From Bifidobacterium breve (GTDB taxonomy: Bacteria; Actinomycetota; Thermoleophilia; Solirubrobacterales; Solirubrobacteraceae), in contig CAMCUD010000017.1 of the NCBI GenBank assembly GCA_945878865.1, forward strand, positions 1 to 64,000: a stretch of 64,000 bases of DNA. The letters are read 5' to 3'. Position 1 is the stretch's first letter. Every line of letters starts with the position of its first letter. Of this stretch, positions 1-64,000 are shown piece after piece. The notes under the pieces are model-generated. The model was not told the origin of the DNA and did not search any database. It worked only from the letters and a program-made list of their open reading frames with translations. The position numbers and the translations under genes are program-made.

Positions 1-617
1 TTCGCGGCGGGCGCGACGCCGAGCGTGCCGATGGTGTTGTCGGCGGCGGCGATGATCCCGGCGACGTGGGTGCCGTGCCCGTTGTTGTCGACGGGGGTGC
101 TGTCGTTGTCGTAGTAGTCGTGGCTGCCGGCGGCTTGGTTGGCGGCCAAGTCGGGGTGGTCGCCTTGGATGCCGGTGTCGGTGACCGCGACGGTGACGCC
201 GGCGCCGTCGGTGACCTTCCACGCGTCGGCGGCAGAGATGTCGGGGTTCGGGCTCGCCCCGGTGTTGAGCAGCCCCCACTGCCGGTTGAAGTAGGCGTCG
301 TCGGTGGTGACCGCGGCGGTGAGGACGTGGTCGGGTTCGGCCCAGGTGACGCGCGCGTCGTCGCGCAGGTCGGCGAGCGCGTCGGCACGGTCACCGGGCG
401 TGTCGACAGTCGCGACACGGATCCCGGCGGTGAGCGTGGCGTCCAGCTCGACGTCGGCGTCAGCGCGCAGGTCGGTCGCCTGGCTGGCGGTCAGGCCGGG
501 ACGCTGCTGGTAGATGATCCGCTCGCTGGCGGTGTCCGCGTGCGCTTGGCTGGCCGCGGTCAGGCAGGTGGTCAGTGCGATCGCGACGAGCACACGGCGC
601 GGTGTCCCCTTCCCCAT
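1..617 (-). CDS. Secreted subtilisin-like serine protease (S8), C-terminus cut by window edge
   Basis: The N-terminal 205 residues of a subtilase are visible; the gene runs off the left edge. The ATG at 617 opens a clear signal peptide (basic GKGTPRR, hydrophobic core, cleavage near SQAHA-DT, about residue 27). Residues 30-100 look like an I9-type propeptide. The catalytic domain then begins: Asp about residue 147 in VTDTGIQGDH and His about 181 in NNGHGTHVAG, both classic S8 triad motifs. The Ser is beyond the window. The role is an exported, self-processing peptidase. It precedes a divergent membrane-protein gene at 770. No T4SS-specific feature is visible, so it may be cargo or may lie near the element's far end. 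Confidence 0.93.
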   Translation of the reverse strand, partial: MGKGTPRRVLVAIALTTCLTAASQAHADTASERIIYQQRPGLTASQATDLRADADVELDATLTAGIRVATVDTPGDRADALADLRDDARVTWAEPDHVLTAAVTTDDAYFNRQWGLLNTGASPNPDISAADAWKVTDGAGVTVAVTDTGIQGDHPDLAANQAAGSHDYYDNDSTPVDNNGHGTHVAGIIAAADNTIGTLGVAPAA

Positions 618-769
618 GCGCGTTGCATCGACATGCCTCGACCGGTGCGCGACTTCGTGTCCGTGCCGTGGACAGAAGTCCGGTTTCCCTCCAGGGGGGA
701 GGCGCCTCTGGGCTATCCGCCAGGCGAAAATGCTAGAGCGTGCTGCCTGTCTCGGTGCATTATGGGCGC

Positions 770-1249
770 ATGACGTCTCCTCACACCGTCGCCCTCCTCC
801 TCATCGTGGTCGTGACGCTTTTTTCAGGCTGGGTCCTGGCGTGCGCGGCCCTCGACAAGATCCCCCATTCTGTGACAGGCGCCCTCGTTTCCGCGTCGTT
901 CGGGGGGCTAGCCGGTTTGGCTACGGTGGTCATCACCGAGGGGGCGTTTCGGCTCGTCGAGTTCGCGCTCGCGATCGGCTGGCCGTTCCTTGCGTTCCTC
1001 GTGTTCGGCATTGTCAGTGCCGCGGCATGGAACATTCGGGCGCAGACTCCCCCGAAGCTGTCCGACGTACTGCGGAAACGCGCGACGATGCGCGAGTTCC
1101 TCCGCGCTCACGCCCCCCTATTCATCGTCCAGCACGTCAGCGCGTTCTTGGCGACGTGGCTGACGGCGACCTTGGTGGTTGGCGTGGCGGAGATTCGCGA
1201 CTTTGCCCTCGGCCGTCTGGATCACGCGCTGCGCGTCGTCGGCCTGTAG
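770..1249 (+). CDS. Small polytopic membrane protein, unknown function
   Basis: About 159 residues starting at MTSPHT. Three or four hydrophobic segments are visible (about residues 8-27, 40-62, 65-90 and a weaker one near 120-140), separated by a charged loop with DVLRKRATMREF. An in-frame upstream start at 740 exists but adds non-hydrophobic residues and is less likely. It is divergent from the subtilase gene, so the shared 150-bp gap should hold both promoters. I recognise no family. It is either a small membrane accessory protein or an orphan. Confidence 0.6.
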   Translation: MTSPHTVALLLIVVVTLFSGWVLACAALDKIPHSVTGALVSASFGGLAGLATVVITEGAFRLVEFALAIGWPFLAFLVFGIVSAAAWNIRAQTPPKLSDVLRKRATMREFLRAHAPLFIVQHVSAFLATWLTATLVVGVAEIRDFALGRLDHALRVVGL

Positions 1250-1335
1250 GCCCGGCGTCGCTGTGACGCGACCAACGGTGCAGCGAAGGACCCGGAGTCA
1301 CCAGCCAGCAGATCGAAACTGCCCAAACGGGTCCG

Positions 1336-1854
1336 TCAGGACGTGACGATATCGAGGGTCTCGGCTTGGATGGGCGCGGCGACGATGGCCGCGGGGGTGT
1401 CGCGTGTGGTGATGCGCACGCGGGTGCTGGGCTGACCCAGGCGCTCGGCAAGCCACCTCGGTGCGGTCGCGGGTTCGTGTGTGACGAGGTAGGTGCCGTG
1501 CGGGTCCTCGAGGAGGAACTGGATGCCGGTCGGGGTGAGCTCGACGCCGGCGGGCCCACCGATGATGGTTCCGACGATGACGCGGGGCCGCGCCGACCGC
1601 GTCTCGTCGACGTCCTGTGAGGTGGCGCGGGCCAAGAGGGACGGAACGGCGAGCATCAGGGATGCTGCGACGACGAGTAGCGCCCCGAAGCCTGCTGCCA
1701 CATCTGGGGCGGGGTAGCCGCCGCGGGCCGCGCAGAACACGATGAGCGCCCAGGCGCAGAGCGCGATGAGCATCGTCGCCGCGAGGAAGAGGAGGCGGTC
1801 GGCGATCCTGCCGAGCCGGTGGCGCTTCGACGGTCGAGTGCTCGTGCGGGTCAT
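1336..1854 (-). CDS. Two-TM membrane protein coupled to the diguanylate cyclase
   Basis: 172 residues. A basic N-terminus (TRTSTRPSKRHR) is followed by two transmembrane segments (about residues 22-45 and 50-75) and a soluble C-terminal domain of about 90 residues (IGGPAGVELTPTG..., ending LDIVTS). The start overlaps the cyclase stop in an ATGA, so the two are probably co-translated. A GCGCCCCCCG motif sits 20 nt upstream of this start (1875-1884), inside the end of the cyclase gene. The function is unknown; it could modulate or sense c-di-GMP together with its neighbour. Confidence 0.65.
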   Translation of the reverse strand: MTRTSTRPSKRHRLGRIADRLLFLAATMLIALCAWALIVFCAARGGYPAPDVAAGFGALLVVAASLMLAVPSLLARATSQDVDETRSARPRVIVGTIIGGPAGVELTPTGIQFLLEDPHGTYLVTHEPATAPRWLAERLGQPSTRVRITTRDTPAAIVAAPIQAETLDIVTS

Positions 1855-2915
1855 GCGCGCATGCTCCGGCGGGTCGGGGGGCGCGCGGGTGTCCAGGCGG
1901 CGACGACTTGGTCTCGGCCGCTGTGCTTGGCGCGGTAGAGCGCCTGGTCGGCGAGGTCGTAGAGGTCGGGGAGACTGACGCCGTCGGCGGCCTCGGCGAC
2001 GCCGAAGCTGGCGGTGATCTTCACGCCGTCGATCGTGGTGTTGCGGATCGCCTGGCGGGCGCGTTCGGCGACGTGCAGCGCGTCCTGGCGGCTGGCTGCG
2101 GGGAGCAGGATCGCGAACTCTTCGCCGCCGAGCCGGAAGAGGCTGTCGCCGTCTCGTACGACGCTGGCGGCGATGGTGGCGGCGTGTTGGAGGGCCCGGT
2201 CGCCGAAGGGGTGGCCGCGGAGGTCGTTGACCTGCTTGAAGTGGTCGAGGTCGAAGACGATGAAGCAGGCGTGGTTGCCGTCCTGGGTGGCGGCGGCGTG
2301 GCGGCGCTCGAGCGCGGCGCGGTTCAGCGCGCCGGTGAGCGGGTCGCGCCAGAGCGCTTGGCGTTGGGCGATGTCGAGGTCGATCGCGCGGATGCCGAGG
2401 GGGATGACGACGATGAGCAGGCAGATCGTCACGAGCGCGAGGAGTGGCTCTCCCCCGGTCTCTGCGCCGGCGAGGCATGCGGCGGCCAGGCAGGTCATGG
2501 TCCAGCCGCACACGAGGCCGTAGGCGCGGTGTGACAGGCCGACGGGGGCGGCGACGAGGCCGAAGAGCAGCCAGACGAGGAATGGGCTGGATGCGCCGCC
2601 GTTCAGTGCGCCGGCCGCGGCGAGCCATGTGGCGCCGAGCAGGAACCCGGCGAGGGCGGTGAGCTCAGGCGCGATACCGCGTGTTCCGAGGGTTCGCAGC
2701 ATGGTCTGGGTGGTGCAGACGGCGGCCAGGGCTGGCAGCCACCACCATGCGCCGGTCCCGGCGATCCACGCGACCACGCAGTACAGGGCCAGCAGCGGGA
2801 TGCTGAGCAGGCGGGCGCGGCCGACGGTCTCGTGCATGTCGCGGGCGCGCTCGCGGTCGACGGTGGCCGGGAACAGCCAGCCCGTTGCGCGTCGGGGAAG
2901 CGTGCTCGTTCGCAT
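1851..2915 (-). CDS. Membrane diguanylate cyclase (GGDEF domain)
   Basis: 354 residues. The N-terminal half (about 35-175) is six hydrophobic segments. Residues about 185-345 form a GGDEF domain with DPLTGALNR, the FDLDHFK metal-binding segment (about 221-227) and the active-site variant GGEEF (263-267). RDGD at 254-257 sits exactly five residues before it, matching a product-inhibition I-site (RxxD). It should make cyclic di-GMP from two GTP at the membrane and be feedback inhibited. GGEEF variants are generally active. The ATG at 2915 lies 20 nt after a GCGCCCCCCGG motif and has no Shine-Dalgarno. The stop overlaps the downstream membrane gene. Confidence 0.92.
   Translation of the reverse strand: MRTSTLPRRATGWLFPATVDRERARDMHETVGRARLLSIPLLALYCVVAWIAGTGAWWWLPALAAVCTTQTMLRTLGTRGIAPELTALAGFLLGATWLAAAGALNGGASSPFLVWLLFGLVAAPVGLSHRAYGLVCGWTMTCLAAACLAGAETGGEPLLALVTICLLIVVIPLGIRAIDLDIAQRQALWRDPLTGALNRAALERRHAAATQDGNHACFIVFDLDHFKQVNDLRGHPFGDRALQHAATIAASVVRDGDSLFRLGGEEFAILLPAASRQDALHVAERARQAIRNTTIDGVKITASFGVAEAADGVSLPDLYDLADQALYRAKHSGRDQVVAAWTPARPPTRRSMRA
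1875..1884 (-). promoter_or_regulatory. GCGCCCCCCG element inside the cyclase 3' end
   Basis: The minus-strand motif GCGCCCCCCGA ends 20 nt before the ATG at 1854. It lies within the cyclase reading frame and encodes part of ARPPT, so it could be an internal promoter or control site for the downstream membrane gene. The last base differs from the common form. Confidence 0.45.
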
Positions 2916-2935
2916 CGCGCCAACGATCCGCCCGG

Positions 2936-2946
2936 CCGGGGGGCGC
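2936..2946 (-). promoter_or_regulatory. GCGCCCCCCGG element upstream of the cyclase
   Basis: Read on the minus strand the motif is GCGCCCCCCGG and ends 20 nt before the ATG at 2915. It is one of nine copies with the same 20-24 nt spacing to a same-strand start. The divergent gene at 2959 begins 12 bp on the other side, so one site could affect both genes. Confidence 0.55.
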
Positions 2947-2958
2947 TACGGTCACACC

Positions 2959-3378
2959 GTGTCCTGGGTGAGCATGATGGACGACGCGCTCGACCGCCTG
3001 AACGAGGCGCTCGGCCCTTCGGGCGAGGGGACTCGCGACGAGCGGCAGTACCGCGCGCAGCTCGCCATCGATGACATGCGCCACGCTGCGGTGCTCGCCG
3101 TCGAGAGTGCCCGCAAGACGATGGAGCAGCTCGAGCGTGATCTGGATGAGCGGCGCGCCGAGATCGCAGCTGAGATCGACGCGGAGGTGCAGCGGCGCGT
3201 CGCCGATGGCCTCGACGCGCTGCAGCAGGCTGCGAAGGAGCTCGAGGATGCGCGTTCGCGCGACCTCTGGGTGGTCAAGCGCGGCTACGACACCAACAAG
3301 GTCGACGAGCTGCGAGACCGTCTCTCCCAGGCCTCGCGCGTCGGGCCCAGCGATACCGGCGCCAAGCGCTGGGTGTAG
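2959..3378 (+). CDS. Small coiled-coil protein, paralogue of the gene at 44524
   Basis: 139 residues from GTG (VSWVSMMDDALDRLN). Almost wholly helical and charged, with a heptad-rich segment about residues 45-110 (MEQLERDLDERRAEI, AEIDAEVQRRVADGLDAL). It aligns with the 137-residue product at 44524 over nearly full length: the W-x-S-x-x-DD start, the AEID-EV-R-A-GL-A block, and a C-terminal tail in which VD-(3)-L/W-(2)-L is conserved. The alignment of the two starts supports GTG 2959 over upstream in-frame starts. The function is unknown. Two divergent copies on one element suggest a structural, partitioning or scaffold role. Confidence 0.75.
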   Translation: MSWVSMMDDALDRLNEALGPSGEGTRDERQYRAQLAIDDMRHAAVLAVESARKTMEQLERDLDERRAEIAAEIDAEVQRRVADGLDALQQAAKELEDARSRDLWVVKRGYDTNKVDELRDRLSQASRVGPSDTGAKRWV

Positions 3379-3388
3379 CCGGCCGCGG

Positions 3389-4039
3389 TCAGGCGGCCTG
3401 ACTGCGAACGGCGCGCCGCGCGCGCTGCAGCAGGTTGTCCAGCGACTTGCGGTTGGTGAAGCCCCGAGCGGCGACCACCTCGTCGTAACCCAGGCCGCGC
3501 ACGTCGACGTCGACGAGCGGCCCCTGGTAGTGGTCGGGAATCGCAGCGACCGCGGCCAGCGCGTGTGCGGCCCGTTCGCGCTGGACGACGAGGTCCTCGA
3601 GTGCTCGCGGGGACGCCACCGTGTCGGCGATCGTCATGCCGTCCTCGCCGATCGGGGCGGCCATGGACGTCGCGGTGTTCACGGCCCGGCGCTTCTCGCG
3701 GGTCGCAGCGACCAGGGCGGTGAGGATCTGCCGGCGGATGCACAGCGCGGCGAAGGCGCGGAAGGGCGCGCCGGCGTCGGGCGGGTAGTCGCGGCAGGCT
3801 TTCCACAGCCCGATCCGGCCTTCTCAGAGCAGGTCATCGGTCCCGGTGCCGGGCGGCGGGTAGAAGTCGTAGGCGACCGCTCGCACGAGCCCTTCATGGG
3901 CGCTGATCACCCGGCCGTACTCATCAACGGGGATCGCCAAGCGGCGGCGCGTCGTGGGAGCCGGGCTTGCCGGGTCGGGCCGCATCGCGAGCAGACTCCA
4001 TCCCGGCGGGGGCAGGCAGTCCGACGTACGGTCCTTCAA
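3389..4039 (-). pseudogene. Sigma-70-family factor broken by an in-frame TGA
   Basis: One reading frame encodes a recognisable sigma factor in two pieces. The first, from TTG 4039 or ATG 3985, has a region-2-like stretch (GLVRAVAYDFYPPP, then TDDLL). The frame then meets TGA at 3824-3826 and resumes as EGRIGLWKACRDY, where normal factors read DLLQEGxIGL. The second piece continues through region 2 and a region-4-like C-terminus (AARGFTNRKSLDNLLQRARR) to 3389. The conserved Gln position is the stop, which would split core-polymerase binding. The simplest reading is a pseudogene or a base-calling error. Readthrough is possible but there is no evidence for it. The C-terminal part could restart inside the gene (MNTATSM) but would lack region 2. 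Confidence 0.75.
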
Positions 4040-4105
4040 CCACTACGCGCGTGCGGTGCACATAGCGGCCTCTAGGCTCCGAGGCGTAATGCACGAAGGT
4101 TGGTC

Positions 4106-4148
4106 ACCCAGCGTGCTCGTCGACATGCTTCGCCGTAGCACGCTGGGT
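4106..4148 (-). terminator. Perfect 12-bp inverted repeat after the secreted-protein gene
   Basis: ACCCAGCGTGCT (4106-4117) pairs perfectly with AGCACGCTGGGT (4137-4148) across a 19-nt loop. It lies about 20 bp beyond the stop of the minus-strand gene at 4168 and upstream of the broken sigma gene. There is no T tract, which is usual for high-GC terminators. An operator for the sigma gene is an alternative. Confidence 0.6.
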
Positions 4149-4167
4149 CGGGGGCCTTGGGGCGCCG

Positions 4168-4998
4168 TCAGCCTTGGTTGAGGACGTCGTCGCGGGCCGG
4201 GTTGCGGAGGTACGGAGTCTTCCGCGACCGGGCGGAGACGCGCAGCACCGCCGTGTACCGACTCGGATGCTTCGTGTATCCGCTGCTGATGCCGACCAGC
4301 CATCGCTCCCGTCGGCGGTTCTTGCGCCCGGGGTCGGTGAGCTGAACTGTCCGGCTGACCGGCGTGGCCAGCGCCCCGTAGGCATCGCCGCTCACTGAGA
4401 GCGTCCGGGTCGTTCCACGACCTCGGATTCGCACGACGCGCGATACGCGGCTACCGCGCGGCTTGACGATCTTCCACAGCGACAGACGGACGATGCGCCG
4501 CCCGAACGATCCGCAGTTGAACCGCTGGTTGACAGCGAACATGGTGTTCAGCGCCGGATCAAACCCATCGAGGCCGGTGTCGGCGACCTGTGGCCGAATC
4601 TCGATCTTCACGCTGATCGCACTCCGCCGCTTCAAGAGAGGGCGGAGGTACACCTTGCGGATGCCACCGGTCTCCGTGCGCGGGGAGGCTGAGACGGGGT
4701 CGGTTGGTGAGCGTCCGGCGAAGCCCTCGCAGCCGCCTTCGAGGTTGTTGCGGATCTGCGCCCTGTCCGGGTCGAAGTCTTTGACGCCAGGATGGCGGCT
4801 CAGTAGGTACGAGCGCAGGTTGGCGTAGTACGCGGCGACGCTTCCCGTGAATGGGTTCGGCAGCGTTTCGGCCGGCGCGATGATCGTGTCGGGCGGAGGC
4901 GGGACCTCCTGTTGGGCCACGGCGCCGGCCGGGATGGCCGCGCCAATTGAAAGGACCGCCGCGGCAGCAGGCACGAGACTCCGTAACGGCCCGGACAC
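4168..4998 (-). CDS. Secreted protein of unknown function
   Basis: 276 residues from GTG 4998. Signal peptide with core VPAAAAVLSIGAAIPAGAVA and cleavage near AVA-QQ (about residue 28). A Pro-rich segment (VPPPPDTIIAPAETLPNP) follows. Residues 100-276 are rich in Arg, Ser and Thr with alternating beta-like strands (VRLSLWKIV, TRTLSVSGDAYG). One Cys pair (about 89 and 162) could be a disulfide. I recognise no family. It resembles the secreted proteins at 6169 and 41297 only in size, export and Arg-rich C-terminus. Confidence 0.7.
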   Translation of the reverse strand: MSGPLRSLVPAAAAVLSIGAAIPAGAVAQQEVPPPPDTIIAPAETLPNPFTGSVAAYYANLRSYLLSRHPGVKDFDPDRAQIRNNLEGGCEGFAGRSPTDPVSASPRTETGGIRKVYLRPLLKRRSAISVKIEIRPQVADTGLDGFDPALNTMFAVNQRFNCGSFGRRIVRLSLWKIVKPRGSRVSRVVRIRGRGTTRTLSVSGDAYGALATPVSRTVQLTDPGRKNRRRERWLVGISSGYTKHPSRYTAVLRVSARSRKTPYLRNPARDDVLNQG

Positions 4999-5117
4999 CG
5001 GCGGAATGCTACACGCCGATCGTGCCAGTCAGGGACTCATGGCTGGAAGAGCCGATGCGATCAAAGTGAAACGCCACCGTGCCCCAATTGCGCGACTCCC
5101 AAGCGGTCGCCGGATCA

Positions 5118-5288
5118 CTAGCCGAGGTCGATGACGCCGAGTGCGGCCAGGGTCAGGCCGACCGTGATCAGGGCCATGAACACCGGCGCCTCGAACTCGT
5201 CGTTCTCCCGGGCGATTGTCCATGTGCAGTAGCCGGCGCCGGTAGCGAGCACGGTCAGGATCACGGTTTGAAGGTGCTGAAGGGCCAT
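5118..5288 (-). CDS. 56-residue two-TM protein
   Basis: Starts MALQHLQ at 5288, preceded by GGAGG 10 nt upstream, a good ribosome site that decides the start. Two hydrophobic stretches (about 6-24 and 34-54) flank the short polar ARENDEFEA loop. Size and layout recall small hydrophobic accessory peptides, but no family is recognised. It lies alone between a secreted-protein gene and the nuclease-like gene on the same strand. Confidence 0.55.
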   Translation of the reverse strand: MALQHLQTVILTVLATGAGYCTWTIARENDEFEAPVFMALITVGLTLAALGVIDLG

Positions 5289-5396
5289 CTGTTGGCGGCC
5301 TCCGGACGCACGGAGGCGTGCCGGGGGCACGGTACGGGCGTCGCTTGGCGGCATGTTGAAAGTCTGTGACCGCGACTTCTCGCACGTTGGGTCCGG

Positions 5397-6089
5397 TCAG
5401 CCGGCGTCCAGGAGCAGGTGCCCGACGTGATCGATCCGGGCCGGGAGCCCGAGTTCGGCGGAGGCGTCGGCGATCTCCTTCCCCCAGGTGGCGGCGCTGG
5501 TCGGGCTGCGTGGGTCATCGACAAAGAGCAGGTGCACGAGCCACGCGCGGATGCCCAGGCTGCGCAACCAGGTCAGGTGCGCGAGCCGGTTGGCGGTCTG
5601 GTAGAGCGGCCCGCACCAGTCCGCGGGTGTCCGGTCGGTAACGCCGAGCGTCTGTTGGGTGGTCGCGAACGCGGCTTCGATCCTTGCTCGTGACGTGGGG
5701 CTGGCTTGGCAGCCGCCTGATCGCAGTTCACCGGGGTAGCTCTTGCCCTCGGCGAGGATGACCCCGGGCCGGCTGGGCGTGCCGTCGGTTGTCGGTGTCT
5801 CGACGATCGCCAGCGCGTCCCAGACGGGGCCGCCGCGGGGCCAGAAGCCCGCCAGGGCGCTGGCGAGGTCACCGAGACCGACGGCGTTGAGGAATGCGTT
5901 GTCCTGGTACTCGCGGTAGCCGTCGGCGGCCAGCGGGCTGGTCCATCGCACGGCTCGTCCGGCGAGCTCGGGGAACTCGACGACCAGCTCACTGTTCAGC
6001 TCGTCGGCGCGCTCGTTGACCCACAGCTGGGTCTGGCGTTGGCTGCCGGCGTATGCCGCGCCGGTCTGCGGATCTGTTCTGCTCGACAC
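5397..6089 (-). CDS. PD-(D/E)XK nuclease-like protein
   Basis: 230 residues from GTG 6089 (SSRTDPQTGAAYAG). The centre has a nuclease-like core: Asp and Glu in WDALAIVETP, followed by VILAEGKSYPGE, giving the E-x-K signature on a beta-hairpin. A helix with LYQTANRLAHLTWLRSLG and the strand AWLVHLLFVDDP follow. This is the layout of restriction-endonuclease-fold proteins of unknown target. The upstream in-frame region to 6326 is low-quality shadow sequence. It may act on DNA or RNA in element defence. I infer the fold, not a substrate. Confidence 0.6.
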   Translation of the reverse strand: MSSRTDPQTGAAYAGSQRQTQLWVNERADELNSELVVEFPELAGRAVRWTSPLAADGYREYQDNAFLNAVGLGDLASALAGFWPRGGPVWDALAIVETPTTDGTPSRPGVILAEGKSYPGELRSGGCQASPTSRARIEAAFATTQQTLGVTDRTPADWCGPLYQTANRLAHLTWLRSLGIRAWLVHLLFVDDPRSPTSAATWGKEIADASAELGLPARIDHVGHLLLDAG

Positions 6090-6168
6090 CGTTCCACCGT
6101 ACCCGTCGCGGCCATCGCAGGAGCACCCAGGAGGTGCTGAGGGCACGTCGAGCCGGTCGCGCCGCTCG

Positions 6169-7188
6169 CTACCGGCGCGTGAAGAAGACCGCGTACGAGT
6201 TCGGGGAGTCGCCGGGCTTCGAGCGGTAGGTGCCGCGCACCCGACCGTCTCGGGTTGGGCGGCGAAGGTGCAAGAACCCGTCAGACGATCCGGGGGACTC
6301 CAGGAGCGCGGCGACCTTGACGCCACGCGGGTGGCGCCACGTCACGGTCCAACCACCGCCCGCGACACCCGGGTTCAGGAGCCTGAAGGCCGCCGAGTTC
6401 CGCCCGGACCGCACGCGAGGGTGGTACTGGCTGACCGTGATCGGTGACCCGTAGGCGGCGTACAGGGCTCGCGTAGTCCGCATGAACTCTCGGCTGCCGA
6501 ACGACATCGGTTCGTCGATGTTCGGAATGGCTACGCCCTGCACCTTCTTGTGACGCGGGGCTTGGCGTGGCCCGATTGTCCAGACGCCGAGATCTCGTTG
6601 CCGCGGCACGACGGTGACCGCGGGCTTGCCGAACGGGGCCTGTTCGACGGTCAGGCGGGCTTGCACCCCATACAGGCGCTTCTTGACCGCAGCCCGAGTG
6701 AGGCGCGCTCCCGGAGGCATACGGAGCTTGGTGAGCGCCGCGTTGAACGCCGTGCGTCCGCCAGCGCCGGGTGTGACCCCGGGGATGAACGTCATGAGTG
6801 GTGTGGAGACAGCCTTCACGGATGAGATCCGGGCGGTCGACCCGATCGGGGTCCACGAGTTCCCGGTGCGCTTGACGACTTGGAAGGTGATCTGCCGGTT
6901 CGCGTCAGGGCATTCGATGAGGTCGGCTGTGCCGACGTGGTCGACGTCTCGTGCGGTCGTGGCGAAGTACGTCTCGAGGCGAAGGATGGGCTCGGCGATG
7001 TTGGCGTAGACCGCGGGGCGATAGAGGCGGCCGTCCATCCACGCGTCTTGGCAGTTCTGGGCGTCAACCAGCGTGGGGTCGGCTTCCTGCGAGTGGGCGG
7101 TCGCCGGGGCGACTACTCCAGCCACGCCTATGACGGCGACGAGTCTGAGCACGCTGGTACGGAACCGTTGAGCGTTCGGGTGGGCCAC
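6169..7188 (-). CDS. Secreted protein of unknown function
   Basis: 339 residues from GTG 7188. Signal peptide core VLRLVAVIGVAGVVAPATAHS, cleaved near residue 33. The mature part is mostly beta-type, with NCQ near residue 45, a second Cys in LIECPDANRQ, a basic helix (TRAAVKKRLYGVQ), and a C-terminus rich in Arg/Gly ending NSYAVFFTRR. It shares the general build of the product at 41297 (exported, NCQ near the mature N-terminus, FFTRR/FTTRR near the end), so the two may be distant relatives. No known domain is recognised. Confidence 0.7.
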   Translation of the reverse strand: MAHPNAQRFRTSVLRLVAVIGVAGVVAPATAHSQEADPTLVDAQNCQDAWMDGRLYRPAVYANIAEPILRLETYFATTARDVDHVGTADLIECPDANRQITFQVVKRTGNSWTPIGSTARISSVKAVSTPLMTFIPGVTPGAGGRTAFNAALTKLRMPPGARLTRAAVKKRLYGVQARLTVEQAPFGKPAVTVVPRQRDLGVWTIGPRQAPRHKKVQGVAIPNIDEPMSFGSREFMRTTRALYAAYGSPITVSQYHPRVRSGRNSAAFRLLNPGVAGGGWTVTWRHPRGVKVAALLESPGSSDGFLHLRRPTRDGRVRGTYRSKPGDSPNSYAVFFTRR

Positions 7189-7445
7189 TGGCGGGATCGT
7201 AGTGCACAGCGACGCGTGCGAGATGCCTGTTGGGTGCGGGCGACCAGACAGCCTGCGGAGTGGGCCGCCGGGCGGCCAGAACGACGGACTCTGCGTCGAA
7301 TCTGCCGCGTGCAGCTACAGCACTGCGCAGCGTGTGTGCCGGTTCTGCGCAGAGCTCTTGTTCTGCCCGCGACCGGCGTCTACAAGCCAGAGCGCCGGCG
7401 CGACGCGCCCGGCGTCCTGCTCATCCCCGTCGTGAGGAGTCTGCT

Positions 7446-8240
7446 GTGCCCCACCCCACCGCCGCGGTTCTCGATCCGCTGCTCGACCGTGCCCTGGCGT
7501 GCTGCCACGAGCACGGGGTCGACCTCTCCCCCGCGGGCGCCCAGGCTGCGCACGCTGCTGTGCAGGCTGCTCAGCGGACGGGTGACCGTGTGCGGGTCGC
7601 GGCAGCCGCCGATCACCTCGCCGTCGTGGCGACCGGCCGCGCGGAGTTCGACACCGCGGTGCAGGCCCGTGAGATGGCCGAGTCGAGCTCGACGTCGCGC
7701 AGATGTCGTGATGCGGTGCGTGTCGCGCGTGAGCGGGACCGCCTCGCCGATGAGCACCCGGTCGGCGCGTGGGACACCAGGGACGTGATGCGCGTCGCGA
7801 CCCGCGCTGGCCGGGTTGGGGCCCGCCCGGAACGGGATCTCGTCCTCCTGGTGCGTGAGGCGACCCGCACCTGCTCGACCGAGGTGTTGGCCGCGGCCGC
7901 CGGCACGGCGCGCGGCTGCGCAGAGCCTGCGATCGCGTTCGCGCTGCTTGCCCGTTCGTTGACGCTCAACCCGTCTGTCGCTGAGAACCCCGCGGCCTTC
8001 GTCACCCTGACCTCGCTGCTCGACGACCGTGACGCCCGCGCACTCCGCCCGTTGGCCCGCGACCTCGGAGCCGCACTGGAGTACGAGCACCCCGACGACG
8101 TGGCGGTGCACCGCGTCGCGCTGGTCACGTGGAAGCAGCTGGACAGCCGCGATGAGATCCGCCGGCACGCCCGCGCGATCGAACGCCTGACCGCCGCCGG
8201 GCGCACGACGCACCGGGGAGTCACAGCCGCACGCGGCTAA
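7446..8240 (+). CDS. Alpha-helical protein of unknown function
   Basis: 264 residues from GTG 7446, chosen because GAGGAG lies about 8 nt upstream and the earlier frame is poor. The sequence is Ala/Arg-rich and helical throughout. Repeated helix pairs such as AAVQAAQRTGDRVRVAAAADHLA and ATRTCSTEVLAAAAG suggest a TPR- or ARM-like solenoid. There is no signal peptide or membrane segment. A short hairpin overlaps the stop (8225-8238). The GIY-YIG-like nuclease gene starts 26 bp downstream on the same strand, so the two are probably one transcript and this could be a partner of the nuclease. Confidence 0.65.
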   Translation: MPHPTAAVLDPLLDRALACCHEHGVDLSPAGAQAAHAAVQAAQRTGDRVRVAAAADHLAVVATGRAEFDTAVQAREMAESSSTSRRCRDAVRVARERDRLADEHPVGAWDTRDVMRVATRAGRVGARPERDLVLLVREATRTCSTEVLAAAAGTARGCAEPAIAFALLARSLTLNPSVAENPAAFVTLTSLLDDRDARALRPLARDLGAALEYEHPDDVAVHRVALVTWKQLDSRDEIRRHARAIERLTAAGRTTHRGVTAARG

Positions 8241-8265
8241 ACCCCTTTCGTGCACTGTCTGCCGC

Positions 8266-9279
8266 ATGACGCTTTCTGACCTGTCGTATCTGCCCGGGCC
8301 GCAGGGTCCGTTGACGCCGCTGACGGTCCGTCACGTGCCGCACAAGCCGGGCGTGTACGCCGCGTGGCTCGAAGACGCTGACGCTCTGGAGCAGGCCGGT
8401 ATTGAGCCCGACGAGGATGGCACGGCGTTGCTGTACGTGGGGCTGAGCACGTCAGGTCTTGCCCGCCGGCTCCAGCGTCATGTGTTTGCGCCGTTTTGGG
8501 ATCTCGCCGAGTTGCTCGCTATGCGCCGCACGGTCCTGCCGGCGTGGTGGGTTCGCGCGCAGAAGAGCACCACCGGGAGGACCGTGTCGCCGACTCCGCT
8601 GGCCGGCGTCACCGAGGACCAGGCCCTCGGGTGGCAGTACCAGCATCTGCGCTGGGGATGGGTGCCCGTCTCGCGGGATGAGGTGCGGCGCGTCGAGGTG
8701 GAGCTGATCGCTGAGCATCAGCCGGTCTTGAATCTGCGCGGGCAGGGCTTGCGGGCCGCTGGGCCACCACAGCTGCGCTACGTGGGCCGCTATGAGGCTG
8801 AGCGCGCCGAGTGGCTGTTCCGCCTGACCTGGCTGGCCGTCCTGACGCTCGCCCCGGACGGGTGGGTCGGCAGGCCCACCGCGTCGCTGCACGTCGCCAT
8901 GGACGCTGACGGCTGGCCCTGTCGGGTGCGGGGCTTCGCAGATCGCGGCACCCACGCCGTCGACCTCCCGGACGACCGGTGGGCGCTCGAACGCATCGCC
9001 GCGGCCGCCCCAGCGGAGCTCACCGATGTCATCGAGGCCCCGCACGCGCCCGCCCCCGGCGTCATCGACACGTGTGACCCCGAGCAGGCGCAGGAGGCCC
9101 GCGCCTGGATCGCCGCGTACCTCATGGCCCCACCCGGAGACGCCACCACACCCGACGAGCGGCTCGCGGCAGCCTTGCGCGGCCAGCGGTCCGGGATCAC
9201 CCCGATTCGGCTCCCTACCGGAGACCGCCTGCGCGAGCTCCTCGACCTCGTCGACCTGCTCCCAGGGGTCGCGCACTGA
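8266..9279 (+). CDS. GIY-YIG superfamily nuclease-like protein
   Basis: 337 residues. The N-terminal about 165 residues carry GIY-YIG features: GVYAAW (from about 29) and LLYVGLS (about 55-61), Arg residues in LARRLQRH on the following helix, and a Glu in VEVELIAEHQPVLNLRGQ (about 150) followed by Asn. The last third is a separate Asp/Ala-rich region with no known domain. The family cuts DNA in repair, homing and restriction. Nothing here identifies the target. It sits 26 bp after the helical protein gene and precedes a large non-coding region. Confidence 0.72.
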   Translation: MTLSDLSYLPGPQGPLTPLTVRHVPHKPGVYAAWLEDADALEQAGIEPDEDGTALLYVGLSTSGLARRLQRHVFAPFWDLAELLAMRRTVLPAWWVRAQKSTTGRTVSPTPLAGVTEDQALGWQYQHLRWGWVPVSRDEVRRVEVELIAEHQPVLNLRGQGLRAAGPPQLRYVGRYEAERAEWLFRLTWLAVLTLAPDGWVGRPTASLHVAMDADGWPCRVRGFADRGTHAVDLPDDRWALERIAAAAPAELTDVIEAPHAPAPGVIDTCDPEQAQEARAWIAAYLMAPPGDATTPDERLAAALRGQRSGITPIRLPTGDRLRELLDLVDLLPGVAH

Positions 9280-9298
9280 ACGCGCCGGCTTCAAGGCA

Positions 9299-9320
9299 GC
9301 GCCCCCATCAGGCGGGGCGC
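9299..9320 (+). terminator. GC hairpin 20 bp after the GIY-YIG-like gene
   Basis: GCGCCCC (9299-9305) pairs with GGGGCGC (9314-9320) over an 8-nt loop, just downstream of the stop at 9279. There is no T tract. It probably terminates the 7446-9279 unit. Confidence 0.5.
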
Positions 9321-9742
9321 CACGCCCGACACGCCCGGTGAAGCGGTCGCCCAACCCTGAAGATCCCCGGCGCAACGCCCGAAGCCCTCCGGGGCACCGT
9401 CGCCACCGTGTGGTCGCCTGAAGTGGTCGCCCCCGGGGACCCGGCATCCCACCACCGGCCCGCCGTAGAACCGACAACGGGGCTCGAAACGTCACCCCCG
9501 GTCGACCATTCCCATGCTGGTCCCCCGTGCTGGTGACTCGAACCCCGCGGCCGAGCGTATGTATTGAGCGAACCGGCTCACTCCACGTATCGGCCCAGCC
9601 GCGTGCGCGCGCGACCCCCGAGCCCCCAGCCTGGACAAACCACCGACCCAGCCCGGCACCGGGGCAAGCAGGCCAGACAAACGAACCAGCAACCACACGA
9701 GAAAGCAGAGAACCCCGACGAGAACCGACACCGACACAACGA

Positions 9743-9856
9743 GGAGCAGAGAACCCGACAAACCACCACGAACGCCGAACACCACCACGAACCCGACAAG
9801 TGACACCGAACGCCCCACACCACCACGAACCCGACAAACCACCACCAACCCCCAAA
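9743..9856. repeat. 19-bp tandem repeats, iteron-like
   Basis: Units of exactly 19 bp start at 9762, 9781, 9800, 9819 and 9838, with a partial unit at 9743. The shared core is ACCACCACGAAC followed by a variable seven bases, often CCGACAA. Units at 9781 and 9819 are identical. The unit at 9800 is the most diverged and holds the only T in the block. GAACCCGACAA recurs at 9751, 9789 and 9827, 38 bp apart. The length and phasing (about two helical turns) are like protein-bound iterons at plasmid origins or transfer origins. No Rep gene is adjacent. Confidence 0.7.
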
Positions 9857-10135
9857 CACCAGGGGACCAAACGAAGAACCACCACCTAGTCACCGCTCCG
9901 ATCGCCCCGCTTGAACAGCCTGATCGCCCGAGAACACTGGGGTTTCGGCTGAACCGGCGGCCTGGAGGTTGTAGGAGATACTGAAGCGAATCCCGGGGAT
10001 AATGAAGAGCCGGAAAATCCCGCGCGCATCGCGCTTTCTCCCTGCAAAACCGGCATTTCTGCGCTGCACTATCTCCCGCCGCCGTACGCACCATCTTGCG
10101 CCGCCATCTTGCGACCGTCGCGTACCCTCGCCACG

Positions 10136-10981
10136 GTGACCGCGACGCTGGGGATCGATCTCGCAAGCCGGGCCAAGAAGACGGCGGTCTGCGAGGTCAA
10201 CTGGGTCGACGGCCACGCCCTCCCGGCACCGCCACGCTCGGGCGTCGACGACGACGAGCTGCTCGAGCTGATGGATCGCGCCGACTGGGTCGGGATCGAC
10301 GCGCCGTTCGGCTGGCCCGACGCGATGGTCGAGGCGATCCACGGATTCGCGAACGGTCGGCCGTGGCCAACGGACGGGGTCCCTGAGCGGCTCCGCTACC
10401 GGACCACCGACTGGCATGTCCACGACCTCATCGCGCAAGAGCGCGACACGTCGGTCTGGCCCCTCTCCGTCGCGGCCGACAAGATCGCGGTGTGCGCGTG
10501 GCGCTGCGCGAATCTCCTCAGCCGCCACGCTGAACGGACCGGCCGACCGATTGACCGCATCGGCGTGCCCGCCGGTGCGCCACCAGCCCCGAGCGATGCT
10601 GGCCTGGTCGCGCCGCACGGCATCGTCGAGGTCTACCCCGCCGGGGCGCTCGCCCTCTGGGCGCTGCCGTATCGCCGGTACAAGACGACGCCGAGCATCC
10701 CGGCCGCGGCCGCCCGGGCCGCGCGCGGCGAGATCATCGGTCTGCTGCGCCGTGATGCCGGCTCGTGGCTCGTGGTCAGCGAGGCCGTTGAGCATGCGTG
10801 CCTGGAGAACGACGATCACCTCGACGCGCTGCTGTGCGCCTTGGTTGCCTACGCGGCTGCGACGGGCCGGACGCTGCCTCCAGAGGGGCACCGTCGAAAG
10901 ACCGCCCAGCGTGAGGGCTGGATTCACTTGCCGTCCCCGGACACGATCCTCAACCTGGGCGAGCCGACGTCGGCGACTTGA
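10136..10981 (+). CDS. DUF429 family protein (RNase H-like fold)
   Basis: 281 residues from GTG 10136 (VTATLGIDLASR); TTG 10109 is an alternative. Family hallmarks are the first strand GIDLASRAKKTAVCEV with its Asp, a second acidic strand ADWVGIDAPFGWPDAM, VEVYPAGAL, and the C-terminal NDDHLDALLCALVAY with two Asp. These acidic residues match the DUF429/RNase-H-like arrangement. The biochemical role of DUF429 is not established. The family often occurs near restriction or mobile genes. It stands alone on the plus strand after the skewed region. Confidence 0.82.
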   Translation: MTATLGIDLASRAKKTAVCEVNWVDGHALPAPPRSGVDDDELLELMDRADWVGIDAPFGWPDAMVEAIHGFANGRPWPTDGVPERLRYRTTDWHVHDLIAQERDTSVWPLSVAADKIAVCAWRCANLLSRHAERTGRPIDRIGVPAGAPPAPSDAGLVAPHGIVEVYPAGALALWALPYRRYKTTPSIPAAAARAARGEIIGLLRRDAGSWLVVSEAVEHACLENDDHLDALLCALVAYAAATGRTLPPEGHRRKTAQREGWIHLPSPDTILNLGEPTSAT

Positions 10982-11044
10982 GGCCAGAGTCGGGGAAGCC
11001 TGAGCACTCGACTACTGGCACACCCGGTCGCTAGGGTTCCGGCG

Positions 11045-12244
11045 ATGCACCGGGTCTTTGTCTGTCTCGTTGTGGTGGTCTGCGCGCTGGCGTTGCCGTC
11101 GTCGGTCTCGGCCGCCGTGTCGCATTCGGTGACCGCGTCGGCGACCGTTGACGCGCCGTCCCGGGGCTCGATCACGGTGCAGGTGACGCCGAAGGTGACG
11201 TTCACTGCCGGTGAGTGTCCGACCCCGACGTCGTCGCCTCCCGTCGTCGATGGGTGCAAGGGCCACACGTTCGTCGAGATGCGCTCGGCCGCACAGGGCT
11301 GTCCTGCGCGCACGTCACCGTTCGACCTGTCGCCGGGCGCGTTGTGGAGCGTGCCGGTCGGGTGGGCCGCCCCGTGGTCAGACGTGCCGTTCACGCAGAT
11401 CTTCGACCCTCCTGTCGCCGGGCCCGCGGTCATCTGCGTGACGATGGTGATCAACAATGGCCTCTGGACGAGCGGAACCGTCGTGGGGTCCGCCGACATC
11501 CCGGTCACCGTCGTGCACGTCTACCCCACTGACAACAAGACCTGCGCGAGCTTCCCGAACCAGCGCGCAGCCCAGGAGGAGTACAACCGCTGGCTGCCGC
11601 GCCGCCCGTACAAGCTCGACGGCGACCTCGACGGCCGTGCCTGCGAAGCGCTGCCCTGCCCGTGCTACTTCGGCAGCGACTACCCCGCCCCAGCGCCACC
11701 TGCCCCCGTCCAGGTCCCGGCACCCAAGCCGCCGACGACCAACACGACACCTTCTGGGCAGTCCACGCAGCCGCCGGCGAAGGTCCCGTCGCCGAAGGTC
11801 ACGCGACAGACCGGGCGGGTCACGAAGGTCATCGACGGCGACACGCTGAAGGTTCGGCTGAGCTCGGGCAGGTCACGGTCGGTCCGGCTGATCGGCGTCG
11901 ACGCTCCCGAGACCCGGCCCGGCCGCGGCGAGTGCGGCGCCCGGCAAGCCAAGAACGTCCTGCGGAGCCTCGTGCTGAACAAGCGTGGCCGCGGGCGCAC
12001 CGTCACGCTGACTAGCGACCCGACCCAAGCCGCCACCGACCGGTACGGCCGCCTGTTGGCGTACGTCGGCACGACGGTCGACGTCAACCGCTCGGTCATC
12101 GCCAGCGGATGGGCCGGCGTCTACATCGACGACGACACGCCGTTCACCCGAACCCCGCGCTACAAGACGGCCGCCAACGACGCCAAGGCCCGCCGGATCG
12201 GAGTCTGGGCGAAGTGTGGCGGCGACTTCCACCGCCGGAGATAG
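11045..12244 (+). CDS. Secreted thermonuclease-like (SNase) with Excalibur domain
   Basis: 399 residues. Signal peptide HRVFVCLVVVVCALALPSSVSA (cleavage about residue 23). Residues 25-165 are an all-beta region with paired Cys. An Excalibur-type calcium motif follows (CASFPNQRAA ... DLDGRACEALPC, about 165-200), then a Pro-rich linker. The SNase domain occupies about 255-395: VTKVIDGDTLKVRL, VRLIGVDAPET, the catalytic-type Glu/Arg region DRYGRLLAYV, and ARRIGVWAKC. It should cut extracellular DNA/RNA in a calcium-dependent way. On a conjugative element it may remove surface or competing DNA. Confidence 0.9.
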   Translation: MHRVFVCLVVVVCALALPSSVSAAVSHSVTASATVDAPSRGSITVQVTPKVTFTAGECPTPTSSPPVVDGCKGHTFVEMRSAAQGCPARTSPFDLSPGALWSVPVGWAAPWSDVPFTQIFDPPVAGPAVICVTMVINNGLWTSGTVVGSADIPVTVVHVYPTDNKTCASFPNQRAAQEEYNRWLPRRPYKLDGDLDGRACEALPCPCYFGSDYPAPAPPAPVQVPAPKPPTTNTTPSGQSTQPPAKVPSPKVTRQTGRVTKVIDGDTLKVRLSSGRSRSVRLIGVDAPETRPGRGECGARQAKNVLRSLVLNKRGRGRTVTLTSDPTQAATDRYGRLLAYVGTTVDVNRSVIASGWAGVYIDDDTPFTRTPRYKTAANDAKARRIGVWAKCGGDFHRRR

Positions 12245-12370
12245 CCGGTGCCCCGGGGACGCGGGGACTGAGACTCGCGGTGAATCCTCCCGATCCGGGC
12301 TTCAACGAAGGTGTTGCTCGGCCGGAGTCGAACGCTTGATTGGCCTTTCGGCTGGTAGTACTCGGTCCTC

Positions 12371-14395
12371 ATGAGCGCTCCGCCACATGAGAACCCAGGA
12401 GACGGGACCTCCGCGAGCTCCTTCAGGACGTGGGTCGCTCTCGTGGTCATCGGCGCGACCGTCTCGGCCGCATCGGGCATCGCGACCGGGGTTCTGCCGA
12501 TACCCGCAATCCTGCGCTGGATCGCCGAGCAGTGGCGGTACTTGGCGCCTGTCGCGGTCGGCGTGCTCGTGGTCTCGCAGATGTGGGTCGGCGTGCGCTA
12601 CCGCGCCGACCGCCGCGCCGGCCGCGATGTCGGCTACCCGCTCGCTCCGGCGTTGCTGGTCGGTCTTGCCGCCGGCGTCGCGGTCACGTTCGTGGTCGCG
12701 ACGCTGGTCGCGCATTCCCTAGATCCCCAAACGTGGTGGCTGTTCCAACACGACTTCCGCAATGGGGGACGCGACTGGTACGACATCGCTCGGTCGACTG
12801 TCGCGCTGGTCGGTGGGATCGGCCTTGGAATCGGCCTAATTCTCGCCTACCGTCGGCAACGCACCAGCGAAGCAGCCCAACGCGTAAGGGAAGCGGCCCA
12901 ACAGCACGAACGCGACACCGAGCAGTACCGCCGCGAACGCGAACTTGAAAGGCTGGAGGAGGATCGAGAGAAGGAGCAGCACCGCCGCGACCGTGAACTG
13001 GCCGACAGCGCTGCACATCTCTACAACAGCGCAATCGAGCAGCTTGGCCATGAGCGGCCCGCGGTACGGACGGCAGCTATGTACACGCTTGACCGCCTCG
13101 GCCAACAGCATCCCGACTACCGCCAGAACGTGATCGACGTGTGGTGCAGTTACCTGCGCACCCCGAACCCGCTCGTCTTGCACACCCGGCTGCGCGACGA
13201 CTTGCAGGCTAGGACGATTCACGCCGAGGCACGCGCGCAGCGAATGGCCGGAGAACAACAGCGGCTCGACGACGCCCGCGCCGAGGCCAAGTCGCTCGGG
13301 CAGCCTTACACCGACGCAATGATCGCCGCCGAAGCCGAAGTGCGAGACGCCGCCCTACGTCTCCTGTGCACCCGACTCCAGTTGTCCGATGGAACGATCG
13401 CCGGACAGAGAGGTTGGAGTGACGCCGAACAACCACTCAGCGTCGACTTGACCAACGCCCACCTCCACAACGCCAGATTCACCACGGCCTACTTCCCCGG
13501 GCACGCCGTGTTCGACGGGGCGACGTTCACCGGGACCGCCTGGTTCGAGGAGGCAACGTTTTCCGGAGACGCGCGGTTCGAAGAGGCAACGTTTTCCGGA
13601 ACTGCCTGGTTCGAGGAAGCGACGTTCTCCGGAGAGGTCTGGTTCGAGGAAGCAACGTTCTCCGGGACCGCCTGGTTCAGGGGGACGAAGTTCCTCGAGA
13701 CCGCCTGGTTTATGGGGACGAAGTTCTCCGGGAGTGCCTGGTTCACGGGGACGGATCTCGCCGGTCCTGCCTCTTTCGACGGAGCAGTGTTTTCCGGAGC
13801 CGCCCACTTCAGCGAGGCGAACTTCTCCAGGTCCGCCTCGTTCACCGAGGCGCAGTTCGTCAGGCAGGCCGGCTTCGTGGACACGAAGTTCTCTCAAGCC
13901 CGTTTTGAGCGGACGAGATTTTCCGGAGACGCCGTATTCAGGGGCACGGAGTTCTCCGGAGACGCGCTGTTCGAGGGGGCGACATTCTCTACGATCGCCT
14001 GGTTTGGGGCGGTGCGATTTTCCGGAGACGCGCGATTCGCCGGGGCAACGTTCGCCGAGCCCTGGTTCGAGGGAGCAAGGTTCTCCAGAACCGCCTCATT
14101 CGAGCAGGCGACGCTGTCCGGACATGCTCGGTTCGGGGGGGCGAAGTTCTCCGGAGATACCCGGTTCACGGGCGCGAGGTTCTCTTGGGTCGCCTGGTTC
14201 GGCAACACGACGTTCTCTGCGCCTGTCGCATTCGACGGGACGACGTTCTCCGGGCCGCTCGATCTGAGGGGGGCTGCGTTTCAGTCTGGCGGTGTGTCGA
14301 TCGGTGACGCTCACATCGCATGCCGTGGTTACCCCGTGATCGCCACGAACGCCGCGACGTTCAAGGACCCCGGTGATGATCCCCGCCTCGCGTAG
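12371..14395 (+). CDS. Membrane-anchored pentapeptide-repeat protein
   Basis: 674 residues. Three or four hydrophobic segments lie in the first 165 residues (about 18-42, 55-75, 95-120 and 140-160). A charged coiled coil (EAAQQHERDTEQYRRERELERLEEDREKEQHRRD, about 170-215 when counted as a block) and a helical domain follow. From about residue 360 to 655 there is a right-handed pentapeptide-repeat helix of roughly 50 units built on F-S-G-x-A and W-F-x-x-A/T patterns (ATFSG-TAWFE-E). The strong internal DNA similarity across 13500-14260 reflects the protein repeat. Its role is unknown; related membrane-fused repeats are thought to be scaffolds. Confidence 0.88.
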   Translation: MSAPPHENPGDGTSASSFRTWVALVVIGATVSAASGIATGVLPIPAILRWIAEQWRYLAPVAVGVLVVSQMWVGVRYRADRRAGRDVGYPLAPALLVGLAAGVAVTFVVATLVAHSLDPQTWWLFQHDFRNGGRDWYDIARSTVALVGGIGLGIGLILAYRRQRTSEAAQRVREAAQQHERDTEQYRRERELERLEEDREKEQHRRDRELADSAAHLYNSAIEQLGHERPAVRTAAMYTLDRLGQQHPDYRQNVIDVWCSYLRTPNPLVLHTRLRDDLQARTIHAEARAQRMAGEQQRLDDARAEAKSLGQPYTDAMIAAEAEVRDAALRLLCTRLQLSDGTIAGQRGWSDAEQPLSVDLTNAHLHNARFTTAYFPGHAVFDGATFTGTAWFEEATFSGDARFEEATFSGTAWFEEATFSGEVWFEEATFSGTAWFRGTKFLETAWFMGTKFSGSAWFTGTDLAGPASFDGAVFSGAAHFSEANFSRSASFTEAQFVRQAGFVDTKFSQARFERTRFSGDAVFRGTEFSGDALFEGATFSTIAWFGAVRFSGDARFAGATFAEPWFEGARFSRTASFEQATLSGHARFGGAKFSGDTRFTGARFSWVAWFGNTTFSAPVAFDGTTFSGPLDLRGAAFQSGGVSIGDAHIACRGYPVIATNAATFKDPGDDPRLA

Positions 14396-14407
14396 CCCCC
14401 CGGCTAC
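14392..14407. terminator. Hairpin between convergent genes
   Basis: GTAGCC (14392-14397) pairs with GGCTAC (14402-14407) across a CCCC loop. It overlaps the stop of the pentapeptide gene and lies about 40 bp from the end of the convergent gene at 14445. On the plus strand ATTTGT follows, a weak T-rich tail. It probably acts as a terminator for the plus-strand gene. Confidence 0.6.
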
Positions 14408-14444
14408 ATTTGTCGACGCGCTTCGCTCCGAACCGTACGTACGG

Positions 14445-15806
14445 CTACGAGGCTTCGCGGCCGGGGACCGCCGAGCGCTCTTCGTTGCGGATTTCGTAGA
14501 GGTCGTCGATGCTCGGGACCGCGAAGTCGCTGCCGCTCAGCGCGCGGGCTGCTGACGAGAGGATCGCTTCGATGTCGTGCCCGGTCAGCGTCCGGGCCGG
14601 CTCGTGGCGGCTGAGCGATCCGCGGGAGATCAGCGTGTCGAACTGGGTGCGCGATAGGCCGACGATCCGCGCTGCTTCGTCCCAGGTGTCGCACTCCTGC
14701 AGGACGTTCTGCAGCCAGATGGTGAGGGGCTTGGAGGGCAGCCTGACCTCGTTGATCGACCGTGGGATGGACTCGAGGTCGCGTTTTGTGACGGGCCAGC
14801 CGTTTTTCTTGAACGCGCGCCGGAGCTGTTTGCGGACGGTCTCGGGGTCCTGATCGGTGTGCTCGGCGATCTTCCGTGCGACGGCGACCATGCCGAGGTT
14901 CTCTTCCCAGTGCAGGCGGGCGGCTTCGCGTACGAGTTCGGGGGGGAGCTTGCCGCGGTAGGCCATCTCCGTCACGTTGGACGCTGACCGAGGGTGCTTG
15001 GCCAGCCAGGTCAGGGCTCGGTGCCGCTCGGCCCGCCACAGCGCGGGCTCGCTCTTCACTCGCGCGCGGTCGAGCGTGTCGTCGATGATGCCTTCGCGCT
15101 TGAAGGCGCTCGTGACGAGGTAGGGCGTCGGGTCGTGCTCGCCGAGGCGTCGCGCGAGGTACTTGCGCTTCCTGAGGGTTGCGACAGCGGCCCGGAACCC
15201 GGGGCCTCCCCGGACGTGTGCGCGGAGCGCGTCGCGGATCTCCAGCGTCGTGAGCGGTCTCGCGAGCAGGTCGTTGGCTTCGATGATCGAGACGCCTTCC
15301 CATCCGGGTCGGAACGTGATGATCGGCCGGGCGATGAGGGTGCCGCAGACCTCGCAGGAGTCCATCCGGACGTCGACGGTGTCTGAGCACGTCGGGCAGA
15401 AGCGAAGTTCGCTCGGCTGCTCGTCCCACTCGCGGCGGGCCGCGGCGACGGCGAGCGCGCGCATCTCGCAATGCACGTCGTGGTCGGCTTCGCCCGCGAG
15501 GGGGCGGCCGAGTGCGTCGGCGACTCGCTGCCGCCACTGCAGTGAGGCGGGCGGCATGCGGCAGATGCCGTCCTCGCGCGATGGGCCCGCTTGGGCGAGG
15601 TCCCAGACGTGCTTGCCGTCGTGGCTGAGCGCGTCCTCGACGTCGTAGACGGAGATGCGTTCCGTCCCTGAGAGCGGGTCGAGCACGCTGCGCACCCGGG
15701 CGACGCTCCAGTCGATGTCGTGCGCGAGGTGGGTCAGGGTCTCACCGGCGCGCAGTCGTTGCGCGAGGTAGACCCGAAAGGGCAGGATCGGGAGAGTGTG
15801 CGACAT
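14445..15806 (-). CDS. Zinc-ribbon, helix-turn-helix DNA-binding protein, unknown role
   Basis: 453 residues from ATG 15806. The N-terminal about 75 residues look like a helical DNA-binding module (AQRLRAGETLTHLAHDIDWSVARVRS). A zinc ribbon is seen about residues 135-158 (CPTC ... CEVCG). The C-terminal half has several helix-turn-helix-like blocks (NLGMVAVARKIAEHTDQDPETVRKQL; DEAARIVGLSRTQFDTLISRG). The layout recalls TniQ-like or large regulator proteins, but I cannot assign a family. It lies next to the HARP-like gene on the same strand, with 70 bp between them. Confidence 0.6.
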   Translation of the reverse strand: MSHTLPILPFRVYLAQRLRAGETLTHLAHDIDWSVARVRSVLDPLSGTERISVYDVEDALSHDGKHVWDLAQAGPSREDGICRMPPASLQWRQRVADALGRPLAGEADHDVHCEMRALAVAAARREWDEQPSELRFCPTCSDTVDVRMDSCEVCGTLIARPIITFRPGWEGVSIIEANDLLARPLTTLEIRDALRAHVRGGPGFRAAVATLRKRKYLARRLGEHDPTPYLVTSAFKREGIIDDTLDRARVKSEPALWRAERHRALTWLAKHPRSASNVTEMAYRGKLPPELVREAARLHWEENLGMVAVARKIAEHTDQDPETVRKQLRRAFKKNGWPVTKRDLESIPRSINEVRLPSKPLTIWLQNVLQECDTWDEAARIVGLSRTQFDTLISRGSLSRHEPARTLTGHDIEAILSSAARALSGSDFAVPSIDDLYEIRNEERSAVPGREAS

Positions 15807-15876
15807 GATCAGCGCGTTCTAAGTCGCCATCACTCGGTGGTTGCCGAGTATGTGGCCTGTGGGATTGATGTATGAG

Positions 15877-16803
15877 TCACCGAAGGTGGGACTGCGTGAC
15901 TTGGACAAGGGCCTCGTTGGCGGACAGGGCGCTTTCCGCGGCGCTCGCGAGTAGCGCGTTGGCGGCGCCGAGTCGGCGTGCCTTCTCGAGCTGCTCGCAC
16001 ATGCGCCGCGCCGATGCGGTGGCCGCGTGAAGGTGCCGCTGGGCGGCTGCCGGGAGCCCCTGGACGAGCGCCGCGGCCGCGGCCGTGGTTGGGACAAGGC
16101 GCTCCTGTTCGACCAGCAGCAGCAATGCGGCGGCCGTGGCCGAAGTGACGGGAATGCTCCACGTCTGCGCTTCGCGGTCGTACAACGCGCCGGGCACGTG
16201 ACGGATCGCGTCGACCGCGCTGCGGCTGTACTCCAGGCGGACCTCCCACACCGTGCCGGCGGCAACGAGGTCGACTTTGCCACCGTTCGTGGACTCGTCG
16301 AGGAGCCGCTGCGCGGGGCGCGACACGGCGATCGGCCGGTCGCTCATGTCCGCGACGACCGACTTGAGGGCGCGATGCGCTTCTGCGCCGGCGAAATGCC
16401 ACGTCGTGTCCGTGGCGCGGAACGTGCCGCCGGGGATGCCGCGGAGGCGCTGTACAAGGTCTCGGTCCCACGACACCGCGACCACGACGCCCCCGTCCCG
16501 CGCCCAGATGCAGCGCACGGTTAGGTCCCGCATCGCGCGGCGTTCCCCGTTGATGAACGCCCGTACTGCCTCGTTGGCCGGTGGCGGCCACACGCTCACG
16601 GGCGCCGACGTCAACTGGCGTGCGGTCTGCTGCTGGGGGCGCGGAAGATCGTCGATGCCTTCGGCGACCGCCTCCCGCAGGAGCTCCCGCAGCCCCTCGA
16701 GCTGCTCGTCGCGCTCGGTGTCGCGCGCGCGCAGTTCAGCGTAGGCGCTGTCGAGGGCGCCAGCGTCCTCCTGCGCCTCCATGTCCTGGTTTGGAAAAGC
16801 CAT
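15877..16803 (-). CDS. Protein with two HARP-like repeats
   Basis: 308 residues from ATG 16803. A charged N-terminus (about 1-55) is coiled-coil-like. Two related blocks follow. The first is about 95-150 with AVSWDRDLVQRLRGIPGG ... DTTWHFAG. The second is about 180-230 with VRLEYSRSAVDAIRHVPGA ... QTWSIPV. Both match the pattern of HARP domains (short strands, R-x-I/V-PG, W near the end), which bind branched or single-stranded DNA in SMARCAL1-type helicases. There is no helicase domain here, so it is a stand-alone DNA-binding module. The C-terminus is Ala-rich and helical. A GCGCCCCCCGG motif lies 20 nt upstream of the start. Confidence 0.62.
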   Translation of the reverse strand: MAFPNQDMEAQEDAGALDSAYAELRARDTERDEQLEGLRELLREAVAEGIDDLPRPQQQTARQLTSAPVSVWPPPANEAVRAFINGERRAMRDLTVRCIWARDGGVVVAVSWDRDLVQRLRGIPGGTFRATDTTWHFAGAEAHRALKSVVADMSDRPIAVSRPAQRLLDESTNGGKVDLVAAGTVWEVRLEYSRSAVDAIRHVPGALYDREAQTWSIPVTSATAAALLLLVEQERLVPTTAAAAALVQGLPAAAQRHLHAATASARRMCEQLEKARRLGAANALLASAAESALSANEALVQVTQSHLR

Positions 16804-16823
16804 GCCCCGGAGGATTCAGCGCC

Positions 16824-16834
16824 CCGGGGGGCGC
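16824..16834 (-). promoter_or_regulatory. GCGCCCCCCGG element upstream of the HARP-like gene
   Basis: On the minus strand the motif ends 20 nt before ATG 16803. No Shine-Dalgarno is present in the spacer. It lies in the 83-bp gap shared with the divergent ATPase gene at 16887, so it could also influence that gene. Confidence 0.55.
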
Positions 16835-16886
16835 AGACGGCTTGGCGATCACATACGCCGTACGGTGCGTTCAGTAATGTCGCCGC

Positions 16887-18221
16887 GTGCCGCTGTTCAA
16901 GCAGACGGAGGGTGAGCGTCCGGACCCCGCGGAGGTCTTCACGCCCGCCCGCGCCGTCGGCCCTGAGATGTGGGCCCGGCGCATGTACGCCGGCCACAGC
17001 ACCCCGGAGGGCTTGCAGAAGCGCTTCGAGCAGCGCATGGGTGAGGTCGGCCGTCAGATCGTCCTGCACGGCGACACCGGCGTCGGAAAGACCTCGCTGG
17101 TCCAGCACATCCTTGATACCCGCAAGGTCGACTACATCCGTGTCGAGTGCGGCCAGCCGTTCGACACGATGATCAAAGAGGCCCTGGCCGCCGCCGGGCT
17201 GACCGAGGACAAGTTCGAGATCGTCGAGGAGACCTCCGGCCAGGCCGGCGTGAAGGCGAGCCTCGGTCTGCTGTTCTCCGGCTTGCAGCGCTCGGACACC
17301 AACACCGAGACCAAGGTCTCCTATCCCGTCTCGCTGCCGACGACCGCCCGCGTGGCGCTGAGCACCGCCGGGGTCAAGGTGCTGTTCCTCGACAACTTCG
17401 AGAACCTACGCGCCAAAGACCATGGCAAGGAGACCGCCGTTGAGATCGCGCAGCTCATGAAGTCCTTCTCGGACACCGGTGACGTCAAGCTCGTTGTCGC
17501 CGGCATCCCTGAGGAGTCCGAGGCGCTGCTGCTGCTCGACGAGGCGACCTCGCGGCGTACCGCCGAGATCGAGGTCCCACGGATGTCCGACGAGGAGCTC
17601 GACGAGATCCTGCAGAACGGCGAGCGGCTGCTGAACATCGAGTTCGACGCCGACGCCCGCGCGGCGATCATCCGGTTCTCCGACGGGTTCCCTTACTACA
17701 CGCACCTGCTCGCCCTGCACGCGACCCGCAAGGCGCTCGAGGACGGCGAGAACCGCGTCTCGTCGGCGCACTTCGTCGCCGCGCTGGGCGAGATCATCGA
17801 GGACGCCTCCCTCTCACTGCGCCGGGCGTACGCCAATGCCGCCGAGACCTCGGGCGAGGTCATGGTGCGCAAGAGCATCATGACGGCGATGGCGCGCAGC
17901 GAGAAGTCGGAGATGACCTTCCGCGAGATCCGCGAGGCCTTCCAGCAGATCCACCCGCAGTACGACGACCTCAAGAAGCTCAACTTCATCAATGTCGATC
18001 TCGGCAAGCTCGTCGAGCGCGGCATCCTGCAGACCCGTGGGGTCAAGAAGAGCAAGGACCGCGCCTACCGGTTCGTCAACCCGCTGATGCGCACCTTTGT
18101 GCGTCTCAAGGCTGCCCAGGAGCAGTACGACACCCAGATGGCGCTACCGACCGAGCCGCAGGTCGCACCGCCGCCCGAGCTGCCGATGCCGGCCCAAGAG
18201 CCGCCGCGGCGCACCGAGTAG
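16887..18221 (+). CDS. AAA/STAND-type ATPase with winged-helix C-terminus
   Basis: 444 residues from GTG 16887. Walker A is GDTGVGKTS (62-70) and Walker B is VKVLFLDNFENL (about 165-176). A sensor-like block is LVVAGIPEES. Residues about 330-405 resemble a winged helix (TFREIREAFQQIHPQYDDLKKLNF ... LVERGILQT, VNPLMRTFVRLK). The build is like Orc1/Cdc6- or ExeA-type ATPases, which act on DNA or organise partner proteins. A Pro-rich tail ends the protein. It is divergent from the HARP-like DNA-binding gene, and the pair may form one module, possibly for element replication. Confidence 0.75.
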   Translation: MPLFKQTEGERPDPAEVFTPARAVGPEMWARRMYAGHSTPEGLQKRFEQRMGEVGRQIVLHGDTGVGKTSLVQHILDTRKVDYIRVECGQPFDTMIKEALAAAGLTEDKFEIVEETSGQAGVKASLGLLFSGLQRSDTNTETKVSYPVSLPTTARVALSTAGVKVLFLDNFENLRAKDHGKETAVEIAQLMKSFSDTGDVKLVVAGIPEESEALLLLDEATSRRTAEIEVPRMSDEELDEILQNGERLLNIEFDADARAAIIRFSDGFPYYTHLLALHATRKALEDGENRVSSAHFVAALGEIIEDASLSLRRAYANAAETSGEVMVRKSIMTAMARSEKSEMTFREIREAFQQIHPQYDDLKKLNFINVDLGKLVERGILQTRGVKKSKDRAYRFVNPLMRTFVRLKAAQEQYDTQMALPTEPQVAPPPELPMPAQEPPRRTE

Positions 18222-18239
18222 CCCCGGAGCCGGGCCTGG

Positions 18240-18256
18240 CCGCCGCACGGTGGCGG
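18240..18256 (+). terminator. Weak hairpin after the ATPase gene
   Basis: CCGCC (18240-18244) pairs with GGCGG (18252-18256) across 7 nt, about 20 bp past the ATPase stop, in the 212-bp convergent gap before the coupling-protein gene. The rest of the gap shows no gene. Confidence 0.35.
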
Positions 18257-18433
18257 CATGAAGTACAGAGCTCTGCGGCCTCGTCGATACCACCGACGCA
18301 GATCAGCGCCGCCGAACAGGCATCAACTATCTCGAGGTCGCCGGGTCGGCTCTTCGAGACTGCCGGGTGGCGTGCCACCCTCGCCGGGATCGCGCTCCCT
18401 GGTGGGAAGCAGTCAGCGCTTTGACCCACATCT

Positions 18434-21400
18434 TCAGGCGTCTGGCAACAGGTTCGGGTCAATGAGTTGGACGCGCTCGATGTGCAGGGCGTCGTTGCCT
18501 CGCGCGCGCGGCGGGAGCGCTGGGAGCTTCAGGCACGTGAGGTCACCGCGGTGCATGTCTTCCTCGAGCGCGAACAGGACGTGCGATCGACCGGGGTACT
18601 GCCAGCTTGCTGCGGGCCACCCGACGCGACCGACCCGCCCGACCATCTCCTGGTCGGCCGCGGCGGCGAACGCGAGCATCTGCTTGCGCGTCTTCGCCGT
18701 GAACAGGATGAGCGGCCGCGAGCCGAGCGCCTGGTACCGGTCGACGGTGTGCCACCACGAGCAGAGGAACGCGTCGAACTTCGCGAACTTGCGCTCTTGG
18801 CGTGGGGTCTTGCCGGAGACGTCGACCTCGACCATGACGTCGAACGTCACCGCGGGATCACCGACGCGGAACTCCACGACGAGGTCTGGCTTGATCTCTG
18901 CCATCGCCTCGTCGAACACGCCGAGCACGGACACGCTGCCGGGCATGAGGATCTCGTTGACCGTGGCTGCACGTCGCTGCTGGCCGCGGCCGACGGTGGG
19001 CGGTGACATGCGTCCGGCGGCCTGTCGCGGGGTGCGCCAGTTGTTCGTCGCCGCGCCGTCGAGGCGTCGCATGAGGGCGCCGAGGTACTCCTGGACGTGC
19101 AGGTCGTGCACGAGCGGCCCGGGCCGCCGGTGGTTGACGCGGTGAAACTCGCGCCGCTCGGGGACGATCTTGGCATCGCGCAGGGCCTGGAACCCGCGAC
19201 TGGTGAGCATGTGGACCTGGCTGGGGCGGGTCGCGGCGTCCGCGCTCTCGGTCCGCACGGGCGCCGAGGCGATCATGCCGAGCTTGCGAAGGTCAGCGAG
19301 GTGCTGCGAGGTGGTCCGCTCGCTCTTGTCGTCGAAGAGACCGGCGTGGATGGTCGCGCCGAGTGCGATGCCGACTCGGTCGAGGTACGCGAGGATCGTG
19401 AGCTTCTGCTCGGAGATCTCCGGCAGGCCTGTGCCGGGCGGCACCTTGGTCTCTTCGAGCTTCTTCGAGTCCATCCCGACGATCTGCTCGATCAGGGCCA
19501 GGCGCCGGAGGCTGTCGGGAGCCGTCCCGTCAGCACGCGCCGCGCCCCCGCTGCGTGACCCCGCCCACGCTTCGAGCTCGTCGACGGTCATCTCCAACGG
19601 GGCGGTGTCCTTCCGTGCGCGTCCGCGCGCGGCCACCTGCAGCACCGGGCTGATCTCTTGGTCGTCGGTCGCGGAGATGACCTCGACGTTGATCCCCGCC
19701 GGTGGCGCGAACGTCTCGTCGTCGTCCGAATGCTCCGCGCGCTCGTCGGGGTCGAGGAAGTCCTCGAGCCGCGTCTGGACGCCGCCGTCGACCTGGGTGG
19801 CTTCGTCTTCGTGCGCCGGCTCGGGCGTGGCGGTCGCTGCGGGCGGGTCTGGCGTGGGCTGCGGCCCAAGGGCATCGGTCACCTCGTCGGCCTGCAGCGT
19901 GACGGGCGGCCGAGCGTCCACGAGGTGGTCGTTGTCGATCGCGCCAACGTTCTCCCAGACGACCGGATCCGCGAGGCGCGCGAGGACCAGCGCGTCGAGT
20001 CTTTCGACCTCGAAGCTCGGCCGGTATGGGAGGGTCTTCGGGATCGGGCCGATCCGTCGCCCCATCACTTCGAGGTGGCGGCGTCGCCACGCGTCCGGGA
20101 CGTCTCGCGGCATGCGGAACGTCTGCCCGATGAACGGGTCGACCCGGTCACCGTTGGCGATGAGCAGCGCCAGGCACGTGAACGGCTGCATCTGGATCAG
20201 CGTCTCGGGGGCCACGCGCATCCGGCCGCGCGCCACAGGGTCGGTCTCGATCCGGTTGTTGTAGATCGCCATCGCCGCCCGGGACACGGTCTCGGCGTCC
20301 TTGGGGTCGCTGGTCCGGAACAGCATCTTGTTCTGGCAGAGGTTCCAGATACCGGTGCGGATCTTCTCGCGGTGCTGGCTGCCTGAGCCGAGCTGCGCGA
20401 AGAACTGCAGGCCGAAGGTGAAGTCGGCGCCGGCGGCACGGTGGGTCGCGACCTGGTCGATGATGTTCTCGGAGTGCAGGACGTAGTGCGCCTCGTCGAT
20501 CACCGTGGCGACCCGGGCGCGTTGCGACTCGGGGATGCTCATGGCGCGCTGCATCTCGCGGTGCAGCTGGTGGAGGATCATGAGGCTGATCGCCTGCGCG
20601 TTGGCGATGTCGATCGCCGCCGGGTTGCAGTCGATGAGCAGGATCCCTCGCTCGCGGATGATCGTGCGGAGAGGCACGTCGATCGGGTGGCTGAAGAACC
20701 GCGCGACCGGTGCGCGGGCGACGAGGAGGTTGATCTTGTTGCCCGGCGGGTCCATCTTCGCCGCGGTGGTCGCGTAGGCCTGGGCGAGGTTGTGCGGCAG
20801 GTCGCGCGAGAAGAACTGGTAGGTCTCGAAGAGCTCGGGGATGTCCTGGACCGCCCTGGCGGCCGCCGCGTGCGCGTCGCGCGCGTTGGGCTTGAGCAGT
20901 TCGGCGACGTCCTCGAAGCGCGGCGTGCGGTCCTCCCAGTAGGCGAGGCAGACCGCGCCGATGACGGCGTAGTACAGGAACCGCTCGGAGGACTGGAACA
21001 CCTGCCCTTCGAACAGGTCGCCGATCGCGTCGACGACGGACGCGGCGATACGGGTCGCCTCGTGCGCGAGCGGCGCGTCGCCGAACAGTCGCAGCGGTGA
21101 CATGCCGAACCGCGGGTCACCGAGGTCAAGGTGATAGACGGGCTTCTTGCATCGCGGGTCGATGACGCTGAGCAACCCGACGTCGCCCTCCCCTCCCCCG
21201 GACCCGTCGATCAGTTCGGACTTCAGGTCGATGACGATCTGCGCGCAGTTCGGGTCGAAGGTGTCGGCGAGCACCATGCGCTGCAGGACAGAGCTCTTGC
21301 CCATGCCCTGGCCGCCGATGACGAGCGTGCCGTACTTGCGGTCGGATGGCATCACGCCGACCGCCGCGCCGCTGTCGTCGCGCAGGGCGGGCGGCGGCCG

Positions 21401-21580
21401 CCGCGAGGGGGTGTCGTCGACCGGGCTGACCGTCGGAACAGCCGCAGCCGCGTCGTCCGGACGATCCGCCGCGGGCGTCGTCGCATGGCCCGCGCCGGCT
21501 TCGGCGGCGCGGCGTGCTTCGGCGCGCGCGGCCTCGAACGGGTCGTCTTCGTCACGGCGGGGGCGCAGACGGCTCAGCAT
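18434..21580 (-). CDS. Type IV coupling ATPase fused to a replication-relaxation domain
   Basis: 1048 residues from ATG 21580 (MLSRLRPRRDEDD). There is no N-terminal membrane segment. The ATPase domain has Walker A GGQGMGKSS (89-97), DLKSELI, and Walker B VATVIDEAHYVL, with GLQFFAQLGS after it, as in VirD4/TraG-type proteins. An acidic linker (about 590-670) leads to a second domain. This has a winged helix (LTILAYLDRVGIALG ... TSQHLADLRKLGMI), HDLHVQEYLGALMRRL, and PDLVVEF ... VEVDVSGKTPRQERKFAKFDAFL, matching the replication-relaxation (MobC-like) family with a PD-(D/E)XK-like core. It would pump DNA and may also process it at oriT. The start overlaps the upstream gene by 7 nt. Confidence 0.85.
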   Translation of the reverse strand: MLSRLRPRRDEDDPFEAARAEARRAAEAGAGHATTPAADRPDDAAAAVPTVSPVDDTPSRRPPPALRDDSGAAVGVMPSDRKYGTLVIGGQGMGKSSVLQRMVLADTFDPNCAQIVIDLKSELIDGSGGGEGDVGLLSVIDPRCKKPVYHLDLGDPRFGMSPLRLFGDAPLAHEATRIAASVVDAIGDLFEGQVFQSSERFLYYAVIGAVCLAYWEDRTPRFEDVAELLKPNARDAHAAAARAVQDIPELFETYQFFSRDLPHNLAQAYATTAAKMDPPGNKINLLVARAPVARFFSHPIDVPLRTIIRERGILLIDCNPAAIDIANAQAISLMILHQLHREMQRAMSIPESQRARVATVIDEAHYVLHSENIIDQVATHRAAGADFTFGLQFFAQLGSGSQHREKIRTGIWNLCQNKMLFRTSDPKDAETVSRAAMAIYNNRIETDPVARGRMRVAPETLIQMQPFTCLALLIANGDRVDPFIGQTFRMPRDVPDAWRRRHLEVMGRRIGPIPKTLPYRPSFEVERLDALVLARLADPVVWENVGAIDNDHLVDARPPVTLQADEVTDALGPQPTPDPPAATATPEPAHEDEATQVDGGVQTRLEDFLDPDERAEHSDDDETFAPPAGINVEVISATDDQEISPVLQVAARGRARKDTAPLEMTVDELEAWAGSRSGGAARADGTAPDSLRRLALIEQIVGMDSKKLEETKVPPGTGLPEISEQKLTILAYLDRVGIALGATIHAGLFDDKSERTTSQHLADLRKLGMIASAPVRTESADAATRPSQVHMLTSRGFQALRDAKIVPERREFHRVNHRRPGPLVHDLHVQEYLGALMRRLDGAATNNWRTPRQAAGRMSPPTVGRGQQRRAATVNEILMPGSVSVLGVFDEAMAEIKPDLVVEFRVGDPAVTFDVMVEVDVSGKTPRQERKFAKFDAFLCSWWHTVDRYQALGSRPLILFTAKTRKQMLAFAAAADQEMVGRVGRVGWPAASWQYPGRSHVLFALEEDMHRGDLTCLKLPALPPRARGNDALHIERVQLIDPNLLPDA

Positions 21581-22782
21581 CGGTCCTCCATGGGCATGTC
21601 GATGGTGTCGGCGGTGGACCACTGCTCCTGCCCTGCGGGCGCGGTCAGTGCGCCGGGTGTCGCTGGCAGGCGCGGACGGCGCAGCCTGCGCAGCGGCGCG
21701 TCCTTGGCCTCGGCGCCGGGGAGGGCGAGGAGGAACGCGAGTTCCTGCGCGCTGAGAAGACGCCGGAACGTGACGTCGAGCAGGATCGGTGTGCGGTGCT
21801 CAGTGAAGCGGCGAAGCGCCGCGCGCCGGCGGATCAGGGTCTCGGCGTACAGACGGTTCGGGCCGCGGTGCGCCCGCAGCGCCGACCCGACAGCCTCCGC
21901 GGCCCGCTCGGACGTCGAGGCAACCTCGATGACGCAGTGCGCCAGCGCGTGATCGAGCGCAAGCGACGCGGTGGTCAACTCGCGCGACGCCAGCTTGCCC
22001 CGCAGCCCGGCCTCGCGGAGCCCCCACACCGATGCGCGATCGAGCTGGTTCTCGTGACGGTGGTACCGCCGGCGAGCGAATCGCTCGGTCATCTCCCGCG
22101 CCGGGACGATCGTGAATCGCAAGACGGTGGGCTCCGCGGCGGCGACCTGCGCGGCGATCACGGCGCGCAGCGGTGGCGTCGACGTGTCCGGGTCATGCGG
22201 CATGACCGGGTGGATGAACGATCGGCTCTTGCGCCAGCGGGTGACCGCTCGCGGCTCGAAGCTCAAGGGCACGGTGGCCTGTCGCTCCTGGCCGGCCTCT
22301 CGCCATCCGAGGCGCACGTCGGGGTAGGCGACGTGCAGGGCCGCCTCGAGCAACGCGGCGAGGCGGGGCATGCAGCCGATCTGCAGGTACACCTCGGGCT
22401 GGTCGGAGGCGCCGATCATGCACTGCGTCTGCACGATCACCGGCGGCTGTCCGAACCCGAGGTATCGGGCGGGCGTTGTGCGCGCCTGGCCGATAACCAT
22501 CTCCATCATGTCCGCGATGTCGCCGAGGCGACTCTCGTCGTGCGTCGACAGCACGAGCTCGTAGAACTCGAGCACGTGCCGATCGCGCGCCCAGCGGCGC
22601 CAGACCGCGACGAGAACGGAGGGCCCAGCCGTCACGAGCGCGATGACCGCCGCGACGGCGAGCAGCGCGGCGAGGACGATCGCGACGACATCACCACGAT
22701 CGAGAGCGAACGCGAGGATCGCCAGCAGGGTCATGCTCGCCGTGAGCGCGAGCATGGCGACGACGGGACGCGGCAGGGTCAT
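21574..22782 (-). CDS. Two-TM conjugation protein, probable separate membrane part of the coupling ATPase
   Basis: 402 residues from ATG 22782. Two membrane helices lie at about 8-28 and 31-60. A cytoplasmic domain follows with FYELVLSTHDESRLGDIADMMEM, EVYLQIGCMPRLAALLEAALHVAYPDVRL, VLRFTIVPAREM and a C-terminal region. In many actinobacterial transfer proteins, as I recall them, a similar membrane-plus-alpha/beta part is joined to the VirD4-like ATPase in one chain. Here the ATPase follows as a separate, overlapping gene that lacks membrane helices. I infer that this protein anchors it. Its start overlaps the upstream stop in an ATGA. Confidence 0.7.
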   Translation of the reverse strand: MTLPRPVVAMLALTASMTLLAILAFALDRGDVVAIVLAALLAVAAVIALVTAGPSVLVAVWRRWARDRHVLEFYELVLSTHDESRLGDIADMMEMVIGQARTTPARYLGFGQPPVIVQTQCMIGASDQPEVYLQIGCMPRLAALLEAALHVAYPDVRLGWREAGQERQATVPLSFEPRAVTRWRKSRSFIHPVMPHDPDTSTPPLRAVIAAQVAAAEPTVLRFTIVPAREMTERFARRRYHRHENQLDRASVWGLREAGLRGKLASRELTTASLALDHALAHCVIEVASTSERAAEAVGSALRAHRGPNRLYAETLIRRRAALRRFTEHRTPILLDVTFRRLLSAQELAFLLALPGAEAKDAPLRRLRRPRLPATPGALTAPAGQEQWSTADTIDMPMEDRC

Positions 22783-23336
22783 GCCAGAACCTCCAGGACG
22801 GCGGCAGCGGACAGCAGGACGATGTTCAGGACCCCGATCTGCACCAGGGTGCGGACCGGGATGTCAGGGGCGCGGCAGCTGCGGATCACCGCGCTCAGGG
22901 ACAGGGAGAGCGCCCCGATCTCGAGCGGGGCGTGCGTGGCGACCCCGGTGAGGATCTGTGCCGGGTACGCGCCAATGGCCGTCCCGATGACGACCGTCGA
23001 CAGCGCGATCGGGACGACGGCGGCGCCGAGGACTGCGGCGAACCCGGCTGCCTGCGCCCGGGTCTCCCGGCGGCGCCATGAGCCGGCAAGCCATGCCAGG
23101 ACCAGGAGTACGAGCGCGATCCGGATGTTGTTCAGGCCGATGCGCGCGATCGCGCCAGCGGAGTGGTCGGTCGACCCGAGCGGCGGGAGCAGGTCTCTGG
23201 CCGTGTCGGCGAAGAGCGCGGCGACGGCCGTGGCGGTGAGCGCCGTCGGGCCGACGATGAGCAGCAGCGCCGTCAGGTAGTCCCGGCGGGTCGGGCCGTC
23301 GGCCATCAGGCGGCCACGGTGCGTGCTGGGCGTCAT
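22779..23336 (-). CDS. Multi-spanning membrane protein of the transfer operon, SpoIIM-like
   Basis: 185 residues from ATG 23336. Four or five hydrophobic segments span about 22-45, 68-88, 95-118, 125-150 and 165-184. The segment YPAQILTGVATHAPLEIGALSLSLSAVI resembles the H-x-x-LE motif of SpoIIM-like membrane proteins. It overlaps both neighbours by ATGA junctions, so it is a stoichiometric operon member, likely part of the transfer channel. Family membership is inferred from the motif only. Confidence 0.65.
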   Translation of the reverse strand: MTPSTHRGRLMADGPTRRDYLTALLLIVGPTALTATAVAALFADTARDLLPPLGSTDHSAGAIARIGLNNIRIALVLLVLAWLAGSWRRRETRAQAAGFAAVLGAAVVPIALSTVVIGTAIGAYPAQILTGVATHAPLEIGALSLSLSAVIRSCRAPDIPVRTLVQIGVLNIVLLSAAAVLEVLA

Positions 23337-24043
23337 CGGGTGATCTCCGCGATCAGCGCGTCCAGTCCCATGCCGGCGTCGACGCTGGCTTGGTCGAGAT
23401 CTCGACCGTCACCGACGTCCTCCAGGAGCGCGATCGGCGCGACGCTCTCGGAGGCCACACGCCGGAGGTCCTTCAGGTGGGAGCGTCCTGCTGCGCCGCG
23501 AGCGGCGATGTACTGGCGGGCAGGCGCGCCGTCGTGTCCTGCTGACAGGACGGCGGTGATCTGGTCGATCGCGATGACGGTCAGGTCTGCGACCCACACG
23601 ACTTGGTCGCAGAGCGCGAGCGCGCTGGCCTGCGCGGGATGCGACCGACAGCCGCAGTCGACGAGCACGAGCGCGTGCCGCGTCGCGGCCTGACCGAGGA
23701 TTGTGCGCATCCCCTCCGTCACGTCATGGCCCGGCAGCAGTTGCGGGCGTCCGGCGACGACCGTGGTCTCCCCCGGTCCCTGGACAGCGAGCGGCGGCTG
23801 CAGCGCGTCACGGGCCAGGGCATCCGCCGCAGCGGCGAGCGAGTGGCCGCTGTCGGCACGCCGCCACAAGGTCGCGGTCGGGCCGCCGACGTCACACAGC
23901 GCGGCGCGCCCGGCGCTGGCGTACGCGAGCAGCGCAGCGACGGTGCTCGTCCCGGCGCCGCCGTGCAGGCCGACCACCGCGACGATGGGCGCGACCGTAG
24001 TCGCCGAGGCACTGGGAGCGATGATGCTCGCGGTGGCGCTCAT
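23333..24043 (-). CDS. MinD/ParA-like ATPase of the transfer operon with altered P-loop
   Basis: 236 residues from ATG 24043 (MSATASIIAPS), overlapping the lipoprotein stop in an ATGA. The P-loop reads GLHGGAGTSTVA. The two lysines of the usual KGGxGKT are His and Thr, so ATP hydrolysis is doubtful. Other family signs remain: AALCDVGGPT, HALVLVDCGCRS (about residue 130), and VVWVADLTVIAIDQITAV. Such CpaE/TadZ-like proteins place or regulate secretion machines at the pole or membrane. The operon position between lipoprotein and channel genes fits a localisation role. Confidence 0.75.
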   Translation of the reverse strand: MSATASIIAPSASATTVAPIVAVVGLHGGAGTSTVAALLAYASAGRAALCDVGGPTATLWRRADSGHSLAAAADALARDALQPPLAVQGPGETTVVAGRPQLLPGHDVTEGMRTILGQAATRHALVLVDCGCRSHPAQASALALCDQVVWVADLTVIAIDQITAVLSAGHDGAPARQYIAARGAAGRSHLKDLRRVASESVAPIALLEDVGDGRDLDQASVDAGMGLDALIAEITR

Positions 24044-24600
24044 GCGGCTGCGGGGACGGTCTCGAAGCGGGACACGCGCCAATGGCCGTCCTCGCGCTGG
24101 ACACTGACGCGGTAGATCACGTTCGTGACGAACGGGTCGACGCGCCCCTTCTGGCCGGCGTACTGCTCGAGCACGACGATCACCGGGCCGCGCCCGTCCG
24201 TGACCGCGCGGGGATCGGCGGCGAGGACGTTCGCGCGGCTGGTCTGCCCGCCGGCGCGGATGCCGTCGATCTGGTCGCGCTCGGGACGCTGCGCGGTGAG
24301 CTCGCGGCGCAACGCGCCGGTCGACAGGCGGATCATCCGCTCGTACTGGCGGGCGTACGTTGCCGCGCTCCATGTCGCCTGTGCCAGGGCGTAGGAGACG
24401 GCGACCTCAGCGGCGCCGGTCGTTGACGTGGCGGAGGTGAGCGTCTGCGGGTCGCGGGTGTCCCTGACGCCGAGATCGGCGTCCGTGCCTTCGGAGCGTG
24501 TTTCGGTCGGCTCGGGGGTCGAGGTCGGGCCCTGCAGCCCGCACCCGGCGAGTGCGAGGCACGGCACGGTCAGCGCGGTGATCAACAGGCGGCGTTTCAT
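24040..24600 (-). CDS. Transfer lipoprotein, possible VirB8/TcpC-like
   Basis: 186 residues from ATG 24600. The lipobox LALAGC puts the lipid on Cys20. A Thr/Pro/Ser-rich linker spans about 22-60. The C-terminal domain (about 65-186) reads as alpha+beta, NTF2-like: SYALAQATWSAATYARQYERM, a strand with VIVVLEQYAG, and VTNVIYRVSVQREDGHWRVSRFE. This is the build of VirB8/TcpC-type channel components. It is first in the 18434-24600 operon, and a GCGCCCCCCGG element lies 23 nt upstream with no Shine-Dalgarno. Confidence 0.75.
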   Translation of the reverse strand: MKRRLLITALTVPCLALAGCGLQGPTSTPEPTETRSEGTDADLGVRDTRDPQTLTSATSTTGAAEVAVSYALAQATWSAATYARQYERMIRLSTGALRRELTAQRPERDQIDGIRAGGQTSRANVLAADPRAVTDGRGPVIVVLEQYAGQKGRVDPFVTNVIYRVSVQREDGHWRVSRFETVPAAA

Positions 24601-24623
24601 GATGTCCGGGAGCGTCGAACAGG

Positions 24624-24634
24624 CCGGGGGGCGC
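24624..24634 (-). promoter_or_regulatory. GCGCCCCCCGG element at the head of the second transfer operon
   Basis: The minus-strand copy ends 23 nt before ATG 24600. It lies in the gap shared with the divergent nuclease gene at 24774. It probably sets expression of the lipoprotein-to-coupling-protein operon. Confidence 0.6.
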
Positions 24635-24773
24635 AGCCCGTCCGAACCGCGCCTTCGGAGCGTCTCGCGGCTCGATGACGCGAGCGCTCCGACGCGCGTT
24701 CCGAGTCTGTGGCGACCGTCGCGTCGGTCGTCGATGACCCATAGCGGGGAGCTGCTCGGGCATCATTGAGCGC

Positions 24774-25403
24774 ATGCGCCCCTCAGCTGTGGCTGCCGCC
24801 GCAACGTGCCTGCTGGCCATCGGCGGGTGCCCCCCGGTGGCCACTGCACTGCCACCGAACCCCCCATCCGTCCCAGCGACCAGGGACCATCTGGAATCGC
24901 TGCGGGTCCGCCCGTCCGGGACGCTGGCCGGCTATTCGCGGGACCGGTTCGGAGACGGTTGGGCGTCTACCGGTGACGGCTGTGACGTACGTGAGCGCGT
25001 ACTCGTCCGCGACGGTCGCGACGTGAAGGTCGACGGGCAGTGCCGCCCGACATCAGGGCGATGGCGGTCGGTCTACGACGGGACCGTCACCCGGCGATCT
25101 GCCCTGATCGACATTGACCACGTCGTCCCGCTCGCCGAGGCTTGGCGATCGGGCGCTCGGCAATGGACAAAGGTCAAGCGCGCGCGTCTGGCCAACGACC
25201 TAGCGGACTCACAGCTGGTCGCGGTGAGCCGGTCGTCGAACCGGTCGAAGGGCGACAGCGACCCATCGGAGTGGAAGCCGGCCCGGCAAGCCGTCTGGTG
25301 CCTGTACGCCCGTTGGTGGATCGACGTGAAGTACGTCTGGCGCTTGGCCGTCGACAGGCCGGAGAAGAACGCGTTGCAGACGATGCTCCGGCAGTGCCGC
25401 TGA
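24774..25403 (+). CDS. Secreted HNH-type nuclease (DUF1524/GmrSD C-terminal-like)
   Basis: 209 residues from ATG 24774. Signal peptide RPSAVAAAATCLLAIGGC-PP; the Cys at about 19 also fits a lipobox, so it may be a lipoprotein. The nuclease core lies at about 105-165: IDIDHVVPLAEAWRSGA (DH plus V), RARLANDL, QLVAVSRSSNRSKGDSDPSEWKP (N and K of the fold). This arrangement is the extracellular HNH/DUF1524 family of actinobacteria. It should nick or cut nucleic acid outside the cytoplasm. It sits on the opposite strand between the two halves of the transfer cluster. Confidence 0.87.
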   Translation: MRPSAVAAAATCLLAIGGCPPVATALPPNPPSVPATRDHLESLRVRPSGTLAGYSRDRFGDGWASTGDGCDVRERVLVRDGRDVKVDGQCRPTSGRWRSVYDGTVTRRSALIDIDHVVPLAEAWRSGARQWTKVKRARLANDLADSQLVAVSRSSNRSKGDSDPSEWKPARQAVWCLYARWWIDVKYVWRLAVDRPEKNALQTMLRQCR

Positions 25404-25516
25404 GACTGTGCTGGGTCGCAGAGCCGGTAAATGTCGGATTGCCGAGTGATCCCACGCGGCGTCGAGCTGAGGCACCCAGGGCGCATCCCGCAGGCGCGCG
25501 ATGTACGTTCCTGACC

Positions 25517-26317
25517 GTGCAACGCCAGCTGAGTTCCCGAGTTCGCGAAGCCCGAGAAGTCGTGTCGGCATCACGAGATAGGACGCGCCGCACCCAGAAA
25601 TCGGTGGTGCCAGCTGCAGGTTTCCTCCCGTTTATCGCTGCCGCTGTGCTGGCGGGGTGTGCCCAATCAAGCGGCATCACCGATGCCACCAGCTGTGAGG
25701 ACTACTCAAACGCTGAGATCGCACAGCGTCACGCCTACCTCAAGAGCCGCGGAGTCGTTCCTCGCGAGGCACCCGCTATCGATGCCAGTTGTCGCTGGAG
25801 CAACGTCAACCATCCCGTCGACGGTGACGGGACCGTTGGCTACATAGTCGATCTGTGGTGTAGCAAGCACTACTGCGGCGATCAGGCGATCCCAGAGTGG
25901 GAAGCCAGCGAACCTGGGAGCGATCGCGACAGCGGTCACCCGCCGGTGAATGGCATGCCCTCGGACAATGACGCCGACACGCCGAGTGACGAGAATGACC
26001 CTCCGCCCTACGGGACAGCGCAGCCCTCATACGCGCCCAAGATCAAAGAGTGCGGAACTCTTCACGGTGAGCTCGTGCAGGCGTTCGATATGACGTGTGC
26101 GACGGCACGACGCGTCGCCGTCGCTGCCGACGGCGACCCGGCGTGCCGTCCCCAACCCGGTCAGGAAGACCGGAGATGCCGAGTTGGCCGGTGGACCTGC
26201 AGGCTCAGTCGCAACGTCGACCCCGCCAACCCGTGGTCCGCAGGGTGCAGCACCAGCCGAACGTTCGCCGACCGCGCTCCGCAGGTCGAGTTCTACGTCC
26301 CTCCGCCACGCCAGTAG
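25517..26317 (+). CDS. Lipoprotein with paired cysteines, unknown function
   Basis: 266 residues from GTG 25517; GTG 25562 is an alternative giving a shorter basic leader. The lipobox AAVLAGC is at about residue 48. The mature part has many Cys (CEDYSN, CRWSNVN, WCSKHYCGD, CGTLHGE, CATARRV, CRVGRWTCR, CSTSR), which could form four or five disulfides, and an acidic Asp/Pro-rich centre. The last 80 residues (KECGTLHGELVQAFDMTCATARRVA) resemble small secreted Cys-rich domains of actinobacteria. It follows the secreted nuclease by about 110 bp and may be its partner or immunity protein, which is inference only. Confidence 0.62.
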   Translation: MQRQLSSRVREAREVVSASRDRTRRTQKSVVPAAGFLPFIAAAVLAGCAQSSGITDATSCEDYSNAEIAQRHAYLKSRGVVPREAPAIDASCRWSNVNHPVDGDGTVGYIVDLWCSKHYCGDQAIPEWEASEPGSDRDSGHPPVNGMPSDNDADTPSDENDPPPYGTAQPSYAPKIKECGTLHGELVQAFDMTCATARRVAVAADGDPACRPQPGQEDRRCRVGRWTCRLSRNVDPANPWSAGCSTSRTFADRAPQVEFYVPPPRQ

Positions 26318-26345
26318 ATCAGGCGTCGCGCGTTGGGAGCCCTAC

Positions 26346-28391
26346 CTACAGTCCGGGCGGGTGGGTTGCTACGAACCCTGCGACTGATCGCGAGCCGCTG
26401 CCGCGCCAGCGTGGCCCCTTTTCCTGGTTGACGCTGGGCGCGACGGGGCTGGTGTCCAGCCGCTGACCGGCGATCACGATGAAGACGTGTCCGGCGTTGC
26501 TGTAGATCGTCACCCACTTGCCGCGGCCCGGCCTGCCCCATCGGCCGAACTCGCCGGAGACCATCGGGGACTTGAGGAGCCCCGCGCGGTGCAGCACCCA
26601 CGACGTTGACGAGGAACAGTCGAACCCTGGGGACGGGGTGAACGCGGCGTCATGGCCGCCGCCGTAGGTGTAGGTCAGCCCCTGGATGCCGTTGCCTGCT
26701 GCGACCATCCGCTTGATCGCCTCGGGCGCACCGGCGGGAGCCGCAACTTTCCCACTGCGAAGCTGAGCGACGGGTCCGGTGGTGTCGGCTAGCCGCTCAT
26801 CGGCGAGGCCCGACGCAGGATCACCGGGTGCGGCGGGAGCGCATTCGCGGATGGCGTCGGCGTACATCTTCGCGCGGGCCCGATAGCCGAGTGGTGTCGG
26901 GTGGGTGCCGTCGCCGCCGATCCGTTCGGGGTGCTCTGCTGCGTACCGCGCCCAGTCAACGATGTGCACTCGAGTGTCGGCGCGGCCGCGGGCGCGGATC
27001 TCCTCGTTCATCGCCGTGGAGGAGCGTCCGTCGCGGTAGACGGTCGCCCAGACGACGCACCCGCCGGTGCCCGCCGCTTCGAGGGCTGCGCGATTTGCCG
27101 AGCGGATCCCGGCGGTGTCGTCGCGTTCGTCGTTGGTGCCGAGGGACATCGCGATCACCCGGTCGGTGCCCGGCGCGGGCATCAGCCCGCGCGCGTCGGC
27201 GAGCCGACGCCCGCGCTGCGCGAACGTCGTCAGCGACCACCCGTCGAGCTCGGACTTCAACGGTGAGTCCATCCCGACGGCGAGGCTGTCGCCGACCACG
27301 ACGGTCTCGACCTGCTCGGTGGCCGGGCCGCCGCACCCGACCGCGGCCTCGGAGCCGTCGGCGACCTCGGCCGCACCGGTCAGGTACGGCTGAGGGTCGG
27401 TCGCCGCTGATGACGGGACCGGGCCGAGCCGGACTTCGAAGTGCAGGTGCGGCCCGGTGCTGTTGCCGGTCGAGCCGACCTTGCCGATGACCGCGCCGGC
27501 GGGGACCCGCTGGTTCATCTGGAAGCGGCCGAACGCGCTGAGGTGCGCGTAGCACGTGGTCATCTGCTGGCTGTGGCGCAGGCACAGGTAGTTGCCGTAG
27601 CCGCCCACCATGCCGCGCTGGGTGACGGTGCCGTCTGCGGCGGCGTGCACGTCGGCGCCCATCGGCGCGCCGATGTCGACGCCCATGTGGTTGGTGCTGC
27701 CGATGCCGCCCGGTGAAGCGCGGCCGCCGAACGGGCTGGTGATGGTCTTGACCTCGGTCGGCCAGGCGATGTGCGAGGTGCCGTCGTCGTCGCGTGGCGT
27801 GCTGGACGCTGGCGCGTCGTCGACCGGCCGTGTGCCCGTCGATCCGGCGTCATGGTCTCTGGCGGTGGCGCCGAGCCGGCCGGGCGGGACCGGGTCGGTG
27901 TAGTGCGCGTCGGGGTCGGTCAGGAACCTTGTGCCGTACCACGCGCCGATCCCCTGCCGGTCGAAGATCGCCTTCGTCGCGAGCGCGTTGACCGACGGGG
28001 TGAACATCGCGTCATGGCCGCCGAACCGGGTGATGATGTCGGTGTTGAAGCCGGTAGTGACCTGCCAGATGCCGAGCCCGATGGTGCCGCCCGGGTCGTG
28101 GCCGACCGCCTTGGGGTCCACGGGCGTGCCTGGGGGCCCGTAGTTCGACTCGCCGAGGGATAGCTGGCCGAACGCGCGGCCCGGCAGGCCTGCGGATTCT
28201 GCGAGTGCGGCCGCCTGGTCCTCGGTGAGGTACGGCAGGTGGTCGTAGATCGTCAGGACGCTGCCCGTGTCGATCGACGTGCCTGCGTCTTGGCACTGGT
28301 CGATGGCGCTGGGGATCAGCGCCGCGACGAGGAAGATCCCGGCGACAAGAAGCGTGCCGACGAGCGCGAACCCCTTGGCGAAGGCGGACAC
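26346..28391 (-). CDS. Four-domain cell-wall/surface hydrolase of the transfer system
   Basis: 681 residues from GTG 28391 with GGGAG upstream. A membrane anchor spans about 8-30. Domain 1 (about 60-160) is lysozyme/transglycosylase-like with Glu81 in LGESNYG and GIWQ at 107-110. Domain 2 (about 215-330) is an M23 peptidase: NHMGVD (His235, Asp239), YAHL, HLHFE (315-319). Domain 3 (about 362-515) is SGNH/GDSL-like: VVGDSLAVG (Ser369), GTND (418-421), DGTHP (Asp494, His497). Domain 4 (about 560-670) is NlpC/P60-like: FDCSSS (Cys592), GHVFIVI (His635). It should open peptidoglycan for the channel. It follows virB4 by 18 bp. Confidence 0.88.
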   Translation of the reverse strand: MSAFAKGFALVGTLLVAGIFLVAALIPSAIDQCQDAGTSIDTGSVLTIYDHLPYLTEDQAAALAESAGLPGRAFGQLSLGESNYGPPGTPVDPKAVGHDPGGTIGLGIWQVTTGFNTDIITRFGGHDAMFTPSVNALATKAIFDRQGIGAWYGTRFLTDPDAHYTDPVPPGRLGATARDHDAGSTGTRPVDDAPASSTPRDDDGTSHIAWPTEVKTITSPFGGRASPGGIGSTNHMGVDIGAPMGADVHAAADGTVTQRGMVGGYGNYLCLRHSQQMTTCYAHLSAFGRFQMNQRVPAGAVIGKVGSTGNSTGPHLHFEVRLGPVPSSAATDPQPYLTGAAEVADGSEAAVGCGGPATEQVETVVVGDSLAVGMDSPLKSELDGWSLTTFAQRGRRLADARGLMPAPGTDRVIAMSLGTNDERDDTAGIRSANRAALEAAGTGGCVVWATVYRDGRSSTAMNEEIRARGRADTRVHIVDWARYAAEHPERIGGDGTHPTPLGYRARAKMYADAIRECAPAAPGDPASGLADERLADTTGPVAQLRSGKVAAPAGAPEAIKRMVAAGNGIQGLTYTYGGGHDAAFTPSPGFDCSSSTSWVLHRAGLLKSPMVSGEFGRWGRPGRGKWVTIYSNAGHVFIVIAGQRLDTSPVAPSVNQEKGPRWRGSGSRSVAGFVATHPPGL

Positions 28392-28409
28392 CGTGCTGCT
28401 CCCCTGGCG

Positions 28410-31136
28410 CTACGCGTCGTGCGGTGCGGACCCGTTGGACGGCACCGGGGCGGTGAGGTCCATGATCTCGTCGTCCGGTTCGGCCTGCCCGGGACGCCAG
28501 CCGTTCGCCAGCGCGGCGAGCGCGGCCCAGACGTTGCCGTCGTGCTCGCGGATTGCCGCGTCGCGGAGCGGGACGTCGTGGTTGGGCTCCGACGTGTACG
28601 CCCAGTATTCGAGGGCGCCGAGGCGCACGGCGATCTGGCCGACGCCGTACCGGCCGTTGACCCACAGCACTCCGGACTCCTGGCCCTTCTTCGTCTTCAG
28701 GCGGCCGATGATCGACGCGGCGCGGCTGGAGAGCTGTGCGGCCTGCGCGGCGAACGCCATCTGGTCGCTGTCCTTCTGCTCGAGGAAGAAGTGCTGCGAT
28801 GCGCCGCTCATCAGCGCGCGGCCGGCGTCGCTGTCGAAGTCCGTCGGGTACTGCGAGGCGACCCAGAACGCCAGGTTGAGGTGCCGCGAGCGGCGGGCCA
28901 TGTCGTTGGCGTACTGGCCGAGCTCCATGTTCTGAAAGAGCCGCCAGCCCTCGTCGATGAGCAGGACGCTGCGGCCGGCGGCAAACAGGCCCTCGTCGGA
29001 GCGAAGCTCGATGAGGTCGGGGTCGGCACGTCGACGCTCGAGTGTGCGACGGACGAACTCCATCTGCGCGAAGAGGCTGGTTTGCAGGACCTCTTCGGGG
29101 ATCTCGCGGCTGTCGAAGACGACGAGCGGCGCGTCCTGGTTGACCGTGGTCGGCCGGTCGAGCAGCCAGGCGTACGCGCCGTTGCCGCAGAACTCGCCGA
29201 TGCGCTGTGCGAGGTCTCGCAGCGTGACGGCCTGCTCGGGTGCGTCGTCTTCTCGAGCGCGGGCCCGTTCGAGCAGTTCCTCGTGAAGGTGCAGCTCGCG
29301 CGGTGCCTGACCGGCGCGCGAGGCACGGGAGTACGCACCGCGGATCGCGTCGGCGAGATGGCTGCGCTGCGTGAGGTCCATCGCGTCGGTCCCGCCCATC
29401 AGCACGGAGTGCAGGGAGACGAGGAACGCGATCTTGCCGGGGGACGGAGTGACCGGGTCCTCGACGTCCCACGGGTTGATGGCGTGTCGGTCGGAGTCGG
29501 CGCCCAGTTGCAGGTGAGCCGCCCCGTCGATGAGGGAGGTGAGCGTCTCGAAGTGCCCTGCGCGGTCGAACACGAAGCCGCTCGCGCCGAACGCGATCAC
29601 GGATCCGAGCAGCTTGTTCATCAGCGTCGTCTTGCCGCTGCCCGACAGGCCGGTGAACGTCGCCATGCCGTTGCTGTGCTCGCGGTCCCACGGGTTGAAC
29701 AGCTGCAGTTCGGAACCCGGGTCGCTGTAGGCGAACGGCACGCCCCGCGGGCTCGAGCACGACGTGCCGATCAGCGGTACGCAGTCCCCGGCGTTGCGGA
29801 CCCCGTACTTGTTCGTCCGCTGCGCCTCGTCGCGTCCGAGCGGCAGGGTGCTGGTGAACAGCAGGTGCTGGCTGTAGACGCCGTCGTCGACGCGGGCGTC
29901 GCTGACGTCTGAGAGCGCGTCGTGGCACCACTTCACCGACTCGGCGAGGTCCTCGAGGTCCGGGTCCGGGCCGGGGGCGCGGAGCGTCATGTAGATGCTG
30001 ACGCGGAAGAATCCGGCCCGGTCGTGTCCGGCCATGTCCTGCAGCGCGCCGGCGATCTCGGCCTCGTGCTCATCGCGGTCGAAGTCGATGCTGCCGCGCT
30101 GGCGCATCATCGCGTTGGCTTCGCGGATCCGCTTGTGGTTGAGCTTGAGCCGGCGCTTCTCCGTGGCGCGGTCGGTTGCGGTGATGTACACGCTCATGCG
30201 GTGCGGCGAGCGGGTCAGCAGTGCCTGCATCAGCCACGCGAACCGGGTCGCGTCGGCGGTGCCCGAGACGAAGATCGTCTGCTCGACGTCGCGGCCGATG
30301 CTGATGTCGTGGTTGCTGCGCTTGAGGTCGATCGGGGTCCGAGCGATCTGCGAGCGCAGGGCTTCGGCGGCGCGCGCGGCGTCTGCGGCGTCGGCAATCT
30401 GGTCCAGGGACCCGAGAACGACGTCGGAGAAACCGGTGGCCGTCGGTGCCTTAGCGGTCTCGCTGAGCGGTGCGGCGAGGAGCGCCGCGAACTCTTCTCC
30501 GGACAGCGGCCGTCCGGGGACCCCCAAGGCGTCTAGGTCGGCGCGCAGGACGTCCATGCGCGCGAACGAGTCCCGGCTCGCTCGACCGTGCGCCTTGGCG
30601 TCGCGCTTGAGCGACGCGGACCGCAACTTGCGAGAACCGGGCAGCGCCGCGCGCACGGCGCTGGCGAACGACCGCGCGCCCTTGTCTTCCGGCAGGTACG
30701 GGAGGATCGCGTAGCACGCCCGGTCCATCGCGGCGTGCGCGTCGGAGTGTTGTGCCACGCTCTGCTGGATCGCGTCGTGCATCTGCCACTGCGAGAGGGC
30801 GAGCGGGGAGATCGCGGGGCGGTCGACGGACGGTCGGGGGCCGGCGAGTGCCTCGACTTGGCTGGTGATGTCCCGACTGATCTGGGACCGGTCAACCGGG
30901 TTGCCGGTGACGTAGAACTGGATCGTCTCGTCGGCGCGCAGTCGGCCGATCAGCGCGCAGAGCGATGCGGCGATCTGGTCCTGCGCTTCGGCGTCCAGCG
31001 TGTTCGGGTTGAACACCCCGACGGACAGTGCGCGAACGAATGCGCCTTCGCTGGTGATGGCCAGGCCGGATCGTTCGATGGCCTCGATTGGCAGGAGGTC
31101 GCCTGCATGGCGGCTGGGGTTCTTCACACTGCCCAT
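28410..31136 (-). CDS. virB4: VirB4/TraC-like conjugation ATPase
   Basis: 908 residues from ATG 31136. The N-terminal about 440 residues are the usual VirB4 regulatory part. The ATPase half has Walker A TGLSGSGKTTL (about 475-485), FVFDRAGHFETL, and Walker B SVLLIDEGWRLF (about 690). ASQYPTDF and GRYGVGQIAVRLG close the core. It powers assembly of the type IV secretion channel and pilus at the inner membrane. Its start overlaps the virB3-like gene by 13 nt, and it lies upstream of the cell-wall hydrolase gene. This is the most secure marker of a conjugation system in the window. Confidence 0.95.
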   Translation of the reverse strand: MGSVKNPSRHAGDLLPIEAIERSGLAITSEGAFVRALSVGVFNPNTLDAEAQDQIAASLCALIGRLRADETIQFYVTGNPVDRSQISRDITSQVEALAGPRPSVDRPAISPLALSQWQMHDAIQQSVAQHSDAHAAMDRACYAILPYLPEDKGARSFASAVRAALPGSRKLRSASLKRDAKAHGRASRDSFARMDVLRADLDALGVPGRPLSGEEFAALLAAPLSETAKAPTATGFSDVVLGSLDQIADAADAARAAEALRSQIARTPIDLKRSNHDISIGRDVEQTIFVSGTADATRFAWLMQALLTRSPHRMSVYITATDRATEKRRLKLNHKRIREANAMMRQRGSIDFDRDEHEAEIAGALQDMAGHDRAGFFRVSIYMTLRAPGPDPDLEDLAESVKWCHDALSDVSDARVDDGVYSQHLLFTSTLPLGRDEAQRTNKYGVRNAGDCVPLIGTSCSSPRGVPFAYSDPGSELQLFNPWDREHSNGMATFTGLSGSGKTTLMNKLLGSVIAFGASGFVFDRAGHFETLTSLIDGAAHLQLGADSDRHAINPWDVEDPVTPSPGKIAFLVSLHSVLMGGTDAMDLTQRSHLADAIRGAYSRASRAGQAPRELHLHEELLERARAREDDAPEQAVTLRDLAQRIGEFCGNGAYAWLLDRPTTVNQDAPLVVFDSREIPEEVLQTSLFAQMEFVRRTLERRRADPDLIELRSDEGLFAAGRSVLLIDEGWRLFQNMELGQYANDMARRSRHLNLAFWVASQYPTDFDSDAGRALMSGASQHFFLEQKDSDQMAFAAQAAQLSSRAASIIGRLKTKKGQESGVLWVNGRYGVGQIAVRLGALEYWAYTSEPNHDVPLRDAAIREHDGNVWAALAALANGWRPGQAEPDDEIMDLTAPVPSNGSAPHDA

Positions 31137-31495
31137 AGGTCTCCGACCTCCACGGCGTCGGACAGCGCGGCGCGCTCATCCGGGTCTGGTTCGACGATGT
31201 AGCCGGACGCGGTCCCTGCGCCGGCGAGATGGCGGCCGTCAAGCCGCTCGAAGGTGATGAAGCCCCTGGTCATCCAGGTGATGTCCAGGCCGACGAACGC
31301 CGCGGTGAGCGCCGCGCCGACGAGCAGCCCGGGGCCGTAGATCGCCGTGACGATCGTCAGCGTCGGACCGAACGGCGACAGCGAGGTCACCCAGACGACC
31401 GCGAGCAGCACGCCGATGCTGACGACGACCCACTGGGGCATCGTCAGCGGCCCGATCCTGAGGGCGTCGTTGATCTTCTTGTAGGCGGGGTTCAT
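31124..31495 (-). CDS. VirB3/PrgI-like inner-membrane protein
   Basis: 123 residues from ATG 31495, overlapping the VirB6-like stop in an ATGA. Two membrane segments (about 22-44 and 48-70) are followed by a cytoplasmic tail with FITFERLDGRHLAG and an acidic end. This matches VirB3/PrgI proteins, which sit directly before VirB4 in type IV systems. A GCGCCCCCCGG element lies 24 nt upstream, within the end of the VirB6-like gene. Confidence 0.78.
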   Translation of the reverse strand: MNPAYKKINDALRIGPLTMPQWVVVSIGVLLAVVWVTSLSPFGPTLTIVTAIYGPGLLVGAALTAAFVGLDITWMTRGFITFERLDGRHLAGAGTASGYIVEPDPDERAALSDAVEVGDLWAV

Positions 31496-33552
31496 GACCG
31501 GTCCGCATCCTCAGGGCGCCCGGGGGGCGCGACCGGTGGCGTGCTCGCCTGCTTCGGTGACGGTGCGGGAGCCAACGGCTGCGGGCCGGAGCTCGCGCTC
31601 GGAGCAGTCCCGCCAGCGGAGGGCGCGCTGGGCTGCGGCGGAGCGACTGCCCCGACGCTCGTGGCCGCGTCGGCGCCGCTGTAGATCGAGACCTGCTCGC
31701 GGAGCGTCGTCTTGTCTGCCGCCCCGAGTGTCACGAGCGCCTGCGCGACGTCCGGCTGTCCGCGCTCGGAGGCCCGGGCGACCTCTTCGATGAGCGCGCT
31801 CTGCCGCACCTCAGGCGACTTCATCTCCGCGGCGCGCTGGACCGACGCGAGCGCGGGCGGGTCGAGGCGCTTCATCGCCTCGCCTGCCATCGCGTACCGC
31901 GTGTCGTTGTCCGTCGAGGACCGCAGTTCGCTCATCGCCCGCGCGGCCGCCTCGCGCCCACGGTCCCCGTCGCCGCGGTCGAACGCGTCGCGCATCGCCG
32001 CGCGCTGATCGCTGACCTGCGGGCTGGGCGACGGATGCCCCGCGGCGGACGCACCGCTCGGGACCGGGACCGCGCCGGGCTGCGCGCCAGCCTGTGGCGC
32101 CGTCGAAACCGGGGCGGCACCCGAGGCCTGACCGGCGGTTCCGGCGCCGTTCGCCGTCTGGGCAGCACCGGCGGCCTGGCCGGTGGCTTGCGGGGCGCCG
32201 CTCGCGGCAGCGGGAGCCATCTTCCCGGCAGCGCCCGCGGCAGCGGGCGCACCGGCACCACCGGTCGCGACGGTCGCGCCTGCGGTGGCGGCAACGACCG
32301 CGGCACGGCGCGCGACGCCGTGCGCCGCTGATCCGCCGGCGGCTTGACCCGCGCCAGCGGCAGCCGTTCGAGAGAGCGCGTCCGGACCGGCCTGCAGGCC
32401 ACCACGCGGCGGGCTGGCCGGCGGTGGAGCGGCCGCGCCGCGCTTTCCGGTCACCGCGCCGGGCAGCGCGTTCTGCGCGTGCGTGACGGCGGACTTCTCG
32501 AACACCTTGCGGCCGACGCCGCTGCCGACGATGCCCGGGGCCGCTCGCCCGTTGAGCATCGTCATCTTCGCCAGCTTCCACGGCAGGAAGACCATGCCCG
32601 CGAACAGGACCAGTGCGGCGAGGGAGTTCATCGGGCTGAACGCCCCGTCGCCCAAGCCTTCGATCGTGAGGTTGTCCGAGCCGATCGCCGCGACGACGGC
32701 GAACAGCAGCGCCCACACGGTGGGGACGGCGAGCATGGTGACGATCGCGCGTCCGAGCTGGCGGGCGGGCCCGTCGGTCACGGGCAGCAGCGCGAGCGCC
32801 AGCGGCATCGCAACGAACCCGAGCGTGGTGCCCGCCTGCAGCATCACCCGCATCGCCAACAGCGCCATGAGCATCAGCACGAGGCCGAGCTGCATGAGGA
32901 TCGCGATGATCCAGCCGCCCGGCGCGAAGTTCAGGCCGAGGCTGATGTTCGCCAGCGACCGGGCGATACCCGACGCGCCTCCGGCGGCCCCGAGAATGTC
33001 TGCGGGGACTGCGTTGGCGATCGGGAGCATGACGCCGCGGTAGATCCACGGCCAGCTGGCGATGAGGACGATCGCGAGCGCGGCCTTGGCGAGCGCTTCG
33101 ATACCGGCGGCCCCGCCGCCGCCGAGCATGTCGGCCATGAAGTACCGGGCGACACCGAGGGTCACGACCACGCCGGTGATGGAGAGCGCGATCGTGGAGA
33201 TGCGGCCCTGCAGCGTCTTGAGGTTCGGCTGGTGTGAGAACGGGTCGCCGATCGTGGTGAAGAGCGTCACGAAGTTGCGGTCGATGAACCGCTCGACGCT
33301 CGGGAAGAGGTGTTCGAAGATCGACTGGAACGCGTCAGACGCGGCGCTCGAAGCAACGTCGCCGGCGTCGGGAAGCAGGTGCAGCGGGTTGAGGTCGGGC
33401 AGCGCCTCCGCCGGGGGCGCTGCGACCGCGGAGATGAGCATCACCACGAGCAGGGCGGCGAGCGCCCCGAGGGCGCAGAGCAGCAGGCGACCGGGACGCC
33501 ACGCCATGTCGGCGTCGTCCCGGTCGCGGGTGGTCTGGTCCTCGGAGCGCAT
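31492..33552 (-). CDS. VirB6/TrbL-like polytopic channel protein
   Basis: 686 residues from ATG 33552; TTG 33558 is possible. Signal-like first helix at about 22-45. Six or more membrane helices lie between about 130 and 355 (for example STIALSITGVVVTLGVARYF, AALAIVLIASWPWIYRGVM, WIIAILMQLGLVLMLMALLAM, AMPLALALLPV). A long, low-complexity Ala/Gly/Pro tail (about 375-550) is followed by a charged helical end (MRDAFDRGDGDRGREAAARAM ... LVTLGAADKTTLREQ). The topology and position between pilin-like and VirB3-like genes identify a VirB6/TrbL protein. The tail is probably cytoplasmic. Confidence 0.85.
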   Translation of the reverse strand: MRSEDQTTRDRDDADMAWRPGRLLLCALGALAALLVVMLISAVAAPPAEALPDLNPLHLLPDAGDVASSAASDAFQSIFEHLFPSVERFIDRNFVTLFTTIGDPFSHQPNLKTLQGRISTIALSITGVVVTLGVARYFMADMLGGGGAAGIEALAKAALAIVLIASWPWIYRGVMLPIANAVPADILGAAGGASGIARSLANISLGLNFAPGGWIIAILMQLGLVLMLMALLAMRVMLQAGTTLGFVAMPLALALLPVTDGPARQLGRAIVTMLAVPTVWALLFAVVAAIGSDNLTIEGLGDGAFSPMNSLAALVLFAGMVFLPWKLAKMTMLNGRAAPGIVGSGVGRKVFEKSAVTHAQNALPGAVTGKRGAAAPPPASPPRGGLQAGPDALSRTAAAGAGQAAGGSAAHGVARRAAVVAATAGATVATGGAGAPAAAGAAGKMAPAAASGAPQATGQAAGAAQTANGAGTAGQASGAAPVSTAPQAGAQPGAVPVPSGASAAGHPSPSPQVSDQRAAMRDAFDRGDGDRGREAAARAMSELRSSTDNDTRYAMAGEAMKRLDPPALASVQRAAEMKSPEVRQSALIEEVARASERGQPDVAQALVTLGAADKTTLREQVSIYSGADAATSVGAVAPPQPSAPSAGGTAPSASSGPQPLAPAPSPKQASTPPVAPPGRPEDADRS
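31520..31530 (-). promoter_or_regulatory. GCGCCCCCCGG element inside the VirB6-like gene
   Basis: The minus-strand copy encodes part of APPG in the VirB6-like tail and ends 24 nt before ATG 31495. It would allow separate control of the virB3-virB4-hydrolase part of the operon. Confidence 0.5.
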
Positions 33553-33562
33553 CGCCAAAGCC

Positions 33563-33922
33563 CTACGCGACGATGCCGGGGATGCTGAAGATCGCGATGA
33601 CCGCGATCACCGGCTTGACGATCCCCTCGGCACCCTTGCGCGAGCCGACCATCCACGCGACGACACCGGCCATGACCAGGATGGGCAGCACGGCGATCGA
33701 CACGGTCTCCATCGAGTCCATCAGCGGCGCGGACGCCTTCTTGATGTTCTGGTCGAGGTTGCCGGCGTTGCCGGGCTTGAACTGGTTGGAGATCAGCTCG
33801 GCGTGCGGCAGGCCCGCGAGGGTGACCATGAGTCCGCACGCGGCGGCGAGCAGGATCAGGCTCGCGCGCTCGCGGGCCGAGTGGAGGGCCGCCAGGGGGC
33901 GGCCGAGGGTGATGGGGGTCAT
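33563..33922 (-). CDS. VirB2-like pilin subunit
   Basis: 119 residues from ATG 33922. GGAGG lies 8 nt upstream and fixes the start. The N-terminal signal segment is RASLILLAAACGLMVTLAGLPHA. The mature peptide has a short polar stretch (ISNQFKPGNAGNLDQNIKKAS), two hydrophobic helices (TVSIAVLPILVMAGVVAWMVG and IVKPVIAVIAIFSIPGIVA) and a short basic loop between them. This is the VirB2 two-helix pilin layout. It ends 10 bp before the VirB6-like start. Confidence 0.8.
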   Translation of the reverse strand: MTPITLGRPLAALHSARERASLILLAAACGLMVTLAGLPHAELISNQFKPGNAGNLDQNIKKASAPLMDSMETVSIAVLPILVMAGVVAWMVGSRKGAEGIVKPVIAVIAIFSIPGIVA

Positions 33923-33981
33923 GCTGGCGCCTCCTTGGGCGTCGTGGGTAGATGCACTGCGGTCCATGGGGTGAAGTCGGG

Positions 33982-34629
33982 TCACAGGCCGAACTCAGCT
34001 CCTGCGGGCGCGCCACCGCTCCCGCCGCCGGAGCTCGGGGCTGGCGTGGGTGCGGGCACGGGCGTCGGGGCGCGCTGCGGCGCGGGCGTGACGGCCGGTG
34101 CGGGGCGCATCGGTTGCGCCGCGGTGCGCTTGGCCTTGTTGCGCGCGGCCTTGCGTCGCGCGGCGGCGCGCTGGCGCCGATCGGCTGCACGTCGAGCAGC
34201 GGCACGCGCCCGGTCTGCGCGGGCCCGTTCGGCGCGGCGGATCTCCCCTCGCGCCCGATCCTTCAGGTGCTCGCCCGTGGCGGCCGGAAGCGCCGTCGCT
34301 GTTGGGGGGAGCGCCGCGACCGCCGCGGACCGGGCGGGAGCCGTCTCGCTGCGACCAAACCTGGTCGTGGCGAATCCGGCGACGATGACAGCGAGCAGCA
34401 CGATCGCGGCCGCGCGAAGCACGTTGGCGCGGCGCGGCGCGCGGCTCGCGCGGGCCTCAAGACGCTGCGGTGCCGGGGCTTCGCGCGGCGCGTCGGGCAG
34501 GAGCAGTCCGTGGCCGCGACGGCGCCGCAGCCCACCGTTGCGCGTGCGGCGCTCGGCCGTGGGCGCGGTGGGCTGCGGCGGGCGTGCCGTGCCTGAGGGG
34601 GCGAAGAGGTCGATCTGGTCGGAACCCAT
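33982..34629 (-). CDS. Single-TM, Ala/Arg-rich protein heading the main transfer operon
   Basis: 215 residues from ATG 34629 (MGSDQIDLFAPSG). A basic cytoplasmic part (about 1-75) leads to one membrane helix (about 72-92, VLRAAAIVLLAVIVAGFATT). An outer region has a highly charged helix (RARGEIRRAERARADRARAAARR; Arg/Ala) and a Pro-rich tail that ends AGAEFGL. No family is recognised. It is first in the operon and may be an assembly or wall-spanning factor. A GCGCCCCCCGG element lies 21 nt upstream with no Shine-Dalgarno. The C-terminal EFG-L/I ending is shared with the sigma fusion at 37597. Confidence 0.7.
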   Translation of the reverse strand: MGSDQIDLFAPSGTARPPQPTAPTAERRTRNGGLRRRRGHGLLLPDAPREAPAPQRLEARASRAPRRANVLRAAAIVLLAVIVAGFATTRFGRSETAPARSAAVAALPPTATALPAATGEHLKDRARGEIRRAERARADRARAAARRAADRRQRAAARRKAARNKAKRTAAQPMRPAPAVTPAPQRAPTPVPAPTPAPSSGGGSGGAPAGAEFGL

Positions 34630-34650
34630 GTCGACCAGTAGTCGCAGCAG

Positions 34651-34661
34651 CCGGGGGGCGC
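34651..34661 (-). promoter_or_regulatory. GCGCCCCCCGG element at the head of the main transfer operon
   Basis: The minus-strand copy ends 21 nt before ATG 34629. TTGACC, a -35-like hexamer, lies about 20 nt further upstream (34683-34688). If the motif takes the -10 place, transcription would start close to the first codon. Confidence 0.6.
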
Positions 34662-34770
34662 ACCCCCCCACGTATTTCTCGCGGTCAACCGAGTGGCGTG
34701 TCGGCCACTGCTAGTGGAGGCCGATCACGGCTCCAAGTGACAGCCGGCGTCGAGTCGCGACGCGCCAGAA

Positions 34771-34792
34771 GGGCCGCTCGGCTGCGCGGCCC
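34771..34792 (-). terminator. Hairpin after the restriction-modification gene
   Basis: GGGCCGC (34771-34777) pairs with GCGGCCC (34786-34792) across 8 nt. It begins about 33 bp after the stop of the gene ending at 34825 (minus strand). Confidence 0.6.
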
Positions 34793-34824
34793 GGAGGGCG
34801 TCCTTCCAGCGCGTGGCGTCTGCT

Positions 34825-37533
34825 CTACAACGTGGAGCCTTGGTAGCGGCGAAGCAGCGTCGCGAGTCGCTTCAACTCATCGAACGTGCCCCGCCCGTAG
34901 AGCGCATCGGTGACCCGGTCAAGTGCAGCGTGTGCCTTCGTGAGATCGGAGGGCATCGAAACCGAGTCGTACAGGACGTCGAGCGTGGTGCCGCCGTGAT
35001 GGTCCCGTGAGTCGAGCACCGCTTGCGCTGCGTCGCGAACACGGTTCGCGGCCGCCGATCCAGGCTCAATCGGCCAGGGGAACGTGTTGTACGTCATCTC
35101 AGCACTGATGCGCGGGTCGCCCTTGATGCGTCCTCCGACGCCACGTACCCAAGCGGCGAACATCTGGCTCTGCAGGAGGCCGAACCAGTAGAGGTCATCC
35201 GTCTCGACGGTCAGCGTGCTGTCGTGCGCGATCTCATCCGGAGAAGCGAGCACCATCGGTAGGTGCGCGCGGCGCTGTGAGCCGTGACGGGGAACGAGGA
35301 TGTACCTGGATGTTGGCTGACGAATCTCCCCGAACAAGGCGGGAGTCGCCGCGAGCTTCTTCGTCGCGGCGCGACCACTAGCCGCGCGATACTTGGCGAC
35401 GTGCTCAATGCGGGAACGTAGGAGTGCGCTGTCACGGATGTCCTCCGGCGCGACATCGGTAAGCCACAGGCACCAGCGCCGGGTGCCGGACATCACCTCG
35501 CGTGCTCCTAACAGTGGTCGCAGGTACTTCGCCGCGATTGGATCGCTCAGAAACCGCTCGTGGTCGTCCCTCTTGACGATGAGCCCGCCGTCGTCATTCG
35601 GCATCGAGCCGAACCGCATCGCTGGAACCGCCTTCGGCGGAGCCTTCTGTGGGTACACCACCACGTCCGGACCGTCAGTCAAGTACGGGTTAATTCGCTT
35701 GACGACACGTTCCTGCGGCTCGCTGGTCGGGGTCTCGTAGTCGTAGAGGAGTTTCGTCGGCCGCTGCCCGCGTTCGCTGAATCCGATGATGATCACGTGC
35801 ACAGCTGCGACGCCGCGTGCTTCGCTCGTCCACCTGAACGACCGGTGCGCGAAATCCAGTGCCTGATCGCGATCGAGGATCCGTGGCCAGAGGGGCCACA
35901 CCTGTTCTCCCTGAACGCACGAGTTGGTCGCCACAAGCCCGGCCCGGATCGCGGTGCCCGCGATGTAGTGCGACGCAAGTTCAATCCAGGCAGCGACGTA
36001 GTCGAGCTCACCGCTGCCTCGAGCGTGGTCGAACACCCGCGCCATGTCCCCCGCTTGTTCGGTCGTGCGGCGCTTCTTGGCCACGAAGGGCGGGTTGCCC
36101 AAGAGGTAGCTGCAGCGCTCGGGCGCCAGCACATCAGCCCAGTCGAGCTCGAGCGCGTTTCGGTTGTGGATACGAGCGGGACTGTGCAGCGGGAAGCGCG
36201 CGTAGTAGAGACCGAACTCTTCGCTTAGCTGCTGGTTGGCGAGATGGTCGGTCAGGTACATGGCGACCTCAGCGATGCGGCAGGGGAACTCCTCGATCTC
36301 GATGCCGTAGAACTGATCGACGTCCACCTCGCTGATGACCGTGGCGTCCATGAGCATCTGGTTTCCACGAGGGTCGAGGTCCCGGAGTCGCTTGAGCGTT
36401 TCAAGCTCGAGGCGCCGGATCTCCCGGTATGCGATGACGAGGAAGTTCCCGCAGCCACACGCGGGGTCAAAGAAGGTCAGCGACCGCAGCTTTGCCAAGT
36501 ACTGGCGTAGCTGGGGGCGCTGAGATCTGGTGGCCTGAAGCTCGGCTTCCAACTCGTCGAGAAACAGCGCACGGATCACCTTCATGATGTTCTGCTCAGT
36601 GGTGTAGTGAGCGCCGAGGGCTTGACGCTCCTCCGGCTTCATCACTGACTGGAACAGGGAGCCAAATACCGCGGGGCTGATCTTGGACCAGTTGAACCGG
36701 CAGGCGAGCAGCAGTCCGATGCGCATCTGCTGGTCAAAATCCGCCATGGGAATGTGCTCGGCGAACAACTGCCCGTTGATGTAGGGCATCTGCTGCAGCG
36801 GTTCGCCGAGCGTTGATTGGCGCTGGTCCACTGGCGTGTCGAGGACCTGGAAGAGCCGCTCGAGGTGAGGGCCGAGGTCCGAACCATCCTCGGCGGTCTT
36901 CCGTTCAATGAAGTCCTCGAAGGCGCCTGTTTCTCCCAGGGCTCCGGTGTCGTCCGCGAACATCAGGAACACGAGTCGCACGAGGAGCACTCGCAGCTGG
37001 TGGCCGGTGTAGCCGGTGGTCGCTAGTCGGTCGTGCAGGCGGCCCATGATCTCGGCCGCCTGCACGTTGACCTCGTCTTGGTCCTCGAACCAGCGGGGCC
37101 GGTACCCAGCAAGGAACGTGAAGAGTTCGATGCGCTCGGGGAACTCGTCAAGGCTGAACTCGACTTCATCGCGTGTCTCGAGGTTCAGGACCCGGAAGCG
37201 CGCGAAGTCGGACAGGACGATCAGCCTCGGAAGTTCCTCCTCACGTAGCCCGAGGAGGTAGCCCTCAGCTTGTTCGAGTGCAGCGTCCAGGTCCTCGCCT
37301 GCACTCTTGTGCTCGATCAGCAACATTCCGGGCCAGAAGGCATCGATCTGTCCCGTGGTGCCACTGAGCTTCTTGACGTTGCGCTCGAAGGTGACAAATC
37401 GACGGCGATGGATGCCGAAGACCTCGAACCACTCGTTCCAGAATGTCTGCCGCTCCGCGGCCTCACGGGTCTCGCCGCGCCAATCTCGGGCGAACGCTCC
37501 GGCCCGCGCGCGCATCTCTGCGATGGTCAGCAC
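34825..37533 (-). CDS. Single-chain type IIG/IIL restriction-modification enzyme, MmeI-like
   Basis: 902 residues, close to MmeI (919). The N-terminal nuclease has D-x9-E-x-K with Asp64, Glu74 and Lys76 (QIDAFWPGM ... LIEHKSAGE), the MmeI spacing. The methyltransferase has motif I FFDPACGCGNFLVIAYREI (about residue 355) and motif IV LLGNPPFVAKK (about 480), typical of adenine-N6 gamma-class enzymes. The last about 300 residues hold a target-recognition region (LYWFGLLQSQMFAAWVRGVGG). One protein would methylate one strand and cut at a distance. It needs no partner gene, and none is nearby. Base use is slightly less GC-rich than its neighbours, suggesting transferred cargo. Confidence 0.9.
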   Translation of the reverse strand: MLTIAEMRARAGAFARDWRGETREAAERQTFWNEWFEVFGIHRRRFVTFERNVKKLSGTTGQIDAFWPGMLLIEHKSAGEDLDAALEQAEGYLLGLREEELPRLIVLSDFARFRVLNLETRDEVEFSLDEFPERIELFTFLAGYRPRWFEDQDEVNVQAAEIMGRLHDRLATTGYTGHQLRVLLVRLVFLMFADDTGALGETGAFEDFIERKTAEDGSDLGPHLERLFQVLDTPVDQRQSTLGEPLQQMPYINGQLFAEHIPMADFDQQMRIGLLLACRFNWSKISPAVFGSLFQSVMKPEERQALGAHYTTEQNIMKVIRALFLDELEAELQATRSQRPQLRQYLAKLRSLTFFDPACGCGNFLVIAYREIRRLELETLKRLRDLDPRGNQMLMDATVISEVDVDQFYGIEIEEFPCRIAEVAMYLTDHLANQQLSEEFGLYYARFPLHSPARIHNRNALELDWADVLAPERCSYLLGNPPFVAKKRRTTEQAGDMARVFDHARGSGELDYVAAWIELASHYIAGTAIRAGLVATNSCVQGEQVWPLWPRILDRDQALDFAHRSFRWTSEARGVAAVHVIIIGFSERGQRPTKLLYDYETPTSEPQERVVKRINPYLTDGPDVVVYPQKAPPKAVPAMRFGSMPNDDGGLIVKRDDHERFLSDPIAAKYLRPLLGAREVMSGTRRWCLWLTDVAPEDIRDSALLRSRIEHVAKYRAASGRAATKKLAATPALFGEIRQPTSRYILVPRHGSQRRAHLPMVLASPDEIAHDSTLTVETDDLYWFGLLQSQMFAAWVRGVGGRIKGDPRISAEMTYNTFPWPIEPGSAAANRVRDAAQAVLDSRDHHGGTTLDVLYDSVSMPSDLTKAHAALDRVTDALYGRGTFDELKRLATLLRRYQGSTL

Positions 37534-37596
37534 AGGTCGGAGTATGCAGGCTTCACCGGCGTGCGAGATTCGGGCACCGACCCGGCGACCAGTGGT

Positions 37597-39057
37597 CTAC
37601 GGGGTCTCGATCCCGAACTCGGATGAGCCGGTGTTCTTGGGCGCGCCCTTCGCGGTTCCGCTCGTGGGTGTCGCGGTGGTGGGCCGTTCGATCGAGGTTT
37701 CCTGCTGGCGGATGGTGTCCTGCTGCTGGGCGGCGATGGTGGGCTGGAAGTCCTTCGACGCGGTACCGAGCTTCTGATCGGCGGCCTTCTTCTTGGCGGC
37801 GGCCTTCTTCGCTGCGGCGCGACGGCGCGCGGCGGCGCGTTTGGCCGCGGCGCGCTTGCGGGCCTTGTCCTGGCTGACCTGCGCCTTGGCGCCCACGCTC
37901 GCCAACACGGGGGTGGCTGTGACCTGGGTCTGCTTCGCGGCCGCGGAGGTGACCGGCGGTGTGGGAGGTGCTTGCGCCTGGTGGCGTGCGACGACGGCGC
38001 CTCCCCCACCTGCCACGGCGACCGCGGCTACGGCGGCTGCGACCTTGGCGGCGAGCGCACCACCGACCGACCCGCCCGTGGCGGCCCCGCCACCGAGGCC
38101 TCCGCCGGCGGCGACTGCGGTCGCGGTCCCGCCGGCGACGGCGCCGCCCGCGACGGTCTCGACGGTGTTGCTGTCCGTCGAGAGGCCGAGCGCGTGGATG
38201 ATCCGCTCGACCATGTCGGCGACACGGTTCCCGGACACGGGGACGATGAACGGCGGGATGAGGCCGGCGGCGGCCTTCTTCGCGGCGACGGCCGCGCGGC
38301 ATCGCGGGCAGTTGGCCAGGTGTGATGCGACCACCCCGTACCGGTCACCGTCTGGGTCGTGGAGGCCGAGCGCCCACGCGTTGAGGGCGGAGATGCCCTC
38401 TTCGCTGGTGCACCAGCCGGCCATGCGCACGTCGCCTTCGCTGACGAGCATGTCCGCGCCGACGCTGCGGAGGGCGGGCCGGACGTTCTCGGTGACGAGC
38501 TTGTTGACGCGCTTGATCGAGATGTCGAGCATCGCGGCCGCTTCTGCTTGGGAGACCTGGTCGAGGATCAGCATGCGGACGAGCTGCATCTCGCGGTCGG
38601 TCAGGCGCGTGGCGAGCTCGTTGAGCATCGTGCGGGCCGCGTCCTCGGATGCGAGCGCGTCGGCGTGGTTGATGTGCTCGTCGATCGTGTCGTTCAGCGC
38701 CCGGTCTGAGGACTCGTAGTCCTCGCGGCGATCGAGGTGCTCTTGGCGGGCGGAGTCCATGAGCCGCCGGTGGGTGGTGGTGACCAGCCACGCTCGGGTG
38801 TCCTGGATCTCGGTGCCGTCGGCGAGGGTGCGGTACAGCTGGTGCCAGGCGAGGTTGTAGGCCTCGTCGAGGTCCTCGCGGTTCGGGGCGATCTGGCCTT
38901 TGGTGCTCTTGCGCATGAGCGCCGCGGCATCCCGGCACACGCGGTCGCGCTCGGAGAGGTACTTCGCTTCGAGGTCGATGAGCGCGCGCCGCTGGCTGAT
39001 CTCCGTCCATGCGCGGCCGCGCTTGCGGCGGGATGGGGTGCGGACTGCGGTGGCCAT
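37597..39057 (-). CDS. ECF-like sigma factor fused to a zinc-finger anti-sigma-like segment and membrane helix
   Basis: 486 residues from ATG 39057. Sigma region 2 (about 25-105) has EDLDEAYNLAWHQLYRTL and TRAWLVTTTHRRLMDSARQ. Region 4 (about 145-195) has LTDREMQLVRMLILDQVSQAEAAAMLDIS. A segment with HLANCPRC follows (His246, Cys250, Cys253), the H-x3-C-x2-C signature of zinc anti-sigma domains. One helix (about 333-356) probably crosses the membrane, giving an outer Ala/Lys/Arg-rich tail that ends SSEFGIETP. Signal release by cleavage is a reasonable model, but not seen. It could drive the element's GCGCCCCCCGG promoters. Confidence 0.82.
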   Translation of the reverse strand: MATAVRTPSRRKRGRAWTEISQRRALIDLEAKYLSERDRVCRDAAALMRKSTKGQIAPNREDLDEAYNLAWHQLYRTLADGTEIQDTRAWLVTTTHRRLMDSARQEHLDRREDYESSDRALNDTIDEHINHADALASEDAARTMLNELATRLTDREMQLVRMLILDQVSQAEAAAMLDISIKRVNKLVTENVRPALRSVGADMLVSEGDVRMAGWCTSEEGISALNAWALGLHDPDGDRYGVVASHLANCPRCRAAVAAKKAAAGLIPPFIVPVSGNRVADMVERIIHALGLSTDSNTVETVAGGAVAGGTATAVAAGGGLGGGAATGGSVGGALAAKVAAAVAAVAVAGGGGAVVARHQAQAPPTPPVTSAAAKQTQVTATPVLASVGAKAQVSQDKARKRAAAKRAAARRRAAAKKAAAKKKAADQKLGTASKDFQPTIAAQQQDTIRQQETSIERPTTATPTSGTAKGAPKNTGSSEFGIETP

Positions 39058-39132
39058 CGCGACCGCGAATCATCCGGTCGCCCCACGCGCGGAATCTTGA
39101 AAAAACGTCCGCCCGCCGGGGGCGGTTCCGGG

Positions 39133-39142
39133 GCGCCCCCCG
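39133..39142 (+). promoter_or_regulatory. GCGCCCCCCG element upstream of the helicase
   Basis: This plus-strand copy ends 21 nt before GTG 39164. It is the only one of the nine serving a plus-strand gene, which strengthens the case for a directional signal. A second, shorter G-run (39116-39125) lies just upstream. Confidence 0.55.
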
Positions 39143-39163
39143 CCCCAGCGGACCATCCCCTCC

Positions 39164-41293
39164 GTGCAGCAGGCTGCCAACAGCGCCGAGACGCTCGACC
39201 TCGAGATCGTCGTCGAGCACCGCATCTGGGCTGCCGACGACGGCGCGTTCGCCATCGCGCGGGTCCGTCTCGGCCGCGACAAGGTGGTCGCCAAGGGACC
39301 GCTCGCGCACCTCTCTGCCGGCGATCGCGCCCGGATCACCGGCCGCTGGGTCAACCACGCCAAGCACGGCCGCCAGATCCACGTCGACGACGCGCTCCCG
39401 TTGGACGCCAACGACGAGGAAGGGATGGTCGACTACCTCGCCAAGGCCATGACCGGCGTCGGCCGGCGCAGCGCGCGGCGCCTTGTCGACCGGTTCGGCC
39501 AGGACACGTTCAGCCGCCTCGACGACGACCCCGAAGCCACGCTGGGCACGCTGCCGTCGATGACCGCCAAGAAGGTCCAGGCTGCCGCGCAGGACTGGCG
39601 TGTCGCGCGAGCCGACCGCCCGCTGTACCTGCTGCTGGCCAAGCACGGCCTGGCCAAGCACGTGCCCACGCTGAGCCGCCGGTGGGGCGCCGCGGCGCTC
39701 GCGAAGGTCCAGCAGGACCCCTACGACCTCGTCAAGCTCCGCGGGATCGCGTTCGAGCGCGCCGACCGCGTCGCGCGCGACGTCGGGATCCCCGAGGACT
39801 CCCCTCGGCGCGCTCAGGCCGCGGTCCTGCACACGCTGCAGGAGGCCTCACGCTCCGGGCACACCCTCATGCCCGTCGTCGAGGTCACGCAGCGCGCCGC
39901 ACGACTGCTGCGCCAGCCGCTGCACCCAATGGCGCTCAGCGGCCTGGAGCAGCGCGGCGACATCCTCGTGCACGCGGGGATGGCGCAGACCGCGCAAGCG
40001 CAGCGGCTGGAGCGCAAGATCGCCGCGGCGATCCGCCGGCTGCGCGACACCCCGCCGACACCCGACGTCACGGTCCCCGAGGCCAGGCCGGAGAACGTCA
40101 CGCTGACCGACGAGCAATGGACCGCGGTCAGGCGCGCATTCACCTACGGGGTGTCGATCATTACCGGCGGACCCGGCACCGGAAAGAGCACGCTCGTGCG
40201 GGCGATCGTCGCGCTCGCCGCCAAGGCCGACCTGGAGATTGCGCTGTGCGCGCCGACCGGGGTCGCCGCGGTGCGGCTCGCCGACGTCACCGGCCACGAC
40301 GCCAGCACCGTGCATTCACTGCTCGGCATCCAGCAGGACGGCACCGCCGTGCTGCACGCCGACCAGCCATTGGGCGCTGACGTGATCGTGTGCGACGAGT
40401 CCAGCATGGTCGACACCGAGGCCGCCGGGCACCTCCTCGACGCCGCCCGCAAGGGCGCGCGCGTGGTCTTGGTCGGCGATGTCGATCAGCTGCCATCGGT
40501 CGGGGCCGGCCAGGTCCTGAGCGACCTCATCGAGTCCGGGGCGCTGCCCACGACGCGGCTGACCAGGATCTTCCGGCAGGCCGAGCGCTCCCTGCTCGTC
40601 CAAGCCGCCCACGCGATCCGTGACGGGCTCACACCGGCGACGTGGAGCGCGGACACCGAGGCGGTGTGCGACTTCTTCTGGATCCCCGAACCCGACCCGG
40701 CACGGCTCCTTGGCCTGACGTGCGATCTGGTCGCCGACCGGCTCCCGGACTGGCTCGGCGTCGACCCGCTCAAGGACGCGCTGTGCCTCGTCCCGACACA
40801 CAAGGACCCGGTCGGCCGCGTCGCGCTCAACCGCGCTCTCGCCGACCGGCTCAACCCGCACGGCGCGGAGATCCTCGACGGGGCAGCCCGCGTCGGTGAC
40901 CGGCTGATGTGGACGAAGAACACGCCCGCGCTCGGGCTGATGAACGGCTCGCTCGTGCGCTGCGTCGACGCGCTCAGCGACGGGGACCTCGTCTGCCTCG
41001 ACGAACGCGACCAGCAGATCGTCATCCCCGCCAAGGAAACCGGGCCGCTGATGCGCGCCTACGCCGCCACCGTCCACAAGGCCCAAGGCTGCGAAGCCCC
41101 CGTGGTGGTCGTCGTCCTGCACAGCAGCGCCCACCGCGGACTACTCAACGCACGACTGCTCTACACCGCCGTCACCCGGGCACGCCGCGCGTGCGTGATC
41201 GTCGGCGACCCCGCCGCATTCGCGACCACACTCGCCAACCAACGTGGCGACACCCGGCACACCGGACTCCAACGGCACATCGTGCCCTCGTAG
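39164..41293 (+). CDS. recD2: RecD2-like DNA helicase
   Basis: 709 residues from GTG 39164. N-terminal OB-like and helix-hairpin-helix region (about 15-150). Walker A is GGPGTGKST (335-343); motif Ia lies near LCAPTGVAAVRLADVTGH. Walker B is VIVCDESSMVD, with motif III VLVGDVDQLPSVGAGQ. The C-terminus has AYAATVHKAQGCEAP and LYTAVTRARRA, as in superfamily-1B helicases. It unwinds DNA 5' to 3'. Plasmid TraA-type enzymes join a relaxase to such a helicase. Here no relaxase is fused, so it probably works beside the replication-relaxation protein at 18434. Confidence 0.88.
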   Translation: MQQAANSAETLDLEIVVEHRIWAADDGAFAIARVRLGRDKVVAKGPLAHLSAGDRARITGRWVNHAKHGRQIHVDDALPLDANDEEGMVDYLAKAMTGVGRRSARRLVDRFGQDTFSRLDDDPEATLGTLPSMTAKKVQAAAQDWRVARADRPLYLLLAKHGLAKHVPTLSRRWGAAALAKVQQDPYDLVKLRGIAFERADRVARDVGIPEDSPRRAQAAVLHTLQEASRSGHTLMPVVEVTQRAARLLRQPLHPMALSGLEQRGDILVHAGMAQTAQAQRLERKIAAAIRRLRDTPPTPDVTVPEARPENVTLTDEQWTAVRRAFTYGVSIITGGPGTGKSTLVRAIVALAAKADLEIALCAPTGVAAVRLADVTGHDASTVHSLLGIQQDGTAVLHADQPLGADVIVCDESSMVDTEAAGHLLDAARKGARVVLVGDVDQLPSVGAGQVLSDLIESGALPTTRLTRIFRQAERSLLVQAAHAIRDGLTPATWSADTEAVCDFFWIPEPDPARLLGLTCDLVADRLPDWLGVDPLKDALCLVPTHKDPVGRVALNRALADRLNPHGAEILDGAARVGDRLMWTKNTPALGLMNGSLVRCVDALSDGDLVCLDERDQQIVIPAKETGPLMRAYAATVHKAQGCEAPVVVVVLHSSAHRGLLNARLLYTAVTRARRACVIVGDPAAFATTLANQRGDTRHTGLQRHIVPS

Positions 41294-41296
41294 ACC

Positions 41297-42295
41297 TCAC
41301 TCCGACTGCTTGCCGCTCCGACGGGTCGTGAAGATTCGAACGGCTCCCTGGGCCGTCGACTTCGAAATCGCAAGGTAGCCCCACGAAGCCGTGCTGAGAG
41401 TCGGCGAGTAGAGCCGACGGCCGACACCTGCACGCGGTTCTTCCACGATGGCGCAGAGCCGTGTCCCCGCCGAGAGCTCGTATACGTAGTCCACGCGCGG
41501 CGCGAGTGTCCCTGGGCCGGTTACCTCTTCTACTCTCGCCCGAGCGCGGGGTGAGCCAAAGTCCAACTTCCCACCAATGGCGAACGGGTTGAGGTACAGG
41601 TCCGCGCTACAGCGCTTGTAGAGCCGCGCGTACTCCCGGGCGGTGATGGCGCGAGACGCCGCGCCCGAGATCAGCCTGCCACGGCGAATCTTCGTCGCGG
41701 CGATCGGGGCGAGACGTTCGGCGCTCATGGGTGGGACCGCGGCGATCTCGGTACCCGGTGCCAGGTCAGCGATCTGCGCTCGGTCCGGTGAGGCGGTCAC
41801 AAGCAGGCGTACCGCCAGCCGACGCGCGGTCAGGTCTGCCTTTGTGATGCGGCGCGGGAGATCGAAGATTCGACCGAGCCGGAATTGCTGGCGCCGGTCG
41901 CTGGACGTGATCGGCAGTTCGACCCCCGATCCGTCCAGCGGTGTCTTTGTGACGGTCACCGGCGTCAGCTGCCCCATGCCGGCGCCTTCCACGACGTCGA
42001 CGTCGACCCGCAGGCGCAGGATCTGCGTGCACGTCAACGACAGGGTCGTCGTGGCAGATACGGGCTTGACGATCTTCGGCGATGCCGATGACGACAGGTT
42101 GACGGTCACGACGTGACCACCGAGCACGCGCGTAGAGACGCGGAAGAGTCCTGGTCGCGTGAGCTGCGTCTGGCAGTTCCGCACGTCTTCGGTTCCGAAT
42201 GACACAGCGGTCTGGGCTCGCGCAGGGGCTGCCGCCGTATATGCCAGCGTCGCCGCAAGCGCACCGAGGACGAAGCGAGATGCCACAGAGCGCAC
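41297..42295 (-). CDS. Secreted protein of unknown function
   Basis: 332 residues from GTG 42295. Signal peptide with core VASRFVLGALAATLAYTAAAPARA (cleavage about residue 27). The mature part is beta-rich: NCQ near residue 40, TATTTLSLTCTQILRLRVDVDV, and basic segments (RIFDLPRRITKADLTARRLA). There is a Cys in KRCSADLY, and the C-terminus reads VRIFTTRRSGKQSE. Its overall build recalls the product at 6169, but the similarity is too weak to be sure. It is convergent with the helicase gene (3-bp gap). Confidence 0.65.
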   Translation of the reverse strand: MRSVASRFVLGALAATLAYTAAAPARAQTAVSFGTEDVRNCQTQLTRPGLFRVSTRVLGGHVVTVNLSSSASPKIVKPVSATTTLSLTCTQILRLRVDVDVVEGAGMGQLTPVTVTKTPLDGSGVELPITSSDRRQQFRLGRIFDLPRRITKADLTARRLAVRLLVTASPDRAQIADLAPGTEIAAVPPMSAERLAPIAATKIRRGRLISGAASRAITAREYARLYKRCSADLYLNPFAIGGKLDFGSPRARARVEEVTGPGTLAPRVDYVYELSAGTRLCAIVEEPRAGVGRRLYSPTLSTASWGYLAISKSTAQGAVRIFTTRRSGKQSE

Positions 42296-42363
42296 GGCGA
42301 GAGCGTACAGCGGTCAGCAACAACTTCGCATGTTGCTCTGCTCGCCGCTATCGCACGGCGAGC

Positions 42364-44295
42364 TTAGAAGTCGACAACCGCAACGGGGATGGTAGAGCCG
42401 ATGCTTGTTCCGTTGCCGAGCTGAGCGGCGTCGTTGCCGCCCCAACAGAGGACGGATCCGGTAGACCGGAGCGCGCATGTGTGCTTGGAGCCAGCGGACA
42501 CCGCCACTGCGTCGGCGAGTCCGGACACCGTGGTCGGCGTGGAGGATGGGCTCGTAGTCCCGTCGCCGAGCTGCCCGTCGTCGTTCCACCCCCAGCATGC
42601 GACCATGCCGCTGCCTCGAACCGCGCATGAGTGGCCGTACCCGGCGGACACGCTGACAGCATCCGACAAGCCGCTTACCGCTACGGGAGTCGACGAAGCT
42701 GTCGTGCTGCCGTTTCCAAGAGCCCCCCAGCGATTGTACCCCCAGCAGACAACAGTGCGGTTGGCTCGAACCGCGCACGAGTGAACGGACCCGGCGGACA
42801 CGCTAACTGCATCCGACAAGCCTCTTACTGCCACCGGCGTGGACGATCCGCTGGTGTCCCCGGCGCCGAGTTGTCCCTCGCCGGCCCGGCCCCAGCACGA
42901 GACGCTGCCGCCGGCTCTGAGTGCACAGGTGTGCCCGAAGCCGGCGGAGACGGCGGCCGCATCCGACAACCCACTGACCGTCACGGGCGTCGACGAACTT
43001 GCCCAACTCCCGTTCCCGAGGCCCCCGAAGTCGTCGCCTCCCCAACAGGCGACGGTGCCAGTGATGCGTACGGTGCATGTGTGATCCCGTGCGCTCGTTC
43101 CCGCACCGGACACGGAGATGGCGTCTGACACACCGACGACTTGCACCGGGCGCGGTACTGGGACGGCTGCGGTCCCCCAACCGACGCCTGGGGTACCCCA
43201 CCCCCAGCACCACACCGAGCCGTCAGATACGACGGCACAGGCGTGATCTCCAGGGGCCTCTCCGCCCACGGAGAGCGAGACAGGGGAGGACAGGCCGCTG
43301 ATTCGGTGCGCTGTGGCGGTTCGGCTGTAGCTGTACCCACCGCCCCAGCAGAAGACCCCCTCGCCGACCCGGACCGCGCAGCTAGACCGAGCGCCGGTCG
43401 ACACCATGTCCGCGCCGCCGTCGGTTCCGGGCCCGTCGCCAGGACCTTCCCCGTTACCAATGCCGCCCCCAGGATCCCCGGCTGCGGAGTGAGCGTCAGA
43501 CTGCTCTGGGGGTGTCGCCGCGGTGGCGACTACGGCGCCGCCTCGTTTGCCGAAGATCGCGGGCTTCGCCGGAGCAGATCGGTAGCCCTTCGGACAGTCG
43601 ACAGCACTCCATTTCAGCCCGATGACGGGACGCTTGGTCTGTTGAAGGCACTTACCTCGGACGATGTCGCGAGCGACATTGACCTCGTGGTTGGACTCAA
43701 GCTTGACCCCAAAATTCCGGGCCGCGCCATCGACGAGCCCCACGCAGACAGCCACCTCGCCAAAGAAGGTCACGCCCTTGTACACACCAACACCGAAGGC
43801 GGGGTTCAGGGTCGCTCCCGCGGCGAAGATACCTGCGCCCGTCCCGATCGCGGAGGCGAGGTAGCCGCACAGCTTGCTCTTCCCTGCGGAGACTGCCCCG
43901 GACGTAGTCAGGTCGACACCGAAGCAGACCCAATCGATCCGACCGCCGGCTCCAGGCGGGAGCTTCACGACGGTCTTCGTGATCGCAGCGGCGATGCTGC
44001 ACGCGGTTCCTGCAGTCACGTACACCCCGTCTGGCGTGCCAAAGCTTCCCGAACAAACAAGGTTCCGGCTCAGATTGCGGTCATAGACCCTCTTCGTCCC
44101 GCCCGTGATCTTGCTGGTCCGACTGAAGCCGGCCGGGAACGCCCGGATACACAGGCGGTCAGCCGCAGCGGAGCCGCTTGCTTCGGCGTGTGTGGTTCCT
44201 GCAATCCATGAACTGATGACCACCGCTGCCAAGACAGCGCAGGTGGTCAGACTTCGCCCGCTCGGTACGATCGGGCGTGATCGAGCAGTGAACAC
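42364..44295 (-). CDS. Secreted RCC1-repeat (beta-propeller-like) protein
   Basis: 643 residues from GTG 44295. A signal segment ends near GTTHAEASG (about residue 40). A Cys/Gly-rich N-terminal domain (about 45-240) has no known family. From about 300 to the C-terminus there are six RCC1-type repeats of about 50 residues, each with VS-(A/V)-G-x-x-HTCAVR-x-G-x-V-x-CWG and QLGNG, the pattern of a propeller. GC content is lower than in neighbouring genes. In RCC1 proteins the propeller binds partners. Here an exported adhesin or interaction surface is likely. No catalytic domain is seen. Confidence 0.8.
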   Translation of the reverse strand: MFTARSRPIVPSGRSLTTCAVLAAVVISSWIAGTTHAEASGSAAADRLCIRAFPAGFSRTSKITGGTKRVYDRNLSRNLVCSGSFGTPDGVYVTAGTACSIAAAITKTVVKLPPGAGGRIDWVCFGVDLTTSGAVSAGKSKLCGYLASAIGTGAGIFAAGATLNPAFGVGVYKGVTFFGEVAVCVGLVDGAARNFGVKLESNHEVNVARDIVRGKCLQQTKRPVIGLKWSAVDCPKGYRSAPAKPAIFGKRGGAVVATAATPPEQSDAHSAAGDPGGGIGNGEGPGDGPGTDGGADMVSTGARSSCAVRVGEGVFCWGGGYSYSRTATAHRISGLSSPVSLSVGGEAPGDHACAVVSDGSVWCWGWGTPGVGWGTAAVPVPRPVQVVGVSDAISVSGAGTSARDHTCTVRITGTVACWGGDDFGGLGNGSWASSSTPVTVSGLSDAAAVSAGFGHTCALRAGGSVSCWGRAGEGQLGAGDTSGSSTPVAVRGLSDAVSVSAGSVHSCAVRANRTVVCWGYNRWGALGNGSTTASSTPVAVSGLSDAVSVSAGYGHSCAVRGSGMVACWGWNDDGQLGDGTTSPSSTPTTVSGLADAVAVSAGSKHTCALRSTGSVLCWGGNDAAQLGNGTSIGSTIPVAVVDF

Positions 44296-44523
44296 GCGCC
44301 AACGATACGCGACAACGGTGGTGGTGTGTGACTCGCGGTGAGGTTGCCGTTCGCGAGCGGCCGATGGCAGGCTGCCTCTAGATAATTCTGCTCTCGAGTA
44401 CGACTGAGCAATGACGCCGGGATCGCGCCGTGGTGAACAAGCGACACGTCGAGCGACAGCAGATCCGGACCGGGCCCTGACTCGATTGACCACAGGGGCT
44501 GGAGACAAGTACCGTCCGCCGCA

Positions 44524-44937
44524 GTGGGCTGGGCAAGCATCCTCGACGATACCCAAGATCACATCAACGCCGTTTTACACGCGCACGATGAGGCGAGGCC
44601 GCAGAACGGATACGTTCCACCGGAGCTGCGGGAGGCGCGAGATGCCCTCCTTTCGGCATACCACCAGCTCGATGAGCTTCGGCTGGAGCTGATGCTCGAA
44701 CTGAAGGCGCAGAGAGCAGCGCTGTCTGCCGAGATCGATCGGGAGGTCAGCGAGCGAATCGCTGCCGGCCTCACTGCCTTCACCGAAGCCGTTGAGGGAC
44801 TGCACGCCGCACGGACGTCGCCCCGCTGGGGGCGGGTCGCCTTCTACAACACGCGGCAGGTCGACGCGGTCTGGGAGAAACTCGACACAGCGGTCCAAGC
44901 CCGTCGAAGCGAAGCGAGTGCCGGCATGTGGATCTGA
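44524..44937 (+). CDS. Small coiled-coil protein, paralogue of the gene at 2959
   Basis: 137 residues from GTG 44524 (MGWASILDDTQDHIN). Helical with coiled-coil potential at about 45-100 (AYHQLDELRLELMLELKAQRAA, AEIDREVSERIAAGLTAF). The C-terminus reads SPRWGRVAFYNTRQVDAVWEKLDTA. It pairs with the 2959 product in the W-x-S start, the AEID block and the VD tail. It lies between the RCC1 gene and the regulator, on the opposite strand to both. The function is unknown. Confidence 0.75.
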   Translation: MGWASILDDTQDHINAVLHAHDEARPQNGYVPPELREARDALLSAYHQLDELRLELMLELKAQRAALSAEIDREVSERIAAGLTAFTEAVEGLHAARTSPRWGRVAFYNTRQVDAVWEKLDTAVQARRSEASAGMWI

Positions 44938-45064
44938 TCAGCAGCCCGACCGGCAGCACCGTCAAGCACCTGTATCGCTCCGGTGTCCCCGGCGGCGCCG
45001 CGAACCGTTTGGGCGCCGGCGCGCGGCCTAATCTCGCCGCCCTCTTCGCGACGAGTGCTCGTGA

Positions 45065-45370
45065 TCAGGCGAGGAGTGACGGGCTGGCGCGGTAAAAGTG
45101 CTCGAGCGCGCCGCGTCGCTGGATCGTGTCGCTGAGCTCGAGGAACCCGGAGCTCACGAGCGCGCGGACGTGGTAGGAGACGGTCCCGATCGTCGGGATG
45201 TCGAGGGCGCGCTGGAGCATCACGGGGCTGAACTCCTCGCCGGTGGCGAAGAGCTCGATGATCGCGAGCTTCAGCGGGTGCAGTTGGTCCTTGGCGACGG
45301 CCTCCCAGTCGACCGCTGCTCCCTGGACCTTCTTCGCCGGCGCCTTCTTCATCTTGGTCTTCTTACTCAT
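45065..45370 (-). CDS. Winged-helix (ArsR-like) regulator
   Basis: 101 residues from ATG 45370 (MSKKTKMKKAPAKK), with a very basic leader. A helix-turn-helix follows: LKLAIIELFATGEEFSPVMLQRALD, then IGTVSYHVRALVSSGFLELSD as the recognition helix. This is the ArsR/MarR-type winged helix (SYHVRAL is typical). It has no metal-binding Cys. It probably binds DNA as a dimer; the target is unknown. The gene ends just before a short gap to the coiled-coil gene and follows a lipoprotein gene on the same strand. Confidence 0.75.
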   Translation of the reverse strand: MSKKTKMKKAPAKKVQGAAVDWEAVAKDQLHPLKLAIIELFATGEEFSPVMLQRALDIPTIGTVSYHVRALVSSGFLELSDTIQRRGALEHFYRASPSLLA

Positions 45371-45438
45371 GGCTCTACTTCGCTGGTCGCGGTCCCTTGG
45401 GCAGCAGCCGCTGACGGTCAGCGGCCCGAGACGTGTGT

Positions 45439-46011
45439 TTACCTGGCTCTCCATACGAGGTCGGTGTCTGGGTCTCCTCCGAACGGCGAGAAGATGATCT
45501 CGTCGAGCCGGCTCTTCTTCGGGATCTCCGCCCAGACGCGGCCGCGAACAGTCTTGCCGGGCCGGACCGCCGCGGGCCCAAGGTCGCCGGGCTGACCGAG
45601 GGACTGAAAGTTGGTCGAGTCGCCCGATGTGGTGAGGGCCTGGAAGTCCGCTGACGGAGTGAACGCCTGGTCGCCGGTGTTGCTGATCGTGACGGTCGCC
45701 CGTACGTAGCGGTTACCGGGCTGCGGTGAGAGGTACTGGGGGTTCTTCACGCGTCCGCGGATCGCCGAGACGCGCACCTGCAGCGTGACGTCCACGGGCT
45801 TGCCGTCGAGCGTCAGGCCCGCCGGGCTCCGGTACTCCTGCCGGTCACCCGACCGCGCCTCGCCGGCCGCCGGCGCGGCACCCGCATCGGCCGTGGCCGT
45901 GGTCTCGGTGACCGTGACCGTCTCGGTCACCGTCACCGTCTTGGTTTCCCCTGCTCCGCAGCCGATCAGGGTCAGGCACAGCACTGCGGGTCCCACCAGC
46001 TTCACTCGCAC
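45439..46011 (-). CDS. Lipoprotein, DUF4352-like
   Basis: 190 residues from ATG 46011. The lipobox LTLIGC gives Cys18, then a Thr/Val/Glu repeat linker (KTVTVTETVTVTETT). The C-terminal domain (about 75-190) has VDVTLQVRVSAIRG, NRYVRATVTISNTGDQAFTPSADFQAL and VRGRVWAEIPKKSRL. This is the immunoglobulin-like telokin/DUF4352 pattern of extracellular proteins. It is membrane anchored and probably supports interaction or stability. It is a likely operon mate of the winged-helix gene. Confidence 0.72.
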   Translation of the reverse strand: MRVKLVGPAVLCLTLIGCGAGETKTVTVTETVTVTETTATADAGAAPAAGEARSGDRQEYRSPAGLTLDGKPVDVTLQVRVSAIRGRVKNPQYLSPQPGNRYVRATVTISNTGDQAFTPSADFQALTTSGDSTNFQSLGQPGDLGPAAVRPGKTVRGRVWAEIPKKSRLDEIIFSPFGGDPDTDLVWRAR

Positions 46012-46149
46012 GACGTCTCGCCTCCGGTCCTACGGCGAGGGCCCTCTCCCGCCGCCGGATGCGTGAGTGTACGTGGACCAGTCAAGACCGGCGGCGCGTC
46101 CGGGTCCGCGCGAGTCTTCGGCGACGCGCGCATGGCCTGGGACGGCCCC

Positions 46150-48567
46150 TTATGGCGCGAGCGCGTTGTTGAAATTGCGGACCGCGGTTGTCATGGCGCC
46201 CTTCGCTCCGCCGGAGCCGGGACTTGAGGAGTCGTGTGTCAGTGCGCCGAAGAATCGTTCGCCTTCGATGCCGCCGTTCAGCGTCGGTACGACGCCACCG
46301 GTCCAATTGGGGTGCCAGTTGTCGGCGCCGGCGTACACGCTGAGCGCGACGAGATTCGGCCGCTTGGTGAACAGGTAGGTCCAGATGGTCTGGTACCAGG
46401 CCGCCGCCTGGCTGTAGCTCCAGCCGGTCGTATTCGCGGTGGTGTTGGAGAGGTCGTCTCCGTACCAGATCTTGCCTCCGACGCCCGGGGACGTCTCGTA
46501 GGCGGCGATCCCGACCTCGGTAACCGCCATCTTGGTGTGCCAGCCCTTCGCGGCCAGCCGCACCACGGAGCGGTCCCACTTCGTGCGCATGAGCCCGCCG
46601 ACGTTCGGGTTGCCGTAGGGATGAATCGTCCACGCGTCGACGTACTGATCCAGGTCGCTGACTTCGGCCTGCATGGCGTCAAGCCACTCCGATACGGATG
46701 CGTCTGAGTTGTCAGCGTCGCCGATTGCCCACACCGGAACGGTGTAGCGCAGCGCGGTGCCGATGGTCTTGGCGCGCTGTGCGTAGGCCGCGGCGTATGC
46801 CTGGCGCGACGCTCCGCTGCGCTTGTACGAGTAGGACTCCTCGTTCTCGAGCTCGACGGCCACCAGTGTGCCTGGGTGAGCCGCGCGGATTCGGTCGACT
46901 GTCTGGATCACGGCGCGCGCGTCGGTGTCCGACGTTTCGGGCTTCTCGACGAGCCAGATCGCTTTGATCCCTGCGGCCTTGTACTGGCCGATCGCGTTTG
47001 CGACGGGTGACGCCGCCGTGATGGGAAGGTCGACCGGGTCGGGCGGGGCCTCGTAGCGAACGACCTTGGCTTGGAGGTTGGTCGAGTACAGCGGTTCAGG
47101 TGGGTGCGGGTATGTCGACCCGGTGTTCTCACTGACGGCCTGGACTGCTCTGATGAACGCTCCTTCGATGGTGTTGCTCACGGTGATCGTTCGCGAAGCC
47201 GAGGTGACGGTCTGGTCAGCCCCGTTGCGCGCGACGGCAGTCAGTGTGTGCGAACCGTTGGCGAGAAGGGACGTGTCGATGCGTTCTTCGAAGGGGGAGA
47301 CCGTGTCTTCGCGGCCGATCGCCTTGCCGTCTACGAAGAACTGCACGCCGACCGTTGACGTGCCAGCCGAGGATTGGATCGCGACCTGGCCGCTGACGGT
47401 CGCGCCAGCGCTTGGGCTCGTCAGGGTCGCCGACGGTGCCGCGGACGTCGGTGTCACGGGCGCTGACGCTCGGATGCTCGTCCCGTTCGCGTTGGAGGCG
47501 TACACGAGCGCGCGGAGCGGCTTGCCTTGGGTCTGCGCGATCGGGGTGTAGGTCGCTGAGGTCGCGCCGGGGATGGTCTTGCAGTGCTGCGAGTTGTACG
47601 CGGGGTTCGGCTCGCACCGCTGCCACCGGTATGCGTAGGTCGTAGGTGACGCTGTCCAGGTGCCGTTCGTCGTGGCGTAGCCGCTGCCGGCCGCTGACAG
47701 GACCGGGGCCGCGGTTGACTCCGGCACGCCGGCTCTCAGACCGAGGGTGCGGTGCGTACTGATCGTCGACGCCGTCAAGGCCGTGTTGTAGATGGCGAAG
47801 TCGTCGATCACCCCTGTGAACGGGCGCTCAATGGTCGGGTCAGTGCGGCTGGGCTGGAGTCCTCCGAGCATGAGCGGGTTGCTTGATCGGCCGACCGGCG
47901 ATGCGATGGTCGTTGTCGCCACGAGCGATCCGTCGACGTAGAGCTTCATCGTCGTCCCGTCGCTCGTGGCGGCGATCATGTGCGCTACTCCCGGCGTGAT
48001 GTTCCCGCCAGTCGCAGCCCAATGAGTGGTCTCCCAGTACCCGTCGCCTTGATAGCCGCCCTGGTTCCAGTCCTGCCTGACGCTGGCCCGATTGACGCCG
48101 CCGTCGTTGACGATCGCCAGTGACCAGCCGCCGACGTACTGGTCGTACTTCGAGGCGATCACGCGTGGCGTCGCGTCGACGGCCGGAACGTTGACCCATG
48201 TCTCAACGGTCCACGGCAGCGTCTCCAGGAACGAGAAGTCGGTCGGGTTTGCTGCGCGGCCAACGGTGTCCGTCAGAAACAGCGATGGATCGGTCGTCCC
48301 ACCGATGAGAGGGGCTCTGCCGGATTCGAACTCCGCCCAGTCAAGCGGGGCTTGGACTTCAGAGCCGAAGGTCAGGGTCTTGCCCCCCTTGGCGTCGGGG
48401 GTCGTCGCCGGTGTTCCCGTTGTCGTGGCCAGGCGCCAGTAGGACTGAAGGCCCTGGGTACCCATGACCGTGCTGGCATAGTCGGCGGACGCCGCGGCGG
48501 GCCCGGTTGCGGCGATGGCTGCAGCGACCGCGAACGCGGCGAGGGCTCTGGCGTAGGCAGACGGCAC
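46150..48567 (-). CDS. Secreted LamG plus glycosidase-like protein
   Basis: 805 residues from ATG 48567. The signal peptide ends near AAASADYA (about residue 30). Residues about 40-265 are a LamG/concanavalin domain: DYASTVMGTQGLQSYWRL, PWTVETWVNV, MKLYVDGSLV, PFTGVIDDFAIYNTAL. Two Ig-like linkers follow (about 275-470). The C-terminal about 330 residues read as a TIM-barrel: YKAAGIKAIWLVEKP, LVAVELENEES, YVDAWTIHPYGNP, MAVTEVGIAAYET, with Glu residues at the two expected acid positions (ELEN, TEVG). It may degrade a polysaccharide. The substrate is unknown. Confidence 0.8.
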   Translation of the reverse strand: MPSAYARALAAFAVAAAIAATGPAAASADYASTVMGTQGLQSYWRLATTTGTPATTPDAKGGKTLTFGSEVQAPLDWAEFESGRAPLIGGTTDPSLFLTDTVGRAANPTDFSFLETLPWTVETWVNVPAVDATPRVIASKYDQYVGGWSLAIVNDGGVNRASVRQDWNQGGYQGDGYWETTHWAATGGNITPGVAHMIAATSDGTTMKLYVDGSLVATTTIASPVGRSSNPLMLGGLQPSRTDPTIERPFTGVIDDFAIYNTALTASTISTHRTLGLRAGVPESTAAPVLSAAGSGYATTNGTWTASPTTYAYRWQRCEPNPAYNSQHCKTIPGATSATYTPIAQTQGKPLRALVYASNANGTSIRASAPVTPTSAAPSATLTSPSAGATVSGQVAIQSSAGTSTVGVQFFVDGKAIGREDTVSPFEERIDTSLLANGSHTLTAVARNGADQTVTSASRTITVSNTIEGAFIRAVQAVSENTGSTYPHPPEPLYSTNLQAKVVRYEAPPDPVDLPITAASPVANAIGQYKAAGIKAIWLVEKPETSDTDARAVIQTVDRIRAAHPGTLVAVELENEESYSYKRSGASRQAYAAAYAQRAKTIGTALRYTVPVWAIGDADNSDASVSEWLDAMQAEVSDLDQYVDAWTIHPYGNPNVGGLMRTKWDRSVVRLAAKGWHTKMAVTEVGIAAYETSPGVGGKIWYGDDLSNTTANTTGWSYSQAAAWYQTIWTYLFTKRPNLVALSVYAGADNWHPNWTGGVVPTLNGGIEGERFFGALTHDSSSPGSGGAKGAMTTAVRNFNNALAP

Positions 48568-48684
48568 AGATCACTTCCTCGATGGCTGGATGCACCAGAG
48601 CGTTACTCAGCTCTTCTTGTGCGAGCACGGAAGTCCTATCAAACCGTGAGGATCCGATGTAACGAATTGCTGCCGCATGGTTCA

Positions 48685-50574
48685 ATGCTTGGTATTCCAC
48701 TTCTTGGTCGCAGGAACCTCGCTTCCGCGGCGCGCCTCGGCATGGTGGTTGTGGTCGCTCTCATGTGCAGCCCGCTACCGGTCGCTGACGCCGCCCTCGC
48801 CCCATGGGCCACTCCGGCCTCGCCGCTTGCGCCGGCCTTTGACGGCTCGACTGGTGACGTATCACTGGCGAGCAGCCTGACCGGAGCCGGCTTGGCCGCA
48901 TGGACCGCTGACGACGGCACACCCGCGGTTCAAATCGCTCGTCGATCGCCCGGCGGCGAGTTTGAGGCTCCCATCACCCTGACGGCGTCAGCCGCCTCCG
49001 AGCCCCAGGCGGCAATCGGCCCATCCGGGGACGGCGTGGTCGTCTGGACGGAGTTTCTCGACGGCCACAATGTCGTTCGGGCGGCCCTCGTACCGCCCTC
49101 CGGGGACCTCGGCGCACCGCAGACCCTTTCGCCGACACGCACGGACTCCTCCGAGCCCGCGGTGGCCGCCGGCCCCGACGGCGCAGCACTCGCCGCATGG
49201 AAGTCCCGAGACTCCGGCGACGACATCATCCAGGCGGCGTACCGGCCGGCGGGCGCCGCCGAATTCGGTCCGCGAACGGAGGTCTCTGACGCTGGCCGGT
49301 CGTCTCGCGAGCCGCAGGTCGCGCTCGGTACACGTCGTGGGGCGATCGTGTGGTTGCGCGATAACGGGGGCCCGGCGGTCGCCCAAGGCGCCGGCGTCAG
49401 TCCGACCGGGCAGGTCCAGGCACCTACCGGGCTCTCCTCATCAAGCCTGGACGCGTCAAGCGCTCGCGTCGCCGCAGACGCCGACGGTAACGCGACGGCC
49501 GTGTGGTCTGAGCGAGGCCTGTCGGGCTCCAGCGTGCACACCGCTCACGCGTCCAACGGTTCCTCCTTCGAGCCCAGTGAAATCGTCACGAGCGACGGCC
49601 GTACCCCGCGCGTTGCCGTATCGGCCGCAGGTACGACTGCGATTGCGTGGCTGAACGACGAGGGCCTTCGCGTCCAAACGACGTCTCTCAGCGGTGCGCC
49701 GGCCGCATCACTGCCGGCCACTCCCCCGCTCGCGGTCGGAGACGTGCTGATGGATCCCGAGATCTCCGTGGCTGACGATGGTGCCGCGGCCGCGGTGTGG
49801 ACGCTTGTGTCGTCCTCCGCCGCGTTCTCCGTGCAGGCATCCACGAGGACACGGGCCACCGGGTTTGGCCCGGCGGCCAACCTCTCAGATCCCCGGTCGA
49901 AGGCGAGCAACCCTCGCGTGTCTATGACCGCGACCGGATCGCTGACCGCTGCCTGGGACGAGCTGCGCGCGGGCCGCTGGACCGCCCAGACGGTGAGGAC
50001 GACCAACCCGCCGACGATGCTGCGCGCACCGACGATCTCCGGCCAGCCCACCCTGGGACAGACCCTGACGTGCGCGCCCGGGCTGGCAACAGATGCGACG
50101 CGCATCGCCGTCGGGTGGACGCGCGATGACGGCAGTCGGCGAGACGGTGCCGACTTCCGCGTCGCAGCCGCGGATGTAGGCCACGCCGTTCGGTGCGAGG
50201 TCACGGCAATCAACCGCTACGGCGAGGACACCGCGACCAGTGACGCGGTGCGCATCACGCCCGCAGATGTGCAACCGGCGTCGCACCCGCCCGCCCGGAT
50301 TGGTGCGCCGCGCGTGCTGTCTCGCCCGCGGCTGAGCGGCGTCCCGCGCGTCGGCAGAACACTTCGTTGCCGTGCCGGTACGTTCGCAGACGCGACGCGC
50401 CGCAAACGCGCATGGCTGCGCAATGGCCGGGTCATCCCCGGTGCTTCTCGCAGCACCTACCGACTCACCAGCCGGGACCGTGGCACGCGTGTGAGCTGCA
50501 GGACCACAGGGGTCGGGCCCGGCGGCTCGACCGCGAGCACATCGCGTAGAGCGCTCGTCCGCGCGCGCAAGTAA
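48685..50574 (+). CDS. Secreted beta-propeller/Ig-like protein
   Basis: 629 residues from ATG 48685 (MLGIPLLGRRNLASAARLGM). Signal core VVVVALMCSPLPVADA, cleaved about residue 35. From about 50 to 400 there are recurring units of the form SEPQAAIGPSGDGVVVWTE, SEPAVAAGPDGAALAAWKS and ASSARVAADADGNATAVWSE, about 50-55 residues apart, like a sialidase/BNR-type propeller. The C-terminal region (about 430-629) holds two Ig-like blocks with LGQTLTCAPG and VGRTLRCRAG, as in bacterial surface proteins. It diverges from the LamG gene, and both are probably surface cargo. Confidence 0.7.
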   Translation: MLGIPLLGRRNLASAARLGMVVVVALMCSPLPVADAALAPWATPASPLAPAFDGSTGDVSLASSLTGAGLAAWTADDGTPAVQIARRSPGGEFEAPITLTASAASEPQAAIGPSGDGVVVWTEFLDGHNVVRAALVPPSGDLGAPQTLSPTRTDSSEPAVAAGPDGAALAAWKSRDSGDDIIQAAYRPAGAAEFGPRTEVSDAGRSSREPQVALGTRRGAIVWLRDNGGPAVAQGAGVSPTGQVQAPTGLSSSSLDASSARVAADADGNATAVWSERGLSGSSVHTAHASNGSSFEPSEIVTSDGRTPRVAVSAAGTTAIAWLNDEGLRVQTTSLSGAPAASLPATPPLAVGDVLMDPEISVADDGAAAAVWTLVSSSAAFSVQASTRTRATGFGPAANLSDPRSKASNPRVSMTATGSLTAAWDELRAGRWTAQTVRTTNPPTMLRAPTISGQPTLGQTLTCAPGLATDATRIAVGWTRDDGSRRDGADFRVAAADVGHAVRCEVTAINRYGEDTATSDAVRITPADVQPASHPPARIGAPRVLSRPRLSGVPRVGRTLRCRAGTFADATRRKRAWLRNGRVIPGASRSTYRLTSRDRGTRVSCRTTGVGPGGSTASTSRRALVRARK

Positions 50575-50611
50575 CCCGGCCTGCCCTGCACGGCCCGCCC
50601 GTCTGGCTGGT

Positions 50612-50893
50612 TCAGACGAGCGCGGCGAGCGTATGAACGATCGCCCAGAAGCACAGGGCGTTCTCGTCGAACGCGGCGTCATCCGTCGCGGCGATGAAGG
50701 TGTGCTCAACGATGTCGCCGCCGGGCGGGTTCAGGGAGAGGTGCCAGCCGGCGGGGCTGGCATCGAGTGTGCCGACGTCTGCCCCGTTGACCAGGACGCT
50801 CATGCGCCGCGCGTTCGGAGGCTGGGTGTCGGCGGGCCGGAACCGCAGCGAGTCGACGCCGTCGGGCCATGAGACAAGATCGCTGATGTTCAT
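50612..50893 (-). CDS. 93-residue protein, last gene of the 52.8 kb operon
   Basis: Starts ATG 50893 (MNISDLVSWPDGVDSLRF), overlapping the HNH stop in an ATGA. Mixed strands and helices (SVLVNGADVGTLDASPAGWHLSL, EHTFIAATDDAAFDENALCFWAIVHTLA). There is no signal or membrane segment. No family is recognised. Coupling to an HNH nuclease gene could mean an immunity or regulator protein, which is only a guess. Confidence 0.6.
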   Translation of the reverse strand: MNISDLVSWPDGVDSLRFRPADTQPPNARRMSVLVNGADVGTLDASPAGWHLSLNPPGGDIVEHTFIAATDDAAFDENALCFWAIVHTLAALV

Positions 50894-51414
50894 GCGGGCG
50901 CCTCTCCTGGGGGCTGGGTGTCCGGGTAGTGGCGCTCGATGAGGTACATGAGGCCGAGGCGCTCGGCGAACTGCAGCGCGGCCTCGGGAATGCGGGAACG
51001 GGGAACGGGCTTGAACTTCACGGTGTGTCGGGGGTGGCAGCGGTTCTCGGTCATCTGCGAGCAGAGCGCCATCCCGTTGACGGGGTCCCAGACCAGGGAG
51101 CCCTTGGGAGCGCCGGTCTGGCGTTCGATGCGCTTGAGGATCTCCTTGGGCACGATGTGATGCGCGTCGAGCTCGACGCGCGGGTTGCGCGCACGGTGCC
51201 CGCACGCCGCGCATGTCCGGCCGCGTTTGACGACCCGCTCGAAGGCCTCGGCGGCGCGACGCTCGTCAGCGGTCATCTTCATCGCTGCGGCGCGGGCTTG
51301 CGGGGCGCGCTCCTTCGGGGTCGCGTTCAGGCGGGATCGGGGCTTGCCGAACGTCGAGCCGCGCTGCAGCGACTTCTTGCCCGGGCCCAGGCCCGTGCGG
51401 CGTTCGAGCGTCAT
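50890..51414 (-). CDS. HNH endonuclease-like protein
   Basis: 174 residues from ATG 51414 (MTLERRTGLGPGKKSLQ), overlapping the preceding stop in an ATGA. The N-terminal about 45 residues are very basic. The HNH core lies at about 70-135: CAACGHRARNPRVELDAHHIVPKEIL (zinc Cys pair and HH), VNGMALCSQ (Asn), then Cys and CHPRHTVKF (final His). It should nick or cut DNA. The long basic leader may hold it on DNA. It could serve as a homing, restriction or packaging-type nuclease on the element. Confidence 0.82.
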   Translation of the reverse strand: MTLERRTGLGPGKKSLQRGSTFGKPRSRLNATPKERAPQARAAAMKMTADERRAAEAFERVVKRGRTCAACGHRARNPRVELDAHHIVPKEILKRIERQTGAPKGSLVWDPVNGMALCSQMTENRCHPRHTVKFKPVPRSRIPEAALQFAERLGLMYLIERHYPDTQPPGEAPA

Positions 51415-51917
51415 GCGGCGAACCGGTCGACGGCGTGTGCGATCTCCTCGATGCGGATCGACGCGTTGAGCAGCGTCTGGTAGCTGGAGATCTTGCGGTC
51501 GAGCAGGTCCCGGTGCTCGGTGGCGTCTCGGAGCGCGTCTTGGGCGTCTTCGTGGGCGGCGCGCAGGCTCTCCAGGCGGAACTCGACGCTGGCCTCGCGC
51601 ACCTCCTTCGTCCGTTTCGTGTCGCCGGTGGACGCGAGGAGACGGTTTCGCTCGTTGACGTACGCGCGGCGTGCGAGCTTGGCGATCCTGCGGCGCTCGC
51701 GGACGAGGGCGTGCGCGAGCTCGAGCTGCCGGGTCAGTTCGCCGACGTGCGACCGCAGGGCGAGGACGGAGAGGTCCTCGTCCTCGTCGTGCGCGATCCA
51801 AGTCAGGTCGTCGGCGATCGCGACATCGGGGTCGCGGAGGTCAACGACGACAGCGTCGTGAGTGGTGTGGCTCATCACCGGGCGGATGGGATCAGCGTCC
51901 GGGGGGCGCACAGTCAT
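51411..51917 (-). CDS. Coiled-coil protein in the 52.8 kb operon
   Basis: 168 residues if read from ATG 51917, which overlaps the upstream stop (ATGA) and has GGAGG 4 nt upstream. A second start, ATG 51875 (MSHTTHDAVVV), lies 23 nt after a GCGCCCCCCGG element and gives 154 residues. Both may be used. The centre is helical and charged with long coiled-coil potential (LELAHALVRERRRIAKLARRAYVNERNRLL; ESLRAAHEDAQDALRDATEHRDLLDRKI). It ends before the HNH gene. The function is unknown; it may form a complex with its operon mates. Confidence 0.68.
   Translation of the reverse strand: MTVRPPDADPIRPVMSHTTHDAVVVDLRDPDVAIADDLTWIAHDEDEDLSVLALRSHVGELTRQLELAHALVRERRRIAKLARRAYVNERNRLLASTGDTKRTKEVREASVEFRLESLRAAHEDAQDALRDATEHRDLLDRKISSYQTLLNASIRIEEIAHAVDRFAA
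51899..51909 (-). promoter_or_regulatory. GCGCCCCCCGG element within the coiled-coil gene start region
   Basis: On the minus strand the motif lies 8 bases after the start of ATG 51917 and ends 23 nt before ATG 51875. It therefore points to the downstream ATG as an independent start for the coiled-coil, HNH and 93-residue genes. Confidence 0.5.
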
Positions 51918-52846
51918 GACGCCTCCAGGGCGGGGAACCAGCGCCACAGCCACCGGGTCGCGTGCCGCTGACCGCCAGGGTGCCTCTCCGGGGTCGCGAG
52001 CGCGACGGGGGTCGGGTCGCAGCGCAGCAGCGCGCCGACGGGCAGCGTCTTGACCTGGCGTAGCCGCACGAACGTGGTGATGTGCGTCGAGCCGAGCGGC
52101 GCCAGGTAGACCCGGTCGCCCTCGCGTGCCGCGTCGGGCCGGCGGTAGACGAACAGCTCGATGAGCCCGCGCGAGCGCGGCGCGGTGTCGAGCACGTCCG
52201 GTTCGACGTTCAGGACGATGTCGCCGCAGCCCTCCCCCACCGCCGGCCGTTCCCGGGCACCTCGTCGCTCGGGCGGCACGTACGCGGGCGGATGCACCTC
52301 GTCCGGGCTCGGCGGGTCGACAGCGGCCAGGTGCGACAGGGCGAGCCGGGCGGGCCGGCCGACGGACAGGTCGGCGCGGCACCGCACCCACGCCCCCGGG
52401 TGCCCGCCGGGAGGTAGCAGCCGGGCGTCGAGCGGGACGGGCCTGGCCGGGTGCCACTCGGGGAGCACGAGAATCGCGACGCCGTCGACGATCTCCTCGA
52501 CGTGCGCAACGGTCGCGTACTTGCGCTCGCCGACCCACCCGACGAACTGCACGTGGGTCCCCTGCCCGTCAGCGCGACGCTGCAGCAGCCAACTGGCCGC
52601 CACGCTTTTGTCGACAGGGCCGGTCGGCTCGTCGCGGCGGCACCGCACCTGCCCGTCCTCATCAGGGCGTGCGCGGACGGTCAGCGGCCACTCGGACTTG
52701 CGCTTGTCGCGCTTGCGCGGGAAGAACCGCATCCCCTCCCGGATCACAAGCGGATGCGGAGGGAGCCCGAACCCGTTGTCGTGGACCTGCTCGGGTGGGG
52801 TGAGCGGTCGCGTGTGCTTTATGAAGGCTTTTCCGGCTCCGGCCAT
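51914..52846 (-). CDS. Unknown protein, first gene of the 52.8 kb operon
   Basis: 310 residues from ATG 52846 (MAGAGKAFIKHTRP). Rich in Arg, Pro and His, with beta-type stretches (VRARPDEDGQVRCRRDEP, VQFVGWVGERKYATVAHVEEIVDGVAILVLPEW, ELFVYRRPDAAREGDRVYLAPLG). There is no membrane segment. No family is recognised. A GCGCCCCCCGG element lies 22 nt upstream and there is no Shine-Dalgarno. It heads a chain of four overlapping genes that ends with an HNH nuclease and a 93-residue protein, so it may belong to a multi-part DNA-processing or defence unit. Confidence 0.65.
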   Translation of the reverse strand: MAGAGKAFIKHTRPLTPPEQVHDNGFGLPPHPLVIREGMRFFPRKRDKRKSEWPLTVRARPDEDGQVRCRRDEPTGPVDKSVAASWLLQRRADGQGTHVQFVGWVGERKYATVAHVEEIVDGVAILVLPEWHPARPVPLDARLLPPGGHPGAWVRCRADLSVGRPARLALSHLAAVDPPSPDEVHPPAYVPPERRGARERPAVGEGCGDIVLNVEPDVLDTAPRSRGLIELFVYRRPDAAREGDRVYLAPLGSTHITTFVRLRQVKTLPVGALLRCDPTPVALATPERHPGGQRHATRWLWRWFPALEAS

Positions 52847-52868
52847 GAGCGCCGCATGGTCACGTCAG

Positions 52869-52879
52869 CCGGGGGGCGC
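52869..52879 (-). promoter_or_regulatory. GCGCCCCCCGG element at the head of the 52.8 kb operon
   Basis: The minus-strand copy ends 22 nt before ATG 52846. It lies in the 100-bp gap after the TcmP-like gene, so the operon has its own control separate from the tcm pair. Confidence 0.55.
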
Positions 52880-52947
52880 CGACGCGAGCTTGGCGCTCGC
52901 CGACAGCCGCGTTGGGCGCGTCGCGGACTGGTCGACTTCTCCTGCTG

Positions 52948-53931
52948 TCAGGGCAACTGATCAAGTCCGTCTAGGAGCGACGGCGGGGGCGGCTCTGGCG
53001 GGTTGGCTTTGTTCCAGAGGTTCACCCCGAGTGGGTGTCGGGACGCGTACAGGACGTCGTAGTACGGGACACCGGGGGTGATCTCGACAATCCGTCGTGC
53101 GGGCGGGAGGAAGCCGAGGGACTGGAGCTGTCGGTCGTAGAACCCGCGGATCGCGTCCATCGTGCCTTGCGGCTGGTGGGCGTGGGTGCGGTCCCAATGC
53201 ATGAGGTCGCTGGGTTCCGGGTGTCCGAGGAAGGCGCCGGCGGCATGAGCCTCGGCGTTGCGGCCATGTGGGCCTGAGATGGCTCGCTGCAGGCTGTGGA
53301 CGGGGAGATTGATGATCAAGTCGACCGTCGGCAGCCGGTTGGCCAGGGTTTGGACGGTGTGCCACGTCATGTCCCGCGGTCTTGCCGGGTCAAGGTACGC
53401 GATGACGAGGGTGCCGCGTCCGAACTGACGCGCGACGCGCTCGAGGTGATCGATCTCCTTGGCGTCGCCTTGAAAGACTCGTGATCGCGAGCCCATGGGT
53501 TCCTGGTCGCAGCGTTGCCGCAGGGCGGTGACACAGTCCTCGTCGAAGTCGCAGAAGACGTAGCGGTCGAACGGCGTGCTGAGTCGCAGCGCTTCGACGG
53601 GGGACCCGGGGAGTTCCTTGCTCGTGCTTCGGTCAAGCAGGCGACCGGGGCCGCTGTACAGCTCGATGTAGCCGAGTTGGCCCCACTTGCCGGTCATCGC
53701 CCTGCTGACGACGTCGATGATCCGGCTGACCATCCACGACTTGCGCGCGGAGTGGGGCCAGACACCTCGGACGAGCAGGCCGTCCTCTCGGCTGAGGTAC
53801 ATCTCGGCGGCGTCGAGATCTGGTCGCGTCCCGAGGTGATGCCCGCGGGCGGTCGCCTGTCCGGCCTGGAGGACCTCATTACTCAAGAGGTCGTCCACGG
53901 AGAAGAGTCGGTACTCGCTGCTGCCTCCCAT
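52948..53931 (-). CDS. tcmP: Three-Cys-motif partner protein (TcmP-like)
   Basis: 327 residues from ATG 53931. It resembles TcmP proteins: KSWMVSRIIDVVSRAM, LGYIELYSGPGRLLD (a Rossmann-like first strand), YVFCDFDEDCVTALR, GTLVIAYLDPARP (a DP-x-x motif near residue 180), then DLIINLPVHSLQRAI and WDRTHAHQPQ. The fold is like a class I methyltransferase, but the usual SAM loop is altered. It sits 15 bp after the three-Cys-motif gene without its own Shine-Dalgarno, so the two are co-translated. The pair recurs on phages and mobile elements; its role is unknown. Confidence 0.82.
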   Translation of the reverse strand: MGGSSEYRLFSVDDLLSNEVLQAGQATARGHHLGTRPDLDAAEMYLSREDGLLVRGVWPHSARKSWMVSRIIDVVSRAMTGKWGQLGYIELYSGPGRLLDRSTSKELPGSPVEALRLSTPFDRYVFCDFDEDCVTALRQRCDQEPMGSRSRVFQGDAKEIDHLERVARQFGRGTLVIAYLDPARPRDMTWHTVQTLANRLPTVDLIINLPVHSLQRAISGPHGRNAEAHAAGAFLGHPEPSDLMHWDRTHAHQPQGTMDAIRGFYDRQLQSLGFLPPARRIVEITPGVPYYDVLYASRHPLGVNLWNKANPPEPPPPSLLDGLDQLP

Positions 53932-53946
53932 ACGCGCGGCGGCAGT

Positions 53947-54717
53947 CTATGAAGCGGCGACGAGGTTCCGGCCGCGGCCGACGGGATTATCGCGTCGGGC
54001 GTGCCCGGCGGTCTCGGGCATCTCGTCCCAGGTGCGCCCGTCGAGCTCGCGGCCGCCGCTCTTGGGTCGGTGTCCGCCCCACTGCTTGAAGAAGAACGCG
54101 ACCTGAGCGTCGGTGCAGTAGTCGCGCAGGTCGCGAATCCAGGCTGCTTTGACCGGCCGGTGGCGGGGTCCGCTCTCTCCGCCGGCGATGAGCCAGTCGA
54201 TGCCGTCCAGGTCGAGACGTTCGAGCGGCCCGAGGAGCGGTTCGGCGCTGATGAACCTCACCGCGGCCGGGACCTGTCGCAGGCGGTCGGCACGGTGCAC
54301 GAACCGGCGGTTCTCGATCGTGACGCCCATCCATACGTTCGCAGGCCACGGCAGGTCCGGAGCGAGCTGCGCGAGGCGGTCGTGGCGCTTGGTAAGGATC
54401 TGGAAGGTGTGGTGCTCGGCGCGGACCATCACGTCGAAGACCGCGGCGATGAACTCGTCGGGGATGTCCTCGTGGAACAGATCGCTCATCGAGTTGACGA
54501 AGATCATCCGCGGCCGCGACCACCGCAGCGGCTGCTCGAGCCTCGCCGGCCAGAGCTTGAGATCGAAACCCTGCTCGTACGGGTGGCCCGGGATGCCGCG
54601 CCAGCGCTCGGCGAACGTCTCGGCGTAGCAGTGCGCGCAGCCCGGCGACACCTTCGTGCAACCCGTCACCGGGTTCCACGTCGCCTCCGTCCACTCGATC
54701 GCGCTGCCGTCAGCCAT
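53947..54717 (-). CDS. Three-Cys-motif, phage Gp37/Gp68-like (DUF5131) protein
   Basis: 256 residues from ATG 54717 with an AAGGAGGAG Shine-Dalgarno upstream. The N-terminus has EWTEATWNPVTGCTKVSPGCAHCYAETFA. The three Cys are spaced C-x6-C-x2-C and could bind an iron-sulfur cluster as in radical-SAM-like enzymes. Other marks are PRMIFVNSMSDLFHEDIP, TFQILTKRHDRLA, VWMGVTIENRRF, RFISAEPLLGP and WLIAGGESGPRHRP. All are typical of the Gp37/Gp68 family. Predicted to modify a nucleic acid or small molecule together with TcmP, which is inference. Confidence 0.9.
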   Translation of the reverse strand: MADGSAIEWTEATWNPVTGCTKVSPGCAHCYAETFAERWRGIPGHPYEQGFDLKLWPARLEQPLRWSRPRMIFVNSMSDLFHEDIPDEFIAAVFDVMVRAEHHTFQILTKRHDRLAQLAPDLPWPANVWMGVTIENRRFVHRADRLRQVPAAVRFISAEPLLGPLERLDLDGIDWLIAGGESGPRHRPVKAAWIRDLRDYCTDAQVAFFFKQWGGHRPKSGGRELDGRTWDEMPETAGHARRDNPVGRGRNLVAAS

Positions 54718-54808
54718 CAGCCCTCTCCTCCTTCGCGCTGCGAGCGATTGAACCTCCCCGGGGACGAGCGGTCCACGAGCGGCGGCTCAGCGTCTGACTT
54801 CGCCGTGT

Positions 54809-54856
54809 CACCCGCCTGCGACATCACCCGCCTGCGACATCACCCGCCTGCGACAT
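54809..54856. repeat. Three exact 16-bp tandem repeats
   Basis: CACCCGCCTGCGACAT occurs at 54809-54824, 54825-54840 and 54841-54856 without spacers. They lie in the 190-bp gap between the integrase stop and the three-Cys-motif gene. They could be regulator sites for the three-Cys gene, or excisionase/integrase arm sites. Confidence 0.85.
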
Positions 54857-54864
54857 GATGTCGC
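54850..54864. promoter_or_regulatory. Palindrome at the end of the 16-bp repeats
   Basis: GCGACAT (54850-54856) and ATGTCGC (54858-54864) form a perfect 7-bp inverted repeat around one base. The left arm is the end of the third 16-bp unit. It is a candidate operator for a dimeric DNA-binding protein. Confidence 0.55.
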
Positions 54865-54908
54865 GAGAGCGCAGAGATGGCTCGAGATGCCGGTAGATGG
54901 GGTCGGTG

Positions 54909-56279
54909 TCAGGCTCCGACCGCTCGCAGGTTCGGGGGTGCGGCCGGTGTATTGAGGTCCTGCGAGAACGCCGCGCTCAGTCGCTGTGCTGCGTCGAGCC
55001 TCGGAACGTGGTGGACGTACCGCATGGTGGTTTGGATGTCGGCGTGGCCCATATAGGCCTGGACGTCGCTGAGAGGGAAGACGCGGACGGCGATCGTCCC
55101 GAAGGTGTGACGCAGGTCATGCAGCACCATCGGGTTGGGCTCGTCGCGCATCCAGTCCAGCCCGGCGCGCTCGAGCCCTCGGTAGAACGCGTCGCGGATG
55201 CCACCCGCGCCGATCGGGCCGTTCAGTCGCCCCGTGAGAATGATGCCCTCCGGCCTTTTCGCGGGACCCAGTTCCTCTACGCGTGCGAGCGCGCTGATCG
55301 CCTGGTCGATCAGGGGCAGCGATCGCGGGCGCTTGGACTTGGGCGACTTGGGCTTCTCGCCTCGCCGCGCATTGGTAGGCAGATTTCTCGGGACCCTGAC
55401 CGTCCGGCCGACGAAGTCGATGTCGCTCCATCGCAGAACTCGGAGTTCGCCAATCCGAAGGCCGGTGTACGCGAGGAGACGAATCGCCTCGCACTGGAGC
55501 TTCCGGCGCTCCGTCATCAACGTGAGGGTGTGATCGGCGATGGGGCCTTCCCCGCCTCTTGGTCCCCGGTACCGCGGGATCTCGTCCTCGTGGATCTCGG
55601 CCGCGAGCCGCGCAACGGCTTCGAGGTCGCTCGGTTCAAGCACGCGGAAATCGGCGCTCGCGGCAGGAGGACGAACAAGATCAACGTCAAGCGCCACGTT
55701 GTGGGCAAGCCAGCCCTTCTTCTGCGCGTGACCGAGGATCGAGCGGGCTATCCGCATGTAGTCCGCGATGGTCTTTCTCGCGAGGTCGCGTTGGCGCAGC
55801 GCGTCCTGGACCGCCTCAATCTTCGCCGACGTGATCCGCCGGAGCGGCAGGGCATCACTCAGACCGCCGTCACGCAGCGCATTCAGCGCGGAGTCGTATC
55901 CCCGGAGCGTCGTGGACTCGAGCCCTCTTCTCTCCGTCGCGTCTGCGAGCCACGCATCGACGGCGTCGCTCCACGTCCTGCCGAGCCTTGGGTCTGCGCT
56001 GACCGGGCCCCCGCCGCGACGGCGGGCCTCCGTGAGCAGTTCCTCGAGCCGTCTTTGGGCCTCCGCCGGCGTGAGGAACGTCTCATCAGGCTTGGTTCCG
56101 GGCGCTGCGCGCCACTTCACCGCGCCGCGAGGCGTGCGCTGTCCGGAGTCGCGGACCCACGCAGATCCGAGCGTGACCCGGCGTCGCGCTCCTCCGTCTG
56201 TGATGGTCGCGACCCAGACTTTCGGCTTGGTATCGCGGTCCTCGACCCTGATGTGTCCTGACACTTTCCCGCTCGCCAT
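54909..56279 (-). CDS. int: Tyrosine recombinase integrase of the element
   Basis: 456 residues from ATG 56279 (MASGKVSGHIRVEDRD); upstream in-frame starts exist. N-terminal arm-binding-like part, then a core-binding helical domain (TWSDAVDAWLADATERRGL ... YMRIARSILGHAQKKGW), then the catalytic domain. Catalytic residues are visible: Arg in TGLRIGELRVL, His/Arg in LHDLRHTFGT, His in MGHADIQTTMRYVHH with the nucleophilic Tyr. It cuts and rejoins DNA at att sites. It starts 118 bp from the tRNA-Asn 3' end and points away from it, the usual layout for tRNA-site elements. Confidence 0.95.
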   Translation of the reverse strand: MASGKVSGHIRVEDRDTKPKVWVATITDGGARRRVTLGSAWVRDSGQRTPRGAVKWRAAPGTKPDETFLTPAEAQRRLEELLTEARRRGGGPVSADPRLGRTWSDAVDAWLADATERRGLESTTLRGYDSALNALRDGGLSDALPLRRITSAKIEAVQDALRQRDLARKTIADYMRIARSILGHAQKKGWLAHNVALDVDLVRPPAASADFRVLEPSDLEAVARLAAEIHEDEIPRYRGPRGGEGPIADHTLTLMTERRKLQCEAIRLLAYTGLRIGELRVLRWSDIDFVGRTVRVPRNLPTNARRGEKPKSPKSKRPRSLPLIDQAISALARVEELGPAKRPEGIILTGRLNGPIGAGGIRDAFYRGLERAGLDWMRDEPNPMVLHDLRHTFGTIAVRVFPLSDVQAYMGHADIQTTMRYVHHVPRLDAAQRLSAAFSQDLNTPAAPPNLRAVGA

Positions 56280-56364
56280 CGGGCACAGGATGACACGGCG
56301 AAAAGACATCTGGAGCACAAGCGTTAAGCACAAGCACTGGGCGTGGGTGCCGGTCTAGAAAGCA

Positions 56365-56390
56365 GTGAAGCCCGCCGTAGCGGGCTTCAC
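56365..56390 (-). terminator. Perfect 10-bp hairpin after tRNA-Asn
   Basis: GTGAAGCCCG (56365-56374) pairs with CGGGCTTCAC (56381-56390) across CCGTAG. It lies 6 bp beyond the tRNA 3' end in its direction of transcription, with a short T-rich stretch after it (CTGCTTTCTAG on the minus strand). It is an intrinsic terminator. Confidence 0.85.
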
Positions 56391-56396
56391 GTGGGA

Positions 56397-56469
<73 letters not shown>

Positions 56470-56610
56470 TCGGTCGCCCACCGGATCATCGGCAGCGACG
56501 CCCACGATGTTAGGACACGCGCCCGCCGGAGGCGTCGCCGCCTCAAGAAACCCCCCGCGAACGCCGATGTTCGTGCCGAAACTTTCGCGTCTTCCAAGGA
56601 GAAGCTGCTC

Positions 56611-57534
56611 GTGACGTCCGGATGGAACCGGGGCAAGATCCTCACCAACAAGAGCCTGGCCGTCCTTCGTGGCAATCCGGGGCTCATGAAGTGGCCCGTG
56701 CTCGGCATCTTCGCCGCGCTCCCCGGCGCGCTGATCGCCGGCGGCGGCATCGTGCTGCTCAGCACGGATTCCAGCGCCAACGTGGGCGGCATCCCGCTCA
56801 TCGCCGTCGGCGCCTACCTCGCCGTCTTCGGCGCGATGATCTGCAGCGCGGCGCTCGTCGCGGGCGCCGATCAGGCGCTGCGCGGTGAACCCGTCGAGGG
56901 CGAGTTCGCCCGCGCAACGCAGCATCTCGGCGCGATCGCCGGGTGGGCGCTGATCCAGACGATCGTCGGCTGGCTGCTGCAGATGCTCTCGGGCAATGGC
57001 ACGAACAGCGGCGGCGGCACCGCCGGCGCGATCCTCGGGATCGTGCGCCTCATCGTGGGCAGTTTGCTGAGCACGGCGTGGGCGCTCATCACGTTCTTCG
57101 TCCTGCCGCTTGTGATCCTCGAAGGTCTCGGGCCGGTCGCGGCGATCAAGCGCTCGGGCAAGATCTTCAAGGAGCGCTGGGGCACGCAGATCCTGGGCGG
57201 CATCCGCATCGGCGCGGCCGTCTTCCTGTTCCTCATGCTCCCGTCGCTGCTCATTGGCGGCCTCGGCGCGTTCCTGCTGTTCAGCGGCAGCAGCGCGGGC
57301 GTGGCCGGCGGGGGCGTGCTCATCGCGATCGGGGTCATCGGCCTCGTGGTCGCCGGGCTGCTCTCCAGCGCGCTGCGGGCGATCTTCGGCGTCGCGCTCC
57401 TGCGCTGGGCCGAGTCGGGCGTCGCCCTGGCCGACTTCACCGACGAGGAGCTCGCCGGCGCCGTCCGCCTGAAGAAGGGCGCCGTCCCGCCGGCCTCCAC
57501 GCCGACGGGCACCGTCACGCCGCGGGCCGCCTAA
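56611..57534 (+). CDS. DUF6159-like polytopic membrane protein
   Basis: 307 residues from GTG 56611, with AAGGAG about 10 nt upstream. The N-terminus GWNRGKILTNKSLAVLRGNP fits the family start. Six membrane helices lie between about 25 and 250, with Gly/Ala-rich cores (for example LGIFAALPGALIAGGGIVLL and AWALIQTIVGWLLQML). A cytosolic loop carries VAAIKRSGKIFKERWGTQIL. The function is unknown. Its end overlaps the convergent dnaG stop by 4 bp. It is part of the chromosomal side. Confidence 0.78.
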   Translation: MTSGWNRGKILTNKSLAVLRGNPGLMKWPVLGIFAALPGALIAGGGIVLLSTDSSANVGGIPLIAVGAYLAVFGAMICSAALVAGADQALRGEPVEGEFARATQHLGAIAGWALIQTIVGWLLQMLSGNGTNSGGGTAGAILGIVRLIVGSLLSTAWALITFFVLPLVILEGLGPVAAIKRSGKIFKERWGTQILGGIRIGAAVFLFLMLPSLLIGGLGAFLLFSGSSAGVAGGGVLIAIGVIGLVVAGLLSSALRAIFGVALLRWAESGVALADFTDEELAGAVRLKKGAVPPASTPTGTVTPRAA

Positions 57535-59333
57535 CGCGGGGCGTTCGCTTCGAGTACGCGGTCCATCGCGGCCGCGTACTCCTCCTGCGCCGCCTTGCGG
57601 CGGCGCAACGCAGCATCCACGCCCTCGCGGGCACGCCGCGCTTCGACGACCTCCCGCTCGGCACGAGCGAGCAGCAGCTGCAGACGCTCGGCCTCCACCC
57701 CTTCGGCCGACGGCTCGTCCTCGGGTTTGGGCGCGCGAAAGCGGATGTCGCGGATGAGGACCTGGAGACGCTCGTCCTGCTCGTCGAGGCCCGCTTCCGG
57801 GTCGTCGAGATGCTCACGCAGCCAGCGCACCGCTGCGCGGGAGCGGTTGGTCGTCAGGTCGTGCTCGACGTCGATCTGCTCGAGCGCCTTGGCCCCCGCG
57901 TGCGGGACCGCGATGCAGTACGCGAGGAACCCGCGCTCCTGCTCCTCGGCGGCGGTGAGCTGCACGGCGTCGCGCCGCGGCGCCTCATCGACCTCATCCG
58001 CGGGCGGCGCGGCCGATGGCGCCGGCGCGCTCCCCGGGCGGCCGAGCAGCTGGGCGGCCAGCGTCTCGGCGATGTTCAGCTTGTCGGCGACCAGCGCGAT
58101 GAGCTCCTCGCGCAGGACGCTGGGCGGGATGTCGGCGAACACTGGGCGCAGCTCGGCGAGCACGACGTCCTTGCCCTCGGCCGTCCCGAGATCACCGGTG
58201 GCGAGCGCCCGCTCGACGCGGAACTTCACGAACGGCACGCTGGACTCCACGAGCCGCCGGATCTCGGCCGCACCGGCCTCCGCCGCGAGATCGGCCGGGT
58301 CGCGCCCGGGAGGCAGCTCGACGACGCGCAGCTCGAGCTTCTTGCCGCGCGCGACCTTCGCGGCGCGGATCATCGCCTCCTGGCCGGCGCTGTCGGCGTC
58401 GAGCGCCAGGAGCGCCCGGGGCGCCAGGCGCGTGAGCTCGCCGACCTGCTCGGGCGTCATCGCCGTGCCCATCGTCGCGACGGTGTTGCGCAGGCCGGCC
58501 TGGTGCAGCGCGATGACGTCGGTGTAGCCCTCGGCGACGATGACCTCCCCCGCGCGCGCGGCGGGGGCCCGCGCCAGATCTGCGGCGAACAGCTGCCGCC
58601 CCTTGTGGAAGATGTCGTTCTCGGACGTGTTGAGGTACTTCGGCTGCTGGTTGTCCCGCAGCGCCCGCGCGCCGAAGCCGAGCACCCGGCCGCGGATGTC
58701 GGCCAAGGGGAACATGATCCGCCCCCGGAACCGGTCGTAGATGCGGCCCTCGCCCTTCGCCTTGCTCGCGAGGCCCGCGTCGTAGAGCTCCTTATTGGAG
58801 AAACCCGCCCGGCGCGACGCCACGAGCACCTTGTCCCACGCGCTCGGGCTGTAGCCGACCCGGAACTCCCGCAGGATCGCCTCGTCCAGCCCGCGGTCGA
58901 TGAGGTACTCCCGCGCCCGCGCGGCCTCCTGTGACTCCCAGAGGTAGCGCACGTAGAACGCGGCGGTGCGCTCCAGCAGCTCGAGCAGCCGCTCCCGGCG
59001 CTTGCGGCGCTCGGCCTCCTGCGGATCCTCGGACTCCCGCTCCAGCGTCACGCCGTAGCGATCGGCGAGCCACTCCATCGCCTCGACGAACCCGAGCCCC
59101 TCCATCTCCTGCGCCCAGGTGAAGCAGTCACCAGAGGCCTGGCAGCCGAAGCAGTGGTACACCTTCTTGACCGGGTCGATGCCGAAGCTCGGCGTCCGCT
59201 CGTCGTGGAACGGGCACAGGCCCTCGTACCGATTCGCCCCGGCCCGGCGCAGGTCGACCTTCGTGCCGACGAGATCGATCATGTCGACCGCGTCACGCAC
59301 CTGCTCCTTGGCGTCGTCGGCGTAGCGGGCCAT
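57531..59333 (-). CDS. dnaG: DNA primase DnaG
   Basis: 600 residues from ATG 59333. The zinc-binding domain has C40-PF-H43 and C61-FG-C64. The TOPRIM core lies at about 255-345 (EVIVAEGYTDVIALHQAG; ALLALDADSAGQEA with DxD; RVVELPPGRDPADL). A C-terminal helicase-binding region starts about 430. DnaG makes RNA primers at the replication fork together with DnaB. Its start overlaps the dgt stop by one base (TGATG), so the two are co-translated. Length is normal, and this is core chromosome. Confidence 0.97.
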   Translation of the reverse strand: MARYADDAKEQVRDAVDMIDLVGTKVDLRRAGANRYEGLCPFHDERTPSFGIDPVKKVYHCFGCQASGDCFTWAQEMEGLGFVEAMEWLADRYGVTLERESEDPQEAERRKRRERLLELLERTAAFYVRYLWESQEAARAREYLIDRGLDEAILREFRVGYSPSAWDKVLVASRRAGFSNKELYDAGLASKAKGEGRIYDRFRGRIMFPLADIRGRVLGFGARALRDNQQPKYLNTSENDIFHKGRQLFAADLARAPAARAGEVIVAEGYTDVIALHQAGLRNTVATMGTAMTPEQVGELTRLAPRALLALDADSAGQEAMIRAAKVARGKKLELRVVELPPGRDPADLAAEAGAAEIRRLVESSVPFVKFRVERALATGDLGTAEGKDVVLAELRPVFADIPPSVLREELIALVADKLNIAETLAAQLLGRPGSAPAPSAAPPADEVDEAPRRDAVQLTAAEEQERGFLAYCIAVPHAGAKALEQIDVEHDLTTNRSRAAVRWLREHLDDPEAGLDEQDERLQVLIRDIRFRAPKPEDEPSAEGVEAERLQLLLARAEREVVEARRAREGVDAALRRRKAAQEEYAAAMDRVLEANAPR

Positions 59334-60361
59334 CAGGCCTCGAACTCCCGCGGCACGAACAGCGTCTCGAACATCGAGACGGCGAATCGATCGGTCATCC
59401 CCGCGAGATAGTCGATGACGCGCTGCGCGGCGTCCGCCCCGGGAATGCCGCCGCCGTCGGGGATGCGCTCGGGGTCCTCGAGGTAGTACCGCCACAGCTT
59501 GCGCAGCACCGTCTCGATCTTCTCGTGCTCGCGACGTGCCGCCTCGCCGAGGTAGACCTCCTCGAACATGAAGTCGCGCAGCGCGTCCATCTCCACGGCG
59601 GCCTGCGCGCCCTGAACGATGTCCCCGGCCTCCTCGCTGTGCTCGACGAGGTCGTGCACGAGGGTGTCGATCCGCTGCGACCCCGTCGGCCCGAGGAGCG
59701 CGATCGGTCCGGCCGGCAGCGCACGCTCGTCGAGGACCCCCGCGCGGATCGCGTCGTCGATGTCGTGGTTGAGGTACGCGATGCGGTCGACGAGGCGGAC
59801 GATCTTGCCCTCGAGCGTCCGCGGCTGCGGCGACCGGCCGCTGTGGCCGAGGATCCCGTCGCGGACCGACGCGTTGAGGTTCAGCGGCTCGAGCACGGTG
59901 ACGACGCGCAGCGAGTGCTCGAAGTGGCGGAACCGGCGCCCGTCGTGCTCGGTCAGGCACCGGTCGAGGACGGCCTCGCCGATGTGCCCAAACGGCGGAT
60001 GGCCGAGGTCGTGGCCGAGACCGATCGCCTCGACGAGGTCCTCGTTGAGGTCCAGCGCCCGCGCGACCGTTCGTGCGATCCCCGTGACCTCCAGCGTGTG
60101 CGTCAGGCGGGTACGGAAGTGATCGCCCGCCGGGGCCACGAAGACCTGGGTCTTGTGCTTGAGGCGACGGAAGGCCTTCGAGTGCACGATCCGGTCACGG
60201 TCGCGCTGCAGCGGGGTGCGCAGGCCGCAGTCGGGCTCGGGGCGCTCACGGTCGGCGGGATACGACGGGCACGCCAGCGCCGACAGCCGCGCCGCCTCCC
60301 GCGCGCGCTGGCGGTCGTGAAACGCGGCGGCGACCGCGCCGGTGGAGAGCTCCGTGGCCAT
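59333..60361 (-). CDS. dgt: dGTPase-like triphosphohydrolase
   Basis: 342 residues from ATG 60361. HD-domain residues are clear: RDRIVHSKAFRRLKHKTQVF, RLTHTLEVTG (first His), GLGHDLGHPPFGHIGE (HD pair), and later a conserved Asp in DRIAYLNHDIDDA. It removes triphosphate from dNTPs, classically dGTP. The family is often annotated as deoxyguanosinetriphosphate triphosphohydrolase-like. It lies directly upstream of dnaG, a common actinobacterial pairing. Confidence 0.95.
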   Translation of the reverse strand: MATELSTGAVAAAFHDRQRAREAARLSALACPSYPADRERPEPDCGLRTPLQRDRDRIVHSKAFRRLKHKTQVFVAPAGDHFRTRLTHTLEVTGIARTVARALDLNEDLVEAIGLGHDLGHPPFGHIGEAVLDRCLTEHDGRRFRHFEHSLRVVTVLEPLNLNASVRDGILGHSGRSPQPRTLEGKIVRLVDRIAYLNHDIDDAIRAGVLDERALPAGPIALLGPTGSQRIDTLVHDLVEHSEEAGDIVQGAQAAVEMDALRDFMFEEVYLGEAARREHEKIETVLRKLWRYYLEDPERIPDGGGIPGADAAQRVIDYLAGMTDRFAVSMFETLFVPREFEA

Positions 60362-60394
60362 CGCCCGATTCTCGCAGGGTTGGCCGCGGATCCG

Positions 60395-60443
60395 GGGGTG
60401 TGACGGATTTCGGGACAGCCTCGCCCGCGATCCGTCACACCCC
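60395..60443 (-). terminator. Perfect 14-bp inverted repeat between the RTX gene and dgt
   Basis: GGGGTGTGACGGAT (60395-60408) pairs fully with ATCCGTCACACCCC (60430-60443) across 21 nt. It lies 8 bp after the stop of the RTX gene and 34 bp before dgt. It is probably a terminator; an operator for dgt is possible. Confidence 0.65.
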
Positions 60444-60450
60444 TGCGCGA

Positions 60451-61593
60451 TCAGCGAGCGCGACGCGCGATCTTCACCTTCTGCGCGGTGCCCTGGATCT
60501 CGGCGTCACGCAGCGAGACGGCCACAGCGAGCGACAGCCGCTTGCCCCGCGCCGCCGCACGCTTCGATGCGCCGGTCAGCGAGAGCGTCACCGTCTTCGT
60601 CGCACCGGGCTTCACGGAGACGGTGCGCTTGGCGATCCCGCGGCCCGAGAGCGAGACGCGGCACGCGCCGCGGGCCGTCTTCGGGCAGCTCACGCGGACG
60701 ACGAGCCGCCCGCTGCGCGTGAGCTTGCGGGTCGAGACCCCGACCTTGAGCGTGCGCGCGGAGGTGACGGACGCGGGGGTCGCGCCGGGCGCGGCCGTCG
60801 GCGCGGGCTGTCCGGCAGGCGTCCCACCGTCGGCCGGAGGCACCGGCGCAGGCGGCTGGTCGCCCGCCGGCGGATCCTGGGGCGCCGGCGGCGGCACCAC
60901 CTGCAGTCCCGTCACCAGCTCGCACGACGACTTGACGTCGTTGGCGTCAAGCTCCGCGCTGTCGAACGCGCCGCCGCAGCTGACGTCGTCGATCTCGCCG
61001 TCCTTGGCGAACATCTTGTCGGCGCCCGCGCCGCCGTTGAGGTCGTCCGCCCCGGCGCCGCCGGTGATCGTGTCGCTGTCGGCGTCGCCGTACAACTGAT
61101 CTGCGCCGCCGCCGCCCAGCAGCGTGTCGTCACCATCACCGCCGAAGAAGAGGTGGCCGGCGGCCCCGCTCTCCAGCGTGTCCGCACCCTCCTCTCCGGA
61201 GACGGAGACCCCGATGCCGCTCTCCACCTCGACCACGACATGATCGTCGCCCTCGTCCATCCATGCCTGGACCGAGCCGATCATCCCCGAGACGAAGCCG
61301 GGCTGTGAGACGCACGTGACCTTGTGGATGTTCGACTGCGCGCACCACGCGTCTGTCGGCGTGATCGTCTGCGTCGGGTCCTCGAAGATGATCGAGCTGC
61401 CGGACCGCGTGATGGTCAGGTTCTCCGACTCGGTGTTGCCCTCGTAGTAGACCTTGTCGTTGCCCGGCGTGTTGAGGTCGGGGCCGAGCATGCGCCCGAC
61501 GGTGGCCGCGTGCGCATCGGCCATGCCGAAGCTCAGGGCGGAAAGGACGGTCGCGGCGCTGATGGCGACGCGGCGGGTGGTGCTGATGGACAT
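60451..61593 (-). CDS. Secreted RTX-repeat (calcium-binding) protein
   Basis: 380 residues from ATG 61593, with AAGGAG upstream. Signal peptide ending MADAHA-AT (about residue 29). Residues about 120-200 contain RTX-type nonapeptide units (GGDGDDTLLGGGGADQLYGDADSDTITGGAGADDL, read as GGxGxDxLx repeats). A Cys pair (CGG; CEL) and a long Pro-rich linker follow. The C-terminal about 100 residues (LTRSGRLVVRVSCPKTARGACRVSLSG) form an Ig-like beta domain seen in many secreted proteins of this lineage. Calcium would fold the repeats outside the cell. Confidence 0.85.
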   Translation of the reverse strand: MSISTTRRVAISAATVLSALSFGMADAHAATVGRMLGPDLNTPGNDKVYYEGNTESENLTITRSGSSIIFEDPTQTITPTDAWCAQSNIHKVTCVSQPGFVSGMIGSVQAWMDEGDDHVVVEVESGIGVSVSGEEGADTLESGAAGHLFFGGDGDDTLLGGGGADQLYGDADSDTITGGAGADDLNGGAGADKMFAKDGEIDDVSCGGAFDSAELDANDVKSSCELVTGLQVVPPPAPQDPPAGDQPPAPVPPADGGTPAGQPAPTAAPGATPASVTSARTLKVGVSTRKLTRSGRLVVRVSCPKTARGACRVSLSGRGIAKRTVSVKPGATKTVTLSLTGASKRAAARGKRLSLAVAVSLRDAEIQGTAQKVKIARRAR

Positions 61594-61671
61594 GAGAGGC
61601 GACTCCTTGGTCGGTCCGTTGGCCTTGTCGGAAGGGCCAACTGCCGACTGGTGTCACCAGTTACCGCTGTG

Positions 61672-64000
<2,329 letters not shown>

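What the first reader, a model, noticed from the sequence alone, without database searches (positions are those of the whole stretch)
1875..52879. Nine GCGCCCCCCG(G) motifs, each 20-24 nt upstream of a same-strand start codon
The motif occurs at 1875, 2936, 16824, 24624, 31520, 34651, 39133, 51899 and 52869. The distances from motif end to start codon are 20, 20, 20, 23, 24, 21, 21, 23 and 22 nt. Eight are on the minus strand, and one, for a plus-strand gene, is correctly reversed. Composition alone predicts a few such 10-mers in this GC range, so the count is not the point; the fixed position is. These starts mostly lack a Shine-Dalgarno at normal spacing, while other element genes (33922, 54717, 5288) have one. 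Three copies fall inside upstream reading frames, where they were still kept. I saw none in the chromosomal part. The genes served include both transfer operons, the helicase, the HARP-like gene and the cyclase. This could be an element-specific promoter (perhaps for the sigma fusion at 37597), an operator, or an unusual translation signal.
Basis: partly seen in the sequence, partly recalled or inferred. Interest (0 to 1): 0.85.

Follow-up and report, generated by a model that had tools for sequence, protein, structure and literature searches.

The report
Mobile element's private leaderless promoter class
A large self-transmissible DNA element in a soil actinobacterium (Solirubrobacterales) carries at least a dozen near-identical start signals, a C-rich box sitting exactly 8 bases before a weak promoter hexamer and then the first codon, which the rest of the genome does not use, so the element appears to run its transfer, excision and signalling genes with its own private switch.

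Summary
All nine GCGCCCCCCG copies exist, each 20-25 nt before a same-strand start (independent gene calls match 8 of 9; P about 1e-20). The box is phased not with the start codon but with a hexamer exactly 8 bp downstream. The consensus is CGCCCCCCG-N8-GANNNT-N6..11-RTG. Host genes show the leaderless signature TANNNT starting 12-17 nt before the start; the box hexamers start in the same range, so these are leaderless promoters, not a translation signal. A 61-bp tRNA-Asn repeat shows that the element, an integrative conjugative element (ICE), continues on another contig. There three more full copies precede an HD-GYP gene, a PilZ operon and an Xis/AlpA-like gene. In the whole 4.96-Mb genome the full pattern occurs 10 times: 9 in the ICE, 1 on an unassigned contig. 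No other genome among about 400 of the class or 400 of the phylum has more than three. The geometry matches 'sigma adaptation' (-26 element) promoters (PafBC: 9-mer, 8 nt, TAnnnT), not the 16-17 bp spacing of ECF promoters. Most likely an element-encoded activator recruits polymerase to an ICE-wide regulon. The activator is not identified; the sigma fusion at 37597 is a weaker candidate.

The parts
1875..1884 (-). box 1 (GCGCCCCCCG); -10-like GAGCAT at 1861-1866; ATG at 1854 (172-aa protein)
2937..2946 (-). box 2; -10-like GATCGT at 2923-2928; ATG at 2915 (GGDEF diguanylate cyclase 1851-2915)
16825..16834 (-). box 3; -10-like AATCCT at 16811-16816; ATG at 16803 (HARP-like protein 15877-16803, then multi-HTH/zinc-ribbon protein 14445-15806)
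24625..24634 (-). box 4; -10-like GACGCT at 24611-24616; ATG at 24600 (lipoprotein-like gene heading the operon to the coupling protein/Replic_Relax fusion 18434-21622)
31521..31530 (-). box 5; -10-like GAGGAT at 31507-31512; ATG at 31495 (small T4SS protein, then VirB4-like 28410-31136 and M23 peptidase)
34652..34661 (-). box 6; imperfect -10-like GACTAC at 34638-34643; ATG at 34629 (operon leading into the 33563 and 31492 membrane proteins)
39133..39142 (+). box 7; -10-like GACCAT at 39151-39156; GTG at 39164 (RecD2-like helicase 39164-41293)
51900..51909 (-). box 8; imperfect -10-like TCCCAT at 51886-51891; ATG at 51875 (154 aa, then an HNH-endonuclease gene)
52870..52879 (-). box 9; -10-like GACCAT at 52856-52861; ATG at 52846 (310 aa)
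37597..39057 (-). ECF-type sigma factor with C-terminal zinc-finger (HxxxCxxC) anti-sigma-like domain; candidate regulator, own start without box
14445..15806 (-). multi-HTH, zinc-ribbon orphan protein in the probable operon of box 3; candidate activator
54909..56318 (-). tyrosine integrase of the ICE
56379..56439 (.). 61-bp att direct repeat (3' end of tRNA-Asn 56397-56469); second copy at G000:C19:23993-24053

Best explanation
The motif is the upstream recognition element of a promoter class private to one integrative conjugative element. RNA polymerase starts transcription at or within a few bases of the start codon, so the mRNAs are leaderless. The start is set by a weak -10 hexamer (GANNNT, with A at -11 and T at -7). 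The hexamer lacks the host's T at -12 and has no -35, so a positive factor bound to CGCCCCCCG at about -29 to -21 must recruit the polymerase, in the manner of sigma adaptation (-26 element) promoters such as those of PafBC. The factor is most likely encoded by the element. It switches on, as one regulon, the T4SS and relaxase operons, the helicase, the Xis/AlpA-like gene and a c-di-GMP set (GGDEF, HD-GYP, PilZ). Shown: box, hexamer, spacing, leaderless geometry, ICE confinement and regulon content. Inferred: transcription start, positive control, identity of the factor, use of the host primary sigma.
For: The box-hexamer distance is fixed at 8 bp. A at -11 and T at -7 are each conserved in 8 of 9 window copies and are the strongest columns outside the box; 0 of 5000 random sets show two such columns. 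In 757 kb of host chromosome TANNNT peaks sharply 12-17 nt before starts, the sign of leaderless genes, and the ICE hexamers start in the same range. The hexamers are GANNNT 9 times and TANNNT 0 times, against 50 and 153 in the host, where 50 is background (P 6e-6). The att repeat extended the ICE to contig C19, where three further full copies sit before an Xis/AlpA-like gene, an HD-GYP gene and a PilZ operon. Genome-wide the full pattern occurs 10 times, 9 of them in the ICE, reversed control 0. Of 13 CGCCCCCCG in the known 80 kb of the ICE, 12 stand 20-25 nt before a start. The same geometry is published for PafBC promoters, tTGTCRgtg - 8 nt - TannnT (PMC5656591), and sigma adaptation at -26 is described in PMC10693628 and PMC10936776. 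The host encodes WYL proteins, probably including its own PafBC, so the mechanism may exist in this organism.
Against: No transcript data. No WYL or SARP protein was found on the known ICE contigs, and the activator is not identified. Two of nine window hexamers are imperfect (34652, 51900). No related element with the same box was found, so there is no evolutionary replication outside this one ICE. The ICE assembly is incomplete.
Confidence: 0.66

Rival explanations
1. The box is (part of) the promoter recognised directly by the ICE's own ECF-type sigma factor at 37597, released from its membrane/zinc-finger tether by a signal.
For: The ICE encodes an ECF-type sigma with a fused zinc-finger anti-sigma-like domain, and sigma region-4 folds are matched. 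Its gene is divergent from the boxed helicase gene. A homologue lies beside the VirB4 operon in a Conexibacter ICE. The -10 differs from the host type.
Against: Spacing is 8 bp, not the 16-17 bp of ECF promoters, so the box lies inside the spacer. A-11/T-7 looks like a primary-sigma -10. The sigma gene's own start has no box. The Conexibacter ICE with the syntenic sigma lacks the box, and homologues occur in 51 of 232 genomes without box clusters. The motif published for the ECF52 protein SCO4117 is CSGYN-17bp-SRHA (PMC5826349).
Confidence: 0.18
2. The box is an ICE-wide operator: a repressor binds between -35 and -10 and keeps transfer genes silent, as KorA/KorB-type repressors do on plasmids.
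For: Position in the promoter spacer; near-perfect conservation across promoters of all transfer operons; host -35 elements are weak in general, so lack of a -35 is not decisive.
Against: The box is not palindromic and is single. A repressor model predicts host-type TANNNT hexamers, but none of the boxed promoters has one.
Confidence: 0.13
3. A 5'-UTR or translation-initiation element acting in the mRNA.
For: Position shortly before start codons that lack Shine-Dalgarno sequences.
Against: The box is phased with the hexamer (always 8), not with the start codon (20-25). In the leaderless geometry of this host it lies upstream of +1.
Confidence: 0.02
4. Chance: a GC-rich 10-mer in a GC-rich genome.
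For: The bare 10-mer elsewhere in the genome is at chance level.
Against: independent confirmation outside the window.
Confidence: 0.01

Closest known systems
PafBC-dependent (RecA-NDp) promoters of actinobacteria, 'sigma adaptation' at a -26 element
   Same: 9-bp non-palindromic box, 8-nt gap, -10 hexamer with A-11 and T-7, no -35 needed (tTGTCRgtg - 8 nt - TannnT; PMC5656591).
   Different: Box sequence is CGCCCCCCG; hexamer is GANNNT, not TANNNT; regulon is a conjugative element, not DNA repair; no WYL protein found on the ICE.
SARP-activated Streptomyces promoters
   Same: Activator box 8 bp from the -10, suboptimal -10 and -35 (PMC10936776).
   Different: No 11-bp-spaced direct repeat upstream of the box; no BTAD protein on the ICE contigs.
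SetCD regulon of SXT/R391 ICEs
   Same: One element-encoded activator switches on transfer and excision promoters that lack a good -35 (PMC4344509).
   Different: The SetCD box lies at or upstream of -35 and transcripts have leaders with Shine-Dalgarno sequences; here the box lies in the spacer and starts are leaderless.
ECF48/ECF52/ECF53 sigma factors (for the protein at 37597)
   Same: ECF sigma with fused C-terminal zinc-finger domain (PMC8999054).
   Different: Encoded on an ICE; no carbohydrate-binding domain seen; transmembrane helix only suggested by an Ala-rich stretch; link to the box not supported.
T4 middle promoters (MotA box)
   Same: Activator box replaces the -35 and leaves a -10 element (PMC6755090).
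   Different: MotA box is centred at -30 and needs a consensus -10; here the box is centred near -25 with a weak -10.

Membership tests
Sigma-adaptation (-26 element) promoter, PafBC type | box ending 8 nt before the -10 hexamer | tested here: met
   Fixed N8 in all 12 ICE sites; A-11 in 11 of 12 and T-7 in 11 of 12; published spacing
Sigma-adaptation (-26 element) promoter, PafBC type | PafBC box sequence TGTCR and TANNNT hexamer | tested here: not met
   CGCCCCCCG and GANNNT
Sigma-adaptation (-26 element) promoter, PafBC type | WYL-domain activator encoded by the element | tested here: not met
   WYL hits only on contigs C22 and C27, none on C17, C19 or C51; parts of the ICE may be missing
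Sigma-adaptation (-26 element) promoter, PafBC type | activator inserts between sigma region 4 and the box | not testable with these tools
   needs in vitro transcription or structure
ECF sigma promoter | -35 and -10 motifs about 16-17 bp apart | tested here: not met
   gap is 8 bp; no conserved columns at the usual -35 place
ECF sigma promoter | autoregulated sigma gene carries the motif | tested here: not met
   no box within 45 nt of the start of 37597-39057
SARP-activated promoter | direct repeats 11 or 22 bp apart | tested here: not met
   no conserved columns upstream of the box
Leaderless gene | -10 hexamer 12-17 nt before the start codon, no Shine-Dalgarno | tested here: met
Leaderless gene | mRNA 5' end at the start codon | not testable with these tools
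   no RNA data
Integrative conjugative element | integrase, tRNA att repeat, VirB4, coupling protein/relaxase | tested here: met
ECF48/52/53-type sigma (protein 37597) | sigma regions 2 and 4 plus HxxxCxxC zinc finger | tested here: met
ECF48/52/53-type sigma (protein 37597) | membrane tether released by proteolysis | not testable with these tools
   an Ala-rich hydrophobic stretch is present

The most novel reading that the evidence does not exclude
The element has evolved its own orthogonal promoter language: a dedicated sigma adaptor of an undescribed family (for example the orphan multi-HTH zinc-ribbon protein at 14445-15806, itself probably in a boxed operon) that redirects the host polymerase to CGCCCCCCG-N8-GANNNT leaderless promoters, and that couples conjugation, excision and c-di-GMP signalling in one autoregulated switch.
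Probability: 0.35. Interest if true: 0.78.

Novelty: new variant of a known kind. Interest (0 to 1): 0.62.

Why it matters
Little is known about how mobile elements are controlled in the deep-branching actinobacterial class that holds Solirubrobacter and Conexibacter. Here sequence alone gives a complete, testable regulon: conjugation, excision and c-di-GMP genes under one box that the host does not use. If confirmed, it would show sigma-adaptation promoters used as a private control system by a conjugative element, give a predictor for which genes belong to the transfer programme, and offer a compact orthogonal leaderless promoter for actinobacteria. It also shows a simple way to find such systems: look for a box phased with the -10, not with the gene.

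Tried and rejected
Close relatives of VirB4 by single-sequence scans of genome and viral contigs: none. Alignment-based scan: 9 loci, among them Solirubrobacter, Conexibacter and MAGs; the box-with-hexamer pattern was not found in those examined. Viral-contig scan for the full pattern: 11 stretches, all single hits, taken as chance. K-mer scans of related ICEs and sigma neighbourhoods: only Shine-Dalgarno-like signals or noise. A strict PafBC-type box (TGTCRGT, 7-10 nt, TANNNT) in 757 kb of host and the ICE pieces: none. Methylation by the MmeI-type enzyme at 34825: rejected because the box has no adenine on either strand. Spread by duplication: rejected because nothing outside box and hexamer is alike. 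Contig C51: carries one full pattern (19067) before a 26-aa frame, but its genes use Shine-Dalgarno starts; left unassigned. Structure of 14445-15806: model too poor to use (pLDDT 43).
Full report
What was checked. The nine GCGCCCCCCG copies are all present, against 1.47 expected. Each lies 20-25 nt before a same-strand start codon. A gene caller written without knowledge of the motif picked the same start for eight of nine. For the ninth the ATG at 52846 agrees with the N-terminus of a homologue in another genome. With P = 0.0024 for a random place to have a called start at that distance and strand, eight of nine has P about 9e-21. A k-mer scan of all upstream regions, without prior choice, put this motif first in the window and found nothing like it in four related regions.

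What the box is locked to. Aligning the copies on the box shows two strongly conserved columns downstream, A at +10 and T at +14, each in eight of nine. They form a hexamer GANNNT exactly 8 bp after the box. The distance to the start codon varies (20-25), the distance to the hexamer does not. The box therefore belongs with a -10 element, not with the ribosome. In 757 kb of the host's chromosome, TANNNT shows a sharp peak starting 12-17 nt before start codons, the signature of leaderless genes described in mycobacteria (PMC4633059). The hexamers of the boxed genes start at the same distances, so the predicted +1 falls on or within a few bases of the start codon. In that numbering the 9-bp core lies at about -29 to -21. 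There is no conserved -35.

A different -10. Host leaderless promoters use T at -12. GANNNT at these distances in the host is at background (50 found, 44.5 expected), while TANNNT is 153 against 13. Of the twelve boxed ICE promoters nine are GANNNT and none TANNNT (P 6e-6). These promoters look unable to work on their own, which favours a positive factor over a simple repressor. This step is inference.

The test outside the window. An integrase (54909-56318) lies next to tRNA-Asn (56397-56469). The 3' end of that tRNA recurs as a 61-bp perfect repeat on contig C19 at 23993-24053, at the edge of element-like DNA. The window and C19:1-24053 are thus most simply two parts of one ICE. On C19, three more boxes with the full architecture precede a HTH_17 (AlpA/Xis-like) gene at 23509, an HD-GYP gene at 19797 and an operon with a PilZ gene at 16249-16928. 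Two of them start with C instead of G, which sets the core as CGCCCCCCG. In the known 80 kb of the ICE the core occurs 13 times, 12 of them 20-25 nt before a start. In the whole genome the full pattern occurs ten times: six in the window, three on C19, one on the unassigned contig C51; the reversed control gives none.

How widespread. Genomes of the order (232), of the class (399) and of the phylum (396) were searched with versions of the pattern. No other genome has more than three hits. Related ICEs with 42-47% identical VirB4 (Solirubrobacter, Conexibacter, several MAGs) do not show it in the stretches examined. In one related ICE (G181) the homologue of the boxed gene 51914-52846 has a host-type TACCCT hexamer and no box. 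The box is thus, so far, the property of one element.

Mechanism. Known promoters with this geometry are those of sigma adaptation. PafBC promoters read tTGTCRgtg - 8 nt - TannnT (PMC5656591); PafBC and SiwR act at -26 (PMC10693628); SARP activators bind with their last repeat 8 bp from the -10 (PMC10936776). The present class has the same spacing, with another box and another hexamer. The host has WYL proteins, probably including its own PafBC, on C22 and C27, so the mechanism may be available, but none is on the known ICE contigs, and no SARP-type BTAD protein either. The adaptor is therefore unidentified. One candidate is the orphan protein 14445-15806, with several HTH-like segments and a zinc ribbon (the family matches are all weak). 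It lies 70 bp downstream of a boxed gene and has no relative in 232 genomes. The match of rarity between protein and box is suggestive only, since many ICE genes are orphans.

The sigma fusion. The protein at 37597 is an ECF-type sigma with a C-terminal zinc finger (HxxxCxxC, invariant in 16 aligned relatives), as in the ECF48/52/53 groups (PMC8999054). Region-4 folds of ECF sigmas match its model. But ECF promoters have 16-17 bp between motifs. The sigma gene's own start has no box. A syntenic homologue in the Conexibacter ICE comes without the box. It remains a rival at lower weight.

Regulon. Boxed units include the VirB4/M23 operon, the coupling protein-relaxase operon, a membrane-protein operon, a RecD2-like helicase, a HARP-like gene, a GGDEF cyclase and, on C19, an HD-GYP gene, a PilZ operon and the Xis/AlpA-like gene. 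Synthesis, breakdown and sensing of c-di-GMP would all be under the same switch. Diguanylate cyclases are known on other mobile elements (PMC10672970). SetCD of SXT is the closest known example of one activator for transfer and excision, but with its box near -35 (PMC4344509).

Limits. There are no RNA data. The assembly is fragmented and C51 is unassigned. Two window promoters have imperfect hexamers. The claim that the factor is an activator, and that it works with the primary sigma, is inference from geometry and from the unusual -10.

Noticed in passing
window 56379-56439 and G000:C19:23993-24053: 61-bp perfect att repeat at the 3' end of tRNA-Asn; shows that the ICE continues on contig C19 and is at least 80 kb long.
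   Followed up: yes
window 1851-2915; G000:C19 16605-16928 and 19797-21176: The ICE carries a GGDEF cyclase, a PilZ protein and an HD-GYP protein, all downstream of the box: a full c-di-GMP set on one mobile element.
   Followed up: partly
whole host genome (C1, C2): TANNNT starting 12-17 nt before starts in a sharp peak: leaderless transcription appears very common in this Solirubrobacterales host.
   Followed up: yes
window 52948-54717: TcmP-like (three-Cys-motif partner) gene next to a DUF5131 gene, without the box.
   Followed up: no
window 34825-37533: MmeI-type restriction-modification enzyme inside the ICE; its presumed adenine methylation cannot touch the box.
   Followed up: no
window 12443-14395: Pentapeptide-repeat protein whose gene holds many near-identical 33-bp DNA repeats.
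   Followed up: no
G000:C51 (23 kb): Contig with an SSB gene, a DNA polymerase III delta-like gene and Shine-Dalgarno starts; one full box pattern at 19044-19076 before a 26-aa frame, upstream of a FeS-assembly gene. Origin unknown.
   Followed up: partly
Conexibacter sp. CPCC 206217 (G209:C1 about 226-249 kb, L144): ICE with the same VirB4 operon and a syntenic ECF sigma with zinc finger: the sigma may be a core gene of this ICE lineage.
   Followed up: partly
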